From: Winogradskyella aurantia
GTDB lineage: Bacteria; Bacteroidota; Bacteroidia; Flavobacteriales; Flavobacteriaceae
Assembly (NCBI RefSeq): GCF_002266855.1
Contig: NZ_NGJN01000002.1
Span: forward strand, 62,001 to 126,000
DNA: 64,000 bases
Reading direction: 5' to 3'
Position 1 is the first letter of the stretch; the number at the start of each line of letters is the position of its first letter. A program made the translations under genes and the position numbers. Of this stretch, positions 1 to 64,000 are shown one piece after another. The notes beneath the pieces are model-generated. The model made no database searches and was not told the DNA's origin. It saw nothing but the letters and a program-made list of their open reading frames with translations.

Positions 1-441
1 AAAACAATACATACCAAGGCAAGGCATACCGAATGGTTAAGTGCTGAAGAAATGCACGATGCCTCTAAATTATGGTTATCCGAATTGAAGTTCTTCGCTG
101 AAGAACAGATCTTCTTGGAAGACTTGATCAAATCCCATACCCTGGAGTTGATCGATAAAAAGCACTTCGAGGAAAGTAAGGCTATAATCGATAGGCTTTC
201 TGTGATGGTGAAGCAAACCAAGACCTTGACAAAAGCCGTGAAAACACACGAGCGCAATTTGTCCATAATGGTGGATGGCAAGGACCAATTAGAGGAAGAG
301 GCCAATTATAGAAAGGAACACAGAAATCTTATAGAGCTCATAGGCGAGTTCAAGAAACGCTACCAAACCGCAAAAACCGATATATTTAAATTGGTTTCAA
401 CGGTGATGAAGGAAGGAAAGCAAAAACGACTTTTAACATAA
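1..441 (+). CDS. Hypothetical protein, 5' end outside the window
   Basis: The frame is open from the first base of the window to the stop at 439-441, so about 146 C-terminal residues are visible and the true start is probably upstream; an ATG at 52 is a possible internal start. The protein is highly charged, helical and Leu/Glu/Lys rich, with heptad-like segments that suggest coiled coil. No signal peptide, membrane segment or catalytic motif is visible in this part. It ends 3 bp before the downstream lipoprotein gene, which implies one transcript. I do not recognise the family. Confidence 0.75.
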   Translation, partial: KTIHTKARHTEWLSAEEMHDASKLWLSELKFFAEEQIFLEDLIKSHTLELIDKKHFEESKAIIDRLSVMVKQTKTLTKAVKTHERNLSIMVDGKDQLEEEANYRKEHRNLIELIGEFKKRYQTAKTDIFKLVSTVMKEGKQKRLLT

Positions 442-444
442 ATC

Positions 445-1116
445 ATGAGATATATAGCACTCATACTATTAATGGTAATGGCTTGGAGTTGTTCGGAAAC
501 GCAACTGGTCGATTATTGGAAGAATCCAGATATTGAAACCTACAGTCCGGCTAAGGTGCTGGTAGTGGGCTTATCTTCCAATGCTGCGGCAAGGCTTCAG
601 TTTGAGGACCAATTAAAAACGGCACTCGAGGAACGGGGCATTATGGCGGCACGGGCCACGGATATGGCCAACCTAAGTTCTGGCTCCAAAACTTTAACCG
701 AGGAGGCCCTTAACCAACTAGAGGCCGACCTCACTGATCAAAGCTTCGATACTATTTTGTTTTCCAAAGTCATTGGCATTGAGGATAAGGTGGCCTATAA
801 AACCAATTATGAGGGCTTTGATGAAACCTATGTGCGGTTTAAGGAAGATTTCCTGCGCTATCAAGACATGTATTACAATCCAGATTACTATGATGAATAC
901 ACCATTTATCATGCTGAAACCTCCATGTACTGTATTTGTCCAACCAAGGACAGGGAACTTATTTGGAAAGGCTATATCGATATTACCGATCCACGGGAAA
1001 TCGATAAGACGGTAAGCAGCTATGTCAATCTGGTGGTGATAGCGCTTGAAGAGCTCAATTTAATCGAACCTGTTGGTATGCATCCACCTATTGAAAGTGA
1101 AACTTTGGTGAACTAG
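445..1116 (+). CDS. Putative lipoprotein
   Basis: A 223-aa protein with a short hydrophobic leader ending in the lipobox-like MAWSC, so Cys16 is the likely lipidation site. This predicts export and membrane anchoring. The mature part begins with a segment about a compound's 'YWKNPD' and then alternates beta and alpha stretches with Tyr-rich patches around residues 130-160. It follows the upstream gene by 3 bp and probably shares its transcript; a strong inverted-repeat terminator lies about 100 bp downstream. No named family is recognised and the function is unknown. Confidence 0.8.
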   Translation: MRYIALILLMVMAWSCSETQLVDYWKNPDIETYSPAKVLVVGLSSNAAARLQFEDQLKTALEERGIMAARATDMANLSSGSKTLTEEALNQLEADLTDQSFDTILFSKVIGIEDKVAYKTNYEGFDETYVRFKEDFLRYQDMYYNPDYYDEYTIYHAETSMYCICPTKDRELIWKGYIDITDPREIDKTVSSYVNLVVIALEELNLIEPVGMHPPIESETLVN

Positions 1117-1214
1117 AACGGGAAGTACCCGTGTAACCAAGGGTGTCGATAGGAGAGGGCCAATGCGGTAGATGCGGATAATACTATCTGATTCTCAGAT
1201 GGCCATAGCAGAAA

Positions 1215-1254
1215 AAAAGGGTTTAGAAACCATAGTGGTATTCTAAACCCTTTT
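1215..1254. terminator. Bidirectional terminator between convergent genes
   Basis: A 14-bp perfect stem (AAAAGGGTTTAGAA at 1215-1228 with its complement at 1241-1254) closes a 12-nt loop. It carries A/T runs on both sides, so it can serve the lipoprotein gene on + and the DsrE-like gene on -. The rest of 1117-1270 shows no gene. Confidence 0.8.
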
Positions 1255-1273
1255 AATTTGAAATTAAAATCCT

Positions 1274-1747
1274 TTAAATAAACAGGAGCTGAGTACCGTC
1301 TTGATCGGCACGTGCATAGAAATCGCCGATGGTCAAAATACCATCCAACTCATCGATAAGGTCGTCTTCAGTAAGATGGAACATATCGATGGCTAATTTA
1401 CAGCCCCATAGTTTACAGCCGCTATCGGAAAGGATTTCTAAAAATTCTCCTATAGGCGGCATATCCAGTTTTTCCATTTCTTTTTTCATCATCTTCGTGG
1501 CCAAGGCCTCAACACCGGGCAAACCACCAAGCATGGTGGGGATATTCATTGCCGGGTTACCCACGGTAGCCACGTGCAGATGCTCCAGTTTTTTCTTTTG
1601 TATGGCCTCTAGGCCAAAAAACGTAAAGAATATTTCGGACTCTATACCTTCCATCCGTGCACCGTTGGCCATCACAAAAGCAGCGTAGGCGTTTTCAATG
1701 GTACCCTTGGAAAGGATGAAGAGCATTTTTTTAACTTTAGTACTCAT
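1274..1747 (-). CDS. DsrE/DsrF-like (DsrE2-type) sulfur-relay family protein
   Basis: A 157-aa protein starting STKVKKMLFILSKGTIENAYAAF, the beta-alpha start of DsrE-like folds. It has a Gly-rich middle (around residues 65-80) and two cysteines, C111 and C116, in a GCKLWGCKL context like the active-site loop of DsrE2-type proteins, which carry sulfane sulfur or persulfide. It is the last gene of a same-strand group with a TusE/DsrC-like protein and a sulfide:quinone oxidoreductase, consistent with handling sulfur produced by that flavoenzyme. The persulfide carrier role is inferred; the family assignment is fairly secure. Confidence 0.8.
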   Translation of the reverse strand: MSTKVKKMLFILSKGTIENAYAAFVMANGARMEGIESEIFFTFFGLEAIQKKKLEHLHVATVGNPAMNIPTMLGGLPGVEALATKMMKKEMEKLDMPPIGEFLEILSDSGCKLWGCKLAIDMFHLTEDDLIDELDGILTIGDFYARADQDGTQLLFI

Positions 1748-1783
1748 AATAGTATTTTTATTGGATTAATGAATAAAGTTGAT

Positions 1784-2092
1784 TTATATACAGCTTTTTG
1801 GTTTTGGGATACCGGCTATTAAGGTCGATTTTTTCAACGGTCCTCCAGGGAACAGGTCGTAAAACTCCTTAATGTTGATAACTCCACTTTTTTTGATGCC
1901 CCTTATGGACAAGGCTTCATCGTTTTTGTACTTGTCCTGTAGGTAATCAATAACCTCCCAGTGTTTGTCGGTCATGTCAATACCTTGTTCCTTGGCGAGT
2001 TCAGTACCGACCTCTTTGGTCCATTGCGAGACGTCTTCTAAATACCCTTCTTCATTAACATCGATTTCTTTATTGGCGATTACTTTTTTCAT
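1784..2092 (-). CDS. TusE/DsrC/DsvC family sulfur carrier protein
   Basis: A 102-aa protein, close to the usual 105-110 aa of TusE/DsrC. It has the family's 'W...VGTELAKEQGI.....HWEVIDYLQ' core (residues about 24-52) and the C-terminal 'IAGIPKPKSCI' tail ending in Cys101, the equivalent of CysA. The second, upstream DsrC cysteine (CysB, roughly ten residues before CysA) is replaced by Ser/Thr, so it resembles TusE-type carriers rather than dissimilatory DsrC. Its place between the sulfide:quinone oxidoreductase and DsrE-like genes suggests it receives persulfide sulfur in a small oxidation or relay module. Confidence 0.88.
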   Translation of the reverse strand: MKKVIANKEIDVNEEGYLEDVSQWTKEVGTELAKEQGIDMTDKHWEVIDYLQDKYKNDEALSIRGIKKSGVINIKEFYDLFPGGPLKKSTLIAGIPKPKSCI

Positions 2093-2112
2093 GATTATAT
2101 AATTTTTATAAA

Positions 2113-3357
2113 TTAAACGATTGCTTCAATTTTTTTCCCTTTTTCAGACATGGCAGATGATACAAAAGGAATAGGGATTCCCTTGAGCAGCATATTCCAA
2201 TAGACCCATCTAAAGGCCAGTTTTCCCATATGGTTCATTCTATTTTCCTTTAAGAGACGTAATGGGCCAATACCTGGGAAAGGAAAACTACCCTCAACAG
2301 GTTCTTGGTCGTAGTTAAAGTCTATGAGTAAGGCCTTGCCGCCACCGGTTTCAATAAAACAGTTGGCATGCCCGTCAAATTCGGCATCCAAAGGTTTGCC
2401 GGCCACATAGCGCAGTATATTTTCCGTAAGGATCTCGGCTTCAAAATGGGCCACGGATCCCGCTTTGGAAGTGGGTACGTTGGTAGCGTCTCCAATCACA
2501 AAAACATTCTCGTAGTCCTTGGACTGCAGTGTGGCTTTATGGGTGGGCACATAGTTGAGGTCGTCTCCCATGCCAGAACGCGCTATAACCTCATCCCCCA
2601 TATTGGTAGGCACGGTGACTAGCAGATCATAGTCTACTTCGGTTTCTGCGTAATCTATGATTTTATGGTTGTCGTAATCTACGTGTTCTATATTAAAATT
2701 AGTGACTTCCTTTATGCCCTTTTCCTCTAATAAATGGTGTAGGGCTTGGGCGGCTTTTGGAGTGGTAAAGGCACCGTCCAATGGCGTCACATAGGTAATA
2801 TCTACCTTATCGCGCATGCCTTTGTGCTTAAAGTAAGAGTCGGCTAAAAAGGAAAATTCCAACGGGGCAACCGGACATTTAATGGGCATCTCGGTAATAT
2901 GCACTACCAGTTTTCCACCTTTCCAGTCGCGTAGTTTATCGCGTAGGGCCTTGGCGCCTTCATAGGTGTAAAAATCAAAAATGCTTTTGTGCCATTCCGG
3001 TCCGGCCATACCCTCAATTTCCTCTGGGGCTATTTTGGAGCCGGTGGCTACGATTAAAATATCATAATTGAGCGTTTCGTCCGCGTCTAAGGTCACGGTA
3101 TTGGCCTCAGGGCTAATGCGCTCTATCTTTTTCTGAATGTAATTGACCCCTTTAGGGATAAACTTTTTCCCTTCTTTTTTCACCTGGTCCTCAGTGTATA
3201 TATCAAAGGGGAGAAATAAAAATCCAGGTTGGTAATAATGGATTTTGTACTGATCTACAATGGTAATCTTCCATTCGGCTTTAGGCAGTTTGGATACCAA
3301 ATGGTTGGCCATCATCGTTCCAGCGGTTCCTGCGCCTAATATAACTAAGTGTTTCAT
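2113..3357 (-). CDS. sqr: Sulfide:quinone oxidoreductase-like FAD-dependent oxidoreductase
   Basis: A 414-aa flavoprotein. An N-terminal GAGTAG dinucleotide-binding motif follows the first beta strand (residues 8-13), ATGSK lies at about 104-108 and a second FAD motif 'VFVIGDATNVPTSK' at about 285-298. Cys161 (in KCPVAP) and Cys333 (in ANCFIETGGG) match the two redox cysteines that carry sulfane sulfur in SQR enzymes. The C-terminal segment with FPFPGIGP is amphipathic and could dock to the membrane quinone pool. It is first in the sqr-tusE-dsrE group. FAD use is clear from the motifs; sulfide as substrate is inferred from the cysteines and neighbours. Confidence 0.85.
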   Translation of the reverse strand: MKHLVILGAGTAGTMMANHLVSKLPKAEWKITIVDQYKIHYYQPGFLFLPFDIYTEDQVKKEGKKFIPKGVNYIQKKIERISPEANTVTLDADETLNYDILIVATGSKIAPEEIEGMAGPEWHKSIFDFYTYEGAKALRDKLRDWKGGKLVVHITEMPIKCPVAPLEFSFLADSYFKHKGMRDKVDITYVTPLDGAFTTPKAAQALHHLLEEKGIKEVTNFNIEHVDYDNHKIIDYAETEVDYDLLVTVPTNMGDEVIARSGMGDDLNYVPTHKATLQSKDYENVFVIGDATNVPTSKAGSVAHFEAEILTENILRYVAGKPLDAEFDGHANCFIETGGGKALLIDFNYDQEPVEGSFPFPGIGPLRLLKENRMNHMGKLAFRWVYWNMLLKGIPIPFVSSAMSEKGKKIEAIV

Positions 3358-3434
3358 CGTGTTTGTGTTTTGGTGGTGTCGGTTTAGACCTAACGTTTTA
3401 TTAGAACAAAGTTAATTGTAACTCAGACTATGAG

Positions 3435-3473
3435 ACATGATATTTGTCATGTATGTGTGTAACATATGTTACA
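3435..3473. promoter_or_regulatory. Two adjacent palindromes between divergent sqr and porin genes
   Basis: In the 330-bp divergent spacer lie ACATGA-N6-TCATGT (3435-3452) and the perfect 16-bp palindrome TGTAACATATGTTACA (3458-3473). Their symmetry and size resemble operators of the Crp/Fnr family, but the factor is not identified. A -7-like CAAAGTTA (TAACTTTG on -) sits at 3407-3414 towards sqr, and TAACTTTG at about 3588-3595 towards the porin gene. No gene is visible in this spacer. Confidence 0.5.
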
Positions 3474-3687
3474 TAAGGTTACCTCTTGAAACCATTGTTT
3501 TTACTGGGTGTTTCAGAGGTCTTTAATTATTTTATATCCAGGGTCCCAATACTGATATTTATCATAATTCAGCCCTTATGCTTCACCTAACTTTGTGTTT
3601 GATAACGTATTAATCAACAGGCTATTTGCAACGAACCAACCGTTAAAACGCCAGTTTTTTGCAATGTGTTTTTAAAACATTCTAATT

Positions 3688-5130
3688 ATGAAAACAACAT
3701 TTCTTAGATCACTTATTCTACTTTTTTCAATAGGCCTATATGCCCAAACCGGTCATATTATGCAAGGGGTTGGGTCCTTTAATATGTCTATGGGAGGGGC
3801 CGCCACGGGGCAGCCTTTGGATATTTCTGGTGCACTGCACTGGAATCCAGCGGCCATTTCGGCCTTTGACGACAAGATTATCAAATTTGATTTGGGCTTG
3901 TTCTATTCATCACCCGAGATAAGTTCTAGCTTACCAGCAGGGCTTCTATTTCAAGAAGGCGACTTCGGTCCGGGTTCGCCCGCCTCACCTCCGGTGTTTG
4001 GTACTACTAAGGATGATAGAGGGGTCTCCTACATGCCAGCTTTGGCCATGCTATGGGGCAATGCAGACAGCAAGCACACCTTCGGGGTATCGGCCTTTGG
4101 TATTAGTGGCTTTGGGGTAACCTTTCCACAGGAAACCAATTTACCTAGCGATTTAGAAGGTAATCCCAATCCGGATTGGAATCCCAATAATTCGAATCCG
4201 ATTAACTGGCCACAAGGCCTACGGGGCTTTGGTCGTATAGAATCAGACTACATGTTGTTACAGGTGGCAGGTACCTGGGCTTATGAAATTTCAGATAAGT
4301 TCTCCTTGGGTATCCAGCCCAATATTAATTATGCCGCTTTGGAATTAGAGCCCAATCCTTTAGCATCACCAGACTTTCCAGAGTCTATGGGTGGTTCAGG
4401 TCGTGGGTATCCTAAAGCCGATAGGGCCTCAGCCATAGGCTTTGGTGCACAATTCGGACTCTTTTACGATTCAGGATCAGGGCTAAAATTAGGCGCCTCC
4501 TATAAAACCGTACAATCCTTTAGTGCCTTTGATTTTGACAATACCTACTTGGACGGCACCGCTGCACCAAATGTGGAGTTCACCATGGATTATCCCGCCA
4601 TTGCCTCTATAGGTCTGGGTTACTCTATGGAAAACTTTGATATCGCTCTAGATTTTAGACGCGTGTATTACGAGGATACCGAGGGTTTTGAAGCCAGCGG
4701 CTGGGAAATTGGCGATAACGGCTTCCCCACAGGCGCGGTAAAAGGCTTTGGTTGGAAAAATATGTCCGTTGTATCGGCAGGTCTTCAATTTAAGGGTATC
4801 GATAGATTACCATTGCGTGTAGGCTATACTTATAGTTCAAATCCTATTGATGACGACTTGGCATTTTTCTCTGCACCAGCAACAGCCATTATAAAACACG
4901 CCTATCAGTTCGGATTCAGTTATGAAATTAATCCTAACTGGAGACTTGATGCCGTCTATCATTACGGTGAAAGTGGCAATGCCACTGAAGGACGCTTACT
5001 CGACCCGTCACAGATTACACCAGATAATCCGCTTGGTGAAATTCCCGGAACATCGGTATCTTATGAAATGACCACCTCCATGTTTATGGCAGGCGTTAAT
5101 TATACCTTTACTAAAAAAGCGAAAGACTAA
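3688..5130 (+). CDS. OmpP1/FadL/TodX family outer membrane transport protein
   Basis: A 480-aa protein with an N-terminal signal peptide (cleavage probably after LYAQ, around residue 20). It then shows the FadL-family start, an 'S...GGAATG....D.SGALHWNPAAIS' segment (residues about 33-59). The rest is made of alternating amphipathic strands ending in 'FMAGVNYTFTKKAKD', as expected for a beta barrel. The family moves hydrophobic compounds across the outer membrane. It is divergent from the sulfide:quinone oxidoreductase gene and may share a regulator with it. The substrate is unknown. Confidence 0.9.
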   Translation: MKTTFLRSLILLFSIGLYAQTGHIMQGVGSFNMSMGGAATGQPLDISGALHWNPAAISAFDDKIIKFDLGLFYSSPEISSSLPAGLLFQEGDFGPGSPASPPVFGTTKDDRGVSYMPALAMLWGNADSKHTFGVSAFGISGFGVTFPQETNLPSDLEGNPNPDWNPNNSNPINWPQGLRGFGRIESDYMLLQVAGTWAYEISDKFSLGIQPNINYAALELEPNPLASPDFPESMGGSGRGYPKADRASAIGFGAQFGLFYDSGSGLKLGASYKTVQSFSAFDFDNTYLDGTAAPNVEFTMDYPAIASIGLGYSMENFDIALDFRRVYYEDTEGFEASGWEIGDNGFPTGAVKGFGWKNMSVVSAGLQFKGIDRLPLRVGYTYSSNPIDDDLAFFSAPATAIIKHAYQFGFSYEINPNWRLDAVYHYGESGNATEGRLLDPSQITPDNPLGEIPGTSVSYEMTTSMFMAGVNYTFTKKAKD

Positions 5131-5173
5131 ACAGTGGCTTAAGTGTCACAGGTTTTTTTGATAAATGACGAAA

Positions 5174-5203
5174 AAAAATCCAGCACCAACGTGCTGGATT
5201 TTT
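5174..5203 (+). terminator. Rho-independent terminator of the porin gene
   Basis: A 13-bp stem (5174-5186 with 5191-5203, loop CAAC) is followed by a T run. The GC part TCCAGCAC/GTGCTGGA is identical to the stem of the terminator at 17228-17254. Confidence 0.85.
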
Positions 5204-5260
5204 TATGTTATATCCTGTTGTAAATCTCTTAGGTGTCTCTTACCAGAGCTTACAGCCGCC

Positions 5261-5620
5261 TTATTGTACTGCATAAGATTGTAGCAAGGCTAGCTCGGTA
5301 AATTCCAAGGCTTTTTCGTGGGTGGCCTCCAAAATAAGTCTTGGGGCACAGCCAGAGGCTTCAGCCTCTAACCAGCGGCTGATGCACAAACACCATTTAT
5401 CGCCCGCCTTTAGTCCAGGAAATTGCCATTCGGGCCGTGGGGTGCTAAGGTCGTTACCTTTTAAGCGGGTAAAGTTGAGGAAGGCATCCGTCATTACGGC
5501 ACAGACCACATGGGTACCCGTATCTTGAGCCATGGTGCGGCATAGCCCATCCCTAAAATACCCCGTCATGGGGTCTAGACAACAAGGCTCTAATGCGGTT
5601 CCTAATACATTGCGTAGCAT
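5261..5620 (-). CDS. DUF2237 family protein
   Basis: A 119-aa protein matching the DUF2237 pattern throughout: 'NVLGTALEPCC..DPMTGYFRDG' at the N-terminus, 'THVVCAVMTDAFL.F....GNDLSTPRPE' in the middle, 'FPGLK.GDKWCLC..RW.EA...G.AP' and 'LEATHEKALE' near the end. The conserved cysteines (13, 14, 27, 40 and the CLC pair) are present. The biochemical role of the family is not established. A candidate -7 box (TACTTTTG on -) lies at 5639-5646, about 20 bp upstream. This is the last ordinary chromosomal gene before the AT-rich accessory region. Confidence 0.9.
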   Translation of the reverse strand: MLRNVLGTALEPCCLDPMTGYFRDGLCRTMAQDTGTHVVCAVMTDAFLNFTRLKGNDLSTPRPEWQFPGLKAGDKWCLCISRWLEAEASGCAPRLILEATHEKALEFTELALLQSYAVQ

Positions 5621-5646
5621 AAGCGGTTGGTTTTATTACAAAAGTA

Positions 5647-5984
5647 TAAGGTATAGATGTCATTATATGTTAAAGTTGGGCTAAAGCTTGGGTGTGTTTT
5701 TAAGCAATAACAAAATTAAATGTAGAAGACACAAGTTAGCAGAATAACGACTTGGAAATTGTAAGGCTTTTTTTATCTTTAAAGTCCCTAAGCAATAATT
5801 CTCGTTGACTCCTTTATTGTAATTTAATAAACACCTGTATGTTTCCATAGGATTATTTGTTATGACGCATAAAGAATGCTTAGGTATTTTTGTTCTGATA
5901 ATTATCTCGAAAAAAAGTACAAAAAACTAATATTATCCCAAAAACATAGATGGTATAACAATTAAATTTATACTCATATAACAA
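5647..5984. other. AT-rich gene-free boundary of the accessory region
   Basis: No convincing reading frame is present on either strand. Base composition shifts to strongly AT-rich, marking the junction between the DUF2237 gene and the accessory block that begins with the two-gene unit at 6015. Confidence 0.5.
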
Positions 5985-5998
5985 GTTGTACACAATTA
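5985..5998 (+). repeat. Left 14-bp inverted repeat of a two-gene cassette-like unit
   Basis: GTTGTACACAATTA lies 16 bp before the start codon at 6015. Its inverted partner (13 of 14 identical) is at 7745-7758, directly across the stop of the second gene. The pair therefore brackets exactly two genes, as a mobile cassette would. Confidence 0.55.
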
Positions 5999-6014
5999 AA
6001 AGAAACGATATCTA

Positions 6015-6449
6015 ATGAATAGACATAAATACGCTGAAGACATTTCTAATTTGGATTGTGATTGTCCACCATCTGAAAATTATGTTGAAGAAGAGAAAGT
6101 GGCTTATCGTTGGGTTCATTCTGATATTGAACATCCATATAATTTTATCCCAGTTTTGAAAATTGACCCAAATAGAATTGATGATTTTGATGACTGTGAT
6201 GATAAATGTAAAGGTTACGGTTTGTCTTTATTCAATGATTTAAAAAAGGCTGAAAATCGATTGACTAGTTTTTTGAAAAGAAAACCTCTGTTGGCTAAAA
6301 CTTTAGGAAATGCAATTGCAGAGGGAACAATTGAAAAAAATGAGGGAATTGCTAGTGAATCTGACAAAAGAGGACATTTTACTTTTCACGAAGATGAAAG
6401 TTGTGATTTAAAACCTAAATTTACCATCGTAAAACAATTAAATAGTTGA
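6015..6449 (+). CDS. Hypothetical protein, first gene of a coupled pair
   Basis: A 144-aa acidic protein with no signal peptide or membrane segment. It has Cys-rich spots (CDCPP at about 15-19 and DDCDDKCKG at about 60-68) that could bind metal. The AT-rich codon use differs from the housekeeping genes and matches the rest of the accessory block. Its stop overlaps the TTG start of the next gene, so the two are translationally coupled and probably act together. I do not recognise a family. A role in defence or conflict is only suggested by location. Confidence 0.75.
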   Translation: MNRHKYAEDISNLDCDCPPSENYVEEEKVAYRWVHSDIEHPYNFIPVLKIDPNRIDDFDDCDDKCKGYGLSLFNDLKKAENRLTSFLKRKPLLAKTLGNAIAEGTIEKNEGIASESDKRGHFTFHEDESCDLKPKFTIVKQLNS

Positions 6450-7747
6450 ACCAAGATTTAAGACATATAAAAGGATTCAAAATTGAAACTCTACCTTTCG
6501 AACTCGAAAAAGTAGGTGACTTAATGTATTTTGATGGTTCACTAATGAGTGTTTATAAAGACATAAATAACAATCCATTTATATTTGATTGGGTTGACTC
6601 TAACGAAGAGTTCAATAGGTGGTTAGTTTATCAAATTAATTCAACTTCTCTAAATTCATACATTATTGGAGAAAGCACTCATTATAATTTATTGAACAAT
6701 CCATTAAATTCAATTGTATTCGTTTTAGACAAAGACAATGAAAATGTAATACGAAATTGTCAGGTTTGCTCACCAAATAATTTGCCTTATGACTATTTAC
6801 CACATTCAGGTTTAAAATTTGAAGAAGACGATTCCAGAAATCTTGAATTAATAATTGAAAACTTCGAACTTGATTTAACTTCAGCTCAAATAGAAACCAA
6901 AGTTTTTGATATTCTGGAAGAAGCAAAAAAATCGAGCGAAGAATTAATAAATATTCATATCAAATCAACAAATAGAAAGGTTGGTTATGGCAAAATATAT
7001 AGCTCGATATTAGGAAAAGCATTAACTAATTATACAGATTTAAATAAAGCAACAGCTCTTAATATTTACGACACAAAAGCTAAAATTCCAATTGAAGAAA
7101 GACCTAGGCGTAAGAAAGGAGAATTGAAAAGTATTAAAGAGATGGGCGAATTAGAATTTGTTTATGCAAAAGCTGCATCTTTTAGTATCTTCCTCAGACC
7201 TATCACAAAGCAGACTGAATTATTTGATAATCAAACTAGTTCTGAAAAAATAACTCAAACACTTTTTCAACTTTTTGATGCTAGTAAAGACTTAGAAACA
7301 CTACGTGAATTCAAAACTACTTTGAATGAAGATATGTTAAATTCATACAACTCGTTCTTAAAAGAAATCAAAGAAGACGATATTGCGATTAATGTTCAAT
7401 ATGCAAATCCAATCAATGAAACTGTACTTATTGACACATTTAATTCAACAAAAGCAAACAACATATTAGGTAATCTCAATTCATTGGAATTCGAAAATGT
7501 TAAGGAAATAAAGACCAAAGGTGTATACAAAGCTCTAGATTCTATCTATTCTAGTTTCAAGTTTGAAAGTTTTGATGGAGATATTTATTCCGGAAAATTT
7601 TCTAAACAATTAAAAGATGGTGTTCATTTTTTAAATCTTCAAGACACATATCAAGTAACAATAGAAGTATTAGAAACAAAAAAGTCTGGAAAAAAAGGAA
7701 TTAAAGAAAAAGATACTATTGTTTCCTCTGTAAAAGTTGAAGAATAA
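6446..7747 (+). CDS. Hypothetical protein, possibly DUF6575-like, second gene of a coupled pair
   Basis: A 433-aa protein begun by a TTG that overlaps the upstream stop (TTGA). The N-terminal region has 'GDLMYFDGSLMSVY', then 'FIFDWVDSNEEFNRWLVYQIN' split over residues about 47-67. This resembles the start of DUF6575-type proteins as I remember them. The C-terminal half is a mixed alpha/beta region ending in a Lys-rich tail. No nuclease, ATPase or membrane motif is seen. It is bracketed with the upstream gene by inverted GTTGTACACARTTA repeats. Function unknown. Confidence 0.7.
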   Translation: MNQDLRHIKGFKIETLPFELEKVGDLMYFDGSLMSVYKDINNNPFIFDWVDSNEEFNRWLVYQINSTSLNSYIIGESTHYNLLNNPLNSIVFVLDKDNENVIRNCQVCSPNNLPYDYLPHSGLKFEEDDSRNLELIIENFELDLTSAQIETKVFDILEEAKKSSEELINIHIKSTNRKVGYGKIYSSILGKALTNYTDLNKATALNIYDTKAKIPIEERPRRKKGELKSIKEMGELEFVYAKAASFSIFLRPITKQTELFDNQTSSEKITQTLFQLFDASKDLETLREFKTTLNEDMLNSYNSFLKEIKEDDIAINVQYANPINETVLIDTFNSTKANNILGNLNSLEFENVKEIKTKGVYKALDSIYSSFKFESFDGDIYSGKFSKQLKDGVHFLNLQDTYQVTIEVLETKKSGKKGIKEKDTIVSSVKVEE

Positions 7748-7801
7748 CTGTGTACAACACCGTGTATAATTCATTGCTAGTTATCGCCTACTTACGAAAG
7801 T
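7745..7801 (+). repeat. Right inverted repeat plus TACAAYACCGTRTA element
   Basis: TAACTGTGTACAAC (7745-7758) is the inverted partner of the repeat at 5985-5998. It runs into TACAACACCGTGTATA (7753-7768) and ATTGCTAG...CTACTTAC. A clearly related ~50-bp copy follows the Fic gene (14298-14346, opposite strand), and a shorter one follows the methyltransferase gene (13083-13098). Confidence 0.6.
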
Positions 7802-7916
7802 CCTCTCGGACTTTCTATTCGGTTTTTATTTGCTAAATTTATTGCTTAAACACGCAACGAAATCATACACAAACACGTTCTCTGCAAGCTGAAAAGCCAA
7901 CCGCACAAACAGCGCA

Positions 7917-7960
7917 TTTGGTTTTTGCCGACACGCAAAGCCAACGCTGAAAAAACCAAA
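7917..7960. terminator. Hairpin between convergent accessory genes
   Basis: A 10-bp perfect inverted repeat (TTTGGTTTTT at 7917-7926 with AAAAACCAAA at 7951-7960) with a 24-nt loop lies between the convergent genes ending at 7747 and 7997. A terminator role is inferred from position; the stem is AT-rich and the loop long. Confidence 0.35.
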
Positions 7961-7996
7961 AGAGGTGTTTCTTTTCAACGCTCGATAGAAATGAAA

Positions 7997-8731
7997 CTAT
8001 ATTGAAGAAATTGAATTCGAAACTTTTTCCAACTCGGATTTGAAAAAATAACGGTCGTAATATGAAATCGGTTTAACTCCACCTATAACATTAAGATGCT
8101 TTGTCACAAAACGGGTTTTGGCCTCGAATTTACTTTTAAATAAATCTTCGTTCTCTTGAATAAATTCCAAAATACCAAGAACCGCTTCTTTGTGGCGACC
8201 GAGTTTATATGTCCCCAAAGTACGGGTTGGAAAATCTAACTGACGAAACAAAATTCTTGTTAGCTCATACTCATCTTCCTTGCAATCGTCAACCGATAAA
8301 TATACCGACCACCATAATCCAGCTAAAGCGTGTCTTAAAAGGCTACTTTGAGCAGAGGAATCCAAAAACCAATGGTCGGCTATGTATTTCTTGGGGTTTG
8401 ATGATTTTCCTTCATAAACATCAGCCCAGCGCTTAACCATGTATGGATATAAGTCTGCGTGAGCCAAATAAACCCATAATCGTCTGTCTGATGCTTGAAT
8501 TGGCTCTAATTTTTTTAAGGCTTGATATATTGAAATTGCAGTTTTGAAATCGTCATTTACATCTAATTGACTTACCAAATCTGGAGTTACTTCTATATTT
8601 GGCAACATCAAAACTTGCTTTTTGTCATAGACAAATTCATTCCCTTTATAAAATTCTAATGTACTACCCGAATCAAGGTCATTTTTCAGTTTTTGAACAT
8701 ATTTGTCTTTAAAAATCAGTTGTTTTCCCAT
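7997..8731 (-). CDS. DUF6339-like protein, last gene of the GHKL-ATPase island
   Basis: About 244 aa. I place the start at the ATG at 8731, just after the upstream stop; an ATG at 8755 would add eight residues and overlap the upstream gene by 23 bp. The centre holds 'RRLWVYLAHADLYPYMVKRW' (near residues 85-105) and 'SSLLRHALAGLWWSVYLS', the pattern I associate with DUF6339. The protein is soluble and mostly helical. It is the terminal gene of a four-gene operon with a GHKL ATPase, opposite a C5 methyltransferase. No known nuclease motif is visible, but it is one of two candidates for the effector of the island. The family name is from memory. Confidence 0.7.
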   Translation of the reverse strand: MGKQLIFKDKYVQKLKNDLDSGSTLEFYKGNEFVYDKKQVLMLPNIEVTPDLVSQLDVNDDFKTAISIYQALKKLEPIQASDRRLWVYLAHADLYPYMVKRWADVYEGKSSNPKKYIADHWFLDSSAQSSLLRHALAGLWWSVYLSVDDCKEDEYELTRILFRQLDFPTRTLGTYKLGRHKEAVLGILEFIQENEDLFKSKFEAKTRFVTKHLNVIGGVKPISYYDRYFFKSELEKVSNSISSI

Positions 8732-8732
8732 A

Positions 8733-9581
8733 TCATACTTCGTTTTCGGATTCAATAATTACATTCAAACCTTCTAATAGGCGTTTAAAGGGATTTCCCA
8801 AAAGCCTTTGGGCTATCTCGGGAATATTTTCTTTCTCGGCAATATCCAACAACTTAAATTGCTTTTCTTCTTTCAAACGATAGGCTATCACTTTTGCCCA
8901 CAAATAATCTTTATGCTCATCAAGATTATACAAAGCGGTCAAAAGTGCATTCAACACTATTGAGGAGTGAAAAACTGGAACAAATTTTACTTCTTGGGAG
9001 ATGAAATCACTTCTATAAATATTGTATGAATCTGTTGGAAGCTGTATTTCAATTTTATTTTTCTTTAAATCAACATTTGTGAATTTCAAATCCTCATTTT
9101 CTACAATTTCCATAAAAGAGGAAACCGCTTTGAGCTTCTCGTATTTAATGTCTGCATTAAACGAAAATTTCCCAAAATAAGCCAAAACATCTCCTTTGTC
9201 TAAATCAAAAATATATCCATTATAATCTGGATGAGCTTCTGTATTGGAATAATCGAATATATTTTCTTTAGTTACCAAAAGACAGATAAATTCCACTTTA
9301 CCTTTAACCTCTTTTTTAGGTATTTCAAACTCTATTTTACCTTTGTTGCTCACAAACAATTTCCGGAAAAGCGTGTTCGTGCAGGTAACTTCAAACAAAA
9401 ATTCTGCTTTATCTTCAATTAGTAAGGTTTTTAGGTCTGCATTATCGTGCTTGCAGTGAATTTTTATTTCATAATCATCTTGCATTGAATTTATTTCTGG
9501 ATTGCCCAAATCTGCAGTTCCCAAAATCGCATCTCCTAACCCCAAAACTGGATGTGGAAAACTTATATCATTGAATTTCAT
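8733..9581 (-). CDS. Uncharacterised protein of the GHKL-ATPase island
   Basis: A 282-aa soluble protein starting 'MKFNDISFPHPVLGLGDAI'. The N-terminal two thirds is rich in beta strands and acidic residues; the C-terminal third (about 205-270) is helical with 'SSIVLNALLTALYNLDEH'. Its start overlaps the end of the ATPase gene by 14 bp and its stop lies next to the DUF6339-like start, so translation is likely coupled. No PD-(D/E)XK, HNH, PLD or GIY-YIG signature can be recognised by eye. It may be a structural or substrate-recognition component; this is inference from gene order. Confidence 0.75.
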   Translation of the reverse strand: MKFNDISFPHPVLGLGDAILGTADLGNPEINSMQDDYEIKIHCKHDNADLKTLLIEDKAEFLFEVTCTNTLFRKLFVSNKGKIEFEIPKKEVKGKVEFICLLVTKENIFDYSNTEAHPDYNGYIFDLDKGDVLAYFGKFSFNADIKYEKLKAVSSFMEIVENEDLKFTNVDLKKNKIEIQLPTDSYNIYRSDFISQEVKFVPVFHSSIVLNALLTALYNLDEHKDYLWAKVIAYRLKEEKQFKLLDIAEKENIPEIAQRLLGNPFKRLLEGLNVIIESENEV

Positions 9582-11541
9582 ACGCTTTCATTTTTACGGT
9601 GTGTTTTAAATTATCTGCAAAACGCACAGTTATAAGGTTTCTTCCTGAATTCAGAGTTACATTTTTCAATTTATTATTAGAAATATTTCCATTATCTGTT
9701 GACAAAATTTCAAGACTATCATCTCTGTCATTATCTGACCCTACAAGCATTTCCAACTCTGCGTTTTCAATATCATTTTCAGAATTTATAATCATATGAT
9801 GAAACACATATCCGTTTTCAACTTGTGAGGCGACTTTAAACCCTACTTTAATCAGGACTTTACTTTCCGTTGGTTCTTCTTTAATCTTTCCTTTTTCAAT
9901 TTCATCAATAGGACCAGGTGGTATTGGATGTGGTGGACCATCTCCTCCACCTCCGCCTCCAGTAGTTATATCCAATTCTCCATCCTTGTCTGGTATAACA
10001 TCATCTTCTTCCTGAACTTGTTGTTTTTTGGTAATAGTAGGTTGGATTTGAACTGGTTGATTATCGGTTGTTTGCAGTCCTGTTTCATCATCGGTAACTT
10101 CATTACTCATTTCTCCAGAAACACTATTGGTTAAATCACCCTCAAAATCAAATTCTTCTTCCTTTTCCAATAAATCTTCGGGAATAGATAAATATTCTTC
10201 CAATCCTTGAAATGCCAATTTTTTTCCAGTCTTAATTTTGGACAATGATTCAAGCGACCTAATAATAAAATCGCTAATTTCAATCTCAGCTTTCCGTGCC
10301 GTTTTATGGATTTTTCCTTCATTTTTGGGATGATTTTCCTTTTTCCATTCGTTATGAGCAGGGTTTTCCATTAAGCGAAGAATTTCATTTCCTCTGTCAT
10401 TATCGCAAATAAATACAGCTGAATAACCATTTATCTTTCTTCGCGTTTGTTTATAAACTACCATTTTCGGCTTTCTGAAGTAAGAAGTTCGATTTGGCAA
10501 ACCCTTTTCTAAATAAACGTACAGTCTTACAGTACCGACTGATTTTAATTCTTCTTCAAATAGATGAAACTGGTCCGTGGATTTTGCATATTTTACGGCC
10601 TTTAGGTATGACTTTGGATTCCAACTTTCGATTTCGTTTGCGTTACCGCTTTCAAAACCATCAGAAGAAAAGTATTCATCGATAATTTGCTCTAAATTAT
10701 CTTTAGCTATTGTAACATCATCTACTTGAACGATTAATTTATTGTCGTGAATTGCTAACCAAAAATTATTTAGAACAGATTTAATCATTAGTCTTTTTCG
10801 TTTTGGTTCGTCCCATAAACCAATAATGTTTACGTCTGTTCCCGCTTCTGTTCTTTTAAAAAATTCTGGAATATTGTCTTCTAACTGAACAGGTTCACCA
10901 TTATTATTGTCATAATATCCGTATGCAGTCAACTTATCATTATCACTATTTTTGTGAGTTGTCAAAATAGTTGAGCCTTCGAAAAAGAAATCATTAGAGT
11001 TAGTTAGTGTAGAAACAATAATGGTTTTTATGGGAGAAAGTGTGTAATAAGCTCCTTTACCAAATCCAAATGACCCTCCTGAACCTTGACTTTTTGCACT
11101 TACACCACCAGCACGCAAAAAAGCATAAAAAGGAGATTTTGTATTATTTTCATCATACCTCATTCCAATCGTATTATAATCTGAAATTTTCAAGCAAGAC
11201 AGATTTAGCCTTTTTTTTCCGTCAACGTCACCATTGAGGTAGTACAACATATCTTTGAACAGCCTTTCGGCGTTGTCATTATCGTGATAATAAGACTTAC
11301 ATTGTTCTATATTTTTCTCTATATCAAAAAGATTGGGATAGTCATTTCTGTTTAAATCGAAGAACGAAAAATTAACCTTTACAGGTTTGTTTTCATCATT
11401 AACAGCATCTAAAGAATTTTGAATGGCTTCCCTAACAATTGAATAGTAAGGTTGGCCTTTGAATTTCTCGTCAACTGGATCGTTTGGCCCAACATCTCGA
11501 CCACCTTCTGCTTTAAAATGCCATTTACATCGTTTTTCCAT
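9568..11541 (-). CDS. GHKL (Hsp90/MORC-like) ATPase, putative defence component
   Basis: A 657-aa protein with a Bergerat-fold ATPase at the N-terminus: N-box REAIQNSLDA (E38, N42, D45), a degenerate G1 motif KISDYNTIGM (D121, G126) and a glycine-rich lid GSGGSFGFGKG (153-163). A transducer-like region follows, with 'MENPAHNEWKKENHP' at 391-405. An acidic stretch and a Gly6/Pro-rich linker (527-545) then lead to a C-terminal beta domain (about 560-657). GHKL ATPases related to MutL and MORC are known in bacterial restriction-modification-like operons. It lies between a small gene (10 bp upstream) and an uncharacterised gene (14-bp overlap), divergent from a C5 methyltransferase. ATP binding is clear; a DNA-clamp or remodelling role is inferred. 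Confidence 0.85.
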   Translation of the reverse strand: MEKRCKWHFKAEGGRDVGPNDPVDEKFKGQPYYSIVREAIQNSLDAVNDENKPVKVNFSFFDLNRNDYPNLFDIEKNIEQCKSYYHDNDNAERLFKDMLYYLNGDVDGKKRLNLSCLKISDYNTIGMRYDENNTKSPFYAFLRAGGVSAKSQGSGGSFGFGKGAYYTLSPIKTIIVSTLTNSNDFFFEGSTILTTHKNSDNDKLTAYGYYDNNNGEPVQLEDNIPEFFKRTEAGTDVNIIGLWDEPKRKRLMIKSVLNNFWLAIHDNKLIVQVDDVTIAKDNLEQIIDEYFSSDGFESGNANEIESWNPKSYLKAVKYAKSTDQFHLFEEELKSVGTVRLYVYLEKGLPNRTSYFRKPKMVVYKQTRRKINGYSAVFICDNDRGNEILRLMENPAHNEWKKENHPKNEGKIHKTARKAEIEISDFIIRSLESLSKIKTGKKLAFQGLEEYLSIPEDLLEKEEEFDFEGDLTNSVSGEMSNEVTDDETGLQTTDNQPVQIQPTITKKQQVQEEDDVIPDKDGELDITTGGGGGGDGPPHPIPPGPIDEIEKGKIKEEPTESKVLIKVGFKVASQVENGYVFHHMIINSENDIENAELEMLVGSDNDRDDSLEILSTDNGNISNNKLKNVTLNSGRNLITVRFADNLKHTVKMKAYEIQ

Positions 11542-11551
11542 TATGATAATA

Positions 11552-11782
11552 TTAAAAAGAAAATCCTCCTTTATTGCTTTTGTTAAGTTCTTTATCGTAC
11601 AAAATTCTCGTTTCTTTTAAAGTCCGATTGATTTCTTTAAACATTAACTCTACATCTTTTTGAGTGTATTCGTAATTGTTTTTATTGGCACAATTACCGA
11701 GTAAGTTTAGGTAATCTATAACTTTTTGAACCCTGTTAGATGCTACTTTTTCAAATCTATCTCTGCGTTTTGAAGCCATCAT
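11552..11782 (-). CDS. Small conserved protein of the GHKL-ATPase island
   Basis: A 76-aa basic helical protein. The frame is open further upstream, but those codons encode a Tyr/Phe/Ile-rich stretch that overlaps the AT-rich promoter zone, so I start at the ATG-ATG pair (11782/11779) before 'ASKRRDRFEKVASNRVQKVI'. The centre reads 'LLGNCANKNNYEYT..DV..MF.EI...L', and small proteins with this pattern occur near restriction-modification genes. It is first in the operon, 10 bp before the ATPase. No helix-turn-helix is obvious, so a controller role is possible but unproven. Confidence 0.7.
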   Translation of the reverse strand: MMASKRRDRFEKVASNRVQKVIDYLNLLGNCANKNNYEYTQKDVELMFKEINRTLKETRILYDKELNKSNKGGFSF

Positions 11783-11845
11783 ATATATTTTAAAAGGTAA
11801 ATATAGGGTACATTTAGCTTTATTACAAATAAAAAAACTATATAT

Positions 11846-11877
11846 TTTATATGTAGTGTATATAAACAACATATAAA
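11846..11877. promoter_or_regulatory. Inverted repeat in the divergent promoter of the island
   Basis: TTTATATGT (11846-11854) and ACATATAAA (11869-11877) form a perfect 9-14-9 inverted repeat in the 165-bp AT-rich spacer between the small-protein/ATPase operon and the methyltransferase gene. The position suits an operator coordinating both sides; the AT richness makes chance symmetry more likely than usual. Confidence 0.4.
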
Positions 11878-11947
11878 TCATTATTAAAAGCAAATAAAAT
11901 TCACGGAAATTCGTTATTTTGTGGTCAAATATCTTTTAAAATATTTA

Positions 11948-13006
11948 ATGCAAAATCGTACGATAAAAGCAGTAGATTTTTTTTGTTCTGGAGGCGGTAT
12001 GAGCTTCGGAATGCAACAAGCTGGCATAAAAGTTATCGCTGGAATTGATTTTGATGAAAGCTGTAAAGAAACATACGAATCAAATATAAAAGATGCAAAA
12101 TTTATTCATGCTGATGTTTTTGAACTAAAAGAAAAAGAACTAGAAAAGAATCTTTCTCTCAAAAAAAATGATGACAAACTCGTACTTATCGGTTGCAGTC
12201 CTTGCCAATTTTGGAGTATCATAAATACCGATAAAACAAAATCGGCCAAATCCAAAAATCTTTTAGTTGAATTTTCTCGCTTTGTCAAATATTTTAGACC
12301 TGGATATGTTGTAGTAGAAAATGTTCCTGGAGTATTGAGAAAGAAAGAAGAAAGTGGGTTGAATGAATTTATAGAATGGCTAAAAACAAATGGTTATTCA
12401 AATCCTCATTTTAAAGTACATAACGTAAATAACTTCGGTGTTCCACAAAATAGAAAGCGATTTACCTTAATAGCTACGCGTCTATCAAAACAGGAAATTC
12501 AACCTATCGAAATAGAAGGGGAAAAGCTTACGGTAAAAGATGTATTGGGAGAAGAAAACGGATTTCCAAAAATTGAAGCTGGACACAAAGACTTAACAAC
12601 TTTTTATCATAGTGTACCAAACATAAGCGACACAAATAAAAAACGTCTAAAAAAAGTAGCCAAGAATGGTGGGAACAGATTTGGTTTTTCAAATGATCCG
12701 GAATTGCAATTAGATTGTTTTGTTGGTAGAGATGATTCATTTAAAGATACTTTTGGTCGCTTGTGGTGGAACAAGCCTTCGCCAACCATAACTACAAAAT
12801 TTTTCAGTATTTCAAACGGTCGGTTTGTACATCCAGAAGAAGATAGAGCCCTGTCAATAAGAGAAGGTGCTACTTTACAATCTTTCCCGAAGGACTATAT
12901 TTTTAAAACAATGAGTATTGCAAAAACTGCACGAATGATAGGAAATGCTGTTCCACCCAAGTATGCAGAAGCGATTGGTAGGGCAATAATTAATGCCAAT
13001 GCCTAA
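11948..13006 (+). CDS. DNA (cytosine-5-)-methyltransferase
   Basis: A 352-aa C5 methyltransferase if translation starts at the ATG at 11948; a GTG at 11921 would add nine residues with poor similarity. Motifs in order: I 'AVDFFCSGGGMSFG' (8-21), IV 'GCSPCQFWS' with catalytic Cys86, VI 'VVVENVPG' (121-128), VIII 'PQNRKRF' (167-172), target-recognition region about 190-290, IX-like 'KPSPTITTKFF', X 'MIGNAVPPKYAEAIGRAI' near the end. It transfers methyl from AdoMet to cytosine C5 at a target that cannot be read from sequence. It is divergent from the GHKL-ATPase operon with no restriction endonuclease beside it, so it could mark self DNA for that system or be solitary. Confidence 0.93.
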   Translation: MQNRTIKAVDFFCSGGGMSFGMQQAGIKVIAGIDFDESCKETYESNIKDAKFIHADVFELKEKELEKNLSLKKNDDKLVLIGCSPCQFWSIINTDKTKSAKSKNLLVEFSRFVKYFRPGYVVVENVPGVLRKKEESGLNEFIEWLKTNGYSNPHFKVHNVNNFGVPQNRKRFTLIATRLSKQEIQPIEIEGEKLTVKDVLGEENGFPKIEAGHKDLTTFYHSVPNISDTNKKRLKKVAKNGGNRFGFSNDPELQLDCFVGRDDSFKDTFGRLWWNKPSPTITTKFFSISNGRFVHPEEDRALSIREGATLQSFPKDYIFKTMSIAKTARMIGNAVPPKYAEAIGRAIINANA

Positions 13007-13082
13007 AGCCATACACATTTGCAATTCGCTAAGGCCAAAACACAAGCCGAAAATTACGTGCTAAAATCCACTACTTTTCATA

Positions 13083-13098
13083 TACAATACCGTTTGTA
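13083..13098 (+). repeat. Short TACAAYACCGT element after the methyltransferase gene
   Basis: TACAATACCGTTTGTA lies 77 bp past the methyltransferase stop and matches the element after the two-gene unit (7753-7768) and after the Fic gene (14330-14345). All three are on the 3' side of accessory genes. Confidence 0.45.
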
Positions 13099-13150
13099 GA
13101 AAGTTAAAAGTGAACTACCAACCACTCATCACCAAACACGCCTCACGCCT

Positions 13151-13207
13151 CACACATCACCACATCACCGCCTCACCGCATCACCGCATCACCGCATCAC
13201 CAATCAC
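13151..13207 (+). repeat. CACCGCAT microsatellite upstream of the NYN gene
   Basis: Degenerate tandem copies of the 8-mer CACCGCAT, most regular at about 13172-13200. The same unit recurs in the opposite orientation just after the NYN gene (14047-14070), so the gene is flanked by inverted microsatellites. Confidence 0.6.
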
Positions 13208-13281
13208 CATTCACGCCTCACGTTTAGTCCCCTTACTTTTTCACTACCTTTACAAAAAATCAACACAGACTATACCATACA

Positions 13282-14043
13282 ATGGATATAAAATTAGCAG
13301 TACTTATAGATGGGGATAACATCCCTTCGGCCTACGTTAAGGAAATGATGGAAGAAATTGCCAAATACGGCAACCCTACCATCAAGCGTATTTATGGCGA
13401 TTGGACCAAGCCACATCTGTCCAAATGGAAACACATGCTCTTGGAAAATGCCATTACGCCCATACAGCAATATGGCTATACCACGGGAAAGAACGCCACG
13501 GATTCTGCCATGATCATCGATGCTATGGATATCCTCTATTCCGAAAAAGTGGATGGCTTTTGCCTGGTCTCTAGCGATAGCGATTTTACACGTTTGGCCA
13601 CCCGACTACGCGAAGCGGGTATGCTGGTCTATGGCATTGGCGAAAAGAAAACCCCAAATCCCTTTATCGTGGCCTGCGATAAATTTATCTATATAGAGAT
13701 TTTAAAGCATCAGGTGGCCCAAGGCGCATCAGATACCACAACCACTGAAAAAACGACGAAGAACGTCTACGATAAGATCACGCAAAAAGAGATTCGGTTT
13801 ATCGCCTCTACCATTGAAGATATTGCCGATGAGGATGGCTGGGCCTTTTTGGGCGATGTGGGCAGTTTACTGCAAAAGAAACAACCCAATTTTGATTCGC
13901 GAAATTATGGCTTTCAGAAATTAACGCCTTTGATTAATTCCATTCCTAACTTTGAGATTGAGCGCCGTGAAGACGCTAGAGGCCGTATGAAACTGATTTA
14001 TGTGCGGATTAAGGAAACAGCGGGCAAGGGGAAACGACGGTAA
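13282..14043 (+). CDS. NYN (PIN-like) domain protein with C-terminal LOTUS/OST-HTH domain
   Basis: A 253-aa protein. The N-terminal NYN/LabA-type domain has the acidic motifs 'AVLIDGDNIP' (D10, D12), 'ATDSAMIIDAMD' (around 72-83) and 'LVSSDSDF' (around 94-101), the metal-binding set of PIN-like ribonucleases. After a Thr/Lys linker, residues about 165-240 form an OST-HTH/LOTUS-like domain ('LGDVGSLLQKKQPNFDSRNYG'), known to bind RNA. Codon use is like the core genome, unlike the AT-rich island before it and the Fic gene after it. A role in RNA cleavage or surveillance is inferred from the domains. Confidence 0.88.
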   Translation: MDIKLAVLIDGDNIPSAYVKEMMEEIAKYGNPTIKRIYGDWTKPHLSKWKHMLLENAITPIQQYGYTTGKNATDSAMIIDAMDILYSEKVDGFCLVSSDSDFTRLATRLREAGMLVYGIGEKKTPNPFIVACDKFIYIEILKHQVAQGASDTTTTEKTTKNVYDKITQKEIRFIASTIEDIADEDGWAFLGDVGSLLQKKQPNFDSRNYGFQKLTPLINSIPNFEIERREDARGRMKLIYVRIKETAGKGKRR

Positions 14044-14046
14044 ATC

Positions 14047-14070
14047 GGTGATGCGGTGATGCGGTGATGC
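14047..14070 (-). repeat. Inverted CACCGCAT microsatellite downstream of the NYN gene
   Basis: Three copies of GGTGATGC directly after the NYN stop, the reverse complement of the array at 13151-13207. Confidence 0.6.
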
Positions 14071-14143
14071 AGGCAAGCCATGGGTTGATTAGGTTTATGG
14101 GCGGAGTACAAAGCTGGTATTCTTGATTGTTCAAGTTTGACGG

Positions 14144-14262
14144 GCCAAGACCCAAGAACCAGGAACCAAGAAGCAAGACCCAAGAGTCAAGAACCAAGAG
14201 TCAAGAGCCAAGAGCCAAGAGCTAAGGGCCAAGAGCCAAGAGCTAAGGGCCAAGACCCAAGA
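14144..14262 (+). repeat. Heptamer array NNCAAGA, 17 units
   Basis: Seventeen in-phase 7-bp units of the form NNCAAGA, mainly GCCAAGA, ACCAAGA, GTCAAGA and CCCAAGA, with occasional GCTAAGG. The same repeat, same strand and same unit types, resumes at 15520-15834 beyond the Fic gene. It is non-coding by context. Confidence 0.9.
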
Positions 14263-14297
14263 GACACGAGCGGGCAGTGGGAACTGTGCGTTAGCAA

Positions 14298-14346
14298 ATT
14301 TTTGTAAGTAAGCTGGCCTAGCAATTAATTTTATACGGTGTTGTAC
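14298..14346 (-). repeat. TACAACACCGTATA element after the Fic gene
   Basis: Read on -, it starts directly at the Fic stop with GTACAACACCGTATAAAATT, then ATTGCTAG and TTACTTACAAA. It aligns over about 48 bp with the element at 7751-7801, although the genes they follow are unrelated. Confidence 0.6.
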
Positions 14347-15420
14347 TTAGTGCTTTTTTAATATTTCAATTAATTTTGTATTTACATACACAATTTCTCT
14401 TCCTATTTTTTGAGATTTTAATATACCTATTTTTTCCATTTTTTTTAAATATCGAGAAGCTGCTTTCCTCTCTACATTTAACTTTTCAACAACAAACTCT
14501 ATTTTAGAATAAGGTTGCTCAAAGAGTAATTCGATCAATTCTTTTCTATAAATTTTTGGTTCTTTTTCTTGTGCAAATAGTATCGTTTCATCTAATAATA
14601 TTTTTATTGAGTTTATTTTTTCAATAGTTCTGGTTGATGTTACTTCAACTGCTTTTAACATATAAATTATATACTCAGACCATTCATCTTTATTATTGAC
14701 GGTATTAAGTAAACGATAATACTCTGCTTTGTTTTGATTTATATATGAACTTAAATATAGAATAGGAATATCTAGAAGTTCGTTTATAATTAGGTATAGA
14801 ATGTTTAGAATTCTTCCAGCTCTTCCGTTGCCATCATAAAAAGGGTGAATACTTTCAAACTGATAGTGTAAAATAGCTAAATTAATTAGTGGGTTTAAAT
14901 CGTTCTGTTTAAGGTTATAATGTTCTAAGAAATTACCTAACAAATCCAAGATCTCGTCTTTTTCTTGTGGTGGTGTATAGACAATTTCTCCAGTTTTATC
15001 GTTTTTTAATACAGTTCCAGCCGTTGAGCGAATTCCAGCATTATTTTCAATAATTGTTTTTTGAATTGTTTCAATATCTTTTAACTTTAAAAATCCTTGT
15101 TTTTTTATGAGCTCGAAACCAGAAAAAATAGCTCTTCTATAATTTATAACTTCTTTAACTTGAGTTGGTTGTTTAGTGTTTGTAGCTAACGCTTTATATA
15201 GTTCATCTTGAGTGGTAATAATATTTTCTATTTCTGAACTATCTTTAGCTTCTTGTAGAACAACTGCATTAACCAACATTTCTTGATTGGGAATAGTTTT
15301 AGCAATTCCTTTGAGTTCACCTAATGAATTTGAAGATTTACTCAACTGGCGCAGAATCTCAATGGTTTCTACTTTTTCCCTTTTTGGTGGAAGTTTTGAA
15401 AGTGTATTGATTTGGGACAT
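14347..15420 (-). CDS. Fic family protein (AMP-transferase fold) with winged-helix C-terminus
   Basis: A 357-aa protein. I choose the ATG at 15420; an upstream TTG at 15450 is less likely. The complete Fic motif 'HPFYDGNGRAGR' (192-203) carries the catalytic His and the phosphate-binding loop. An N-terminal 'SSEIEN' (61-66) fits the (S/T)xxxE(G/N) inhibitory helix of class II Fic proteins, so activity is probably autoinhibited. Residues about 285-355 look like a winged-helix DNA-binding domain ('KLNVERKAASRYLKKMEKIGIL'). Fic enzymes usually transfer AMP to Ser, Thr or Tyr hydroxyls; the target is unknown. AT-rich codon use and flanking heptamer arrays suggest insertion. Confidence 0.92.
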   Translation of the reverse strand: MSQINTLSKLPPKREKVETIEILRQLSKSSNSLGELKGIAKTIPNQEMLVNAVVLQEAKDSSEIENIITTQDELYKALATNTKQPTQVKEVINYRRAIFSGFELIKKQGFLKLKDIETIQKTIIENNAGIRSTAGTVLKNDKTGEIVYTPPQEKDEILDLLGNFLEHYNLKQNDLNPLINLAILHYQFESIHPFYDGNGRAGRILNILYLIINELLDIPILYLSSYINQNKAEYYRLLNTVNNKDEWSEYIIYMLKAVEVTSTRTIEKINSIKILLDETILFAQEKEPKIYRKELIELLFEQPYSKIEFVVEKLNVERKAASRYLKKMEKIGILKSQKIGREIVYVNTKLIEILKKH

Positions 15421-15519
15421 TTTATCTCTTATAATTTTAATATGTACCAAAAATACGTAAAATAGTACAAATTAAAAAGATATGTGACTTTTGTCCCGCA
15501 TTAAGTACCATACCCAACA

Positions 15520-15834
15520 GCTAAGGGCCAAGAGCTAAGAGCCAAGATTCAAGAACCAAGAATCAAGAACCAAGAGCCAAGAACCAAGAGTCAAGAACCA
15601 AGAGTCAAGAAGCAAGAACCAAGAGTCAAGAACCAAGAGTCAAGAGCCAAGAGCCAAGATTCAAGAACCAAGAATCAAGAACCTAGAGCCAAGGGCCAAG
15701 AACCAAGAGTCAAGAACCAAGAGTCAAGAAGCAAGAACCAAGAGTCAAGAACCAAGAGTCAAGAGCCAAGAGCCAAGAACCAAGAGTCAAGACCCAAGAG
15801 CCAACAGCCAACAGCTAACAGCTAATGGCCAATC
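15520..15834 (+). repeat. Heptamer array NNCAAGA, about 45 units
   Basis: Forty-five consecutive in-phase 7-mers run to the base before the next gene's stop codon. There is a higher-order duplication: a run of about 16 units starting GCCAAGA-TTCAAGA-ACCAAGA occurs twice, the second copy with small changes. The last five units drift to GCCAACA/GCTAACA. Confidence 0.9.
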
Positions 15835-16221
15835 CTAAGAATGAGCTTGTCGTTTTTTCTTAAAATAACTGAGGATAAACAAAAGGCCCACCAACACAAA
15901 GGGGATGGTAATGCCCGCCACAATCCAAAGGCTAAGGGCCATGGAATGGTTCATAGCATAATTATGGTTGTAAATAATAGGCGTGAACACAAGACCTATA
16001 ATCATAAAAAGCAGACCGCCAATTAATTCCTTTTTCCAAGCCAAAATGAGTAAGCCAATTAAAATATAGGACGGTATAAGGTGGATTAAAAATCCTGTGA
16101 TTTGTTCCCAGAGTGGGAGTTCAGGTGAAAAGGCGTCCAAGGCAAAGAGACTTATAAATAAAATGGCCAGTATACAGAGTACACGCGGTGACCAATGTAG
16201 TATGTGTTGTGACCTTGTCAT
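15835..16221 (-). CDS. Hypothetical four-helix membrane protein
   Basis: A 128-aa protein with four predicted membrane helices (about residues 12-30, 40-62, 67-85 and 95-118) and a basic C-terminal tail (KKKRQAHS). No catalytic or transport motif is visible. Its stop codon abuts the heptamer array. Small flavobacterial membrane proteins of this shape are common but of unknown function. Confidence 0.75.
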   Translation of the reverse strand: MTRSQHILHWSPRVLCILAILFISLFALDAFSPELPLWEQITGFLIHLIPSYILIGLLILAWKKELIGGLLFMIIGLVFTPIIYNHNYAMNHSMALSLWIVAGITIPFVLVGLLFILSYFKKKRQAHS

Positions 16222-16340
16222 GGGTTTTACCTAAGTGTAGCACTAGGCTACAGGATTTATAGAATTAAAGGTAATTAGGACGGCAGCAACGCGCAATGAG
16301 GACGGTCAGTTTTTCTGTTTTTAGGTTTAAAAAGTTCAGA

Positions 16341-17190
16341 GAATTAGCTAGCGCTGATTCTTTAGGGGGAGGCTGTACAACAGCAAAAGTCCATGTCACC
16401 TGCGGTGCCACAGGTACTTTTTTTTGCACCAAGGTTTAGAAGCTATTTTGAGAATTAGCTAGCGCTGATTCTTTAGGGGGAGGCTGTACAACAGCAAAAG
16501 TCCATGTCACCTGCGGTGCCACTGGTATTTTTTTGTACCAAGGTTTAGAAGATGTTTAGAGAATTAGCTAGCGCTGATTCTTTTGGGGGAGGCTGTACAA
16601 CAGCAAAAGTCCATGTCACCTGCGGTGCCACTGGTATATTTTTGTACCAAGGTTAAGAAGATGTTTTGAGAATTAGCTAGCGCTGATTCTTTAGGGGGAG
16701 GCCTTACAACAGCAAAAGTCCATGTCACCTGCGGTGCCGTTGGTATTTTTTTAACCAAAGGTTGGAAGTCGTTTGGAGAATTAGCTAGCGCTGATTCTTT
16801 AGGGGGAGGCCTCACAACAGCAAAAGTCCGTGTCACCTGCGGTGCCACTGGTATATTTTTTCACTGAGGTTAAGAAGATGTTTTGAGAATTAGCTAGCGC
16901 TGATTCCTTAGGGGGATGCCTCACAACAGCAAAAGTCCGTGTCACCTGCGGTGCCACTGGTATTATTTCACACTGAGGTTTAGAAGATGTTTGGAGAATT
17001 AGCTGGCGCTGATTCTTTAGGGGGAGGCTGTACAACTGCAAAAGTCCATGTCACCTTCGGTGCCACTGGTACTTTTTTTTGTACCAAGGTTAAGAAGCTA
17101 TTTGGAGAATTAGCTGGCGCTGATTCTTTAGGGGGAGGCTGTACAACAGCAAAAGTCCATGTCACCTTCGGTGCCACTGGTACTTTTTTA
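16341..17190 (+). repeat. Eight tandem copies of a ~109-bp hairpin-rich repeat
   Basis: Copies start at 16341, 16452, 16561, 16670, 16778, 16887, 16996 and 17107, spaced 108-111 bp. Each unit has four dyads: GAATTAGC-TAGC-GCTGATTC (one wobble), GCTGT-ACA-ACAGC, CACC-TGC-GGTG, and TGGTA-T-rich-TACCA. Copies 7 and 8 share GGCGCTGATTC and CACCTTCGGTG variants. The spacing is not a multiple of three and frames through the array change, so it is not coding. The stretch 16222-16340 holds only a partial lead-in. It may encode structured RNA or be a repeat-family expansion; the function is unknown. Confidence 0.92.
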
Positions 17191-17227
17191 CCCCACTTCA
17201 CTTTGAGCAAGCTCAAGTTTGTGGTAT

Positions 17228-17254
17228 AAAAAAATCCAGCACGTTCGTGCTGGA
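17228..17254 (-). terminator. Terminator of the tRNA-Met gene
   Basis: On -, stem TCCAGCAC-GAAC-GTGCTGGA (17254-17235) is followed by seven T (17234-17228). It lies directly downstream of the tRNA and is identical in stem to the terminator at 5174-5203. Confidence 0.85.
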
Positions 17255-17266
17255 CTCTTGCTGTTG

Positions 17267-17340
17267 TAGCGAGATCGAGAATTGAACTCGAGACCTCCGG
17301 GTTATGAATCCGACGCTCTAACCAACTGAGCTACCTCGCC
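17267..17340 (-). tRNA. tRNA-Met (anticodon CAT)
   Basis: The - strand folds as a 74-nt cloverleaf. The acceptor 5' strand GGCGAGG pairs with TCTCGCT (two G-U pairs), the D-arm has AGCTCAGTTGGTTAGAGC, the anticodon loop TTCATAA lies in stem CGGA/CCG with anticodon CAT, and the T-arm is TCGAG-TTCAATT-CTCGA with discriminator A at 17267. CCA is not encoded. The first acceptor pair is G-U, and the body resembles elongator tRNA-Met of Flavobacteriaceae rather than initiator tRNA. Confidence 0.95.
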
Positions 17341-17469
17341 ATTATTGCGGCTGCAAATATATAAACAAAATCATCGACTGCAAACAGATGAATCTAAAAA
17401 AATATTTTTCTCAGATAGTTTTGAATTGTACCATAATTGTATATATTGAGCACATAATACAAAGCTTAT

Positions 17470-17862
17470 ATGGACGACAAAGAAAAATTTGAAATGGAGT
17501 TTGTGATTCACGCTTCGCCATCATTATTATACCAGTATCTCTCTACACCATCAGGGCTTTCCGAGTGGTTTGCAGATAATGTCAATTCCCGCGGCGAACT
17601 CTTTACCTTTATCTGGGACGGCTCCGAGGAAAAAGCAAAACTGCTCAGCAAGAAAAGTGGTGAGCGCATTAAGTTTCGTTGGCTGGTTGATGAGGAGGAT
17701 GGGTATTCCTATTTTTTCGAAATGCGTATCCAAGTGGATGAGATTACAAAGGATGTGTCTTTGATGATTACGGATTTTTCTGAGGAAGATGAAATTGAAG
17801 AAGCCAAAATGTTATGGGATAACCAAATCTCTAGCCTAAAGCAAGTTTTAGGTTCGGCTTAA
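17470..17862 (+). CDS. START-like / SRPBCC domain protein
   Basis: A 130-aa protein with the helix-grip start 'FEMEFVIHASPSLLYQYLSTPSGLSEWFADNV' spread over residues 6-37, then beta strands and a long C-terminal helix ('AKMLWDNQISSLKQVL'). This is the small START-like family typical of Bacteroidota. Proteins of this fold hold hydrophobic ligands in a cavity; the ligand is unknown here. The ATG at 17470 gives the family's normal N-terminus. It is followed by an aminotransferase gene that has its own -7 box. Confidence 0.9.
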   Translation: MDDKEKFEMEFVIHASPSLLYQYLSTPSGLSEWFADNVNSRGELFTFIWDGSEEKAKLLSKKSGERIKFRWLVDEEDGYSYFFEMRIQVDEITKDVSLMITDFSEEDEIEEAKMLWDNQISSLKQVLGSA

Positions 17863-17884
17863 CAAAAGACCAACTATTCTAAAC

Positions 17885-17892
17885 TATATTTG
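17885..17892 (+). promoter_or_regulatory. -7 box TATATTTG before the aminotransferase gene
   Basis: Exact match to the Bacteroidota TAnnTTTG -7 element, 35 bp upstream of the start codon at 17928. No clear TTG -33 partner is seen. Confidence 0.5.
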
Positions 17893-17927
17893 TCTCGTTT
17901 TTATCTAAATAAAACGAGATTTTTTTT

Positions 17928-18779
17928 ATGATTAATGTCAACGGCGCTTTACTTCCAGAAACCGATGTTACCTTAGCTATAGAAAATAGGGGCTACAAGT
18001 ATGGCGATGCCCTTTTTGAAACCCTCAAGGTCGTTAATGGTAAGATTTTCTTTTGGGAAGATCATTATTTTAGATTGATGGCGTCCATGCGGATCATGCG
18101 TATGGATATTCCTATGAGCTTCACCATGGAATTTCTAGAAGCCGAAATTTTAAAAACCCTAGACGCCAATGACCTCCTAAAGTCCAGTGCCAGGGTACGA
18201 CTTAATGTAGATAGAGGCGTGGGCGGTAAGTACTTGCCTTCTGCTGACGCTGAGGTCCAGTTCAACATTGTTGTGGAGCCGCACGATAATCCGTTTTATA
18301 CCATTGCAGAAGAGCAAGACTATGTGGTGGATCTCTATAAGGATTATTATATGGCGCCCGGCTTGCTGTCTGGCTTAAAGTCCAACAACAAAGCGCTTCA
18401 AGTGATGGGTAGTATCTACGCCGAGGAAAACGACCTGGCCAATTGCCTCGTACTCAATACCAACAAAAGTGTTATCGAGGCCCTTAACGGCAATCTCTTT
18501 TTGGTGAAGGGCGACCGTATTAAAACACCACCGTTGGAGGATGGCTGCCTAAAAGGCGTGATGCGCAAACAAATCCTTGAGGTGCTGTCTAAGGATGTCA
18601 ACCTGTATGTGGAAGAGGCCTCCATTAGTCCCTTTGAACTCCAAAAAGCCGATGAGCTCTTTATCACCAATGTCATAAAGGGCATTGTGCCCATAACCAA
18701 GTATCGTAAAAAGGACTACGGTAACGCCTTTGCCAAAAAGGTGCTGATGAAGTTAAATACGCAATTGCGCTTGACTTAA
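17928..18779 (+). CDS. Class IV aminotransferase (PabC / branched-chain type)
   Basis: A 283-aa PLP enzyme of fold type IV. The N-terminus 'INVNGALLPETDVTLAIENRGYKYGDALFETLKVVNG' (over 37 residues) matches the family. The PLP lysine is likely in 'GLKSNNKALQVMG' (around 146-150), and 'GCLKGVMRKQILEV' and 'ELFITNVIKGIVPI' are conserved later motifs. The family includes aminodeoxychorismate lyase (PabC, folate synthesis), D-amino acid and branched-chain aminotransferases; sequence reading alone does not decide the substrate. It is convergent with the YqgE gene with a 4-bp overlap of the ends. Confidence 0.88.
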   Translation: MINVNGALLPETDVTLAIENRGYKYGDALFETLKVVNGKIFFWEDHYFRLMASMRIMRMDIPMSFTMEFLEAEILKTLDANDLLKSSARVRLNVDRGVGGKYLPSADAEVQFNIVVEPHDNPFYTIAEEQDYVVDLYKDYYMAPGLLSGLKSNNKALQVMGSIYAEENDLANCLVLNTNKSVIEALNGNLFLVKGDRIKTPPLEDGCLKGVMRKQILEVLSKDVNLYVEEASISPFELQKADELFITNVIKGIVPITKYRKKDYGNAFAKKVLMKLNTQLRLT

Positions 18780-19330
18780 TTGTAGCTTGGATTTTCGGGA
18801 GCGTTAGACCATATGCTGTAATCTCCACCGAGTTCCAACATTTTGTCCCGCCAAAACGTACTGCAGGATTTTGCGATGATGTCGTTAGCGTACACATTTT
18901 CGGTAACCAACCAGGCATTGGATTGCAATTCATTGTCCAGCTGCTCTTCCGCCCAGCCCGCATAACCCAGAAAGAAGCGGATGTCGGTTTTTGAGATACG
19001 CTCGGTATTGATGAGTTCTAAAACCACACTAAAATCACCACCCCAAAATATCCCATTGGATATTTCTATACTGTTGGGAATTAAATCGGGCGACTTATGT
19101 ATAAAGTAGAGATTATCCTGTTCCACCGGGCCACCGTTATAGACGGTAAAATCGGCATCGGTACCTTCAACGAGGTCCTGGAGTTTGTAATCTAGTGGTT
19201 TGTTTAAGATAAAACCAACAGAACCTAGGGCGTTATGATCGGCCAAAAGAATAACCGCGCGATTAAAAGATAAATCACCAATTATGGACGGTTCTGCAAT
19301 CAAAAGACTGCCTTTTTCCGGTCTGCTCAT
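18776..19330 (-). CDS. YqgE/AlgH family protein
   Basis: A 184-aa protein with the family signature 'KGSLLIAEPSIIGDLSFNRAVILL..HN..GS.GFILNKPL' in the first 50 residues, 'VYNGGPVEQDNLYFIHKSPDLI' (about 83-104), and 'FFLGYAGWAEEQLDNELQSNAWLV' towards the C-terminus. Length is normal. No catalytic role is established for the family; AlgH has been linked to alginate regulation in Pseudomonas. It is a single gene convergent with the aminotransferase. Confidence 0.93.
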   Translation of the reverse strand: MSRPEKGSLLIAEPSIIGDLSFNRAVILLADHNALGSVGFILNKPLDYKLQDLVEGTDADFTVYNGGPVEQDNLYFIHKSPDLIPNSIEISNGIFWGGDFSVVLELINTERISKTDIRFFLGYAGWAEEQLDNELQSNAWLVTENVYANDIIAKSCSTFWRDKMLELGGDYSIWSNAPENPSYN

Positions 19331-19409
19331 AGGTATAACCTTGTTTTAAGACGTTTAAATCTATACTATTTTTATTAAATAAACAAGGTAAACGGTTTAA
19401 ACTTAGCAC

Positions 19410-19436
19410 AAAAAAAACCTGCTCGATAGAGCAGGC
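19410..19436 (-). terminator. Terminator of the HU gene
   Basis: On -, stem CCTGCTC-TATC-GAGCAGG (19435-19418) is followed by a run of T, 26 bp past the HU stop. Confidence 0.85.
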
Positions 19437-19461
19437 TTTATATTTTAAAAGGAAATTGCTT

Positions 19462-19734
19462 TTAGTTAACAGCATTGCTTAAGTCAGAACCTGCCTTAAA
19501 CTTAACTACATTTTTTGCTTTAATCTTGATAGTCTTTCCAGTTTGTGGGTTTCTTCCTTCTCTTGCAGCTCTTCTAGATACTGACCAAGAACCAAAACCT
19601 ACTAAAGAAACTCTGTTTCCTTTTTGTAAAGCGCCTTCAATGTCAATTAACATAGAATCTAATGCTTTTTTTGCAGCTGCCTTAGTAATTCCAGCATTCT
19701 CTGCCATACCATTGATTAAATCTGTTTTGTTCAT
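19462..19734 (-). CDS. hup: HU family DNA-binding protein
   Basis: A 90-aa protein, the usual HU length. It starts 'MNKTDLINGMAENAGITK', has the dimer helices, then 'VGFGSWSVSRRAAREGRNP' and 'GKTIKIKAKNVVKFKAG', which form the beta arms that insert into the DNA minor groove. It binds DNA non-specifically as a dimer and shapes the nucleoid. It is monocistronic with its own terminator; a divergence of about 190 bp to the fmt gene holds nothing else recognisable. Confidence 0.97.
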   Translation of the reverse strand: MNKTDLINGMAENAGITKAAAKKALDSMLIDIEGALQKGNRVSLVGFGSWSVSRRAAREGRNPQTGKTIKIKAKNVVKFKAGSDLSNAVN

Positions 19735-19928
19735 AAAGTTTTAATTTAAATTGTTAAAAATTAGGTTTTATAATAGTATTTGTTAAAACCGTATACAAAT
19801 TTATTAGTAAAATTAAGCTACGCAAGGAATAGCAAGGGAAATCGGCGTTTTTGTTGATAAGTCAAGCCATTTGTTAATAAAGGAATGTCATTTGTCGGAT
19901 TTTTTTCTATACCACTGGTTACAAGGGT

Positions 19929-20888
19929 TTACAATAGTTTGGCCTTTTTTGAAAATGTATACCCATTTAAAAGCGATTTAACATCCATTTTTCGCTTTCC
20001 GGGAAGTTGTAGCTCTAGGATTTCAATAAAGCCACCCTCGCAGGCTACTTTTAGGCTGTCTTTGGCGGCAATCAACTGTCCAGGTTCTAGGTGGTGGGTA
20101 TCGCGCTCTTTGCTAATACCATAGATCTTAACCGTGAGCTGTTCCCGGTCATCGTTGGCCAAATAGCACGAGGCAGCTGGAAATGGATTTAAGCCTCTTA
20201 TTTTATTGTAGATCGTGTCCAAGGGTGCCGTCCAGTCGATCTTACAATTATCGCGGTTGAGTTTGTAAGCGGTTTTTAAGGGGCCCGTTTGGGCTTGTAC
20301 TTGGGGTGCTACCGCATTGGCCTCGATCTGTTGCACCGTTTTAATGACCAGTGCACTGCCAAGGGCCATCAGTTTATCGTGAAGTTCACCAACCGTAGTG
20401 TCTTCGTCTATCGCAGTTCGCTCGCTTAAGATAATGGCGCCTGTATCGATTTTATCATCAATAAAGAAGGTAGTGACCCCAGTTTCGGTCTCACCATTGA
20501 TAATGGCCCAGTGGATAGGTGCCGCGCCTCTATACTGTGGGAGCAAGGAGGCATGGAGGTTAAAGGTGCCGTAGTCTGGCATTTGCCAAACCACTTTGGG
20601 CAACATCCTAAAGGCCACCACAATTTGTAAATTTGCTTCTAGGGCCTTGAGTTGCTCTATAAAGGTTTCGGATTTCAGATTGGTGGGCTGCAATACGGTT
20701 AAGTTGTGCTCCAAAGCAAAGGCTTTAACGGCCGAGGCTTTTAGTTTTTGTCCCCTTCCGGCAGGGCGGTCTGGTGCCGTGATAACACCAACCACGTTAT
20801 AGTTGTGATCTAACAAGGCCTTTAAGGTAGCCACAGCAAAATCTGGCGTACCCATAAACACGATTCTCAGGTCTCTTTTGGTTGTCAT
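19929..20888 (-). CDS. fmt: Methionyl-tRNA formyltransferase
   Basis: A 319-aa enzyme that formylates Met on initiator tRNA using 10-formyl-THF. It has the N-terminal Rossmann start 'LRIVFMGTPDFAV', the catalytic 'NLHASLLPQYRGAAPI' (Asn/His, around 110-125) and 'DDKIDTGAII' with the catalytic Asp. The C-terminal OB-like domain (about 210-319) contains 'RDNCKIDW' and 'GLNPFPAA' motifs of the family. The gene overlaps the end of recQ by 4 bp and is probably cotranscribed with it. Confidence 0.97.
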   Translation of the reverse strand: MTTKRDLRIVFMGTPDFAVATLKALLDHNYNVVGVITAPDRPAGRGQKLKASAVKAFALEHNLTVLQPTNLKSETFIEQLKALEANLQIVVAFRMLPKVVWQMPDYGTFNLHASLLPQYRGAAPIHWAIINGETETGVTTFFIDDKIDTGAIILSERTAIDEDTTVGELHDKLMALGSALVIKTVQQIEANAVAPQVQAQTGPLKTAYKLNRDNCKIDWTAPLDTIYNKIRGLNPFPAASCYLANDDREQLTVKIYGISKERDTHHLEPGQLIAAKDSLKVACEGGFIEILELQLPGKRKMDVKSLLNGYTFSKKAKLL

Positions 20889-22783
20889 AATAGGGTGTAG
20901 GTGTTTTTAGCGGTTAAGGTTATTTTTTTTAGTTCCAAGAGTTCATTAAGGCCGTGGATCAAGGCTTGCTCCGAACAGTGCATGGTATCGAGTAACTGAC
21001 GCGAAGATAAGGCTTCGGTCTGAAGTGTCTCTAAAATAGCAGCTTTAAGTCCATCAAGGTCCGTGCGGTGTGTTTTAGGCTGTTTGGATTGGCATACCGA
21101 ACATATACCACAAGCCTCATGACCGGTTTCCCCAAAATAGTCCAACAGATAGAGGCTCTTGCATACGCTATCATTATTGACATAGCTGATGACCGCTTCA
21201 ATCTGGCGCTGCTTCAGTTGGTTTTGTTGTTCAATTATTTTGGCAATAGGATTAATGGTAATATCGTCTTCCCGCGGTTTTAAAAAGGTGATTTCAGAAT
21301 CGGTATGGGCCATTTCAAGGCTAATGATACCATCTTTCTCTAAGCGCTGTAACTGTTCGATAACCGTTTTTTCAGGAAGATTACACTTCGTTACCACCAA
21401 GTTAAGGTCTACCTTGGTATCATAATCAAAAATACCACCGTAGGTGCGCAATAGTACCTTGACCACGGTGTTGAGTTCCATATGCTTTTCCAGATAGCTG
21501 AATAAGGTCGTATTTGAGGTAATGAACTGTATCTTGGTCCTAAAGTTAAAGTGCTGCACCAACGCTATAATACCGTTTCTATCCAATACCAACAGGGCAT
21601 TGTAGGTGTTACTGGCGCTGAGCTTATAGGTGTTACAGAATTTTCTGAAATCGAGTTGGTGGGAACTGTTTTCGCCTTCACCATAGGAGACCTGGAAATA
21701 ATTACACAACTTATTGTATACCAATTTTACGTCGCTCACATCAGGTAAGCTATTTAGGAACTGTGACTTAAGATGATCTTCATCGATCTTCTGTTTTAAG
21801 ATATAGGCATAGGCCGCTTCACCATCTCTTCCGGCTCTACCGGCCTCTTGATAATAACTCTCTAGGCTTTCAGGTAAATTAAAGTGAATCACAGTCTTGA
21901 CATTGGCCTTGTCGATGCCCATGCCAAAGGCCGTAGTGGCCACCATGATTTGTTGTTGTTCGTTCATCCATTGCACCAAGCGTTGTTGCTTTTCCTTGTT
22001 GGTTATGCCTCCGTGATAGAAAGTAGAGCTAAATCCTTGCGCCTTTAGGTAGTTATGGATGTCCGTCGTGGCCCTGCGGTTTCTCACATAGATAATGGAA
22101 GGCCCCTCGTGGATTTTTAAAATATGCTGTAATTGAAAGAGCTTATCATCGGTATGAACCACGTGATAGGCAATGTTGGGCCTTTCAAAGGAGGCCTTGA
22201 AGATTTTGGGATCTATAAAATCTAGATTCTCAATGATATCAGCGACCACATGAGGTTTGGCCGTGGCGGTCAATGCAATGCAATTGACCTGTGGTTGCAG
22301 TTCCCTAAGGGTTTTAATGTGCTTATAGGCCGGTCTAAAATCATTGCCCCATTGGCTGATGCAGTGGGCCTCATCCACAGCAATGAGGTTGACGTTCATA
22401 CGTTGGATGCGCTCTTGTACTAGGGTCTGCTGAAGCCGTTCGGGCGATAAATAGAGAAACTTATAGTTGCCGTAAATACAATTGTCCAGTAGGGTATCCA
22501 AGTCGGCATAAGAGATGCCAGAGGTAAGGGCTATGGCCTTGATGCCTTTTGTTTTAAGACTGTTTACTTGGTCCTTCATCAAGGCAATTAAGGGCGACAC
22601 CACAATACATATCCCATCTCTTATTAAGGCTGGAATTTGAAAGCATATGGATTTGCCACCGCCTGTGGGCAATAGGGCGAAAGTATCCTCATTGGCCAAT
22701 ACCGCTTCTATAATCTCCTCCTGAAGTGGTCTGAAAGACCTGTGGTTCCAATACCGTTCTAAAACCTCAATGGGGTGCATCAT
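20885..22783 (-). CDS. recQ: ATP-dependent DNA helicase RecQ
   Basis: A 632-aa 3'-5' superfamily 2 helicase. Motif 0 is 'FRPLQEEII', Walker A 'LLPTGGGKSICFQ' (about 38-50), DEAH box 'AVDEAHCISQWGNDFRP', motif III 'ALTATAKP' and motif VI 'QEAGRAGRDG'. A RecQ-Ct zinc site is seen in 'CKSLYLLDYFGE.....CGICSVC', then a winged-helix end. No HRDC domain is obvious, and the protein ends soon after the winged helix, as in other short RecQ proteins of Bacteroidota. Overlapping ends link it to fmt and to the upstream kinase-like gene. Confidence 0.96.
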   Translation of the reverse strand: MMHPIEVLERYWNHRSFRPLQEEIIEAVLANEDTFALLPTGGGKSICFQIPALIRDGICIVVSPLIALMKDQVNSLKTKGIKAIALTSGISYADLDTLLDNCIYGNYKFLYLSPERLQQTLVQERIQRMNVNLIAVDEAHCISQWGNDFRPAYKHIKTLRELQPQVNCIALTATAKPHVVADIIENLDFIDPKIFKASFERPNIAYHVVHTDDKLFQLQHILKIHEGPSIIYVRNRRATTDIHNYLKAQGFSSTFYHGGITNKEKQQRLVQWMNEQQQIMVATTAFGMGIDKANVKTVIHFNLPESLESYYQEAGRAGRDGEAAYAYILKQKIDEDHLKSQFLNSLPDVSDVKLVYNKLCNYFQVSYGEGENSSHQLDFRKFCNTYKLSASNTYNALLVLDRNGIIALVQHFNFRTKIQFITSNTTLFSYLEKHMELNTVVKVLLRTYGGIFDYDTKVDLNLVVTKCNLPEKTVIEQLQRLEKDGIISLEMAHTDSEITFLKPREDDITINPIAKIIEQQNQLKQRQIEAVISYVNNDSVCKSLYLLDYFGETGHEACGICSVCQSKQPKTHRTDLDGLKAAILETLQTEALSSRQLLDTMHCSEQALIHGLNELLELKKITLTAKNTYTLL

Positions 22784-23322
22784 TTTAAATTTAGCGTATC
22801 TAACAAGAAGTTAGTTCTTTTTTCAATGGATTCAAAAGGAACATCGATTAAATCGTAGCCAAAACGGGTATAGGTCTTGACGAGCTGGTCGTGTATGGCA
22901 GAGGCTTCTTCAAAATTTTCATAGCGCTCACTGTCGCTAACAAAAATATCACGCCATGGAGCCAAAATAAAAACCTTGTCGTATCTATGGGTTTTACAGG
23001 CTTCTACAAAGTGATGCGGGTAGGAGTCGCCGGAATATTCCATATAGGCTACAATATCCGGAATGCCGCGGTCTAAAAATACGGCGGGCTGTCCTTCGTT
23101 ATGGGCCTTGTGGAATTGTTCGGCTCGACCGTCTAGTAATTTTTGACTAAATAGAAGTGGTTCAGATAAAAAAAGTTGATCAATGCCATTTTGTCGCGCT
23201 TCTAAGGTAATATCCCGAGCGATCTCGTCATAGCAAGTAAAGCCTAGGTTTTTTAGGTGGTTTATGATGGATGATTTTCCTGTGCCGGGCCCTCCGGTGA
23301 TCACGACTTTCTTAGAATTCAA
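22780..23322 (-). CDS. AAA family P-loop NTPase (NadR/thymidylate kinase-like)
   Basis: About 180 aa from the TTG at 23322, giving 'NSKKVVITGGPGTGKSSIINHLKNL'. The frame stays open to 23415, but that extension would overlap the divergent DUF493 gene and its promoter. Walker A is GGPGTGKS; 'VFLDRGIPDIVAYM' resembles the Walker B/substrate segment and 'LAPW' the lid region of AAA_28 kinases. The substrate is unknown; related proteins include nucleoside or nicotinamide riboside kinases. It ends in a 4-bp overlap with recQ, which points to one operon. Confidence 0.85.
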   Translation of the reverse strand: MNSKKVVITGGPGTGKSSIINHLKNLGFTCYDEIARDITLEARQNGIDQLFLSEPLLFSQKLLDGRAEQFHKAHNEGQPAVFLDRGIPDIVAYMEYSGDSYPHHFVEACKTHRYDKVFILAPWRDIFVSDSERYENFEEASAIHDQLVKTYTRFGYDLIDVPFESIEKRTNFLLDTLNLK

Positions 23323-23387
23323 ACTGGCAGTATTTTTGAAGTAATGTGGGTAACAAATAATAACACTGAAAAATGCGAAGATAGCTG

Positions 23388-23395
23388 TATCTTTG
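23388..23395 (+). promoter_or_regulatory. -7 box TATCTTTG of the DUF493 gene
   Basis: Exact Bacteroidota -7 element ending 18 bp before the ATG at 23414. Because it overlaps a possible TTG start at 23393, it supports the shorter reading frame. Confidence 0.65.
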
Positions 23396-23413
23396 CAATT
23401 GAAAAATTTTAGC

Positions 23414-23707
23414 ATGGACGAAAACCGTAAAACAGAAGAATTCTATATAAAGTTAAAAGGGCAACTGCAGGATACTGCACTTTGGCCTACCGAATATCTT
23501 TATAAATTTATCGTCATTACCGAAGAGGCCAAGATAGATGAGCTAAAATCCTTATTTAACCATCAGGGTGCCGTGATAACCACGAGATTATCAAAGAACG
23601 GCAAGTACACCAGTGTCTCTGTGAACGTGCGTATGAAAAACCCAGATGCTGTTATCGTAAAATATAAGGAAGTGGCCGCAAAGATAGAAGGTGTAATTTC
23701 TCTTTAA
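23414..23707 (+). CDS. DUF493 (YbeD-like) family protein
   Basis: A 97-aa protein beginning 'MDENRKTEEFYIKLKGQL'. It has a ferredoxin-like ACT-related fold pattern: 'YLYKFIVI', 'VITTRLSKNGKYTSVSVNVRM' and 'VIVKYKEVAAKIEGV'. YbeD homologues are small regulatory-type proteins of unclear role. The ATG at 23414 is chosen because a -7 box lies directly upstream. It is divergent from the recQ operon and followed by DUF4290 with its own spacer. Confidence 0.9.
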   Translation: MDENRKTEEFYIKLKGQLQDTALWPTEYLYKFIVITEEAKIDELKSLFNHQGAVITTRLSKNGKYTSVSVNVRMKNPDAVIVKYKEVAAKIEGVISL

Positions 23708-23795
23708 AAGTTCGGGGAAGCTCCGTATTTTTTTGTACTTTGCGACAGACCTAAACGCTACGGGTTAACAATAACACACTACACAATTTACCATT

Positions 23796-24443
23796 TTGAT
23801 TGACGATTTAGAATACAACACAGAGCGGGAACATTTAATTATACCAGAATATGGCCGTCATCTTCAAAAGATGATTAACTATGCCAAATCTCGCGAAACA
23901 AAAGAAGAACGCAATAAATTAGCAAAGGCCATTATTTCCGTTATGGGAAATTTGCAGCCCCATCTTAGGGACGTACCGGATTTTCAGCACAAGTTATGGG
24001 ATCAGCTTTTTATTATGGCCGATTTTGAATTGGATGCAGATTCACCATATCCAAAACCCTCCAAGGAAGAACTGAGCTCAAGACCTGACCCTTTAAGGTA
24101 CCCACAAAACCATCCCAAATACCGCTTTTACGGCAACAATATCAAGACCATGATAGATGTGGCCTGTACTTGGGAAGAAGGTGACATGAAAGAAGCTTTG
24201 GTCTATACCATTGCTAACCACATGAAAAAATGCTACCTCAATTGGAATAAGGATACCGTTGAGGACGAGGTCATCTTCAAACATTTATATGAATTGTCCA
24301 ACGGGAAAATCAACCTTAAGAACAGCGAGGAAGACCTTACCGATGCAACAAGCCTTATGCGCACTAAGTCCAAGTACAGCGGACATAAAAGTGGCTCAAA
24401 AAAAACTAAAAAGAAATATTCCAGCAATAGAAAACGTTATTAA
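23796..24443 (+). CDS. DUF4290 family protein
   Basis: A 215-aa cytosolic protein starting at TTG (23796) with 'IDDLEYNTEREHLIIPEYGRHLQKMI', the family signature. The middle ('MGNLQPHLRDVPDFQHKLWDQLFIM') and 'YPQNHPKYRFYGNNIKTMI' are also typical. The C-terminus is a basic Lys/Ser-rich tail (about 190-215). The family is restricted to Bacteroidota and lies directly before murA; here only 5 bp separate the two, so they are one operon. A TACTTTG box lies at 23736-23742. No biochemical function is known. Confidence 0.92.
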   Translation: MIDDLEYNTEREHLIIPEYGRHLQKMINYAKSRETKEERNKLAKAIISVMGNLQPHLRDVPDFQHKLWDQLFIMADFELDADSPYPKPSKEELSSRPDPLRYPQNHPKYRFYGNNIKTMIDVACTWEEGDMKEALVYTIANHMKKCYLNWNKDTVEDEVIFKHLYELSNGKINLKNSEEDLTDATSLMRTKSKYSGHKSGSKKTKKKYSSNRKRY

Positions 24444-24448
24444 AACGT

Positions 24449-25765
24449 ATGGGAACATTTAAAATCGAAGGTGGCCACAGGCTTCAAGGTTCTATCAAGC
24501 CTCAAGGCGCCAAAAATGAAGCATTGCAGATTCTATGTGCTGTACTGCTCACACCAGAAACCGTTACAATACACAACATTCCTGATATTGTAGATGTCAA
24601 CAAGCTTATAAACTTACTGTCTAATCTTGGGGTAAAGGTAGACCAATTAGGTCCTAATTCGTATAGCTTTAAGGCCGATAATATCAACCTGAACTATTTA
24701 GAATCCGAACAATTTAAGATCGAGGGAGGCAGCTTAAGAGGTTCCATTATGATCGTGGGGCCATTGTTGGCTCGCTTTGGTAGAGGTTATATACCAAAAC
24801 CTGGAGGCGATAAAATTGGGCGTCGCCGTTTAGATACTCATTTTGAAGGTTTTATTAATCTCGGAGCCAGTTTTAGGTACAATAGAGAGGACCACTTCTA
24901 CGGTGTAGAGGCCGAAAAATTAAAAGGTACCTATATGCTTCTGGACGAAGCCTCGGTAACCGGAACTGCAAATGTGGTGATGGCAGCTGTTTTGGCCGAA
25001 GGTACCACAACCATATATAACGCTGCATGTGAGCCTTACCTGCAACAATTGTGTAAGATGCTTAACCGCATGGGCGCGAAGATTTCAGGAATAGGGTCTA
25101 ATATGCTCGTCATTGAAGGGGTGGATAGCTTAAAAGGTACCGAGCATACCATGTTGCCGGATATGATTGAAATTGGTAGCTGGATTGGTCTTGCTGCCAT
25201 GACAAAAAGTGAGCTGACCATTAAAGGTGTGAGTTGGGATGACCTAGGGCAAATACCCAATGTATTTAGAAAATTAGGGATTACCGTTGAACAGCAGGGA
25301 GACGATATTCATATTCCCGCACATACGGATGGTTATCAAATCCAAAAGTTTATTGATGGCTCCATACTTACGGTAGCGGATGCACCATGGCCCGGTTTTA
25401 CACCAGACCTTTTAAGTATTGTCCTGGTGATTGCCACACAGGCCAAAGGGGAGGTATTGATACATCAAAAGATGTTTGAGAGCCGCTTGTTTTTTGTGGA
25501 TAAGCTAATTGATATGGGCGCCAAGATCATTTTGTGCGATCCGCATAGGGCAACAGTCATAGGGCACAACTTTAAATCACAGTTAAAGGCCACCACCATG
25601 ACCTCTCCAGATATAAGGGCAGGTATCTCTTTATTAATAGCGGCATTGTCTGCCAAAGGTACATCGACCATACATAATATAGAACAAATTGATCGCGGCT
25701 ACGAGAATATAGAGCAGCGCTTACGGTCTATTGGTGCTAGGATTCAGCGTTTGGATACCAACTAG
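24449..25765 (+). CDS. murA: UDP-N-acetylglucosamine 1-carboxyvinyltransferase, Asp variant
   Basis: A 438-aa enzyme of the EPSP-synthase fold that adds enolpyruvate from PEP to UDP-GlcNAc, the first committed peptidoglycan step in the cytosol. 'QGAKNEALQIL' (19-29) holds the conserved Lys-Asn pair, 'GGSLRGSIMIVGPLLARFG' and 'PDMIEIGSWIGLAAM' are present. At the catalytic loop the usual PGGCxIG reads PGGDKIG, so the active-site Cys is Asp121. In other bacteria this substitution keeps activity and gives intrinsic fosfomycin resistance. The gene is 5 bp after DUF4290 and is closed by a strong terminator. Confidence 0.96.
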   Translation: MGTFKIEGGHRLQGSIKPQGAKNEALQILCAVLLTPETVTIHNIPDIVDVNKLINLLSNLGVKVDQLGPNSYSFKADNINLNYLESEQFKIEGGSLRGSIMIVGPLLARFGRGYIPKPGGDKIGRRRLDTHFEGFINLGASFRYNREDHFYGVEAEKLKGTYMLLDEASVTGTANVVMAAVLAEGTTTIYNAACEPYLQQLCKMLNRMGAKISGIGSNMLVIEGVDSLKGTEHTMLPDMIEIGSWIGLAAMTKSELTIKGVSWDDLGQIPNVFRKLGITVEQQGDDIHIPAHTDGYQIQKFIDGSILTVADAPWPGFTPDLLSIVLVIATQAKGEVLIHQKMFESRLFFVDKLIDMGAKIILCDPHRATVIGHNFKSQLKATTMTSPDIRAGISLLIAALSAKGTSTIHNIEQIDRGYENIEQRLRSIGARIQRLDTN

Positions 25766-25794
25766 TTTTAGTAGAATTTAAAATAGAAGCAACT

Positions 25795-25826
25795 AAAAAG
25801 CCTTGAGACTAATCAAGGCTTTTTTA
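25795..25826. terminator. Bidirectional terminator after murA
   Basis: A 12-bp stem (25795-25806 with 25813-25824, loop GACTAA) with A and T runs on both sides lies between convergent murA and the photolyase operon. Confidence 0.85.
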
Positions 25827-25927
25827 ATTGTTTATTGAAATGGTTATTTCTTTGAAGACATCGCTGTCTTACATTTTGTAACGTCAGGGATTTGTTTTTA
25901 TTGTGCTGCGCATTAAAAATTTATAAT

Positions 25928-27235
25928 TTATTGATTTAAGGCTGTCTTATAGGTTTCTAGGCAGCGTTCCCTTGCCACTTTATGATCTACCATTTTTTCC
26001 GGGTACTGCTCCGTATCAAATTCTGGAACCCATTTTTTTATATAGGCTCTATTTTTATCGAACTTGTCGATTTGTGTCGTTGGATTAAAAATCCTAAAGT
26101 AAGGTGCCGCGTCTACGCCAGATCCTGCAACCCATTGCCAGTTGCCCACATTGCTCGCCATCTCGTAATCGTGTAGTTTCTCAGCAAAATAAGATTCACC
26201 CCATCGCCAGTCAATTAAGAGGTGTTTGCACAAAAAACTACCCACTAACATACGCACACGGTTGTGCATAAAACCGGTCTCATTCAGTTGCCGCATACCG
26301 GCATCAACCAAGGGATAGCCTGTTTTTCCCTCGCACCATTTTTTAAAATCGTCTTCGTCATTTCGCCACTCAATACGGTCGTATTTAGACTTAAAGGACT
26401 TGTCCTTGGTCTTTGGGAAATGCCACAGGATTTGCATAAAAAATTCGCGCCATATCAATTCTTGCCAAAAGGTCTCGTTCTCCTCGGCCATGGCTTTTTG
26501 CATCATCTTGCGAACGCTCACTGTTCCAAAGCGCAAGTGCGGTCCCAAACGTGAGGTCGCTTCCTGGGCAGGAAAATTCCGGGTGTCTTCGTATTCCTTG
26601 ATGAGCGTTGGGGACACATCGTAGGGATGGATCTTCTGGGAAGATCTTTCAAAACCAATATCTGACAGGCTTAGGTTAGGCAAGCGCGAATGGGCCACGA
26701 GATTATCGAGAGCGTCTTCAGTATTGTAAATAGTAAAGTCTATTGTTTTGAAGGTGTCCTTCCAGGTGCGCATATACGGCGTGTATACCACGTAAGGGTC
26801 GCCATCTTTCTTAACGACCTCATCCTTTTCAAAAATAACTTGGTCCTTAAACGTATGGAATGCTATAGCATGTTCGGTTAGAAGTGCCTCAATTTCGCTA
26901 TCACGTGTTCTGGCATAGGGCTCGTAATCACGGTTGGTATAGACCGCAGCTATATCGTAATCTTTAACAAGGGTTTTAAAGATGTCTATAGGCTTACCAT
27001 GGAATATCGCTAAGCTACTGCCATACTGGTCTTGAAGGGTTTGCCTCATGGCTTGTAAGGTATCATGGATAAAGCTGACCCGAGCATCGTCTTTGGGCAA
27101 TTTATCTAAAATTTCAGAATCAAAGATAAAGATGGGCATCACAGGGCGCTCGGCTTTTAAGGCCTTGTAAAGTCCAACATTATCGTCCAATCTTAAATCG
27201 CGTCTAAACCAAAATATACTAATAGGGTCATTCAT
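25928..27235 (-). CDS. phrB: Deoxyribodipyrimidine photolyase (class I CPD type)
   Basis: A 435-aa protein from the ATG at 27235, giving the canonical 'ISIFWFRRDLRLDDNVGL'; the frame extends upstream into the neighbouring gene. The alpha/beta antenna domain (to about 130) is followed by the FAD domain with 'SRLGPHLRFGTVSVR', 'WQELIWREFFMQIL', 'PLVDAGMRQLNETGFMHNRVRM' and 'ASNVGNWQWVAGSGVDAAPYFRIFNP'. All match class I CPD photolyases, which use blue light and FADH- to split cyclobutane pyrimidine dimers. It is the last of ten genes running from 31308 and the most likely conventional repair enzyme of the four homologues here. Confidence 0.95.
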   Translation of the reverse strand: MNDPISIFWFRRDLRLDDNVGLYKALKAERPVMPIFIFDSEILDKLPKDDARVSFIHDTLQAMRQTLQDQYGSSLAIFHGKPIDIFKTLVKDYDIAAVYTNRDYEPYARTRDSEIEALLTEHAIAFHTFKDQVIFEKDEVVKKDGDPYVVYTPYMRTWKDTFKTIDFTIYNTEDALDNLVAHSRLPNLSLSDIGFERSSQKIHPYDVSPTLIKEYEDTRNFPAQEATSRLGPHLRFGTVSVRKMMQKAMAEENETFWQELIWREFFMQILWHFPKTKDKSFKSKYDRIEWRNDEDDFKKWCEGKTGYPLVDAGMRQLNETGFMHNRVRMLVGSFLCKHLLIDWRWGESYFAEKLHDYEMASNVGNWQWVAGSGVDAAPYFRIFNPTTQIDKFDKNRAYIKKWVPEFDTEQYPEKMVDHKVARERCLETYKTALNQ

Positions 27236-27272
27236 GATGAAACCATTGTTTAATTCGTTAATAAAGTTTGAG

Positions 27273-27734
27273 TTAATAGTTGCCAAAAATAGCTTCCATC
27301 TGTTCTTTTCTAAACTGGAAAATAGCGTCTAGCTTAGGCTTTACTAAAAAAGGGTGCACCCATTGGCCTAGGATTCCAAAAGGGACCTTGTAATCTATAA
27401 TATCTTCCATTTCCACACCACCATCAATTTTGTGGATAAAATGCTTGTGGTGCCAAAAAGCGTAGGGCCCGTAGAGCTGCACATCCACAAAATACTTACC
27501 CTCGTCGTACTGTGTAATCTCGCTCACCCATTTGGTCTTAAAGCCAGGCAAGGGGGTTACGCTATACTGTAATACTTGACCTGCATACATCGGTCTGTCT
27601 GCCCCAGAAATTATTGTCATCTGCATTTCTGGCGGTGTTAATTTTGACAGGTTTTTAGGATTGCTCAAGAAATCCCAAGCCGTTGCCATGTCAATGGGTA
27701 AGCGTTGGGTTTTATGTAAGGTGTAAAGTTTCAC
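27273..27734 (-). CDS. SRPBCC family protein (polyketide cyclase/START-like)
   Basis: A 153-aa protein with the SRPBCC helix-grip pattern: 'KTQRLPIDMATAWDFLSNPKNLSKLTPPEM' over the first 40 residues, 'GQVLQYSVTPLPGFKTKWVSEI' and 'FRKEQMEAIFGNY' at the end. Members of this group repeatedly sit beside photolyase genes in other bacteria. It is probably a ligand-binding protein; ligand unknown. It lies 37 bp upstream of the photolyase start on the same transcript. Confidence 0.88.
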   Translation of the reverse strand: MKLYTLHKTQRLPIDMATAWDFLSNPKNLSKLTPPEMQMTIISGADRPMYAGQVLQYSVTPLPGFKTKWVSEITQYDEGKYFVDVQLYGPYAFWHHKHFIHKIDGGVEMEDIIDYKVPFGILGQWVHPFLVKPKLDAIFQFRKEQMEAIFGNY

Positions 27735-27751
27735 AGATTCTTAGGTTATGT

Positions 27752-28216
27752 TTAGTTATTAAATACCACATAGCCATTTAATGAGGTCGCTATGCACAAC
27801 CAAATCAAATAGGGTAGTAGGAGGTATTTGGCGTATTTTAAACGGTCGTTCCTAAAGGTTATAAAATAATAGAAGATGACTAAGGTCAGTAGGGCTATAG
27901 CTAAAAGGGCATAGGTCACTTGATGCTGATTAAAGAATATCCAGTTCCAACTGACATTAAGTACCACCTGCAAGGCATATAGCCACCACAAAAACTTAGA
28001 CGCCCTATTGGCAAACAATTCTGCCAGATACCATGAAAAACAAATCATGATGAATGTCCAAGCTGCTCCAAAGACCCAACCTGGTGGTGTCCATGGGGCT
28101 TTATTTAAATTGCTATACCATTCTGAGGTTGGGCCACCGTCCATAAACCAGCCTCCCAAGGCCAATCCGCCAAAGTTAATGACGAGGAACAGTATGGCGT
28201 AATATGTCTTTTTCAA
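27752..28216 (-). CDS. tspO: TspO/MBR family membrane protein
   Basis: A 154-aa protein with five predicted membrane helices and the TspO hallmarks: 'W.SNLNKAPWTPPGWVFGAAWT', Trp-rich helices and 'LNVSWNWIFFN'. TspO proteins bind porphyrins and related tetrapyrroles and respond to light and oxidative stress. Its presence in an operon of photolyases and a peroxidase fits a photooxidative role. It is 17 bp upstream of the SRPBCC gene and 3 bp after the small Lacal_2735-type gene. Confidence 0.95.
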   Translation of the reverse strand: MKKTYYAILFLVINFGGLALGGWFMDGGPTSEWYSNLNKAPWTPPGWVFGAAWTFIMICFSWYLAELFANRASKFLWWLYALQVVLNVSWNWIFFNQHQVTYALLAIALLTLVIFYYFITFRNDRLKYAKYLLLPYLIWLCIATSLNGYVVFNN

Positions 28217-28219
28217 GTA

Positions 28220-28387
28220 CTACCCTTTTAAGGCTTCGATGCGCTCCAAAACCTTTTGGGCTTCGGCATATTTTTTATCGCTCTCAGCCCTGTTAGTCGT
28301 AGAAAGTTTATGCCAATCAGCCATTAGTTTTTCATATTGCTTTTGCAATTTATCTAATTCTGAGGTCTTTTTAAAAAGTCCGAACAT
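28220..28387 (-). CDS. Lacal_2735 / DUF6435 family small protein
   Basis: A 55-aa protein, MFGLFKK at the start, then a single helical region with 'LDKLQKQYEKLMADWHKLS', 'TTNRAESDKKYAEAQKVLE' and a final RIEALKG. This matches the small flavobacterial Lacal_2735-type family. Spacing of 3 and 6 bp to tspO and the peroxidase gene shows it is part of the operon. It probably forms a short coiled coil. Function unknown. Confidence 0.88.
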   Translation of the reverse strand: MFGLFKKTSELDKLQKQYEKLMADWHKLSTTNRAESDKKYAEAQKVLERIEALKG

Positions 28388-28393
28388 AATTTC

Positions 28394-28933
28394 TTATTTA
28401 AGATGTGAGGTAATACGTGAATTCATCGGTTTGGTGATAGAGTAGAAGTAGTCTACAAATTGACCCTGTTCATCCACCAAATATTTTTGAAAATTCCACT
28501 TCACGGAAGAATTTTGCTTGCCGTTGATGGCTTTTGTCGTTAACCATTTGTACAATGGATGCTGCTGTGCCCCTTTAACATCTACCTTTTCCGTGATAAG
28601 GAAGGTAACACCGTAATTGACCTCACAGAATTCCTCGATGTCCTCAGAACTGCCTGGTTCCTGCTTTCCAAATTGATTACAGGGTACACCAATGACCACT
28701 AGGGTATCCTTATAGGTGTCATGCAGTTGCTGTAGCTCGCGATATTGCGGTGTAAAACCGCATTTTGAGGCCACATTCACAAACAGTATTTTCTTTCCTT
28801 TAAATTCCGATAAATCGATAGGCTTACCTTGTAAGCTATTAATTGCAATATCGTAGATAGGCTGCTGGGCATCTTGTGTTACATCCTTGTCTGTTGTTGT
28901 AATAGTGCCCACAAAGGCCTTAAGTGGATTCAT
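28394..28933 (-). CDS. Glutathione peroxidase-family thiol peroxidase
   Basis: A 179-aa thioredoxin-fold peroxidase. Peroxidatic Cys58 lies in 'VNVASKCGFTPQY'; 'GVPCNQFGKQEPG' contains the catalytic Gln and a second cysteine, and 'VKWNFQKYLVD' the conserved Trp and Asn. Bacterial Cys-type members usually reduce peroxides with thioredoxin rather than glutathione. It lies 3 bp after the SDR gene in the ten-gene light-stress operon, consistent with removing peroxides made under light. Confidence 0.94.
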   Translation of the reverse strand: MNPLKAFVGTITTTDKDVTQDAQQPIYDIAINSLQGKPIDLSEFKGKKILFVNVASKCGFTPQYRELQQLHDTYKDTLVVIGVPCNQFGKQEPGSSEDIEEFCEVNYGVTFLITEKVDVKGAQQHPLYKWLTTKAINGKQNSSVKWNFQKYLVDEQGQFVDYFYSITKPMNSRITSHLK

Positions 28934-28936
28934 AGA

Positions 28937-29620
28937 TTATATTTTAAAGCTTACAATACCACAATCCATCTCAAATATTTGACCTGAAAGCGACGCGGCT
29001 TTGTCTGATAGTAAAAAGTTGGCCATCTCCGCAACTTCCTCGGGTTGTAAATATTTTTTAAGCGGGTGACGCTCTTTCATGTTTTCTATCATTCTATCAT
29101 TGCGTAACAATTTAGACGCTAAGTCCGTATCGGTTACGGTGGGTGCAATAGCATTGACACGAACAGTTGGCGCAAGCTCGGCACCTAAGGATTTGGTTAA
29201 ACCTTCCACAGCCGATTTTGATGCAGCTACGGACGCGTGAAACGGCATGCCTAATTTAGACGCAACGGTACTAAATAACACCACAGATGGGTTAGTGCCA
29301 TTTTTAAGCGCTGGCAAGTACTTCTGAATCGCCGTAACGGCTCCAAGAACATTAATTTCAAAATCATTCTTAAAATCTTCGGTACTTAGACGGTTTATGG
29401 GCTTTAAGTTAATGCTTCCTGGGCAGTAAACCAAACCATCGGCTTCATCAATATCCGGGAGGTCGCCCTGAAGGACATCACAAGTGTAGTGCGTCAAGTT
29501 TTCATGGGCTTCATCAGGCTTAGTTCTACTTATGTTTATCACCTTATGTGAAGGAAGTAAGGTTTTGACAATAGCGTTGCCTATACCTTTACTTCCCCCA
29601 ATAATTATTATCTTTTTCAT
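28937..29620 (-). CDS. Short-chain dehydrogenase/reductase
   Basis: A 227-aa SDR enzyme. The nucleotide-binding motif 'IIIGGSKGIGNAIV' is at the N-terminus, 'VLFSTVASKLGMPFHASVAASKSAVEGLTKSLGAELA' (around 125-160) carries the active-site Ser and a YxxxK-like segment in which Tyr is replaced (HASVAASKSA), and 'RVNAIAPTVTDT' follows. The catalytic Tyr of YxxxK reads as Val, so activity may be altered. Similar SDR proteins occur next to cryptochromes in many bacteria. The substrate is unknown. Confidence 0.85.
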   Translation of the reverse strand: MKKIIIIGGSKGIGNAIVKTLLPSHKVINISRTKPDEAHENLTHYTCDVLQGDLPDIDEADGLVYCPGSINLKPINRLSTEDFKNDFEINVLGAVTAIQKYLPALKNGTNPSVVLFSTVASKLGMPFHASVAASKSAVEGLTKSLGAELAPTVRVNAIAPTVTDTDLASKLLRNDRMIENMKERHPLKKYLQPEEVAEMANFLLSDKAASLSGQIFEMDCGIVSFKI

Positions 29621-29628
29621 ATAGTGTT

Positions 29629-29856
29629 TTATGCGGCGGTTAAAGGTCTTCCTTTTAACCGTTTTTCTATTTTCTGTTTAATGACGGTTAGACGTTTCAT
29701 TAAGTCCATAAGCTTGGCATCCTTTTTCTTTTTGTAAATTTCGTTGACACCAAGAATTAAGTCCTTAGCCTCTCGTGCAGCGACTATTCTATCGCTGGTT
29801 GTTTTAAATGAGAGCTTCCTGTTTTCAAATTCAACTGCTTTTTCTATAATATCCAT
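29629..29856 (-). CDS. Small conserved hypothetical protein
   Basis: A 75-aa basic, almost wholly helical protein ('KAVEFENRKLSFKTTSDRI', then 'LMKRLTVIKQKIEKRLKGR'). It is embedded between folE (3 bp) and the SDR gene (8 bp), so it is certainly cotranscribed. No known domain is recognised. Confidence 0.75.
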   Translation of the reverse strand: MDIIEKAVEFENRKLSFKTTSDRIVAAREAKDLILGVNEIYKKKKDAKLMDLMKRLTVIKQKIEKRLKGRPLTAA

Positions 29857-29859
29857 AGC

Positions 29860-30552
29860 TTAATTGTTTATATAGTTTTGAAGTTCATTGATTTTTTCTG
29901 GAGTATTAAAGGCACCGCTGTAATGCGTTGTCACTGTAGCAGAAGTATCATCTTTAATGCCTCGTGAAGATACACAGAGGTGTTTGGCATCTATAATCAC
30001 GGCAACGTCCTCAGTACCTAAAATGGTTTTAAGTTCATTGGCAATCTGCTCTGTTAAGCGCTCTTGCACTTGTGGCCGTTTGGCATAGTACTGTACTATA
30101 CGGTTAAGTTTAGATAGTCCAATGACCTTTCCTGAAGAGATATACGCCACATGTGCCTTCCCTATTATTGGAACAAAATGATGTTCGCAATTAGAATAAA
30201 AGGTGATATCCTTCTCTACCAACATTTGATTGTATTGGTACTTATTATCAAACAGGGCTACCTTGGGTTTATTCTTAGGGTCTAGGCCTGAGAATATTTC
30301 CTCTATATACATTTTGGCTACCCGATCTGGTGTTCCTTTTAAGGAGTCATCCGTTAAATCAAGCCCCAACACGTCCATTATTTCTGAAAATAATATAGAG
30401 ATGCGTTCTTTTTTCTCCTCATTCGACATCTCAAAAGCATTTGGCTTCATAGGTGTGTCTAGGCCTGTAAATAAATGGTCATCACCGATATCATCAATGG
30501 AGAATCCGTTTAATTTGTGACCATTCTTTTTTGTAAGTGTTTCTGTTTTCAT
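29860..30552 (-). CDS. folE: GTP cyclohydrolase I
   Basis: A 230-aa enzyme making 7,8-dihydroneopterin triphosphate from GTP. Zinc ligands are visible: Cys122 and the following His in 'SNCEHHFVPI', and Cys193 in 'HLCVSSRG'. 'GLSKLNRIVQYYAKRPQVQERL' and the C-terminal 'TTHYSGAF' are family-specific. About 35 extra N-terminal residues precede the core. In a photolyase operon it may supply pterin or folate, which photolyases use as antenna chromophore; this link is inferred from context. Confidence 0.96.
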   Translation of the reverse strand: MKTETLTKKNGHKLNGFSIDDIGDDHLFTGLDTPMKPNAFEMSNEEKKERISILFSEIMDVLGLDLTDDSLKGTPDRVAKMYIEEIFSGLDPKNKPKVALFDNKYQYNQMLVEKDITFYSNCEHHFVPIIGKAHVAYISSGKVIGLSKLNRIVQYYAKRPQVQERLTEQIANELKTILGTEDVAVIIDAKHLCVSSRGIKDDTSATVTTHYSGAFNTPEKINELQNYINN

Positions 30553-30607
30553 AGAATCTTTTTAATGTGCTGTCTTTAAGTACTCCAAACTTAAATCAAA
30601 GCACGGT

Positions 30608-30880
30608 TTATCGTTTTGATATAGAGTTATTTGAAATTGTTCTTTGACGGGAGCATTTAAATCTACCCTCGTCAAAGGTTCTTTTTTTACTGTGTTTTGT
30701 AGCTCTGCCTTGAACGCGAGCCCGCCACATTCTAAAACTGCTGGGTTTCATTTCGCGCCGCATCAATTCTATGATGTCTTGCTCTTTCAAACCAAATTGA
30801 AAGGTAATCGCATCAAACGGTGTGCGGTCTTCCCAGGCCATTTCAATGATTCGGTCTATGTCTCTTGGCGTTAATGTCAT
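30608..30880 (-). CDS. TIGR03643 / DUF2805 family protein
   Basis: A 90-aa protein whose first 65 residues match the family closely: 'DIDRIIEMAWEDRTPFDAI' then 'QFGLKEQDIIELMRREMKP' then 'SSFRMWRARVQGRATKH'. The region looks like a helix-turn-helix and could bind nucleic acid. The C-terminal tail (about 66-90) is basic and not family-like. TIGR03643 genes commonly neighbour cryptochrome/photolyase genes. It overlaps the preceding gene by 4 bp. Confidence 0.92.
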   Translation of the reverse strand: MTLTPRDIDRIIEMAWEDRTPFDAITFQFGLKEQDIIELMRREMKPSSFRMWRARVQGRATKHSKKRTFDEGRFKCSRQRTISNNSISKR

Positions 30881-31308
30881 AAGTCAGTCGGCATTGCATA
30901 GGTCATATCGTACTTTACTTTCGCATCCAAGAGCTTGTCAAAAAAGCGCTTATTCTCCCTGAACGTGGTATTATCCTTAAAATGGATAAAACGTCCTTGG
31001 GCATGAATACTCGATCCATTCACCTTATAGATTACCAATTGGTAAAAAGGTATGATCCAGGTAAAGCTTTTGTGCCCTTTCGTAATCATTATCAATATGC
31101 CTTTTGGCCTAAGCTCAATATTGGCATAATTGAGGTCCGAGACCACATTCATCATAGACTGCATATTAGGACTTACCTCATCCACAATCATACGCTTAGA
31201 GCCCACACCCTTCATCTTCAACTTCTGTACCAAAGAGAAAGCAGGCCCTACCAAATCTTCAATGATTTGCTTGTGGTCTTTATTAAAATGGGTCGTGTTA
31301 AGTATCAT
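30877..31308 (-). CDS. Conserved hypothetical protein heading the ten-gene light-stress operon
   Basis: A 143-aa soluble alpha/beta protein ('LVQKLKMKGVGSKRMIVDE', 'LRPKGILIMITKGHKSFTW'). No domain is recognised. It is the first gene after the shared operator at 31328-31357, and the -7-like TAACTTTA (31316-31323 on -) ends only 7 bp before its ATG, so the mRNA may be nearly leaderless. Its stop overlaps the TIGR03643 start by 4 bp. Confidence 0.8.
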   Translation of the reverse strand: MILNTTHFNKDHKQIIEDLVGPAFSLVQKLKMKGVGSKRMIVDEVSPNMQSMMNVVSDLNYANIELRPKGILIMITKGHKSFTWIIPFYQLVIYKVNGSSIHAQGRFIHFKDNTTFRENKRFFDKLLDAKVKYDMTYAMPTDL

Positions 31309-31315
31309 ACTGATG

Positions 31316-31357
31316 TAAAGTTACAAATGTTTAACCTTTTGATGTAAAAGTTGAACA
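31316..31357 (-). promoter_or_regulatory. Shared light-regulon operator, copy A, with -7-like box
   Basis: TGTTTAAC (31328-31335), 14-bp spacer, GTTGAACA (31350-31357). Four bp to the gene side is TAACTTTA on - (31316-31323). The same 8-14-8 inverted repeat occurs at 39865-39894 and 60786-60815. Confidence 0.75.
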
Positions 31358-31410
31358 AAAATTAACAGAGAATTATGAATGTAAGAATTTACATCTATTT
31401 TGACCTTCAA

Positions 31411-32901
31411 TCAGTCTGTTTTAAGCATTCGGCTTCTGTCGCTTAGAGTATGTCGTTTTAATATGCGAAAACTTTCACGGACGACCTCCGGGTCGTTTTT
31501 CATATTCCATAAAATATCGCTGGCACGTTTCCAATTGTCCTTTATGTCTACAATTGGTTCGGGATAGTCTTCTCCACGTTTAAAGTTGTAGAAGGCTTGT
31601 TCCATCTCTGTCATGATATAGGGCTCATGTACAAATGGCGTATCGAGTTTGGCAAGTTCGGGCACCCATTTTCTTATAAAAACGGCATCTGGGTCGTGCT
31701 TTAAACTATTGGCTACCGGATTGTATATTCTTATATTATTGATTCCAGTTTCTCCTGCCTGCATCTGTAATTGCGGAAAATGGATTCCTGGCTCAAAATC
31801 CAAGAATTGTTGGGATAAATGGGTCGACGCGTCTTGCCAGGGTTGCCATAGAATATGAGTGAAGAAAGATACTAGCATGGCCCGCATCCTAAAATTGACA
31901 TAACCCGTTTCAATTAAACAGCGCATACTGGCGTCTACCAAGGGAAATCCAGTTTGTCCTTCACGCCAGGCTTTTTGATAGCGTTCAGAGATTTGTTTTT
32001 TTAGTTTATGATAGCCTTTGTTGACACTTTCTTGCTCCATGGTATGCTCCATTTCAAACTTTTGGATGAAATGGGCCTGCCATCGCAATCGTGACATAAA
32101 CGCAGTGATATGCCTTTTATCCTTGGTTTTTTCCTTAACCTCTTTAGCTTTTTGAAACACTTGACGTATAGACAGGTTACCCCAAGAAATATACGGTGAG
32201 AGCCTACTACAGCTGGTACGTGAAGCTTCAGGTTTTGAAATGTTGAACATATAGTCACTGTGACGTTGCTCAAAAAATGAATTAGCATACGCCCAAGCTG
32301 TAGTGCTTCCACCTTTTTGAAATTCTGATTCTTCCGGAGTGTCGAGGTCCGTTATCGACAGTACCTTCTCTAAATCTGCAATAGCGTTAAAATCCAGGAA
32401 TTGGTGGGGTTCAGGATTAAAGGTCTCTAAATCGGCATTCATATAATCATCCCAGCTTTCAAACCAATGATCTCTGTTAACCAATCCACGTTCAACGCCA
32501 TTATTTTTGTTCTCAACCCATTTAATGAAATTATTGCGGCAATACCTTGTAAATTCCTTATCGCGATTATAGGTTAATAAAATCCCCGTTTCCACATGCG
32601 AAAACACCGTATCGATTTTATAAAACTCCTGAATTTGGTTAAAGGCGTTGGTAATGTCGCTGGTTACTGTTAATACCTTAGTGCTAAAGCGTGCTAACTG
32701 GGTATTTAGGTCTTTGATGGATTCCTTTATAAAATTGAAATGCCGCGCACTGTAATGCTTGTCATTTAATAGCATATGCTCAAAAACATAAAGCAAGAGC
32801 ACAGGCTTTTCTGCGGATAGCGCATTGCTTATAGCTTCGTTATCCTCCAAACGTAGGTCGCGTTTCAACCAAACGACATTAATAGGTTCTTTCTTATTCA
32901 T
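31411..32901 (-). CDS. Cryptochrome/photolyase family protein
   Basis: A 496-aa protein with an N-terminal photolyase domain ('[20 protein letters not shown]') and an FAD domain: '[18 protein letters not shown]', '[15 protein letters not shown]', '[28 protein letters not shown]', and a late '[31 protein letters not shown]'. The usual NxGNWQWxAG segment is replaced by '[19 protein letters not shown]', seen in a divergent bacterial subgroup, so repair activity cannot be assumed. It ends the eight-gene operon that starts at 39834 and overlaps the upstream homologue by 8 bp. Confidence 0.92.
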
Positions 32902-34378
32902 TATCTAGGGCCTTCAAAAATTGTGCTGCATTTTTAAAATGCGTCTCCTTGGTGTCTTGGTTCATTCGATTAAGGTTGCCCAGGAGCATACCTAATCTGG
33001 GATTACTTGAAAAAAAGTCGCTGTGCTTATCCATAAAGGACCAGAATAAGCCATCCCAAGTATCTTGCCAATCCCCTTTGGCATAGTTGCTCATCTTCAT
33101 GATATAGTTACTACTGCTAATGTAGGGTTTGGTAGACATAAGACCACCGTCAGCATATAGACTCATACCGTAAACATTGGGAACCATTACCCAGTCGTAA
33201 GCATCAATAAAAAGTTCCATAAACCATTTGTAGACCTCATCCGGGTCAAATTCGCAGAGCACCATAAAGTTGCCCAATACCATCAAGCGTTCTATATGAT
33301 GTGCATAGCCGGTCTTTATAACTTTAGTAATGACATCATCAACAGGTTGTATACCCGTCGTGCCTGTATAAAAGGACTTCGGGATTTTTCTGGAAAACTG
33401 CCAAAAATTCTTGGTGCGCTCTTCGGTGCCTTTAACCTCATAAACCCCTCTGATAAACTCACGCCAACCTAATATTTGACGAACAAAGCCTTCGGTGGAA
33501 TTAATAGGAACCTTATGTTCCTCAGCATAGGCAATCGCCTTGTCTATCACATCAGAAGGACTAAGGAGTCCGACATTTATCAATGGAGACAATAAACTGT
33601 GATTTAAAAAATGCTCTTCCTTAACGATAGCATCTTCATAGGCGCCAAACTCATGAAAGCGCTGTTCAAGGAAGCCTTGTAACCAGGCTTCAGCAGATGA
33701 AAAATCAATGGGATAGAGCACAAAATCGCTTAACTCACCGTAATGGGAATCAAAATGTTCATTTACATAAGTTTCAGCTTCCTTGTGGTATTCGCTTTTA
33801 TCTGGAAACTGAAGGCTAGGGGGCGTTTTATCCTTTGGATATTTCTTTCGGTTCTCCGTATCGTAAGTCCATTGACCACCCTCAGGCTCGCCAGAAACCA
33901 TCAGTAGGTTTCTGCGCTTTCGTTCCGACTTATAAAAGGAGGTCTGAAAAAATTTCTTTTTAGAAGGTTTAAAAAAGTCATTTAAATCCGCCTTGGTATT
34001 TATAAATAAAGGGTTGTCGTACCACTCTACCTTTACATTTTTTGATGACGCCTTAATCCGCTTTTCCAACCAATTATCAGTGGGATCTGTGATGTGAACG
34101 GTTTCAACACCTTCCTTGGTCAAGTGTGCCAACAGGGATCGAATGTCACTTCGGTCATCGGTAGCTTCTACATAAGTTACTTTTTTTTGCCTCGAGTCTA
34201 GATATTGAGCATAGGCCTTCATGGAAGCCCGATGGAATGCGATTTTTTGTTTGTGAAATTTATAATGTTTAAAGAACAAAAACTCCTCAACAAGATATAT
34301 GACCTCTACCGCATCAAGAGCTGCCGAGGTCTTGAACAATTGATGTGGAAATATTATATGTACATGATGCTGGTCCAT
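32894..34378 (-). CDS. FeS-BCP/PhrB-like photolyase homologue lacking the Fe-S cysteines
   Basis: A 494-aa protein from the ATG at 34378, 2 bp after the upstream stop; a longer frame to 34405 would overlap that gene. It is homologous to deoxyribodipyrimidine photolyase-related proteins (the (6-4) photolyase/CryB group): 'HIIFPHQLF' at the start, '[17 protein letters not shown]', '[16 protein letters not shown]', '[21 protein letters not shown]'. In the family four Cys hold a 4Fe-4S cluster. Here only Cys375 remains; the CxxC and CPF sites read NYAKGDW and DTWDGLFW (residues 431-446), and the loop is about ten residues shorter. FAD-binding residues seem kept. Cluster loss is visible; the effect on function is unknown. 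Confidence 0.9.
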
Positions 34379-34380
34379 AC

Positions 34381-35691
34381 TTAAAACAAACTTGGTTGTA
34401 ACCACAAGGCTCTATACTTTCCATTACTGTCATAACGTTCGGCCTGCAGTTTTACATTAAATTTTCGATCTCTTGGGTCATTGCCTACACCAGCGACATA
34501 CATCCAGTTGCCGTAATTGCTATGCACGTCATAATCAATCAATAGTGACTCAAAATAAGCAGCGCCAATGCGCCAATCGAGCTCCAGTTCTTTGGCAAAA
34601 TAGGAGGCCACGTTTTGCCGTCCGCGATTGCTCATCCAACCGGTTTCCTTTAATTCAATCATGTTGGCATTTACAAAATCCGAATGGGTTTCACCATTTA
34701 TCCAATTATCGATTTGATTTTTATCTTGTGACCACTCGTAATCCTTTCGTAAAATACCTTCTAACTTAAATATCTGATTGCCATGCTTCATGGATACATA
34801 TTTGAAATAGTCGCGCCATATCAGTTCAAAAATCAGCCAATAAGTGGATTGGTTTTTGTAGTGTTCCTGTTCAAATTCCTTTACCTTCCAGTAGATGGTT
34901 CTGGGAGAGAGACTACCGTTAGCAAGCCATGGTGAAAACTTGGAACTGTAGTCCACCCCAACCAGGCCATTTCGTGTTTTTTTATAGTAGCCTAATTTCT
35001 TGGTTTGGAAGAAGTAATCGTTCAAACGTTTTAAGCCTTCGGTCTCTCCGCCTTTAAATGGAAAGGCTGAATGTGGAGGCTGTTCAAAATCCTCAAAGCC
35101 TAAATCCTGTAACAACGGCATACTTGTAACCGGATCAATACGGTTAGATTCTGGTCGTTTTGAGCATATAACTTCCTTTCGAATAGGGACGTACTTCTCA
35201 AGTTTCTTTCGGAATACCGTAAAGACCTGTGGTGTTTTTGATATGTCGAAATTGATATCGTCCGGGTGATAAAGTAACTGATTGTATAGTGCATGCCAGT
35301 TGACCTTGGAATTTAAAGTCGACTTCACCTGGTTTTCCATATCTACTTCCTCTTGGGTCCATTCCTTCTGCAAGAAAAGGTCTGTCACTTGGTACTGTTG
35401 GCAAATTTTAGGAACCGTAGTCTCTGGTCTATCGAGGTATATGAAGAGGTCAATATTTAGTTCCAGAAGTTGTGCTTTTAAGTTCCTTAAGGTTTCGAGT
35501 AAAAACTTAGCGCGGTATCTTTCGGTTTTTTTAAATCCGTAGGCCGTCGGTTCAAAATGTCTTGGATCTATACAATAAAGTCCAATTACCCTGGCGCTGG
35601 AGTCGCAAGCCTTATGAAGTACGGCATTGTCTCGCAGGCGCAAGTCGTTTCTAAACCATACTAAATTTATGTTGTTTTCTGTCTTCTGCAT
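34381..35691 (-). CDS. DASH-family cryptochrome
   Basis: A 436-aa photolyase-family protein with DASH features: '[18 protein letters not shown]' at the N-terminus, '[13 protein letters not shown]'-like antenna boundary, '[15 protein letters not shown]'-type segment, and the diagnostic '[16 protein letters not shown]', '[21 protein letters not shown]' and '[21 protein letters not shown]'. DASH cryptochromes bind FAD and MTHF and repair CPDs mainly in single-stranded DNA. Its start lies inside the 3' end of the DUF2256 gene (25-bp overlap), so translation is likely coupled. Confidence 0.95.
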
Positions 35692-35810
35692 CGTTCACTA
35701 CAATAGATTACGTTGTCCCAATCTTTTGACCATTTTTTGCGCCATGTGAAGGGCCGCCCACAAACGGGACATATCTTTGTGGGTAAGTTCCCTTTTTTAA
35801 CACCTCTCAT
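35667..35810 (-). CDS. DUF2256 family zinc-ribbon microprotein
   Basis: A 47-aa protein with two Cys pairs in a zinc-ribbon arrangement: '[16 protein letters not shown]' (12-27) and '[10 protein letters not shown]' (34-43). DUF2256 genes repeatedly neighbour cryptochromes. The start overlaps the upstream gene's stop as ATGA, and its 3' end overlaps the cryptochrome start by 25 bp, so three genes are locked together by overlaps. Zinc binding is inferred; function unknown. Confidence 0.92.
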
Positions 35811-37228
35811 TGGGGCTCTATCAAGGCATTGATCATTCCTTTAAATACAAAGGCATGAAAAGGCAGTACCATATACCAATACAGTCGCCCCCAAACACCT
35901 TTAGGCCTAAATACAGCCCGTTGGTAGAGCCTGTTTTTCACAATCTTAAACTCGAGCCAAGCTTCACCGGGAAGTTTCATTTCCGCAAAGAGCAATAGGC
36001 GCTTTTCCTCCTTATCAGCAAATAAGACCCGCCAAAAATCTAAGGGGTCGCCCGCCTCTAAATAGGAGTCGTGCGTTCTGCCACGTCTTAGACCCACACC
36101 TCCAAACAATTTGTCGATATAGCCCCTTATTTTCCATAGCTTATTAAAGCTATACCAACCGTTTCTTCCCCCAATACTCCATATGCGGTTTAAGGTGTAG
36201 GCTTCGTCTTTGATTTCGCGGAAGCGAACATCCTTAAAACAGCCGTACTGTGGTAATTCTATGTGCTTTGAGAGCTGGTCCTTAAATACACCGCTACTCA
36301 CAGCGTCCTTCCAACTGGAAACCACCGATTTTTGTTGAATACGTTGGAAAGCGAGTTCTACTGCCGCCTTGTAAGACATTGGGTTTACGTCTATATAGTC
36401 ATTGATATCGCTAGGTTTACCGATAACCTCTACCTTCATGCTGTCCACCAAAGCTTGAGCCAATTGAAACGAGGTAGACGTCACAAAGTATAGCCAATAC
36501 GATGATAGTTTCGGGGTTAAAACGGGTAAGGTGTATATTCGTCGCTTTAGCCCACGAACTTCGGCAAATTGAAGCAGTAATTCTTTATAGGTTAATATCT
36601 CAGGACCATAAATATCATACGCCTTATGGTAAAGTTCTTTTTTGCCGAGAGCCCCAGATAAATAACTCAGTACATCTCTAATACCAATAGGTTGTGTTTT
36701 GGTATTCAACCATTTTGGTGTTACCATAACCGGCAGCTTTTCTACAATGTCCCGGATAATCTCAAATGATGCGCTGCCACTGCCCACAATAATCCCAGCT
36801 CTAAAGGTGGTTAAGGCATAGCTATCGGACTTTAAGGTTTCCTCTACCTGTAATCTCGACTTGAGGTGCTTGGATAATGAATCATCGTTAACAATACCAC
36901 TCAGGTAAATGACCTGTTCGCATCGAGTAGGTTCAATAAGTGTTTTAAAGTTTTGGGCACACTCCTTTTCCAAACGTTCAAAATCATCTGAATCTGTGGA
37001 CATGGAATGGATTAAATAGTAGGCCGCTTCAATATCCTCAGGAATTACAGCCTGTTCGGGCTTTAAAAAATCAACCTTAATGAATGTGCAGGAGGGATGA
37101 TCTTCTATTTCATCAGGAATACGCTCCATATCTCGGACGCAGCATACGAGCTCATGCTCCTCTTCGAGTAGCTGAAGGGCTAGTCGCTTGGCTATATAGC
37201 CAGTAGTTCCTGTGATTAAGATTTTCAT
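35807..37228 (-). CDS. NAD(P)-binding SDR-type protein with C-terminal DUF2867
   Basis: A 473-aa protein. The N-terminal Rossmann domain has '[19 protein letters not shown]' and an NmrA/complex-I-like reading ('[22 protein letters not shown]', '[20 protein letters not shown]'). From about residue 320 the DUF2867 domain carries '[23 protein letters not shown]', '[20 protein letters not shown]' and '[21 protein letters not shown]'. The final hydrophobic stretch may touch the membrane. It shares a single base with the flavin reductase gene stop (TAATG). Such proteins are common in photolyase operons; the substrate is unknown. Confidence 0.92.
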
Positions 37229-37866
37229 TAGCCATTATCCTTTATAAATTGAGGCTTTGGCCGTTGGTATTCTAGTCTTGCTTTTAACTCCGGAACGGCA
37301 TAGCCATCAAGTCCGTTAATTGTAGCGACTTGCCCTTTGGACAGATTGATAAAGCCATCTTTCTCCAATAAACTATCTGGAACAAATAGTTTTTCTATTC
37401 TGCCAATGAGCAAAATAGTATTATTCGCTTTTATGGGATATTCTTCCACGTAGGACATAGCCATTTGTACAGGACAATCCTTAACAAAGGGTGCACTACA
37501 ACCCTCTTTGTATTCCTCCTCAAGTTGTGTGACATTAAACTCTGAAATGCCCTTATCGTATTTAGCTGAGGTGTGGTGCGCGTCTTCCAGTATATTATTA
37601 TGGATATGATTTATGGTGTATTGTCCCGTAGCCTTTATATTGTCATAGGTATTTCTAATTACCGTCGTTGGTCTTAAAAAGAAGCCAAGGAGACCTGGAT
37701 TTGAGCCCAAATGCGTGATAGAACTAAAAACAGCAACATTACTTATACCGTCAGAACACTTAGTCCCAATAAGGTTTGCCGATTTGTAGCCACTACAACT
37801 GTTTATTAAGTTGATGCGGTACAAGTGATGCATCTGGTCAATATCCTTACGACTAAATTCTGCCAT
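37228..37866 (-). CDS. Flavin reductase family protein (FMN-binding split barrel)
   Basis: A 212-aa protein with the split-barrel features 'ANLIGTKCSDGISNVAVFSSITHLGSNPGLLGFFLRP' (about 29-65), 'RNTYDNIKATGQYTINHI' and 'LIGRIEKLFV'. Members bind FMN and reduce flavin or use it as cofactor. In a cryptochrome/photolyase operon it could keep flavin reduced. It starts 1 bp before the next gene's end; the order is tight throughout. Substrate and partner are inferred only. Confidence 0.88.
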   Translation of the reverse strand: MAEFSRKDIDQMHHLYRINLINSCSGYKSANLIGTKCSDGISNVAVFSSITHLGSNPGLLGFFLRPTTVIRNTYDNIKATGQYTINHIHNNILEDAHHTSAKYDKGISEFNVTQLEEEYKEGCSAPFVKDCPVQMAMSYVEEYPIKANNTILLIGRIEKLFVPDSLLEKDGFINLSKGQVATINGLDGYAVPELKARLEYQRPKPQFIKDNG

Positions 37867-39177
37867 TTATAGGTTTATAAAATTGTTGATTTTAACATTC
37901 TCAGCTTTCAAATCGAACATGAGATTGTAAAGCCCAAAGAAGGTTCTATTGATATATATAAAATGCTTTGATCCTCTATTACCGTTCATATTGCGAAGCT
38001 CTGTACTTTTAGAGTAGCGTTGACCCATTTCTGACACTTGATTGAAAAATGCTGGATCTGAAAAATCAAAGGTATCATGGTGAAAGGGCTGGGTAAACAA
38101 ACTCAACAAATCGTGGAACATAGTGCTGAAAAAAGCTATTTCCTCTTTAGAATCGTCTGGTCTTAAAATCTCCAACTCGTATAATTTTTTGGTAAAAAAT
38201 TCTGGATTTTCAAGACTTTCCTTCTTAGCCAATTCGAAATAGGGGACGTAGAACTCTTCAGGAATGGCTTTCATACAGCCGAAATCCAAAGCGATTAACT
38301 CACCATCTTCCGATATTAAAAAATTTCCAGGATGTGGATCGGCATGAACCTTTTTTAATTTATGTATTTGGAACATGTAGAAATCCCAAAGCGCTTGCCC
38401 CAAAGTATTAGACCTATCCTGATCGGTATTATGCGCTACAAATTCTGAAAGATGTTCCCCTTTCATGTAGTCCATGGTAATAATACGTTCCGAGGATAAT
38501 TCCTCGTAATACTGAGGAAATTTTAAATTTGGGATGTGTTTGCAAGCCTCTACAACCGCTTTACTTTGTTCTACTTCAAGGATGTAATTTGTTTCTTCGG
38601 TCAATTTGTTTTCAACTTCCTTGAAATATTTATCGGAATCCTTTCCTTTAATATTAAACATCTTAATGGCAATGGGCTTTACCAAGGCCAAATCTGATGC
38701 AATACTTTCTGCAACCCCAGGGTATTGAATTTTCACAGCAAATTTTTTCCCATCTTTACTTGCAAGGTGGACCTGACCAATACTGGCAGCGTTTACTGAG
38801 GTTGCATTGAAAGTATCAAAAAGGTCTTCGGGATTTTTCCCAAAATATTTTTTAAATGTTTTTATGACTAGTGGTGGTGATAACGGTGGCACCGAGAATT
38901 GAGAGAGTGAAAATTTCTCTACATAAGCCTGCGGCAGAATACTTTTCTCCATACTAAGCATTTGAGCAACCTTGAGTGCACTACCTTTTAATTGCTTTAA
39001 GCTGTCGTAAATATCCTCAGCATTGTTTTGATTAAGGCGTTCCTTGGCATCATCCTTGGAATTAACCATTTTATCACCGTAATACTTAAGGTAGTTTACA
39101 CCAACCTTGGCACCAGTGGATACGAGCTTGCTCGCTCGTGATATTTTAGTAATAGGTATACTGTCTATGCTTTTCAT
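37867..39177 (-). CDS. ABC1/AarF/UbiB family kinase-like protein
   Basis: A 436-aa protein with the ABC1 atypical-kinase signature: 'LKGSALKVAQMLSME' (KxGQ-like, about 45-58), the ATP lysine in 'KKFAVKIQYPG', and 'KVHADPHPGNFLISEDGELIALDFGCMK' with the catalytic Asp residues (around 280-305). The family is tied to ubiquinone/menaquinone and tocopherol metabolism and to stress; in photosynthetic organisms members respond to light. It directly follows the TetR-like gene (stop and start adjacent) and precedes the flavin reductase gene. Confidence 0.92.
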   Translation of the reverse strand: MKSIDSIPITKISRASKLVSTGAKVGVNYLKYYGDKMVNSKDDAKERLNQNNAEDIYDSLKQLKGSALKVAQMLSMEKSILPQAYVEKFSLSQFSVPPLSPPLVIKTFKKYFGKNPEDLFDTFNATSVNAASIGQVHLASKDGKKFAVKIQYPGVAESIASDLALVKPIAIKMFNIKGKDSDKYFKEVENKLTEETNYILEVEQSKAVVEACKHIPNLKFPQYYEELSSERIITMDYMKGEHLSEFVAHNTDQDRSNTLGQALWDFYMFQIHKLKKVHADPHPGNFLISEDGELIALDFGCMKAIPEEFYVPYFELAKKESLENPEFFTKKLYELEILRPDDSKEEIAFFSTMFHDLLSLFTQPFHHDTFDFSDPAFFNQVSEMGQRYSKSTELRNMNGNRGSKHFIYINRTFFGLYNLMFDLKAENVKINNFINL

Positions 39178-39834
39178 CTAAGTCATTTGCACTTTTTCCT
39201 TGAACAAAAATTTGCCAAAGTCCACTATGCTTTTTAGCGGTGTTACGTCAATTAAATCAAAACTAGCCTGAACTGATTTTTCTATAAATATATCTGTCTT
39301 TTCAAAAGAAGGGGAGGTGTCGTCTAGCCAAAATTTCATGGTAACTAATAATTGAAACCATGCGGATTCCTTTAGACTTCTGTTTTGAATTTTTGTAAGT
39401 TGCTCTTGGTTTAGGTCAATGGTTTTGATACCCAATTGTTCTATATAGTTGGTAAAACTCTTCTTAAGATGCGAGAGTAGTTTTAATGATTTCATCGAAT
39501 TCTTGTGACTGTCTAAGGCATGTACCACATAACTTCTGTTCGCCGTAAGATTTTCAAAAAACGTATAGTAAAAGCTGAGTAATTTATTGCGTGCATCGAA
39601 CGACTGATATTCTTCACTCTTATCTAGCGCCGTATGTGTGTTGTCAAAAAAGACCTTAAAAATAGATTGTTCTAATACGTCGAAAGAACCAAAAAACTCA
39701 TAGAATTTCGATTCGTCAAAATTGTTGTCCTTTGCAAAAGCATATACGGATTTTGGTTTATGATCGTGCATTAGCACGTAATCCATGTAGAATCCTATAA
39801 GGTCTGATTGTGAGATTGATTTTTTCTTTGCCAT
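39178..39834 (-). CDS. TetR-like protein heading the eight-gene light-stress operon
   Basis: A 218-aa mostly helical protein. Residues about 10-60 look like a TetR-type HTH ('VYAFAKDNNFDESKFYEFFGSFDVLEQSIFKVFFDNT' over 37 residues), although with fewer basic residues than usual; the rest forms a ligand-domain-like helical bundle. It is the first gene behind operator copy B (39865-39894), a normal arrangement for an autoregulator, and so is a candidate for the factor binding the shared operator. Its true DNA-binding ability is not shown by sequence alone. It is tightly followed by the ABC1 kinase gene. Confidence 0.78.
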   Translation of the reverse strand: MAKKKSISQSDLIGFYMDYVLMHDHKPKSVYAFAKDNNFDESKFYEFFGSFDVLEQSIFKVFFDNTHTALDKSEEYQSFDARNKLLSFYYTFFENLTANRSYVVHALDSHKNSMKSLKLLSHLKKSFTNYIEQLGIKTIDLNQEQLTKIQNRSLKESAWFQLLVTMKFWLDDTSPSFEKTDIFIEKSVQASFDLIDVTPLKSIVDFGKFLFKEKVQMT

Positions 39835-39852
39835 TGGATTGATTTTATACTG

Positions 39853-39894
39853 TAAAGATAATAATGTTTAATCATTTTGATATAAGGTTAAACA
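39853..39894 (-). promoter_or_regulatory. Shared light-regulon operator, copy B, with -7-like box
   Basis: TGTTTAAT (39865-39872), 14-bp spacer, GTTAAACA (39887-39894). TATCTTTA on - (39853-39860) lies 4 bp away, the same spacing as at copy A. The arms are identical to those of copy C upstream of proteorhodopsin. Confidence 0.78.
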
Positions 39895-40107
39895 AAATTT
39901 AACAAGACTATATGAGATGTCGCTAAGTTGGGCTTCAGATTCCTGTTAATTAAGTGAAACCAAGCTGAACATTTAATTGTCTTCGTGCATTTTAGAGGAC
40001 GCTGTTCTAAGTTGGACCTTTATCATTTTAAGGATTTATTAACAGATTTCGGTCCCTCGAAGTTGTAATTTTAACGCATTGAAACTAACAACTTAAACAC
40101 GCTTAAA

Positions 40108-40953
40108 ATGAAAAAACTAATACTGTTTGCATTTGCATTGACGCTTATATTCTCTGTAAATGCACAAATTGAAACGCCTCAACCAAGTCCGTTTAGTAAG
40201 GTAGAACAAAAAGTTGGTTTAACTGACGTTACCTTGGAATATTCTCGGCCAAGTATGAAAGGCAGAACTATTTTTGGGGATTTGGTCCCTTATGGTAAAT
40301 TATGGCGCCTAGGTGCAAACAAAAATACCATGATTTCTTTCAGTGATGATGTCACAATTGATGGCCAAACACTAAAGGCAGGCTCTTACGCTATATTTGC
40401 GACACCAAATGCGACTTCATGGGATGTAGTATTTTATTCAGATACCAACAATTGGGGAACTCCTGCAAAATGGGATGACGCGAAAGTAGCTGCAAAAACA
40501 ACGGTTGAAACGGCGGAGATGCCTATGAACGTTGAGACCTTTACCATCATGTTTGGAAACTTAACGAGTAATTCGGCCGATCTTGGATTTATCTGGGAAA
40601 ATACTTATGCTGCAGTAAATCTTGAGGTGCCAACAGATGACATCGTTTCTGCGTCAATCGAGAAAACCATGGCGGGTCCGGCTGCTGCAGATTATTATAA
40701 TGCTGCTGTATATTACTCTACAGAAGGGAAGGATTTAAAAAAGGCAGAGGAGTGGATGAACAAGGCTATGTCCATGATTGAAAAACCAGGATTTTGGCAG
40801 TTGAGACAACAGTCCTTGATTTATGCTAAAATGGGAGACAAGAAAAAGGCCATAGAAATAGCCAAACAATCTCTTGAGGGTGCTAAAGCTGCAGGTAATG
40901 CGGACTACATAAAAATGAATACAGAGTCCCTAAAGGAATGGGGGGCCATGTAA
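40108..40953 (+). CDS. DUF2911 family exported protein
   Basis: A 281-aa protein with a signal peptide (cleavage near residue 19, after VNAQ). The DUF2911 domain follows: 'VGLTDVTLEYSRPSMKGRTIFG' split over residues 34-55, 'VPYGKLWRLGANKNTMI' and 'LKAGSYAIFATPNATSWDVVFY'. Residues about 195-275 look like TPR-type helices ('DYYNAAVYYS', 'AEEWMNKAMSMI', 'KKAIEIAKQSLEGAKAAG'). Probably periplasmic. Function unknown. It ends before a strong bidirectional terminator. Confidence 0.9.
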   Translation: MKKLILFAFALTLIFSVNAQIETPQPSPFSKVEQKVGLTDVTLEYSRPSMKGRTIFGDLVPYGKLWRLGANKNTMISFSDDVTIDGQTLKAGSYAIFATPNATSWDVVFYSDTNNWGTPAKWDDAKVAAKTTVETAEMPMNVETFTIMFGNLTSNSADLGFIWENTYAAVNLEVPTDDIVSASIEKTMAGPAAADYYNAAVYYSTEGKDLKKAEEWMNKAMSMIEKPGFWQLRQQSLIYAKMGDKKKAIEIAKQSLEGAKAAGNADYIKMNTESLKEWGAM

Positions 40954-40980
40954 ACTCCCTTATGCTTTAATATATTGTTT

Positions 40981-41014
40981 AAAAAACACGACTCCTCAAG
41001 AGTCGTGTTTTTTT
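40981..41014. terminator. Bidirectional terminator between convergent genes
   Basis: Stem ACACGACTC/GAGTCGTGT (40986-40994 with 41000-41008) with A and T runs outside. The T run overlaps the stop of the Gfo/Idh gene. Confidence 0.88.
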
Positions 41015-41990
41015 AGGTATAATCCAGTCCTATTTTGGCTCTGACCTTATCTAATATATGGATGAGTTGCCTACTGGTTTCAAAGGGCATAATGGGACTT
41101 TCCGTTTTGCCTTGTCGCAATAAGGTATTGAAATGTTCAATTTCGTAGTTGTAACCGAATCGCGTACAGTTAAAATCCTTGGTTTTATAATCCCCATTAC
41201 CTGATATTAGAGTTACGGTAGTCGGTTGGTGGAAGCGTCCATTCATCTTAATTAGGCCACGCTCACAATGGAAAATTGCCTCAGTTTTTGTCTCTTCTAA
41301 AAAGGTACTTTTAAGAATAGCCTGTGCATCATCGTAATTGAATTCCATGGTGCAGGTAGCATCAGTACCATTAGGGAAATACGTAGCCTCTGCGGTTATG
41401 GATTTTGGAACTCCAAGGGTTGAAAGGGCCGCAAAGACAGGATAAATACCAATATCCAAAAGACTGCCTCCCCCAAGTGATTTTTTAAATACTCTGGACG
41501 TTTCGTCATATTCTGGATTAAACCCAAAGTCGGCTTCAAGTTTAAGGACTTTTCCAAAATGGCCATTTTTTACAAGATTTAGGACATATTGAAAATGAGG
41601 TAGGAACATGGTCCACATCGCTTCCATCAATAAGGTGTTGTTGGCTTTTGAACCCTCAATCATAGCGTCAACCTCCTCCAGGTTCATAGCAAATGGTTTT
41701 TCACAGAGCACCGCCTTGTGTTGGGCTAAGGCCAGTAAACTATGCGGTTTATGAAAGCTGTGTGGTGTGGCGATATAAATTGCATCAATTCCGCTATCAT
41801 CTACTAAGGCTTCGTAAGAGCCGTAAGCTTTTTGTGCCTTGTGTGTAAGCGCAAATTGTTTGGCCTTTTCCAAATCTCTTGAGGCAATAGCCAGCAGTTG
41901 GCAATTAGAAACACTATTGAGGTCTTCAGCGAACTTAGCGGCAATTCGTCCAGCACCTATAATACCCCAATTGATAGTTTTAGCACTCAA
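41013..41990 (-). CDS. Gfo/Idh/MocA family oxidoreductase
   Basis: About 325 aa from the TTG at 41990, two bases past the upstream stop; the frame extends 96 bp into that gene without similarity. N-terminal 'INWGIIGAGRIAAKFAEDL' is the NAD(P) site, 'EKPFAMNLEEVDAM' carries the catalytic-type Lys, and 'GGGSLLDIGIYPVFAALSTLG' matches the dimerisation/substrate domain. The closest type is trans-1,2-dihydrobenzene-1,2-diol dehydrogenase-like; the real sugar or polyol substrate is unknown. It probably forms one operon with the SSS transporter. Confidence 0.9.
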   Translation of the reverse strand: MSAKTINWGIIGAGRIAAKFAEDLNSVSNCQLLAIASRDLEKAKQFALTHKAQKAYGSYEALVDDSGIDAIYIATPHSFHKPHSLLALAQHKAVLCEKPFAMNLEEVDAMIEGSKANNTLLMEAMWTMFLPHFQYVLNLVKNGHFGKVLKLEADFGFNPEYDETSRVFKKSLGGGSLLDIGIYPVFAALSTLGVPKSITAEATYFPNGTDATCTMEFNYDDAQAILKSTFLEETKTEAIFHCERGLIKMNGRFHQPTTVTLISGNGDYKTKDFNCTRFGYNYEIEHFNTLLRQGKTESPIMPFETSRQLIHILDKVRAKIGLDYT

Positions 41991-41992
41991 GA

Positions 41993-43792
41993 TTAATACG
42001 ATTTGGAAAACATAGGCTGAAGCACATGAGCTATTGCAATAACCAAAGTACAGCCAAATAGGTTGAGCCATAAATAGGGCATCCAATCAAGCCACCAACC
42101 AACAACCACAATAACTTGAGTTATTAATGCAGATAAGAAGACGGCATTACCCTTAATAGGCTTAAAGAAAAAGGCCAGCAGAAAAATACCTAAAACGTTC
42201 CCGTAGAAAATTGAACCGATAATATTTACAAGCTGAATAAGGTTTTCCGCTAAATTGGCAAAACATGCAATTATAATCGCAATAATTCCCCATGCTAATG
42301 TAAACCACTTCGTTACCTTAACCATATGGTCTTCACTTTTATCTTCCTTTTGGTTCCTGCCGTACAAATCCATAGAGGTGATGGTGGCCAAAGCATTTAT
42401 TTCTGAGGCCGTAGAGGACATAGCTGCAGATAATATTACGGCCAACAATAATCCGATAAGCCCAGTTGGTAAGTAGTTTAGTATAAAGGTAATGAACATA
42501 TAGTCCCTGTCATTGGTTTGCGTGTCCTTAGCCGCATACTTATACAATTCATCAATCTCTGTTTTGGTATTATTATAGGCTTCGGAATTGGGGTTTAAAT
42601 CCCTTAGACTTGTTTCGAGTCTTTCGTAGTTTTGGGCGTATTCTGAATCAATGGCTTTCTTTATAAGAAACTTGGCTTTTAGGCGGTAGTTTTTGTCTAG
42701 GCTGTCCAGTTGAGCCAATTGCATGATAAGACTTTCATTTTTTTGTTTGGCCAAAACAAGGCTAGTCGCTTGTTTTTTGTTGTAAAGAATAGTCTGTTTT
42801 TTTTGAAGTGCTTTGTATTCGGCAGCATAATCTGAGGCCAAAACCGTTTGGGTTGATGCATCAATAAAATTTAGAGGGGCATTGTTAAATTGGTAAAAGA
42901 CAAATACCATAACACCTACCAAAAGGATAAAAAATTGCATGGGTACTTTCAGTAAACCGTTAAATAAAAGTCCCATTTGCATTTCCTTAATCGATTTTCC
43001 CGATAGATAGCGCTGCACCTGGCTTTGGTCTGTACCAAAGTAGGATAAGGCTAGGAAGGTGCCACCGATAAGGCCCGACCAAACGGTATACCGATTATCC
43101 AAATCAAACGAAAAATCGAGAACCTGCATTCTGCCTGTGGCACCTGCAATATCAATGGCATCTACAAAACTTACCTCTTTAGGAATTAGGTCGACAACAA
43201 CAAATAGCGCGGCTAGCATCCCTGCGAAGATCACAAACATTTGCTGTTTTTGAGTTACCGTAACGGCTTTGGTGCCACCAGAAACCGTGTAAATGATCAC
43301 CAAAACCCCAATGATAATATTTAGGGTTATAATATTCCAACCAAGAACTACGGAAAGAATAATAGCTGGGGCGAAAATGGTGATACCAGCCGCTAATCCC
43401 CGTTGGATTAGAAATAGCGCAGCTGTTAGACTTCTTGTTTTTAAATCGAATCGATTTTCCAGAAATTCGTAGGCGGTGTATACCTTCAGTCGGTGGTAGA
43501 TTGGAATAAATACCAGGCATATAATAATCATGGCTATAGGTAAGCCAAAGTAAAACTGTACAAAGCCCATACCATCTGAGAAGGCTTGCCCTGTTGTAGA
43601 TAAAAAAGTAATGGCACTGGCCTGGGTGGCCATAACAGATAGGCCAATAGTCCACCATTGGGACGTATTTCCGCCTTTAATATAATCTTGAGCGCTTTTC
43701 CTTCCCCTGGTTTTCCATGTACCGTAACCGACAATAAAAAGTAAGGTTGCCGCTAATACAGTCCAGTCAATCCAATTTAAGGTTTGAAACAT
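41993..43792 (-). CDS. Sodium:solute symporter (SSS family) with a large insert
   Basis: A 599-aa transporter with about 14 predicted membrane helices and SSS features ('TTGQAFSDGMGFVQFYFGLPIAM', 'SYFGTDQSQVQRYLSGKS' and 'GLLLAVILSAAMSSTASEINALA'). It carries a hydrophilic, charged insert of about 115 residues (roughly 310-425) between helices, with heptad-like Leu/Lys/Gln patterns. It moves a solute with Na+; the substrate is not readable. A 39-aa single-helix protein is encoded 1 bp upstream and may be a partner. Confidence 0.92.
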   Translation of the reverse strand: MFQTLNWIDWTVLAATLLFIVGYGTWKTRGRKSAQDYIKGGNTSQWWTIGLSVMATQASAITFLSTTGQAFSDGMGFVQFYFGLPIAMIIICLVFIPIYHRLKVYTAYEFLENRFDLKTRSLTAALFLIQRGLAAGITIFAPAIILSVVLGWNIITLNIIIGVLVIIYTVSGGTKAVTVTQKQQMFVIFAGMLAALFVVVDLIPKEVSFVDAIDIAGATGRMQVLDFSFDLDNRYTVWSGLIGGTFLALSYFGTDQSQVQRYLSGKSIKEMQMGLLFNGLLKVPMQFFILLVGVMVFVFYQFNNAPLNFIDASTQTVLASDYAAEYKALQKKQTILYNKKQATSLVLAKQKNESLIMQLAQLDSLDKNYRLKAKFLIKKAIDSEYAQNYERLETSLRDLNPNSEAYNNTKTEIDELYKYAAKDTQTNDRDYMFITFILNYLPTGLIGLLLAVILSAAMSSTASEINALATITSMDLYGRNQKEDKSEDHMVKVTKWFTLAWGIIAIIIACFANLAENLIQLVNIIGSIFYGNVLGIFLLAFFFKPIKGNAVFLSALITQVIVVVGWWLDWMPYLWLNLFGCTLVIAIAHVLQPMFSKSY

Positions 43793-43793
43793 T

Positions 43794-43913
43794 TTAAGCG
43801 AATGAGGCCGTTATGAAGTAAAACAAAACAATATACAGTGCATTTGCTACGAGCACAATAGTATACATCTTATCCCATTTTTGTTTTGGTTCTTGGTCTT
43901 GGTCGTTGTGCAT
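43794..43913 (-). CDS. 39-aa single-helix membrane microprotein upstream of the SSS transporter
   Basis: An ATG at 43913 opens a 39-aa frame: a charged start (MHNDQDQEPKQKWDKM) then one hydrophobic helix (about residues 17-37). Its stop is 1 bp before the transporter ATG, an arrangement typical of translational coupling and of small accessory subunits of SSS transporters. Too short for standard calls but the layout strongly suggests a real gene. Confidence 0.7.
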   Translation of the reverse strand: MHNDQDQEPKQKWDKMYTIVLVANALYIVLFYFITASFA

Positions 43914-43943
43914 AATAATCAATTTAAAGGATTAGTTTTTTAA

Positions 43944-46451
43944 TCATTGAGGAATGTATTTGCCTGCTGACAGCAGATTGGCAAAAAGGCGATAAGCCCC
44001 AGAGACTCCGGCGGGAAATTCCCTAAAAAAGCTCAGGCCTGTATAGATGTAATTACCTTTACCATAACTGGCGATAAGCAAACTACCTTCCTTGGTAGAT
44101 TCGCCTTTATCCTTCATGGCCAAGAGCGGTGTGAATTCAGCAGCCCAGCTATCAGGAAAATATAAGCCGCGCTCTTGAACCCATCCCTCAAAATCTTCTT
44201 CAGTGATTTTATTTGGCCAATTTAAAATGGGATGCTCCGGGTTTAGTATAGTGACCTTAGCATTTTCATCGGTGACCCTATCTCTTGAAAGATTCAGCTC
44301 ATAAGGTGCTAATTCGTTTGTTTTAATACCTCGACTTGTGTTGTATTGGATAATGAGGTTGCCGCCTTCTTTGACGTAATCTAAAAGAAACCGTTGCTTG
44401 AACCTTAATTCGTCTAAAATATTGTAGGCACGAATCCCAACTACTACAGCATCAAATTTAGAAAGGTAATCGGCAGAAATAGCGTCTGGCTTAATAATGG
44501 TGACATTATAGCCAATTTGTCTTAAGCTCTCTGGAATAACATCGCCAGCACCTTCAATATAACCGATATTATCACCGCGCTTTTCAATATTGAGTCTTAC
44601 AACCTTGCTTTCACTTGGGATGAGAACAGTTTGAAAGGGAATATGTTCATAATCAATTTCAATCCGTTCGTCAGTGTAATAGGTGCCGTCTACATTAACC
44701 ATCGGGGATATTTTACCCTCGCTCTGTGTGTTAGGCGGAATTAAGGTAAACACAACCTTTTGGATATCGTCCTTGTTTGTAATAGTTATAGGTTGAATTT
44801 CTGGATGTACCTCCCAATCATTAGGATGGGCTAGGGACACCATGCCTTGAAGATTATTTTTACCGGCTTTAACCGTTACAGTTATATCTTTAGGTTTGGA
44901 ATCTTCAAAAATTATAACATTACCATCTATACTTGCTGTAGCGGGTGGAATAATTTCAAATGGCCTGTAAAGCTCACCTTTATCAGGTTTGGAAAACCGA
45001 TGAATAACCGCTTTGGTGATGGTTATGGGTGTGCCTTCAACCAATAGATTGAAATCGACGTAAAGTGCTCGCGGTGTCTCGGGTAATCCAATCCATTCCT
45101 GTTTATCGACATAATACATGCCCAGACTACTTTTTTTATTTACCCAATACGGAGCAGTGTAGTCCATGTTTTGAGGTATACTTAATTGATCTTCAAAGTT
45201 GAATCGTTGGTTTTCCGTTAAAATTATATTTTTTGAAATGCCGTCATCAAAGGTTGAAAACCTGTATGATGCCAAACGTATATCTTTCTGGCTTCGGTTT
45301 AAGACTTCGATACTGAGGTCAATATTTGACGATGGTGAGGTTGTTGGTGTGCTTGCCGATGCTTCCAAATAAAGCCCTGCACAAGCTTCAATAATCCTTA
45401 ATAACTCTTGCGACTTTATCGTTTTCCAGTGCTTATCCTCTATGCTTTGAAGTAACCTATAGGCTTTAACCAATTCTGGTATATGACTAGCGGGATCTAT
45501 AAAATTAAAATTGGCTTCAACACCTTTTAAAATTGCACCAATTGCCTTTCCGCCCTTAACTCTAGTCCATGAAATGTCAATGCCTGAAAAGGGATTGTAG
45601 TTGTCAGCTAAAGGGTCACCTTTTAAAAATTCAATAAATTCCTCTTGACTACCGCGTTGTGACAAACGACCGAAACCTTGGCACAAGTGCTGGCTGCTGG
45701 CTAGAGCAGCAACTTCATTATTTGATAGACCCTTTGTAGGATAATACACTCCGATGTCAAAATTAATTAAATTGCCCTTATCAGCTTCCTCAAACTTTTC
45801 CCTACTACCGTAAAACCACCAGGAGGTATTAAAAAATAAACGTTTAGGTTGCCAAGTTTCCGTTAAATTGAGTTGAGATGGGTACTTGTTTGGATTATTG
45901 GCCAAATCAAAGGCTTCTACACTTAACATGGCGGAGCTGGTATGATGGCCATGTGTTCGACCTGGTGTACGATGGTCAAAGCGATTGATGATAATATCGG
46001 GCTTAAATTGTCTTATGGCCCAAACGACATCTGCTAAAACCTCATCCTTATCCCAAATTGATAGTGTTTCATCAGGATGTTTGGAGTATCCAAAATCATT
46101 GGCCCTAGTAAATCGTTGTTCACCGCCGTCAATGCGTCTTGCCGCAAGTAGTTCTTGTGTTCTAATAACACCTAGCAATTCCCTAATTTCCGGTCCAATA
46201 AGGTTTTGGCCACCATCACCGCGAGTCAGCGATAAATAGGCTGTCCGGGCTTTGACTTCATTGGACATGTACGAAATGAGCCGCGTATTTTCATCATCGG
46301 GATGCGCGGCCACATATAAAACAGAAGCCAATACATTCAGTTTTTGTACAGCTTCATATATTTCTGAAGAATTAAGCTTTTTGGGTTGTTGGGCCCCAAC
46401 AGACAATATACTGCATAGAAAAATAAGCAGGCCTAGTCTTAGTTGATACAT
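43944..46451 (-). CDS. Exported PIG-L family deacetylase
   Basis: About 835 aa from the ATG at 46451, which gives a signal peptide (cleaved near residue 20, VGAQ). The PIG-L/LmbE zinc-hydrolase domain is at the N-terminal part: 'AAHPDDENTRLISYMS' (AHPDDE at 49-54), 'LTRGDGGQNLIGPE', 'NRFDHRTPGRTHGHHT'. The remaining ~500 residues are beta-rich domains ending in a class I glutaminase amidotransferase-like segment ('AVVVGIRAYNILDE', 'LIQYNTSRG'). It probably removes acetyl groups from an amino sugar outside the cytosol. It lies upstream of the transporter operon. Confidence 0.9.
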   Translation of the reverse strand: MYQLRLGLLIFLCSILSVGAQQPKKLNSSEIYEAVQKLNVLASVLYVAAHPDDENTRLISYMSNEVKARTAYLSLTRGDGGQNLIGPEIRELLGVIRTQELLAARRIDGGEQRFTRANDFGYSKHPDETLSIWDKDEVLADVVWAIRQFKPDIIINRFDHRTPGRTHGHHTSSAMLSVEAFDLANNPNKYPSQLNLTETWQPKRLFFNTSWWFYGSREKFEEADKGNLINFDIGVYYPTKGLSNNEVAALASSQHLCQGFGRLSQRGSQEEFIEFLKGDPLADNYNPFSGIDISWTRVKGGKAIGAILKGVEANFNFIDPASHIPELVKAYRLLQSIEDKHWKTIKSQELLRIIEACAGLYLEASASTPTTSPSSNIDLSIEVLNRSQKDIRLASYRFSTFDDGISKNIILTENQRFNFEDQLSIPQNMDYTAPYWVNKKSSLGMYYVDKQEWIGLPETPRALYVDFNLLVEGTPITITKAVIHRFSKPDKGELYRPFEIIPPATASIDGNVIIFEDSKPKDITVTVKAGKNNLQGMVSLAHPNDWEVHPEIQPITITNKDDIQKVVFTLIPPNTQSEGKISPMVNVDGTYYTDERIEIDYEHIPFQTVLIPSESKVVRLNIEKRGDNIGYIEGAGDVIPESLRQIGYNVTIIKPDAISADYLSKFDAVVVGIRAYNILDELRFKQRFLLDYVKEGGNLIIQYNTSRGIKTNELAPYELNLSRDRVTDENAKVTILNPEHPILNWPNKITEEDFEGWVQERGLYFPDSWAAEFTPLLAMKDKGESTKEGSLLIASYGKGNYIYTGLSFFREFPAGVSGAYRLFANLLSAGKYIPQ

Positions 46452-46656
46452 GCGTGTCGGTTTGTTACCTTTCAAATATATAAAAGATAGCTAGGCGAGT
46501 TGGGCTTTTTAATTTTATTTAACGTTGAATTATGAAATGTAATGCAGTGGTTCAGGACTCCAACTTTATACTTCCAAGGCTCTAGAACAATTATTACCTC
46601 TCCAATAGATTGCTCTTTTTCTTGAGCAAATCAATTTATGTAAGGTCTTTTTAATC

Positions 46657-47724
46657 TTACAACCATTTTTTCCGTTTAAAGTAAATGAGCATACCTAAAA
46701 ACAATACGATCATAATACCCCACAGGATAAAGTAACTATATCTATAATGAAGTTCAGGCATATGTTCAAAATTCATACCGTATATACCAGCAATAAAGGT
46801 CAAGGGAATGAAAATTGTAGCGATGATCGTAAGGACTTTCATAACCTCGTTCATCCGGTTGCTAATACTGGTCATGTACATATCCATTAAACCCCAAATC
46901 ATTTCACGGTAGATATCAATGTTTTCTGACACTTGGATAAGGTGGTCGTAGATATCCCTATAGTAGGTGATCGTACGCTGATATATCAAGGTGTGGTCGC
47001 CTTTTTCGATTCTGTTGATAATTTCCCGTAATGGAAAAATGGCACGACGTACTTTTAGGATTTCATGTTTAAGCTTTTGTACTTCCATGCTTACATCTTC
47101 TCTAGTAGCACCGGTAAATAGCTCTAATTCTAAATCCTCAATTTTATTTCCAAGGGTTTCGATAATAATAAAGTAATGGTCTACTACCGCGTCAATGAGC
47201 GCGTAGAGCAAATAATCCGATTTAAGCGTACGGATACGACCTTTAGAATAACGTAAACGTTCCCTAATGGTGTTGAAGACGTCGCCTTCCGCTTCTTGAA
47301 AGGACAACACATAATTTTTACCTAATACTAAGCTAACCTGTTCTATTACGATATTTTCTTTATCGTCGTAATACAGCATTTTAAGTACAACGAAAATGTA
47401 ATCTTCATACTCGTCAATTTTTGGGCGCTGACCCGTGTTAACGATATCTTCCAAGACTAGTGGATGAAGACTATATTGCTGACCAATCTGTTCAATTTCT
47501 TGAATGTAATTTAAGCCGTTAATGTTTATCCACGTTACGGAATCAGTATCCTTAAATGGTGCTGCTTCCTCAATGTTCAGTAAGACGGTTTCTTCAAGCG
47601 TGTCTTTGGTATAGTCAAAACACTCAATTACCAGTTTATTGGTTGATTTTTTCCCGGTATAAATTAATGTTCCCGGAACTTGTCCGATTTTCTTTTTGTA
47701 ATGCGATGTACGTTTTTTACCCAT
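46657..47724 (-). CDS. corA: CorA family magnesium/cobalt transporter
   Basis: A 355-aa protein with the large cytosolic domain, then two C-terminal membrane helices carrying the diagnostic 'GMNFEHMPE' (YGMNF) motif after 'FIPLTFIAGIY'. A basic end (KRKKWL) fits the inside-facing tail. Pentamers conduct Mg2+ and sometimes Co2+. It follows mscS on the same strand at 11 bp. The gap 46476-46656 upstream of the next gene contains no recognisable gene. Confidence 0.95.
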   Translation of the reverse strand: MGKKRTSHYKKKIGQVPGTLIYTGKKSTNKLVIECFDYTKDTLEETVLLNIEEAAPFKDTDSVTWININGLNYIQEIEQIGQQYSLHPLVLEDIVNTGQRPKIDEYEDYIFVVLKMLYYDDKENIVIEQVSLVLGKNYVLSFQEAEGDVFNTIRERLRYSKGRIRTLKSDYLLYALIDAVVDHYFIIIETLGNKIEDLELELFTGATREDVSMEVQKLKHEILKVRRAIFPLREIINRIEKGDHTLIYQRTITYYRDIYDHLIQVSENIDIYREMIWGLMDMYMTSISNRMNEVMKVLTIIATIFIPLTFIAGIYGMNFEHMPELHYRYSYFILWGIMIVLFLGMLIYFKRKKWL

Positions 47725-47735
47725 AGCATTTAAAA

Positions 47736-48269
47736 TTACAAAATGCTATTGTCATCTAAAGCATCTTTTTGAATTAGTGTTACGGCTTTTTGCAATATTA
47801 AATTATTAGGATAGGTCACAAGGTCCCCACCATCCTCTCTAAGATGAAGCTGAAAAGCGCGTATATCCTCTATAACCGCTTCAATCGGATAATCCTTGTC
47901 ATGAATACGAATCTTGTCTCCCACTTTGTAAGGAAAGGAAAAAAACATAATGACGCCCGAGGTAATGTTACTAAGAATAGACCAAATAGCGAACAAACCA
48001 ATACCGATTACAGCAAAGACCGAGGAAAACAAAAGCGCAATATCACTGGCGTCAACACCTAGAATGAAAGATTCCACAAGCAATGCTAAGGCCACTAAGG
48101 TTACAGTGATGTAGCGGCCGATTAGTATGGCACGTGCTTCAGAGGTGCCGCTTTTTTTACCTATTTTTTTTACCGTAAGGACAATGATTTTCCTAATGAC
48201 AAGTAAAACGATAAGTAGTATGACCGATGAGATAATCTCGGTTAAATAGGTTTGAAAATATTGTACCAT
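47736..48269 (-). CDS. Small MscS-family mechanosensitive channel
   Basis: About 177 aa from the ATG at 48269; the longer frame to 48293 would start inside the -7 box. Three membrane helices are followed by the MscS pore/beta segment ('SSVFAVIGIGLFAIWSILSNITSGVIMFF' over ~30 residues, 'FPYKVGDKIRIHD'). Short MscS proteins with little C-terminal domain exist in many bacteria and release solutes on osmotic downshift. It lies 11 bp upstream of corA, so the two are probably cotranscribed. Confidence 0.9.
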   Translation of the reverse strand: MVQYFQTYLTEIISSVILLIVLLVIRKIIVLTVKKIGKKSGTSEARAILIGRYITVTLVALALLVESFILGVDASDIALLFSSVFAVIGIGLFAIWSILSNITSGVIMFFSFPYKVGDKIRIHDKDYPIEAVIEDIRAFQLHLREDGGDLVTYPNNLILQKAVTLIQKDALDDNSIL

Positions 48270-48290
48270 GTTAAGCCAATTAAGTCTAAA

Positions 48291-48298
48291 CAAATATA
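48291..48298 (-). promoter_or_regulatory. -7 box TATATTTG of the mscS-corA operon
   Basis: Exact Bacteroidota -7 element on -, 21 bp upstream of the chosen ATG at 48269; it excludes the upstream TTG start. Confidence 0.6.
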
Positions 48299-48315
48299 CC
48301 TAGAATGTTACAATT

Positions 48316-49251
48316 TTATTCCAATTTTAGCATTTCTCTTAAGCCTTCATTCGCATTGCTATTTTTGGTCCAATAGGCAGATTTGATGCTCTCTAATTTG
48401 GTGGCTTTCGTTGTAAGTGTTTTCGAATTTGCGCCGTAGCCGCTAACCGTTGTCTCTTCCCAACCCAAAATATCATAAGGGAAATCAGTATTAAAATTTA
48501 TTTTTAGGGTTCTGTCTAAATCTGGATAGGTCACGGTATAGCTAGAGTTTTCAAGTGTAGCAAAGGCCTCATACGCTTTTATGGGTTTGTGCCTTAATCT
48601 TGTAAATTCTAGGGAAGGTACTATTTGTAGAGTCCCAGTTGGTAAACTTTTAGGGTCAATTCTGAGTTTAGCCCACAATTCATTTTCGGTCCATGTTTTT
48701 TCTATCTCATAAGAGGTATCGGCCTCACCTTGGAAGTAGGAGTGTAAAGTGATTTCAAATTTATCCCTGTTATTGAGTTGGGCATAGGTTAACCCGCACC
48801 ATTCCTGTATTGAGGCAGAGGCCTTAATGGCATGACCGCTATTAGCCACAGGATAAAATGTACTTTGCATGATCGAATACGGGTAGATTCCGGTATTGAA
48901 GTTCTTGGTTGCATTTAATTTTAATACGGGAATATTAGTATCACTGTACGTATCTGCTTTTACTTGAGCCTTTGGCAGAAAATCTTCAGTGACAAAAACC
49001 AAAACGGCAGTACCGTCCCTCATTTCACCATATCTTGCTTGTTCCAATTTGTATGAGGTTATCTCAGCCTCACCAGCATACCAATAGTCCTTAAACGCAT
49101 TTGAAAGCGTTGGTTTTGGTCGGTCTATTTTTGTATTTTCCTCTAATTTCAATGCAACATCATTCGAATTGGATGTTTTATCAATACAAGAGTTTAATGT
49201 TAAAAAAGTAATTGCAACAACGAAAAGTTTATGGCACGTGTTTAGAGTCAT
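48316..49251 (-). CDS. Conserved lipoprotein next to maf
   Basis: A 311-aa protein with lipobox 'TLNSC' (Cys22), so likely a lipoprotein. The body is beta-rich with conserved 'DYWYAGEAEITSYKLEQARYGE', 'YSIMQSTFYPV' and 'QEWCGLTYAQLNN'. Homologues in Flavobacteriaceae are sometimes labelled septum formation inhibitor because of the neighbouring maf gene, but no Maf motif is present. It may be a periplasmic or outer membrane protein; function unknown. It shares the strand with maf (39 bp). Confidence 0.85.
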   Translation of the reverse strand: MTLNTCHKLFVVAITFLTLNSCIDKTSNSNDVALKLEENTKIDRPKPTLSNAFKDYWYAGEAEITSYKLEQARYGEMRDGTAVLVFVTEDFLPKAQVKADTYSDTNIPVLKLNATKNFNTGIYPYSIMQSTFYPVANSGHAIKASASIQEWCGLTYAQLNNRDKFEITLHSYFQGEADTSYEIEKTWTENELWAKLRIDPKSLPTGTLQIVPSLEFTRLRHKPIKAYEAFATLENSSYTVTYPDLDRTLKINFNTDFPYDILGWEETTVSGYGANSKTLTTKATKLESIKSAYWTKNSNANEGLREMLKLE

Positions 49252-49289
49252 AGCAGAGATTTTAAAACAAAGTTACAATGTTAACCTCC

Positions 49290-49874
49290 TTATGCAATGG
49301 CATTTAACGTTTCATAAAGTAAGTGAGTCGGTAGGCCCACTACGTTGTTGTAAGACCCTTCTATTTTGGTAATTCCTACGGCGCCAATCCATTCTTGTAT
49401 GCCATAGGCTCCGGCCTTATCTAAGGGTTGGTATTTATCAACATAGAATTTGATTTCTTCATCCTCTAAATTCCTAAAAGTTACCTTGGTGATCGTATTC
49501 TTGGTAATTTGAGTTTTTATGGTGGTAATACATATAGAGGTAATTACCTCATGTGTATCACCACTAAGGGTTTTGATCATGTTAAAGGCATCCAGGTCGT
49601 TTTTTGGTTTTTCAATCGCACGGTCCTTATGCCACACAATAGTATCAGAAGTAATTAGGATATCCTTTGGACCAAGAGCGTTTTTTAGAGATGCAGCTTT
49701 TAACCTTGCCAGATAATCCGTGATGGCCTCTTTACTGAGATGTTCTGGGTACACTTCTTCTACGTCCGGTACTTTTATTTCAAAATCCAATAACATAGAT
49801 CTAAGGAACTCATGTCGTCGCGGTGATGCGGAGGCCAGGATGAGATTATAAGCTTTAAGTCTATTATGGAGCAT
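49290..49874 (-). CDS. maf: Maf family nucleoside triphosphate pyrophosphatase
   Basis: A 194-aa protein with the Maf motifs: 'NLILASASPRRHEFLR' (N-terminal), 'ILITSDTIV' (around 68-76), 'EKPKNDLDAFNMIKTLSG' and 'GSYNNVVGLP' near the C-terminus. The family hydrolyses modified or canonical nucleoside triphosphates such as dTTP/UTP, protecting pools. It is 5 bp from the UbiA-family gene and upstream of the lipoprotein gene on the same strand. Confidence 0.95.
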   Translation of the reverse strand: MLHNRLKAYNLILASASPRRHEFLRSMLLDFEIKVPDVEEVYPEHLSKEAITDYLARLKAASLKNALGPKDILITSDTIVWHKDRAIEKPKNDLDAFNMIKTLSGDTHEVITSICITTIKTQITKNTITKVTFRNLEDEEIKFYVDKYQPLDKAGAYGIQEWIGAVGITKIEGSYNNVVGLPTHLLYETLNAIA

Positions 49875-49879
49875 AAAAA

Positions 49880-50806
49880 TTATTTGAGGATATATGGATA
49901 CAATAACATGGATAGCATTCCAGTTAACATAACGAGTTTTAACATTACACTGATATGTGAATATTCGGGTTTTTCCTCTACACTAAATAATTTAATACTG
50001 ATATAGATTAAAGGGCCAATGACCAGAAGAAGAAAATAACCAACGACTTCAACCTGCTTGAATAAATAGGTAATGACATAATATATGACGGCTAAAATAG
50101 GAATTAAGGAGAGTGTAAATATAATTTTATTAGCCCGATTCCTTCCTAAAACAATGGGCAAGGTTTGTAAACCGACTTTATAATCACCTTTAATATCTTC
50201 CATATCCTTAACCAACTCCCTTATGAGATTAATACTAAATGCAAAGACGGCATAGTCTAAAATAATTTTGAAAAAGGTGATTTGAACCGCCCTGTTACTT
50301 GGGTTGATTGTTGGTAACAATTCAAAAACCCCAACCAGCAGTATGCTTAAGGCCACCATGAGTGATACTGTTATATTTCCAACTATGGGCAATTGCTTTA
50401 AGTAAGACGAGTACAAGTAAAGCAAAGCTGAGGCAATAAAGAAGATCACAAAAAAACCGGATTGGCCTATGCCATTAGACAGATAAAACCCTAAACCAAC
50501 GCCTATGATGTTTAAGCCAATAAAGACATATGTCGCTTTTTTTTCCGAAATGTATCTATTGATAATAACCTTGTGAGGTTTGTTGACCTTATCGGCCTCA
50601 ATATCATAAATGTCATTAATAATATACCCAGCCGCTGCGATACAAACCGTAGCGAAAACCAAAAGAAAAAAAGCTAAAGGACTAAGCGTTGTAACCACAC
50701 CATGACTTTCAAAAAAGGGTAGTAGCAAGGCATATTTAACAAGTATTTGGACCAAGGCGATGAGTGCCAGATTTTTCCATCGGATTAAATTGAGAAAATG
50801 AATCAT
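49880..50806 (-). CDS. UbiA family prenyltransferase (geranylgeranylglycerol-phosphate type)
   Basis: A 308-aa membrane protein with about nine helices and both UbiA Asp-rich motifs: 'NDIYDIEADKVNKP' (around 64-77) and 'DMEDIKGDYKVGLQTLP' (around 200-216). Bacteroidota homologues are usually labelled geranylgeranylglycerol-phosphate geranylgeranyltransferase. It attaches an isoprenoid to a membrane acceptor; the acceptor cannot be read from the sequence. It lies in a cluster with maf and kdsC. Confidence 0.88.
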   Translation of the reverse strand: MIHFLNLIRWKNLALIALVQILVKYALLLPFFESHGVVTTLSPLAFFLLVFATVCIAAAGYIINDIYDIEADKVNKPHKVIINRYISEKKATYVFIGLNIIGVGLGFYLSNGIGQSGFFVIFFIASALLYLYSSYLKQLPIVGNITVSLMVALSILLVGVFELLPTINPSNRAVQITFFKIILDYAVFAFSINLIRELVKDMEDIKGDYKVGLQTLPIVLGRNRANKIIFTLSLIPILAVIYYVITYLFKQVEVVGYFLLLVIGPLIYISIKLFSVEEKPEYSHISVMLKLVMLTGMLSMLLYPYILK

Positions 50807-50813
50807 GCTAAAA

Positions 50814-51128
50814 TTAACGGGATATAATTTGATTGATAAGGTAATAGGCTGTATAGGCTACACCTGCAAAAACAACAAGGCTGATAATGGCTGTTCTAAT
50901 AAAAAGTTGACGTTCTTGCTTGCGTATTTTTTCTTTTATTTTTTCTTTTTCGGCTTTGGTTAAATCCTTGTGCAGGAATTCCATTTTATAGTGCAGATGC
51001 GCTTCAAGGTCTAGCTTTTCCTTATAAACAGAAAAAGGGGTACTGGTTTTTTGATTAAAGGTCTTTTGGTCATTGCCAAATCCTATATACCCAAAACCAG
51101 TACTATGTCTTCTGCCTCTTCGTCCCAT
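50814..51128 (-). CDS. Small single-helix membrane protein
   Basis: About 104 aa from the ATG at 51128, giving 'MGRRGRRHSTGFGYIGFGN'; the frame to 51152 would overlap kdsC. A long charged helix (about 45-75, 'LTKAEKEKIKEKIRKQERQLF') is followed by one C-terminal membrane helix. Seen near kdsC in related genomes as a conserved hypothetical. Its ATG lies 4 bp past the kdsC stop and its own stop is 7 bp from the UbiA-family gene. Confidence 0.8.
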   Translation of the reverse strand: MGRRGRRHSTGFGYIGFGNDQKTFNQKTSTPFSVYKEKLDLEAHLHYKMEFLHKDLTKAEKEKIKEKIRKQERQLFIRTAIISLVVFAGVAYTAYYLINQIISR

Positions 51129-51132
51129 AGCC

Positions 51133-51666
51133 TCAGTCGTATTGAGCGTCAAAATTACCGTTCCACTTATTTTGAACTTTTAAAACCTGTTCAATGACAT
51201 CTCTTGCCGCACCTTTACCACCGTTTTTATGTGATACATATTTTGAGATAGCCTTAATTTCTGGTGCTGCATCTTGTGGGCAACAGGGTAAACCAACAGC
51301 CTTCATGGCTATGAAATCAGGAATATCGTCACCCATAAACAAAACATTTTCAGGTTTAATTGAATGGAGGTCGAGATAGGCGTTGAGTTGTTCTATTTTA
51401 TTATGTACACCAAGATAAATATCAGTGAGTCCTAAGCCCTTGAGCCGTAATCTTACCCCTTCATTGGATCCGCCAGAAATGACACATACGTGAAAGCCAC
51501 TATCTACTGCTGTCTTTAAGGCAAAACCATCTTTGATACTCATTGTGCGAAGCATTTCCCCTTTCGTGGTTACGGTTATGCTGCCATCCGTTAAAACACC
51601 ATCGACATCAAATATAAATGTAGTGATATCCGCAAGATATTCTTTATAACTTTTATCGTTGTCCAT
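51133..51666 (-). CDS. kdsC: KDO-8-phosphate phosphatase (HAD family)
   Basis: A 177-aa HAD phosphatase without a cap: 'TTFIFDVDGVLTDGSI' with Asp20 and Asp22, 'VCVISGGSN', 'IYLGVHNKIEQL', 'VLFMGDDIPDFIAM', 'CCPQDAAPEIKAISKYVS'. This is the KdsC signature; the enzyme dephosphorylates KDO-8-phosphate for lipopolysaccharide. It overlaps the end of the DUF2520 gene by 14 bp. Confidence 0.93.
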   Translation of the reverse strand: MDNDKSYKEYLADITTFIFDVDGVLTDGSITVTTKGEMLRTMSIKDGFALKTAVDSGFHVCVISGGSNEGVRLRLKGLGLTDIYLGVHNKIEQLNAYLDLHSIKPENVLFMGDDIPDFIAMKAVGLPCCPQDAAPEIKAISKYVSHKNGGKGAARDVIEQVLKVQNKWNGNFDAQYD

Positions 51667-52414
51667 GTGTCTTTTTTATTGAAGCAGTTAACAATTCGTA
51701 AATTGCCTTGTGTTGTTCGTTTTCCAATAGCTTTAGGTGACGCTTAATCGTTTTCTTGTCATTTCGTTTTGCAGGTCCGGTTTGTGCCATATAAGGTGAC
51801 ATATATTGAACTTTTCGTGCTGTTTCTAATATTAACGGCTTCAATATATCAAAATTTATGCTTTTAGCATCGCTTATTTCATGAGCTACTCTATAGAGTT
51901 GGTTCACGAAATTATTTACAAAAACTGCAGACAGATGCAAGGTTTGTCGTTGTTCAGTATTGATTTTGTATGTTTTGCAGTGCAAAGATGAGGCTAGTTC
52001 CTGAAGTATTTTTAAGTTAGGTTTTTCTAGAACCTCAATACAGATGGGTATTTCACTAAAGGTTAAGTCAGCATCCTTGGAAAAGCTCTGTAATGGATAA
52101 AATACGGCACGCTGGTGTTTTTTATCCAAGTCGTGTATGGAAGCGCTTCCTGAACAATGCGCTACAAGCCGATTGTCGAAGGGCAGCTTTTCCGATAGTT
52201 TTGAGATGGCATCATCGCTAACAGCTAACAGATAGATATCTGCTTGCTTTAAATCATTTAGATGGTCTGTGATATGGGTGTCGTTGGCATACGACGAAAT
52301 TTTGTCGATGGAACGGCTATACCATTGAAGCACATCAATATTGGCACTCTCCTTAAACGCTCTGTAAAGATGTGAAGCAACATTTCCTGCACCGAGTAAA
52401 ACTACTGAAATCAT
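51653..52414 (-). CDS. Rossmann-like / DUF2520 family oxidoreductase
   Basis: A 253-aa protein with N-terminal 'ISVVLLGAGNVASHLYRAF' (NAD(P) binding) and C-terminal DUF2520 features ('LHLSAVFVNNFVNQLYRVAHEI', 'TGPAKRNDKKTIKRHL'). Related to F420-dependent NADP reductase-like and pyrroline-carboxylate reductase-like folds; substrate unknown. It heads the kdsC-UbiA-maf group. Confidence 0.9.
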   Translation of the reverse strand: MISVVLLGAGNVASHLYRAFKESANIDVLQWYSRSIDKISSYANDTHITDHLNDLKQADIYLLAVSDDAISKLSEKLPFDNRLVAHCSGSASIHDLDKKHQRAVFYPLQSFSKDADLTFSEIPICIEVLEKPNLKILQELASSLHCKTYKINTEQRQTLHLSAVFVNNFVNQLYRVAHEISDAKSINFDILKPLILETARKVQYMSPYMAQTGPAKRNDKKTIKRHLKLLENEQHKAIYELLTASIKKTHGQR

Positions 52415-52499
52415 GGTGTAAAAATACTAAGTTTTTTACGGTGCCACAGAATTAGATGCATTTTTATACAATGAAAATGTAGGAGGCTATTCAAGTTTG

Positions 52500-52507
52500 T
52501 AACTTTG
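52500..52507 (+). promoter_or_regulatory. -7 box TAACTTTG of the mscL gene
   Basis: Exact TAnnTTTG, 29 bp before the ATG at 52537. It overlaps a GTG at 52507 and so argues against that longer frame. Confidence 0.55.
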
Positions 52508-52536
52508 TGCTTTTAATAACCAAAACCAAACGAAAA

Positions 52537-52986
52537 ATGAAACTAATTAAGGAATTTAAGGAATTTGCAGTGAAGGGCAATATGATAGATATGGCTGTCG
52601 GTATCATTCTGGGAGCCGCTTTCAATAGCGTTGTTGACGTCTTGGCCAAACAGGTCTTATTACCGCCAATCTCCCTTCTTTCTGAAGGGGTGAATTTCGC
52701 TGAAAAAAAACTTGTTTTGCGCGATGCTGTTGCAGATGCCTCTGGTAAAATAACTACTTCTGAAGTTGCTATTGCCTATGGTCAATTGGCCGAGGTATTT
52801 CTCGATTTTATTATCATAGGGATTACAGTGTTTATGGTGGTTAAATTTATGAATAGACTAAGAACTAAGGCCCAAGATGTTGAAGAAAGCAGTGTTGTAA
52901 CACCCAAGGATATTGAATTGCTATCAGACTTAAAAAAATTGATGGAAGAACAGAACAAATTGCTAAAAGCTAATATTTCAAAGTAG
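52537..52986 (+). CDS. mscL: Large-conductance mechanosensitive channel MscL
   Basis: A 149-aa protein from the ATG at 52537: 'MKLIKEFKEFAVKGNMIDMAVGIILGAAFNSVV' split across the amphipathic N-helix and TM1, then a periplasmic loop of about 45 residues and TM2 ('LDFIIIGITVFMVVKFMNRL'). The C-terminal helix ('DIELLSDLKKLMEEQNKLL') forms the bundle. It opens under extreme membrane tension. Single gene with own promoter. Confidence 0.96.
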   Translation: MKLIKEFKEFAVKGNMIDMAVGIILGAAFNSVVDVLAKQVLLPPISLLSEGVNFAEKKLVLRDAVADASGKITTSEVAIAYGQLAEVFLDFIIIGITVFMVVKFMNRLRTKAQDVEESSVVTPKDIELLSDLKKLMEEQNKLLKANISK

Positions 52987-53056
52987 ACCCTCTATTTTCA
53001 AGAAATTTAACACCTTTTGAAGGTGTAAAACATTTATTCAAATAGACAAAAAGCCT

Positions 53057-53064
53057 TATCTTTG
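53057..53064 (+). promoter_or_regulatory. -7 box TATCTTTG of the CcsBA gene
   Basis: Exact Bacteroidota -7 element 26 bp upstream of the ATG at 53091. No strong TTG -33 element is evident. Confidence 0.6.
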
Positions 53065-53090
53065 CACGAGCTTAAAATAAGCAATCTGCT

Positions 53091-56000
53091 ATGCAAAAGA
53101 AAATCGCGAATTTCCTATTTTCAACTAAACTAACTGCTGTCTTATTTATCGTTTTCGCTGTTGCTATGGCAGCAGGAACTATACTGGACAGAAACATGGA
53201 AACGTCTCCAACGCCTTACACAAGACAATTGATATACAATGCCTGGTGGTTTGAAGCTATTATGGTATTTTTTGTTATCAATTTTGTAGGTAATATTTTT
53301 AGATTTCGTTTACTGCGTAAGGAAAAATGGGCCACCCTAACATTGCACCTTGCCTTTATCCTAATCTTGGTAGGTGCCTTTATTACACGATACATAGGTT
53401 ATGAAGGTATAATGTCTATTAGGGAAGGCGCTACTGAAAGTCAATTTTTATCGCAGAAAACCTACATTACAGCCTATGTGGTTGGGGATTACAAAAAAGA
53501 TGGTGTGCTTCAGCGTTACAATTTTCAGCGAGAAGTGGATTTTTCGCCCCGCCTGGATAACGAATTTGATGAGACCATCACTTACGATAATACGGAAGTT
53601 AATTTTAAACTTGAAAAGTTTGTAAAGGGAGCAGAAAAGGACATTGTGCCCAATGAAACAGGAGAATCTTATCTTAAAATCGTAGAAGCAGGTGATGGGC
53701 GTCCACATAATCATTTTTTAAAGGATGGTGAAATCTCTAATCTTCACAATGTTCTCATTTCTCTCAATAAATTTCAAGAGGGTGCTATAAATATCACCAC
53801 TACGGATGAAGGGATTTTCATTAAGTCTCCATTTGAAGGGGAGTACATGACCATGGCTACTGGAGCCACTGGCAAGGTTGTTAAAGATAGTCTACAGCCA
53901 CTGAGATTGCGATCTCGCTATGTGATAGGAAACATGCAATTGGTATTTCCTAAACCTGTTGTTAAAGGAACTTTTGATATTTTGAAGAAGCCTGTCATCT
54001 TAAAAAGTGACGAAGACGGTATTGTTTTAGATGTAACTGCAAATGGCCAAACCAAAAAGGTGAACCTACTAGGTGGTAAGGGTTCCTATAATGGTTTTGA
54101 GGAAATTGAGGTTGGCGGTTTGGAGATAGCATTACAGTATGGGTCTAGGGTAGAGCAGCTACCTTTTAAAATAAAATTAAATGATTTCATAGCTGAGAAA
54201 TATCCTGGAACCGAAAATGCGTATTCTTCATATGAAAGTAAGATAACGGTATTGGATGAGGAGGCAGGTGATTTTGACTATCATATCTACATGAACCATA
54301 TCTTGGATCATAAAGGCTATCGCTTTTTTCAGGCGAGTTTTGATCCCGATGAAAAAGGTACCGTACTTTCTGTCAATCATGATAAATGGGGGACATTAGT
54401 CACTTATGCAGGTTACCTATTACTTTATTTTGGTTTAATGGCTATTCTCTTTGCCAAACACACACGCTTTGATGATTTGCGCAAAATGCTCAATAAGCTT
54501 AAGGTTAAGAAAGCTAAGATAGCTACTGTATTAGCCTTGTTTTTAAGTTTAGCGGCATTTGGTCAAGAGCATTCTGAAAATGACGGGCACGACCACACAG
54601 CTCCGCAAAAGCCTTTAAGAGAGCAGATTGATTCTATTTTACGAGAGAACATTACACCAAAAGCCCATGCTGACAAGTTTGCAGAATTGGTCATTCAAGA
54701 CTACAGTGGCCGTATGATGCCAATGCATACCTATGCTTCTGAGATGCTCAGAAAAATAAGTAAAAGTGATGTCTATGGTGAATTCAATGCGACTCAGATA
54801 TTTCTATCCATTCAAGAATCCCCCATGCTGTGGTACAATGTGCCCATTATTTACCTCAAGCCTAGAAAGGCGGACTCCATAAGAACTATAATTGGTGTAG
54901 ATTACGATCAGAAGTATGTAAGCTTATTGGATTTCTTTACGCCTCAAGGGCGCAATAAGCTAGGACCTTACATAGAAGAATCCTTTAAGGCGCAAGTGCC
55001 GAATGGATTTCAAAAAGAGGTGAAAGAAACTTATGGTAGGCTTAGTTTACTGTCCGATGCTATAGAAGGACGTTCTGTTAAGATATTTCCAGTTCCAGAA
55101 GACGAAAACAATAAATGGATTTCTGCTTTTGAATACCGAAAGGAAGGCTACAAGGATGTTATAAAGGATTCCCTCTATGGCAATTTCGTGAACAAGGGAT
55201 TTAGCTTTTATTTAATGACTTTAAATAATGCAAAGCAGACGGGGGATTTTACAAATGCGAATAAATTATTAGAGGATTTTAAAAAGACCCAAAAAAAATT
55301 AGGTGCGGAGGTCATGCTATCTGACGATAAGGTTAAAACAGAAATTCTTTATAATAAATATGATATTTTTAAGAAGCTCTTCAGCTGGTATATGTATGCT
55401 GGTACCTTGCTATTTATCCTATTGATTGTTCAGATTTTTAAATCTAACAGTAAGGGCATCAATATTAGTGTCAAGGTTTTTAAAGTTATTATTCTTGGTT
55501 TGTTCTTGTTACATACTACGGGTCTTGTTGTGAGATGGTATCTTTCAGGCCATGCACCTTGGAGTGATGCTTATGAATCTATGATTTATGTCGCCTGGGC
55601 AACCATGTTGTTCGGTCTCTTGTTTGGACGAAAAAGTGATTTAACCATTGCGGCAACGGCCTTTGTGACTTCAATTATTTTGATGGTTGCACATTGGAAT
55701 TGGATGGATCCGGCCATTGCCAATCTAGAACCCGTTCTTCAGGGCTACTGGTTGATGATACACGTTGCGGTTATTGTTGCGAGTTATGGGCCTTTTACAT
55801 TGGGCTGGGTTTTGGGAATTGTGGCCTTACTTCTAATGCTGTTTACTACTACCAAGAATAAGGAAAAGATGAAGCTTAACCTCAAGGAACTCACCGTTAT
55901 AAATGAAATGGCCTTAACAGTTGGCTTGGTAATGTTAACCATTGGAAACTTCTTAGGGGGTATGTGGGCCAATGAGAGTTGGGGACGTTACTGGGGCTGG

Positions 56001-56288
56001 GACCCAAAAGAAACTTGGGCGCTTATAAGTATCATGATTTATGCTTTTGTTATTCACATGCGATTGATTCCAGGTTTACGTGGAAGATGGCTATTTAATC
56101 TTATGGCGGTCTTAGCCTTCTGTAGTATATTAATGACCTACTTTGGGGTTAATTTTTACCTATCCGGATTACACGCATATGCGAGTGGTGACCAAATAAT
56201 AAGCTTTCAGTTCATTGCTATTTATCTGGCTGCAATAGCCATTTTGGCTGCTTTAGCGTATAGAAAGTATAAGTTGCATTACAAATAG
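53091..56288 (+). CDS. ccsBA: Fused cytochrome c biogenesis protein CcsBA (ResB-CcsA)
   Basis: A 1065-aa membrane protein. N-terminal ResB/CcsB part: helices near residues 10-30, 50-70 and 80-100, a large periplasmic region, then a helix at about 440-460. After a His-rich segment ('EHSENDGHDH', about 492-501) comes the CcsA/CytC_asm part with about eight helices and the haem-handling tryptophan-rich 'WGRYWGWDPKETWA' near residue 965. System II exports haem and joins it to apocytochromes c. Fusion of both subunits is usual in Bacteroidota. Single transcription unit with a -7 box. Confidence 0.95.
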   Translation: MQKKIANFLFSTKLTAVLFIVFAVAMAAGTILDRNMETSPTPYTRQLIYNAWWFEAIMVFFVINFVGNIFRFRLLRKEKWATLTLHLAFILILVGAFITRYIGYEGIMSIREGATESQFLSQKTYITAYVVGDYKKDGVLQRYNFQREVDFSPRLDNEFDETITYDNTEVNFKLEKFVKGAEKDIVPNETGESYLKIVEAGDGRPHNHFLKDGEISNLHNVLISLNKFQEGAINITTTDEGIFIKSPFEGEYMTMATGATGKVVKDSLQPLRLRSRYVIGNMQLVFPKPVVKGTFDILKKPVILKSDEDGIVLDVTANGQTKKVNLLGGKGSYNGFEEIEVGGLEIALQYGSRVEQLPFKIKLNDFIAEKYPGTENAYSSYESKITVLDEEAGDFDYHIYMNHILDHKGYRFFQASFDPDEKGTVLSVNHDKWGTLVTYAGYLLLYFGLMAILFAKHTRFDDLRKMLNKLKVKKAKIATVLALFLSLAAFGQEHSENDGHDHTAPQKPLREQIDSILRENITPKAHADKFAELVIQDYSGRMMPMHTYASEMLRKISKSDVYGEFNATQIFLSIQESPMLWYNVPIIYLKPRKADSIRTIIGVDYDQKYVSLLDFFTPQGRNKLGPYIEESFKAQVPNGFQKEVKETYGRLSLLSDAIEGRSVKIFPVPEDENNKWISAFEYRKEGYKDVIKDSLYGNFVNKGFSFYLMTLNNAKQTGDFTNANKLLEDFKKTQKKLGAEVMLSDDKVKTEILYNKYDIFKKLFSWYMYAGTLLFILLIVQIFKSNSKGINISVKVFKVIILGLFLLHTTGLVVRWYLSGHAPWSDAYESMIYVAWATMLFGLLFGRKSDLTIAATAFVTSIILMVAHWNWMDPAIANLEPVLQGYWLMIHVAVIVASYGPFTLGWVLGIVALLLMLFTTTKNKEKMKLNLKELTVINEMALTVGLVMLTIGNFLGGMWANESWGRYWGWDPKETWALISIMIYAFVIHMRLIPGLRGRWLFNLMAVLAFCSILMTYFGVNFYLSGLHAYASGDQIISFQFIAIYLAAIAILAALAYRKYKLHYK

Positions 56289-56365
56289 ACATAAAATTTT
56301 CCTACAAGATTTTAAATATCTACAGACTATTTTTAGTAACTTGAAACCGTAACTAAAGAATAACA

Positions 56366-56554
56366 ATGGAATATTTCAAAAAATTAGGAACGGGTAACCT
56401 ACTGATGTTGATTTTGTGCGCGATTATAATTCTTGTTGCAGAGTACTTATTTTTAACCGGTGATCAATATCATGGAATATTTGTTGGCCTTTGGGCACCG
56501 ACATTACTTGGCGTGATGATTTACTTAAAGCTTGTAGATCATGGTGGCAAATGA
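56366..56554 (+). CDS. Small membrane protein
   Basis: A 62-aa protein with two hydrophobic helices (about 12-32 and 37-55): 'TGNLLMLILCAIIILVAEYL' and 'GIFVGLWAPTLLGVMIYLKL'. No known domain. Its 3' end overlaps the 36-aa frame that follows, suggesting coupled translation. Possibly related to respiratory or membrane assembly given the CcsBA gene upstream, but this is only proximity. Confidence 0.75.
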   Translation: MEYFKKLGTGNLLMLILCAIIILVAEYLFLTGDQYHGIFVGLWAPTLLGVMIYLKLVDHGGK

Positions 56555-56651
56555 TATCGTTTTTTGGTTTTCTGTAATTGTTATCGCTCTGGTCGCTATT
56601 TGGGCCATTCTAATGATTCGTGCATACAACAAGGCGAGTAGAAATGACTAG
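56541..56651 (+). CDS. 36-aa single-helix membrane microprotein
   Basis: An ATG at 56541 opens a 36-aa frame with one helix ('IVFWFSVIVIALVAIWAILM') and a basic end (RAYNKASRND), overlapping the previous gene by 14 bp. The positive-inside tail and overlap support a real gene; the short length limits confidence. Confidence 0.55.
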   Translation: MVANDIVFWFSVIVIALVAIWAILMIRAYNKASRND

Positions 56652-56691
56652 ATTGTTATAATGGTATAGCACTTAAATGTCTACTGCTTCG

Positions 56692-58377
56692 TCACTTTTC
56701 CAAAACATAGTTTCCAATAACTAAAGCGTCTAAGCCAGTAGAGTAGAAGCAACGCAATGCGTCTTTTGGCGATTCTACAACTGGTTCACCTTGGATATTA
56801 AAGCTCGTATTTAACACTACAGGTACGCCTGTTTTTTGCCCCAGAGTTTCAATGAGTTTATGATAGAGAGGGTTTGTAGTTTTGTTTACCGTTTGCAATC
56901 TCGCTGTGCCATCCACATGCGTAACAGCTGGGATAACATCCTGTTTTTCTTTGTAGACATTACAAACTTTAAGCATAAAAGGCGCTTCTACGGTTAAATC
57001 AAAATAGTCTTTATAGGATTCTACCAAAGCAGATGGCGCAAAGGGTCTGTAAGCTTCTCTATGTTTTACCTCAGCATTAATTTTATCTTTCATGTCCGGG
57101 AAAGCTGGATTCGCTAAGATGCTTCGGTTCCCTAAGGCTCTAGGCCCAATCTCCATAGAACCCTGAAACCAGCCTATAATTTTTCCTTCGGCTAAAAGTG
57201 AGGCCGCTTTTTCCGTAATATTCTCAAAATGTGTAGCTTTTAATTTGGCACCATCAATAGCTGCCTTTATCTCTTCGTTTTTATAGGAGGTACCTACGTA
57301 TGGATTGTCGTGAACAAATGTTCTCGGTTGCTTAAGAATGCCATTGTACAAATAGAACGCAGCACCAAGTGCGGTGCCATTATCACCTGCAGCAGGCATC
57401 ACATAAACATCTTTGAAGGGCGTCTCTCTTACAATTCTGCCATTCATAACACTATTTAGAGATACACCACCTGAAATTACCAAGTAGTCGGCTTTGGTTG
57501 TTTTGTGCAAAAGATTACAAATTTCCAATACCTTGTTTTCTAAGACTTTTTGGAATGCGGCGGCGACATTGAGGTGATTGGCCTCAAATTCGCCATCTTG
57601 TGCTCTTGGACTACCAAAAATCTCTAAAAACTTTTTTGAGTATAACTCCTTGATTAAATATTGATAATTAAAATAGGATAGGTCTACCTTGATTTGACCT
57701 TTAGAATTAACCGCAACCATTTTGTCAACTTCTTTTTCAAAAACACTGGGGTCACCCATAGGTGCTAATCCCATGGTCTTGCCTTCGTCATAATTGGGCT
57801 TAAAGCCACAAAACTGTGTTACGGTTTCGTAAAAAGAGCCCAGTGAATCTGGAAAGAAACTCTCACTGATTTTGTCAACTTTATTGCCTTCGCCATAACC
57901 TACCCAAGTTGATGCCCATTCACCAGAGCCATCAATACCTAATAAGGCCGCCTTTTTATAGGGTGAAACAAAAAAAGAACCTGCCACATGGGTTAAATGG
58001 TGTTCTATAAAATGAATTTGAGGTTTGTGCTTCCCATTAAAAGTTTTATTGTACCAAATCTTAAAACGTCTTTGTTTGGCATATGCATTGACGACATGAT
58101 GACCAAAAAAGGGCATAAAAAGTTTCAAATGCTTTAAAACGAATACCACTTTTTTAAACCAATGCGTTTGAGGCTTGATGGAGACGGCGATATGATCAAT
58201 ATCATCATAATCCAACCTAGAAATGGCTAAACATCTCTTGATAGCTCTTTCGGGAAATGCTTGCGTATGCTTGTCTCTATTAAGTCGCTCTTCTTCAATA
58301 GCGGCTATTAACTTCCCATCCTTAACAATACAGGCTGTTGAATCATGAAAATAATAATTTAAACCTAGAATTACCAT
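56692..58377 (-). CDS. NodU/TobZ family carbamoyltransferase
   Basis: About 561 aa from the ATG at 58377 ('MVILGLNYYFHDSTACIVKDG'), discarding an extension to 58440. The N-terminal Kae1-like domain has 'FIEHHLTHVAGSFFVSP' and 'AALLGIDGSGEW', and 'YLVISGGVSLNSVMNGRI'; the C-terminal YrdC-like part has 'GWFQGSMEIGPRALGNRSILANP' and 'VPVVLNTSFNIQGEPVVESP'. The enzymes carbamoylate hydroxyl groups of sugars or antibiotics using carbamoyl phosphate and ATP. The acceptor is unknown and no biosynthetic cluster surrounds it. Confidence 0.93.
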   Translation of the reverse strand: MVILGLNYYFHDSTACIVKDGKLIAAIEEERLNRDKHTQAFPERAIKRCLAISRLDYDDIDHIAVSIKPQTHWFKKVVFVLKHLKLFMPFFGHHVVNAYAKQRRFKIWYNKTFNGKHKPQIHFIEHHLTHVAGSFFVSPYKKAALLGIDGSGEWASTWVGYGEGNKVDKISESFFPDSLGSFYETVTQFCGFKPNYDEGKTMGLAPMGDPSVFEKEVDKMVAVNSKGQIKVDLSYFNYQYLIKELYSKKFLEIFGSPRAQDGEFEANHLNVAAAFQKVLENKVLEICNLLHKTTKADYLVISGGVSLNSVMNGRIVRETPFKDVYVMPAAGDNGTALGAAFYLYNGILKQPRTFVHDNPYVGTSYKNEEIKAAIDGAKLKATHFENITEKAASLLAEGKIIGWFQGSMEIGPRALGNRSILANPAFPDMKDKINAEVKHREAYRPFAPSALVESYKDYFDLTVEAPFMLKVCNVYKEKQDVIPAVTHVDGTARLQTVNKTTNPLYHKLIETLGQKTGVPVVLNTSFNIQGEPVVESPKDALRCFYSTGLDALVIGNYVLEK

Positions 58378-58710
58378 AACAATAAATTTGGAAGAGCAAT
58401 TAAGGAAAATAAAATGAATTAGATTATTATTTTCTACCATTTAATAATTTTCTCGTTGAAGGCTTCTGTCCTCAAATGAAAAGAGTCGTTATGAGTATAA
58501 AGCTTTTAAGGATTACGCAAAGGATAGTAATAACTTTAGTCTCTCGTATTCCCTTTACCGAAGTCATATTTTCTATGAGTTGGTGCTAACTTTATAAGTG
58601 AAACTACGTTTTAAATAATTGATTAGGCTAAGCTAAAATAGTATTTGTGAATGATCTAAAAAGTTGTGTACATTAAGGTTTAATATTTTTCAGTGAATTG
58701 GGCATATGGC
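58378..58710. other. Gene-free stretch between carbamoyltransferase and membrane-protein cluster
   Basis: No gene can be supported. A stop-free frame at 58460-58597 lacks a start codon and may be decay of an older gene. The divergent spacer carries the promoter of the gene at 58758 at its right end. Confidence 0.4.
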
Positions 58711-58744
58711 TTGAAAAAACTACTTAAACAAAGCCTTATCTTTG
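58711..58744 (+). promoter_or_regulatory. Bacteroidota-type promoter (TTG ... TATCTTTG)
   Basis: TTG at 58711-58713 and an exact -7 box TATCTTTG at 58737-58744, with a 23-bp spacer, 13 bp before the ATG at 58758. Confidence 0.65.
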
Positions 58745-58757
58745 TATCAAAAAGAAA

Positions 58758-59141
58758 ATGAAACTTACGCTTAAAGTAGCTGCGATTTATAATATTCTCT
58801 GGGGTGCTTGGGTTGTTCTATTTCCAAATCATTTTTTTAATCTAGTTGGTATGTCTCCACTTAACCATACGATGGTATGGCAGGGCATGGGCATGGTGAT
58901 TGGCGTTTATGGGCTTGGCTATTGGTGGGCCTCTTATGACCCAATGAGACATTGGCCTATAGTGGCTGTAGGTTTTTTGGGAAAGATATTTGGTCCACTT
59001 GGTTTTATCTTTAATTACCTTAAGGGTGAGGTCCCATTTGAGTTTATATATACCTTAATAACCAATGATTTTATATGGTGGATACCTTTCTTTTTAATTT
59101 TGAGAAGAGTACATTGTGACTACAAATGGCGTTTAACATGA
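58758..59141 (+). CDS. Hypothetical four-helix membrane protein
   Basis: A 127-aa protein with about four membrane helices and many Trp residues ('ILWGAWVVLFPNHFF', 'VWQGMGMVIGVYGLGYWWA', 'FIWWIPFFLILR'). Homologues in flavobacteria are sometimes labelled alkyl hydroperoxide reductase, but no peroxidase cysteine motif is present. First of three small membrane-protein genes whose ends overlap or abut. Function unknown. Confidence 0.8.
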   Translation: MKLTLKVAAIYNILWGAWVVLFPNHFFNLVGMSPLNHTMVWQGMGMVIGVYGLGYWWASYDPMRHWPIVAVGFLGKIFGPLGFIFNYLKGEVPFEFIYTLITNDFIWWIPFFLILRRVHCDYKWRLT

Positions 59142-59509
59142 TTAAAATTTTACGTTTACTACTTATCGGGTTTTATATTTTTGCGGGGGCTAACCATTTT
59201 ATAAACCCTGACTTTTATTTAGGTTTAATTCCTGATTACTTACCGTTTCCGGAGGCAATTAATTATAGCAGTGGTTTTTTTGAAATACTTTTGTCCATTG
59301 GTGTTGCCGTTCCAAAAACAAGGGCATTGGCCGCAAGGGGAATTATTCTTTTATTAATCTTGTTTATTCCATCGCACATCTATTTTATTGAAGTGGGGTC
59401 CTGTGTAGAAAACGCCTTCTGCGTAGAACCTTGGATTGCGTGGTTAAGATTATTGGTAATTCATCCATTACTCATGCTCTGGGCGTGGGCCATAAGAAAA
59501 ACGAAGTAG
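59138..59509 (+). CDS. DoxX-like small membrane protein
   Basis: About 123 aa from the ATG at 59138, which overlaps the previous stop as ATGA. Four membrane helices with the DoxX-like 'LIGFYIFAGANHFINPDFYLGLIPDYLPFPEA' at the N-terminus. Such proteins are linked to oxidative or membrane stress in some bacteria. Two cysteines lie in the loop SCVENAFCVEP. Middle gene of the three-gene membrane cluster. Confidence 0.82.
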   Translation: MIKILRLLLIGFYIFAGANHFINPDFYLGLIPDYLPFPEAINYSSGFFEILLSIGVAVPKTRALAARGIILLLILFIPSHIYFIEVGSCVENAFCVEPWIAWLRLLVIHPLLMLWAWAIRKTK

Positions 59510-59510
59510 T

Positions 59511-59924
59511 ATGACTTTAGATTTAGCACGCTTACTCACAGATACAGGGTTCTTGATATTGATTTGGGCTGTTCAATTGGTCATATATCCAAGCTTTAAC
59601 TATTATACGCCTAAAAATCTTTTTGAGTGGCATAAGAATTACACCGTACGGGTCACCTACATCGTGTTGCCTTTAATGTTCAGTCAGCTTATTCTAGCTG
59701 TCATTTATGTGTGGCAAATACAGAATTGGTACAGTATACTCAGCATATTGATTATAGTGATATTATGGCTGCTCACATTTTTAATCTTTGTACCCTTGCA
59801 CCAGGGCATAGATAAAGCACAGCCTCAAGAAAGAGTTTGCGATAAGTTGGTTTCAAAAAATTGGATCAGGACCGTATTGTGGACCTTGTTATTCATTTTA
59901 TCTTTATCTAATTATTTATTTTAA
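59511..59924 (+). CDS. Hypothetical four-helix membrane protein
   Basis: A 137-aa protein with four membrane helices ('TGFLILIWAVQLVIYPSF', 'YIVLPLMFSQLILAVIYVW', 'ILIIVILWLLTFLIFVPL' and the C-terminal one). Its ATG is 1 bp after the preceding stop, so the genes are coupled. No known domain. Downstream lies the terminator shared with proteorhodopsin. Confidence 0.8.
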   Translation: MTLDLARLLTDTGFLILIWAVQLVIYPSFNYYTPKNLFEWHKNYTVRVTYIVLPLMFSQLILAVIYVWQIQNWYSILSILIIVILWLLTFLIFVPLHQGIDKAQPQERVCDKLVSKNWIRTVLWTLLFILSLSNYLF

Positions 59925-59972
59925 TAATGGATTGAGACTCTTCATTTAAAGGTCAAAACCACTTATTTAACG

Positions 59973-59998
59973 AAAAAAGCCTCCCGAAAGGGAGGCTT
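59973..59998. terminator. Terminator between the membrane cluster and proteorhodopsin
   Basis: Stem AAGCCTCCC-GAAA-GGGAGGCTT (59977-59985, 59990-59998) with an A run on the left that gives a T run for the - strand proteorhodopsin transcript; weaker in the + direction. Confidence 0.85.
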
Positions 59999-60024
59999 AT
60001 ATATTATACTCTAACTAACTCTGA

Positions 60025-60768
60025 TTAAGCTTCAGAGGTAGATGTAGCTGCAACGGCTAAACCGTAAACAACAAGTCCGAATCCTATTTTGTTGATAGCG
60101 TCACCAATATTATAGATAACATCCATATTAAGTCCTAGCTCACCCACAAAAGAATACCATCCTTCTGTTCCGGCCATATACCCTAATGGATAGATTGCCC
60201 ATCCAACAAGTACGAACCAACACAATGTTTTGTGAGCGGCTAATACAGCACCACCGGCTTGTTCTGCCAATTTCTTGGCTTCCCCAAACCATATGATGTA
60301 CACAATAGCAAAATAAGCGACCCCAGAGATAAAGCCCCATAATGCTGGACCAGTTCCAGTAGTATATACAGCTTCTCCAAAATAACCTGTTACAAGCATT
60401 ACCACAGAAAGGAAAATCAATTTCCACATCAAGGATTTTTTAGCACCTGCAACTCTTAGGATAAGATAAAACTCAACACACATTAACGGTACGGTCAATA
60501 CCCAATCTACATATCTGAAAAATGTTGGGGACTCCATGTACGTAGCCCAATAATCTCTCATGTACCAATAGTGCACTGCAGCAATAAAAGTAATAAGACC
60601 TGACACCAAAATGGAAGTTCTCCACTTTTTATCAAAGGTATTCATTGATAAAAAGAAAAATGCCGAAGCGGCCATCATTGCCATACATCCTACAAAAAAT
60701 GTAAAGCCAACGTAATCATCGGTGGCCATTTTGCCCACCTCAGCGTAAAAGCTAGTTAGTAAATTCAT
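60025..60768 (-). CDS. Proteorhodopsin, green-type H+ pump
   Basis: A 247-aa seven-helix retinal protein. The helix C motif 'RYVDWVLTVPLMCVEFYLIL' has Asp88, Thr92 and Glu99 (DTE), the primary acceptor and donor set of proton pumps. The retinal lysine is Lys227 in 'DAINKIGFG', with Asp223 as counter-ion partner, and His66 matches the conserved pumping histidine. The position equivalent to 105 in the reference protein is Met96, the residue of green-absorbing flavobacterial forms. It makes proton motive force from light. It is divergent from blh and its promoter carries copy C of the shared operator. Confidence 0.97.
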   Translation of the reverse strand: MNLLTSFYAEVGKMATDDYVGFTFFVGCMAMMAASAFFFLSMNTFDKKWRTSILVSGLITFIAAVHYWYMRDYWATYMESPTFFRYVDWVLTVPLMCVEFYLILRVAGAKKSLMWKLIFLSVVMLVTGYFGEAVYTTGTGPALWGFISGVAYFAIVYIIWFGEAKKLAEQAGGAVLAAHKTLCWFVLVGWAIYPLGYMAGTEGWYSFVGELGLNMDVIYNIGDAINKIGFGLVVYGLAVAATSTSEA

Positions 60769-60773
60769 AATTA

Positions 60774-60815
60774 TAAATTTTAGTTTGTTTAATCAAAAAT
60801 AAGAATTGTTAAACA
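60774..60815 (-). promoter_or_regulatory. Shared light-regulon operator, copy C, upstream of proteorhodopsin
   Basis: TGTTTAAT (60786-60793), 14-bp spacer, GTTAAACA (60808-60815); arms identical to copy B. The AAAATTTA box on - (60774-60781) lies at the same 4-bp offset. The spacer also contains TATTTTTG on -, a full -7 match. Copy C lies 61 bp from the blh start, so it could affect both divergent genes. Confidence 0.78.
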
Positions 60816-60876
60816 CAAAATGTTTAAAATTTTCACAAAAAAATTTCACAGATAAGAAATTTCGTATGTTCGTATT

Positions 60877-61749
60877 ATGAAATTCTCAGCTTTTAATTTA
60901 GTTTCAACAGTATTTTTGCTTTGGTTGACCATTCAAATTGAATCGGCATATGAGGAATATTTGGCCTATTTTTTTATCCTTACGGTGGGAATTGTTCATG
61001 GGGCTAATGATGTGTCTCTTATTAGTTTTATCACCAAAAGTCGGGGAATGTCAAAAAATAAATATCTGATTAGTTATATCGCCATTATTATCGTTATGTC
61101 TATTGCCTTCTTTCAATTTCCATTTTTGGCGTTATTGATTTTTATTTTGTTTAGTTGTTACCATTTTGGAGAGCAGCATTTTTACAATCAACTACATCAA
61201 GCCGGAGTAACGGGCAACTTACTTTACTTAAGCTATGGTATCTTAATTTTTGGACTGTTGTTCTATTTAAATTACACTGAAACATCATCTATTATAGCTG
61301 AACTAACAGGAATTACCCTTGATGCGTTTTATTTCCTTTATTTTTTGATTCTCGGGTTAATAGCTACTTGTGTATTGGTTTTCATAAACTTAAAGAATTT
61401 TAAAGATGGGTTAGATTACTTCCAAGAGTTTTTTTTAATCGCTCTTTTTGCCTTACTATTTAAGATGGCATCCCTACTTTGGGCTTTTGCTATTTATTTT
61501 ATCATATGGCATTCCTTGCCTTCACTTAGGGATCAAACCAAAGCATTATACGGACGATTGGATGCTTCAAGCCTTATCAAGTATTTCAAATCCTCTTTGG
61601 TGAACTGGATTATTTCTGTGATTGGTTTGGCGGTGATTTTTTATATCTCCTCACGGCTTGAAATTCGATTTATCACTCTATTTTTTGCTTTTTTGGCGGC
61701 AATAACGATTCCTCATGTTATAGTGATGTATTATCTCAATAAAAAATGA
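60877..61749 (+). CDS. blh: Brp/Blh family beta-carotene 15,15'-dioxygenase
   Basis: A 290-aa membrane protein with about eight helices. Conserved His-containing motifs: 'TVGIVHGANDVSLI' (around 36-49), 'CYHFGEQHF', 'IIWHSLPSLRDQ' and 'TIPHVIVMYYL' near the C-terminus; these hold the iron. It cleaves beta-carotene into two retinal molecules, providing the chromophore of the neighbouring proteorhodopsin. Divergent arrangement of the two with a 108-bp spacer is typical. Confidence 0.95.
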   Translation: MKFSAFNLVSTVFLLWLTIQIESAYEEYLAYFFILTVGIVHGANDVSLISFITKSRGMSKNKYLISYIAIIIVMSIAFFQFPFLALLIFILFSCYHFGEQHFYNQLHQAGVTGNLLYLSYGILIFGLLFYLNYTETSSIIAELTGITLDAFYFLYFLILGLIATCVLVFINLKNFKDGLDYFQEFFLIALFALLFKMASLLWAFAIYFIIWHSLPSLRDQTKALYGRLDASSLIKYFKSSLVNWIISVIGLAVIFYISSRLEIRFITLFFAFLAAITIPHVIVMYYLNKK

Positions 61750-61793
61750 ATGCGCAGTGAACCTGTTTAGTCGAAATTCAATATTTTTAGAAC

Positions 61794-62939
61794 ATGAAAA
61801 AATTAGGAGAGAATACCATTTGCACACATATAGGAGAAATTGAGGATAAGCAATTTAAGGGAGCTGTCTCTCCTATGTTTTTAAGTACATCATATGAATT
61901 TTTAGATGTTGACGTAAAACGTTATCCTAGGTATTTCAATACGCCCAACCAAGAATACCTTTCACGTAAAATAGCAGCTTTGGAGCATACGGAGTCAGCT
62001 ATTATCTTTGGTTCTGGTATGGCGGCCATAAGCACTATGTTTTTGGCATTCTTGCAAAAAGGGGACCATTTGGTAGTACAAAATACACTTTATGGTGGCA
62101 CAGTAAATTTTATAAAAGAAGAACTTCCTAAGTACGGAATAGAGTTTACGTTTACTAAGGGGTATGAGGTTCAAGATTTTAAGAAGGCCATACAACCAAA
62201 TACAAAACTCATTCATATTGAGAGTCCTTCTAATCCTCTTATGACAATTACCGATATAAAATCTATTGCAGACCTTGGGAAATCGAATGGAATTCTTACA
62301 TCTATAGACAACACCTTTGCTTCACCTATAAATCAGAATCCAATAGACCTGGGTATAGATCTGGTAATGCATTCGGCAACAAAATATTTTGGTGGTCACA
62401 GTGACATAAGCGCAGGTGCGGTAGCCAGTTCTGCTGAGCATATTGATAAAATTTGGAATGTGGCTAAAAATCTTGGTGGTAACTTAAGTGATATGACCGT
62501 ATGGATGCTAGAACGCAGTATGAAAACCTTAGGTTTAAGAGTGAAAGCTCAAACCAAAAATGCTATGAAATTAGCCAAATGGCTGCACAAGCATCCCAAA
62601 ATTTCAAAAGTGTACTATCCCGGTCTTAAATCGCACCCCGAGTACAAATTGGCGAAATCCCAAATGAAAGGTTTCGGTGCCATGCTGTCCTTTGAACTGC
62701 ACGAGAAATTAGATTCCTATGCCTTTCAAAAGGAACTAAACTTAATTAAATCTTCCATGAGTTTAGCGGGTGTAGAAAGTAATGTTATTTCACCGCACTT
62801 GACCTCTCATTCATTGCTAACCCAAGAAGAAAGAGATACTATTGGTATAAGTGACCAACTAATTCGATTGTCAGTAGGTATTGAAGACCTTAAGGATTTA
62901 AAGGAAGATATTAATCAAGCTATAGCCGCGTTGACTTAG
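61794..62939 (+). CDS. PLP-dependent trans-sulfuration enzyme (Cys/Met metabolism family)
   Basis: A 381-aa PLP fold-type I enzyme. 'SAIIFGSGMAAISTM' and 'YGGTVNFIKEELPKYGIE' are cofactor-binding regions, 'SIDNTFASPINQNPIDLG' follows, and the PLP Lys is in 'VMHSATKYFGGHSDISAGAV' (around residue 197). The family includes cystathionine gamma-synthase, beta- and gamma-lyase and methionine gamma-lyase; the exact reaction cannot be fixed by eye. It starts 44 bp after blh, so it may be read through from it. Confidence 0.92.
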   Translation: MKKLGENTICTHIGEIEDKQFKGAVSPMFLSTSYEFLDVDVKRYPRYFNTPNQEYLSRKIAALEHTESAIIFGSGMAAISTMFLAFLQKGDHLVVQNTLYGGTVNFIKEELPKYGIEFTFTKGYEVQDFKKAIQPNTKLIHIESPSNPLMTITDIKSIADLGKSNGILTSIDNTFASPINQNPIDLGIDLVMHSATKYFGGHSDISAGAVASSAEHIDKIWNVAKNLGGNLSDMTVWMLERSMKTLGLRVKAQTKNAMKLAKWLHKHPKISKVYYPGLKSHPEYKLAKSQMKGFGAMLSFELHEKLDSYAFQKELNLIKSSMSLAGVESNVISPHLTSHSLLTQEERDTIGISDQLIRLSVGIEDLKDLKEDINQAIAALT

Positions 62940-63039
62940 GCTTTTGGTTTCTTGCATCCGTTTTAAATGTTAGCCCTATGCAACAAGTTTAAGGTAAACA
63001 GCAAAGAGGTGTTTGCGGTTTGTATTACAACTAAAAAAA

Positions 63040-63070
63040 GAAAAAAAAGAGCCCATTTCTGGGCTCTTTA
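63040..63070 (-). terminator. Terminator of the PEP carboxykinase gene
   Basis: Stem AAAGAGCCCA/TGGGCTCTTT (63046-63055, 63060-63069) with a T run on -; a partial A/T run also suits the convergent gene. Confidence 0.85.
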
Positions 63071-63084
63071 CAATTTAGACATTA

Positions 63085-64000
63085 TTAAACATGGTCATTC
63101 AAATGATGGTGTTCATCAATTAACGGTCCACCTTCTATAATCTGGTCAGAGGCTTCACTAGCAAATTTTTCGAAATTCAAGTGGAATGAATGTGCCAGCT
63201 GAATGGCCTTGCTAATGTAGGCGCCTTTTTGCAACCAAGTATTCATTGGGTCTAACATTTCCGTAGGGACATTAGGACAGTACTTAGGCATATGTAATCC
63301 AAATATGGGATGTTGCTCAAAGTCAACATTGTCTAATTCTCCTTTAAGGATAGCGGTAATCATCGCTCTTGTGTATTTAAGTTTAATGCGGGAGCCTACA
63401 CCATAAGGGCCACCGCTCCAACCGGTATTTACCAACCATACGTTAACACCTGCTTCTTGCATTTTTTTGCTTAACATCTCTGCATAGACGGTCGGATGCA
63501 ACGGCATGAAGGGCTCTCCAAAACAAGCAGAGAAAGACGGTACGGGCTCCGTTATGCCAGCTTCGGTACCTGCAACCTTAGCCGTATAGCCAGATATGAA
63601 GTGGTAAGCTGCCTGCCCAGGAGTTAGTTTAGAAACGGGAGGTAATACACCAAAGGCATCACAGGTTAAGAAAAATATATTCTTGGGATTATCAGCGTAA
63701 GACGGCTTTTGGATATTGTCTATGTGGTAAATCGGATAGCTCACCCTTGTGTTTTGAGTAATGCTACTATCAAAATAGTCCACTTCACCGATGTCTTTAA
63801 AAACAACATTTTCGAGAATAGCTCCCGGTCTAATCGCTCTGTAAATATCTGGTTCTTTTTCTTCCGTTAAATCAATAACTTTGGCATAACAACCACCTTC
63901 AAAATTAAAAATTCGATTTTCAGATGTCCAACCGTGCTCGTCATCTCCGATTAGTTTTCTGTTAGGATCGGCGGATAAGGTTGTTTTACCTGTCCCAGAA
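63085..64000 (-). CDS. pckA: Phosphoenolpyruvate carboxykinase (ATP), C-terminal part
   Basis: The frame is open to the window edge, so the 5' part lies outside; about 304 residues are visible. At the edge is the P-loop '[20 protein letters not shown]', then '[19 protein letters not shown]', '[13 protein letters not shown]', '[15 protein letters not shown]' and '[16 protein letters not shown]', all PckA signatures. The enzyme forms PEP from oxaloacetate with ATP, the entry step of gluconeogenesis. The visible part ends normally with a terminator after it. Confidence 0.97.

Follow-up and report, generated by a model that had tools for sequence, protein, structure and literature searches.

A conserved 30-bp element before photolyase operons and proteorhodopsin in Winogradskyella is a likely operator of a CarH-like MerR protein

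The window, a 64,000-nucleotide stretch of the 3.2-Mb Winogradskyella aurantia genome, carries on its minus strand two light-related operons and a proteorhodopsin gene, each preceded by an exact copy of the 30-bp inverted repeat TGTTYAAY-N14-RTTRAACA. Operator A (31328..31357, minus strand) lies before a folE/tspO/photolyase operon of ten ORFs (25928..31308, minus strand). Pfam and NCBIfam assignments give its order as a 143-aa protein, DUF2805, folE, a small ORF, an SDR, glutathione peroxidase, a second small ORF, TspO, an SRPBCC-like protein and a photolyase; the SRPBCC-like label is our own tentative reading of a protein with no Pfam or NCBIfam match. Operator B (39865..39894, minus strand) precedes eight ORFs (31411..39834, minus strand) encoding TetR (TetR_C_23), an ABC1 kinase-like protein, a flavin reductase, SDR-DUF2867, a small ORF, a DASH cryptochrome, a DPRP photolyase-like protein and a photolyase. 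A PDB sequence search with this TetR protein returned nothing at E 0.001. Operator C (60786..60815, minus strand) lies before the proteorhodopsin gene (60025..60768, minus strand; PF01036), from which blh, the beta-carotene 15,15'-dioxygenase gene of retinal synthesis (60877..61749, plus strand; PF15461), diverges. The initial annotation had placed the three copies at exactly these positions, with identical arms in B and C, 17-30 bp before the first start codons. All of this held: the arms are identical, and the distances to the ORF starts at 31308, 39834 and 60768 are 19, 30 and 17 bp. Its ten- and eight-gene operons are likewise recovered, provided that the count includes the small ORFs at 29629-29856, 28220-28387 and 35667-35810. 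A computed scan also agreed that the window has no other full copy; it found 14 matches with up to three mismatches against 7.5 expected from shuffles, and only operators A, B and C had none.

Promoter features differ between the operons and proteorhodopsin. A box lying exactly 4 bp to the gene side had been claimed for every copy. It is present, as TAnnTTTR, at A and B, where it forms the -7-like promoter boxes TAACTTTA (31316..31323, minus strand) and TATCTTTA (39853..39860, minus strand); at C the sequence in that place is AAAATTTA, and we rejected the box there. The -7-like box of operator C, TATTTTTG (60794..60801, minus strand), falls within the operator, adjacent to its gene-side arm, as TAnnTTTR does in all four exact proteorhodopsin sites examined (the window, G002, G024 and G032). 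The operon layout recurs in the genus: TAnnTTTR stands 4-5 bp past the arm in 24/24 class OpA and 29/32 class TetR promoters. A further TGTTAA half-site lies upstream of operators A and B, 10 bp from the distal arm (31362..31367 and 39899..39904, both minus strand), and WGTTAA is found at -10/-9 in all 24 class OpA and in 31/32 class TetR promoters. In the proteorhodopsin/blh intergenic region, 22 of the 23 proteorhodopsin loci of the genus have a site of up to three mismatches that begins 60-61 bp from the start of blh. The window motif scan detected a degenerate second operator with three mismatches beside blh (60821..60850, plus strand), and a second copy with up to three mismatches lies 26 bp from the blh start at 13 of these loci.

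The exact motif occurs three times in the whole genome, always within the window, and its reversed-pattern control not at all; it is thus not common at random sites. With up to two mismatches the counts are 33 and 27, so the weak matches are mostly background, and in this respect the element resembles chance AT-rich inverted repeats. That explanation has next to no probability for the element as a whole and is excluded for its exact form: 67 of 68 genomes in the genus have an exact site and only two have control matches, and the gene targets of the genus sites are consistent. In the family the corresponding numbers are 294 of 397 genomes and 37 for the control (the control matches of one survey were counted by eye). 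The genome also has four one-mismatch sites, two of them inside ORFs and one with no nearby gene start. The fourth (G000:C14:83799), with a short fasciclin-type gene 46 bp downstream of it, is probably a fourth operator. The two arms are inverted and 22 bp apart, and each reads as a TnnACA half-site, a fit built into the search pattern. The full CarH half-site nAnnTnnACAn is fitted by 89 of 214 arms, indicating that the outer A is weak.

Five gene sets lie downstream of 95 of the 104 genus sites examined (105 sites in G001-G034, one of G023 being left out of the fetched set): the TetR/cryptochrome operon, the folE/photolyase operon, fasciclin genes, GLPGLI genes and proteorhodopsin. The TetR gene is preceded by 31 of the 104 sites and orthologues of the 143-aa first gene of operon A by 23; fasciclin genes account for 28, one of which (L077) was assigned from its promoter and the length of the gene. 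Conservation before orthologous genes, the check proposed with the original claim, was found at the TetR and proteorhodopsin promoters. Among named GTDB genomes, 80 TetR-gene promoter loci were fetched and 79 scored, with an exact site within 90 bp in 69 and a one-mismatch site in 8 more. In 23 Winogradskyella proteorhodopsin promoters, the site is exact in 5 and has one mismatch in 12 others, where shuffling predicts 0.0004 for up to one mismatch. In other genera, sites also occur beside merR, and crtI starts 0-2 bp past the site in all eight that were read. From these sequence comparisons we are nearly certain that the 30-bp element is the shared operator of a regulon. In G052, which has no TetR gene, the one exact site has no gene start close by.

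The candidate regulator is a 303-aa MerR protein encoded outside the window (G000:C16:245134-246042) by the first gene of a merR-crtI-crtB-crtZ cluster; the end of merR overlaps the crtI start by 4 bp. It has a MerR DNA-binding domain (PF13411, 56.9 bits) with the recognition helix RxWEKRY. In the structure model, in which the DNA-binding domain is poorly modelled, a four-helix bundle and a Rossmann cobalamin domain give the sensor domain a CarH-like fold. Wx9EH (W143, E153 and H154) and ExHx2G are present in 69/69 aligned sequences. In illuminated Thermus CarH, the His next to the Trp serves as the upper ligand of cobalt (PMC10442372); Gln stands in its place (Gln144) in 65/65 close homologues aligned. 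The protein departs from the classic motif ExHx2G-x41-SxV/T-x22-27-GG in having S at x40 followed by YF; S237 is kept in 64/65, and the GG position holds G plus mostly Q, K or R. Because of the Gln and the degenerate cobalamin tail motif, we call the protein CarH-like and not CarH.

Presence of the operator follows this protein. Dividing close from divergent MerR homologues at a gap in E-values (at most 7e-63 versus at least 2e-49), we found the exact site in 276 of the 293 genomes that have a close homologue and in 18 of the 104 that lack one; p-values of these comparisons are too small owing to the shared ancestry of the genomes, and the presence lists were copied by hand, with agreeing totals (321, 261 and 394). 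The 17 close-homologue genomes lacking an exact site are all outside the genus. Where the CarH-like protein is divergent, the canonical site is mostly missing, and the variant TGTCTAAY-N14-RTTAGACA appears in 11 of 28 genomes versus 1 of 293 with a close MerR; the exact variant is absent from the other 17. Two recognition-helix residues, 26 and 29, differ between close and divergent proteins (four divergent sequences from three genera). Genus g26 is an exception: the MerR of its genomes G092 and G319 is divergent, yet they carry 2 and 5 canonical sites, respectively. Co-occurrence and operator-regulator covariation support the common regulator of light-harvesting and repair genes that the initial annotation had proposed, and on sequence grounds the CarH-like protein is very probably the binder of the operator.

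It is likely that the element serves a photo-stress regulon repressed in the dark by this MerR protein and released by light. In the dark, adenosylcobalamin-loaded MerR would bind both arms and, at operons A and B, also the third half-site, and so cover the promoter and keep RNA polymerase out. Light would cleave the cofactor and release MerR from the DNA, allowing proteorhodopsin to be made jointly with photolyases and cryptochrome and with the pathways for retinal, carotenoids and pterins (folE). We infer that MerR represses and does not activate, that it binds cobalamin and that light is its trigger; derepression dependent on cobalamin and light is a reasonably probable part of the scheme.

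The TetR protein of operon B, which would bind at its own promoter as well as at the remaining sites, was the first candidate considered. Operator B stands immediately before the TetR gene, the site there is kept exact at most of the named loci scored above, and up to one mismatch is seen at 30/30 best-scoring loci of 261 genomes, all of which have a close MerR. Outside the genus sample, close-MerR genomes average 3.02 sites with TetR versus 1.97 without, and genomes lacking a close MerR 0.93 versus 0.12; these extra sites are presumably the TetR operon's own. However, exact sites persist in 54 of 59 genomes with MerR and without TetR, and in the three of these that were read (G139, G210 and G443) the genes behind them include crtI, fasciclin and SRPBCC-like genes. 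Of the 27 genomes that have TetR and lack a close MerR, 20 were examined at the TetR promoter: the site is canonical in 4 (three exact, one with one mismatch) and by our reading changed or lost in 16, although a plain mismatch count gives up to one mismatch in 7, three of them with one variant arm. The 22-bp arm spacing is moreover wide for one TetR dimer. We rejected TetR on the co-occurrence and the changed site where a close MerR is missing; control by it is very improbable.

With MerR as the binder, the mode of action can be weighed. An activator site, from which MerR or a partner switches genes on from upstream, would suit the class I promoters of operons A and B, where the -7-like box follows 4-5 bp after the arms. 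At class II promoters (proteorhodopsin, fasciclin and GLPGLI) the gene-side arm instead lies beyond this box, towards the start; together with the crtI spacing beside merR this fits blocking, and activation has a slim chance. The same MerR could also sense cobalamin supply or a redox/singlet-oxygen state and not light directly, in which case the regulon would follow vitamin B12 status or photo-oxidative stress. The invariant Gln and degenerate tail motif favour such sensing, operon A encodes glutathione peroxidase and TspO, which fit oxidative or porphyrin stress, and one study describes Thermus H132A as mostly staying tetrameric in light (PMC10442372). Against it, the same paper attributes to an earlier report that H132A disassembles in light, Wx9EH and ExHx2G, the motifs by which CarH holds adenosyl and cobalt, do not vary among the aligned sequences, and the gene content centres on light; we consider it unlikely.

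The preferred reading, dark repression by a CarH-like MerR, has partial parallels in known systems. CarH of Thermus thermophilus, Bacillus megaterium and Myxococcales shares the MerR DNA-binding and cobalamin domains, Wx9EH and ExHx2G, a gene beside crt genes, promoter-overlapping sites and the TnnACA half-site. Its operator, however, is made of tandem 11-bp direct repeats (nnnnTnnACAn), in contrast to an inverted pair of arms at 22-bp spacing with a direct half-site at 10 bp; it also has His and not Gln after the Trp and an intact tail motif, and the regulon here extends to proteorhodopsin, photolyases and fasciclin genes. Class II LitR (PplR-PmlR of Pseudomonas) likewise uses two spaced half-sites at light-inducible promoters, with targets including phrB, folE and cryB (PMC9758184). 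Its half-site is TGTACA with N12 (T(G/A)TACA-N12-TGTA(C/T)A) and not TTAAACA, and of the cobalamin domain it keeps just the four-helix part, whereas our model contains the Rossmann domain. PmlR2 acts via a LOV protein, and the sections of PMC9758184 consulted name no rhodopsin for PplR-PmlR. RpoS1 of Vibrio campbellii also acts on a proteorhodopsin gene whose expression goes up in light, but is a stress-response sigma factor, with no operator common to repair operons named in the consulted part of PMC3380642. As with autoregulated TetR repressors, the TetR gene stands first in operon B behind an operator, but site presence does not follow TetR presence. In Chryseobacterium lacus the crt genes are light-induced and the authors report no car or lit operon genes in the sections consulted (PMC7064467), which is loosely supportive only.

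Among the matches listed in open-licence PMC, no work in the text available tied CarH/LitR to proteorhodopsin or a Bacteroidetes regulon, and no expression data for Winogradskyella were found in that literature. A 2012 paper called the molecular regulator of proteorhodopsin unknown in any organism outside RpoS1 in Vibrio (PMC3380642). The present analysis names regulator and operator candidates for proteorhodopsin in Flavobacteriaceae. This family is an abundant marine group. Flavobacteriia that have proteorhodopsin are enriched in photolyase genes, a link by gene content (PMC5932025), for which a shared operator is a possible promoter-level reason. The natural operator/recognition-helix pairs would be useful for studying specificity change in MerR proteins. 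We hold it an even call whether a CarH-like regulator with altered cobalt ligands, acting through a new inverted operator layout and a light-release step different from the bis-His capping of Thermus CarH, is a master switch; if so, it would span phototrophy, pigment and photo-repair across Flavobacteriaceae. Many marine bacteria must take up vitamin B12. Phototrophy would then be linked to this vitamin, with proteorhodopsin output depending on light and B12 together.

The initial annotation had placed the 30-bp operator (taken here as TGTTYAAY-N14-RTTRAACA, the canonical site) at 31328-31357, 39865-39894 and 60786-60815, before operon A (folE/tspO/photolyase), operon B (TetR/cryptochrome) and proteorhodopsin, and sequence checking found all three copies exactly there. 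The motif proved rare throughout the genome, with 3 exact matches versus 0 for a reversed-pattern control. At up to two mismatches the excess almost disappeared (33 site versus 27 control matches genome-wide), indicating that the signal resides in the exact form. A short fasciclin-type gene is preceded, at 46 bp, by a one-mismatch site (G000:C14:83799-83828 in the window's genome; L411:2300-2329 in the fetched locus) that is a probable fourth operator. The nearest named loci to the window's TetR gene are those of W. pelagia, W. jejuensis and W. wandonensis, placing the genome in Winogradskyella (Flavobacteriaceae).

Within this genus, 67 of 68 genomes contain 1-7 exact sites, and the control matched in 2 genomes. 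The sole genome without one, G010, has a one-mismatch site before its TetR gene, as judged by eye. We fetched 104 of the 105 exact sites of genomes G001-G034; their first genes belong to the TetR operon (31), fasciclin-type genes (28), the folE operon (23), GLPGLI-family genes (10), proteorhodopsin (3) and others (9). On this census, the site is almost certainly an operator of a small regulon that exceeds the three window transcripts. A divergent 237-aa gene accompanies most of the 28 fasciclin-type sites; at L036:2301-4085 and similar loci (L041, L042, L046 and others) one operator is common to the fasciclin-domain gene and this MORN/YwqK-like gene, an arrangement found in most sampled genomes having a fasciclin site. 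GLPGLI/Porph_ging-family genes carry the operator at L051:2129-2986 and nine other loci. Operon A opens with a 143-aa protein followed by DUF2805/TIGR03643 (window 30608-31308); the former has no match in Pfam or NCBIfam, and its gene comes first after the operator at 23 sites in the genus.

Proteorhodopsin is present in 23 of the 68 genus genomes. The best site match within 90 bp before it has 0 mismatches in 5 loci, 1 in 12, 2 in 3, 3 in 2 and 4 in 1; the null expectation is 0.0004 for at most 1 mismatch, 0.07 for at most 3 and 0.30 for at most 4, so the four-mismatch match is no better than chance. The retinal-making blh gene is divergent in 23/23 loci, across a gap of 104-117 bp. In 22 loci the start of the proteorhodopsin operator is 60-61 bp from that of blh, the 23rd locus having no operator at up to three mismatches, and a second operator begins 26 bp from blh in 13 (a degenerate copy at 60821-60850 in the window). 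These positions imply one operator common to pump and enzyme in nearly all of the 23 genomes, and a paired operator region in about half.

The promoters fall into two classes. Class I comprises operons A and B: a box of the form TAnnTTTR, resembling TAnnTTTG, the Bacteroidetes -7 element, starts 4-5 bp past the gene-side arm (B, 29/32; A, 24/24), and on the other side the far arm is followed at 9-10 bp by a third half-site, WGTTAA (B, 31/32; A, 24/24). In class II, the box lies inside the operator adjoining the gene-side arm (proteorhodopsin, 4/4 examined; fasciclin, 19/27; GLPGLI, 9/10), and this arm covers the start region. In both classes, protein bound at the operator would overlie promoter elements, a geometry that favours repression.

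The genome has two matches to the MerR_1 profile at E 0.001. One, encoded outside the window and the leading candidate for the binding protein, is a 303-aa protein (G000:C16:245134-246042) with a cobalamin-binding domain and sequence similarity to Thermus CarH (5c8d, E 5e-12); its gene, which overlaps crtI, is the first of a merR-crtI-crtB-crtZ cluster, the crt names being assigned by reading of ORFs. All 29 genus loci read keep half-sites around a -7-like box at the merR promoter, and in 27 of them a TGTTAA stands 33-34 bp upstream. Within the genus, merR is never followed by an exact site (0/30). In other genera, one lies 11-23 bp past the merR stop in 11 of 16 loci (those of 27 in which a script located the gene end); in loci read separately such sites stand just before crtI, which starts 0-2 bp after the site in 8/8 read.

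The alternative regulator is the TetR protein encoded first in operon B. We compared both across 394 family genomes, excluding the set's three Winogradskyella genomes, with MerR homologues divided into close and divergent classes at a gap in E-values. Exact sites occur in 219/231 genomes with close MerR and TetR, 54/59 with close MerR alone, 4/14 with divergent MerR and TetR, 1/14 with divergent MerR alone, 6/13 with TetR alone and 7/63 with neither, the last being near background given control matches in 37/397 genomes (counted by eye). Three of the six site-bearing TetR-alone genomes are <90% complete, so a MerR may have been missed there. Relatedness of the genomes makes the p-values optimistic; the picture was unchanged with one genome per genus. 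Both MerR types occur within six genera: in g7, g33, g114, g203 and g230, canonical sites number 3-5 in the close-MerR genomes and zero in the divergent-MerR ones, and g93 has none with either type.

The operator itself changes with MerR. We examined the TetR promoter in 20 of 27 genomes that have TetR and no close MerR. Among 12 with divergent MerR, five carry TGTCTAAY...RTTAGACA in both arms (one with N15), three in one arm, one is canonical and three have no site; of the eight with no MerR found, five have no site and three retain the canonical one, exactly in two and with a single mismatch in the third. An exact search for the variant (TGTCTAAY-N14-RTTAGACA) hit 12/397 family genomes (control, 1), of which 11 belong to the 28 divergent-MerR genomes. 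The other, G202, combines two MerR matches with two variant sites and lacks any canonical site; it may show a swap in progress. The 14 variant sites lie before TetR (4), between a fasciclin gene and merR (3), between crtI and merR (1), before ABC1 (1), SDR-DUF2867 (1) and a pterin synthase-folE pair (1), or carry no label (3). Thus a letter of the operator differs, but regulon membership is preserved. The pterin pair, 6-pyruvoyl tetrahydropterin synthase-folE at L297:1501-2639 in the divergent-MerR genome G133, strengthens the pterin link. In the alignment, the recognition helix reads RIWEKRY in 65/65 close MerR proteins and RKWETRY or RKWESRY in 4/4 divergent ones. The changed base falls within the variable part of the CarH half-site TnnACA described in PMC9304148. 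Where the arms have changed (eight genomes), TetR shares 54-64% identity with its counterpart in the window. Genus g26 is an exception, its genomes G092 and G319 having divergent MerR and 2 and 5 canonical sites. Covariation of this kind, between operator and recognition helix, would be expected if the MerR protein bound the operator directly.

LitR/CarH-type proteins are described as controlling photolyase, folE and cryptochrome genes in Pseudomonas (PMC9758184); in Myxococcus and Thermus their described targets are carotenoid genes (PMC8156234). As far as open-literature searches show, what is new here is a predicted CarH-like regulon of the Flavobacteriaceae that would include proteorhodopsin and blh, together with its operator layout and the regulator-operator covariation.
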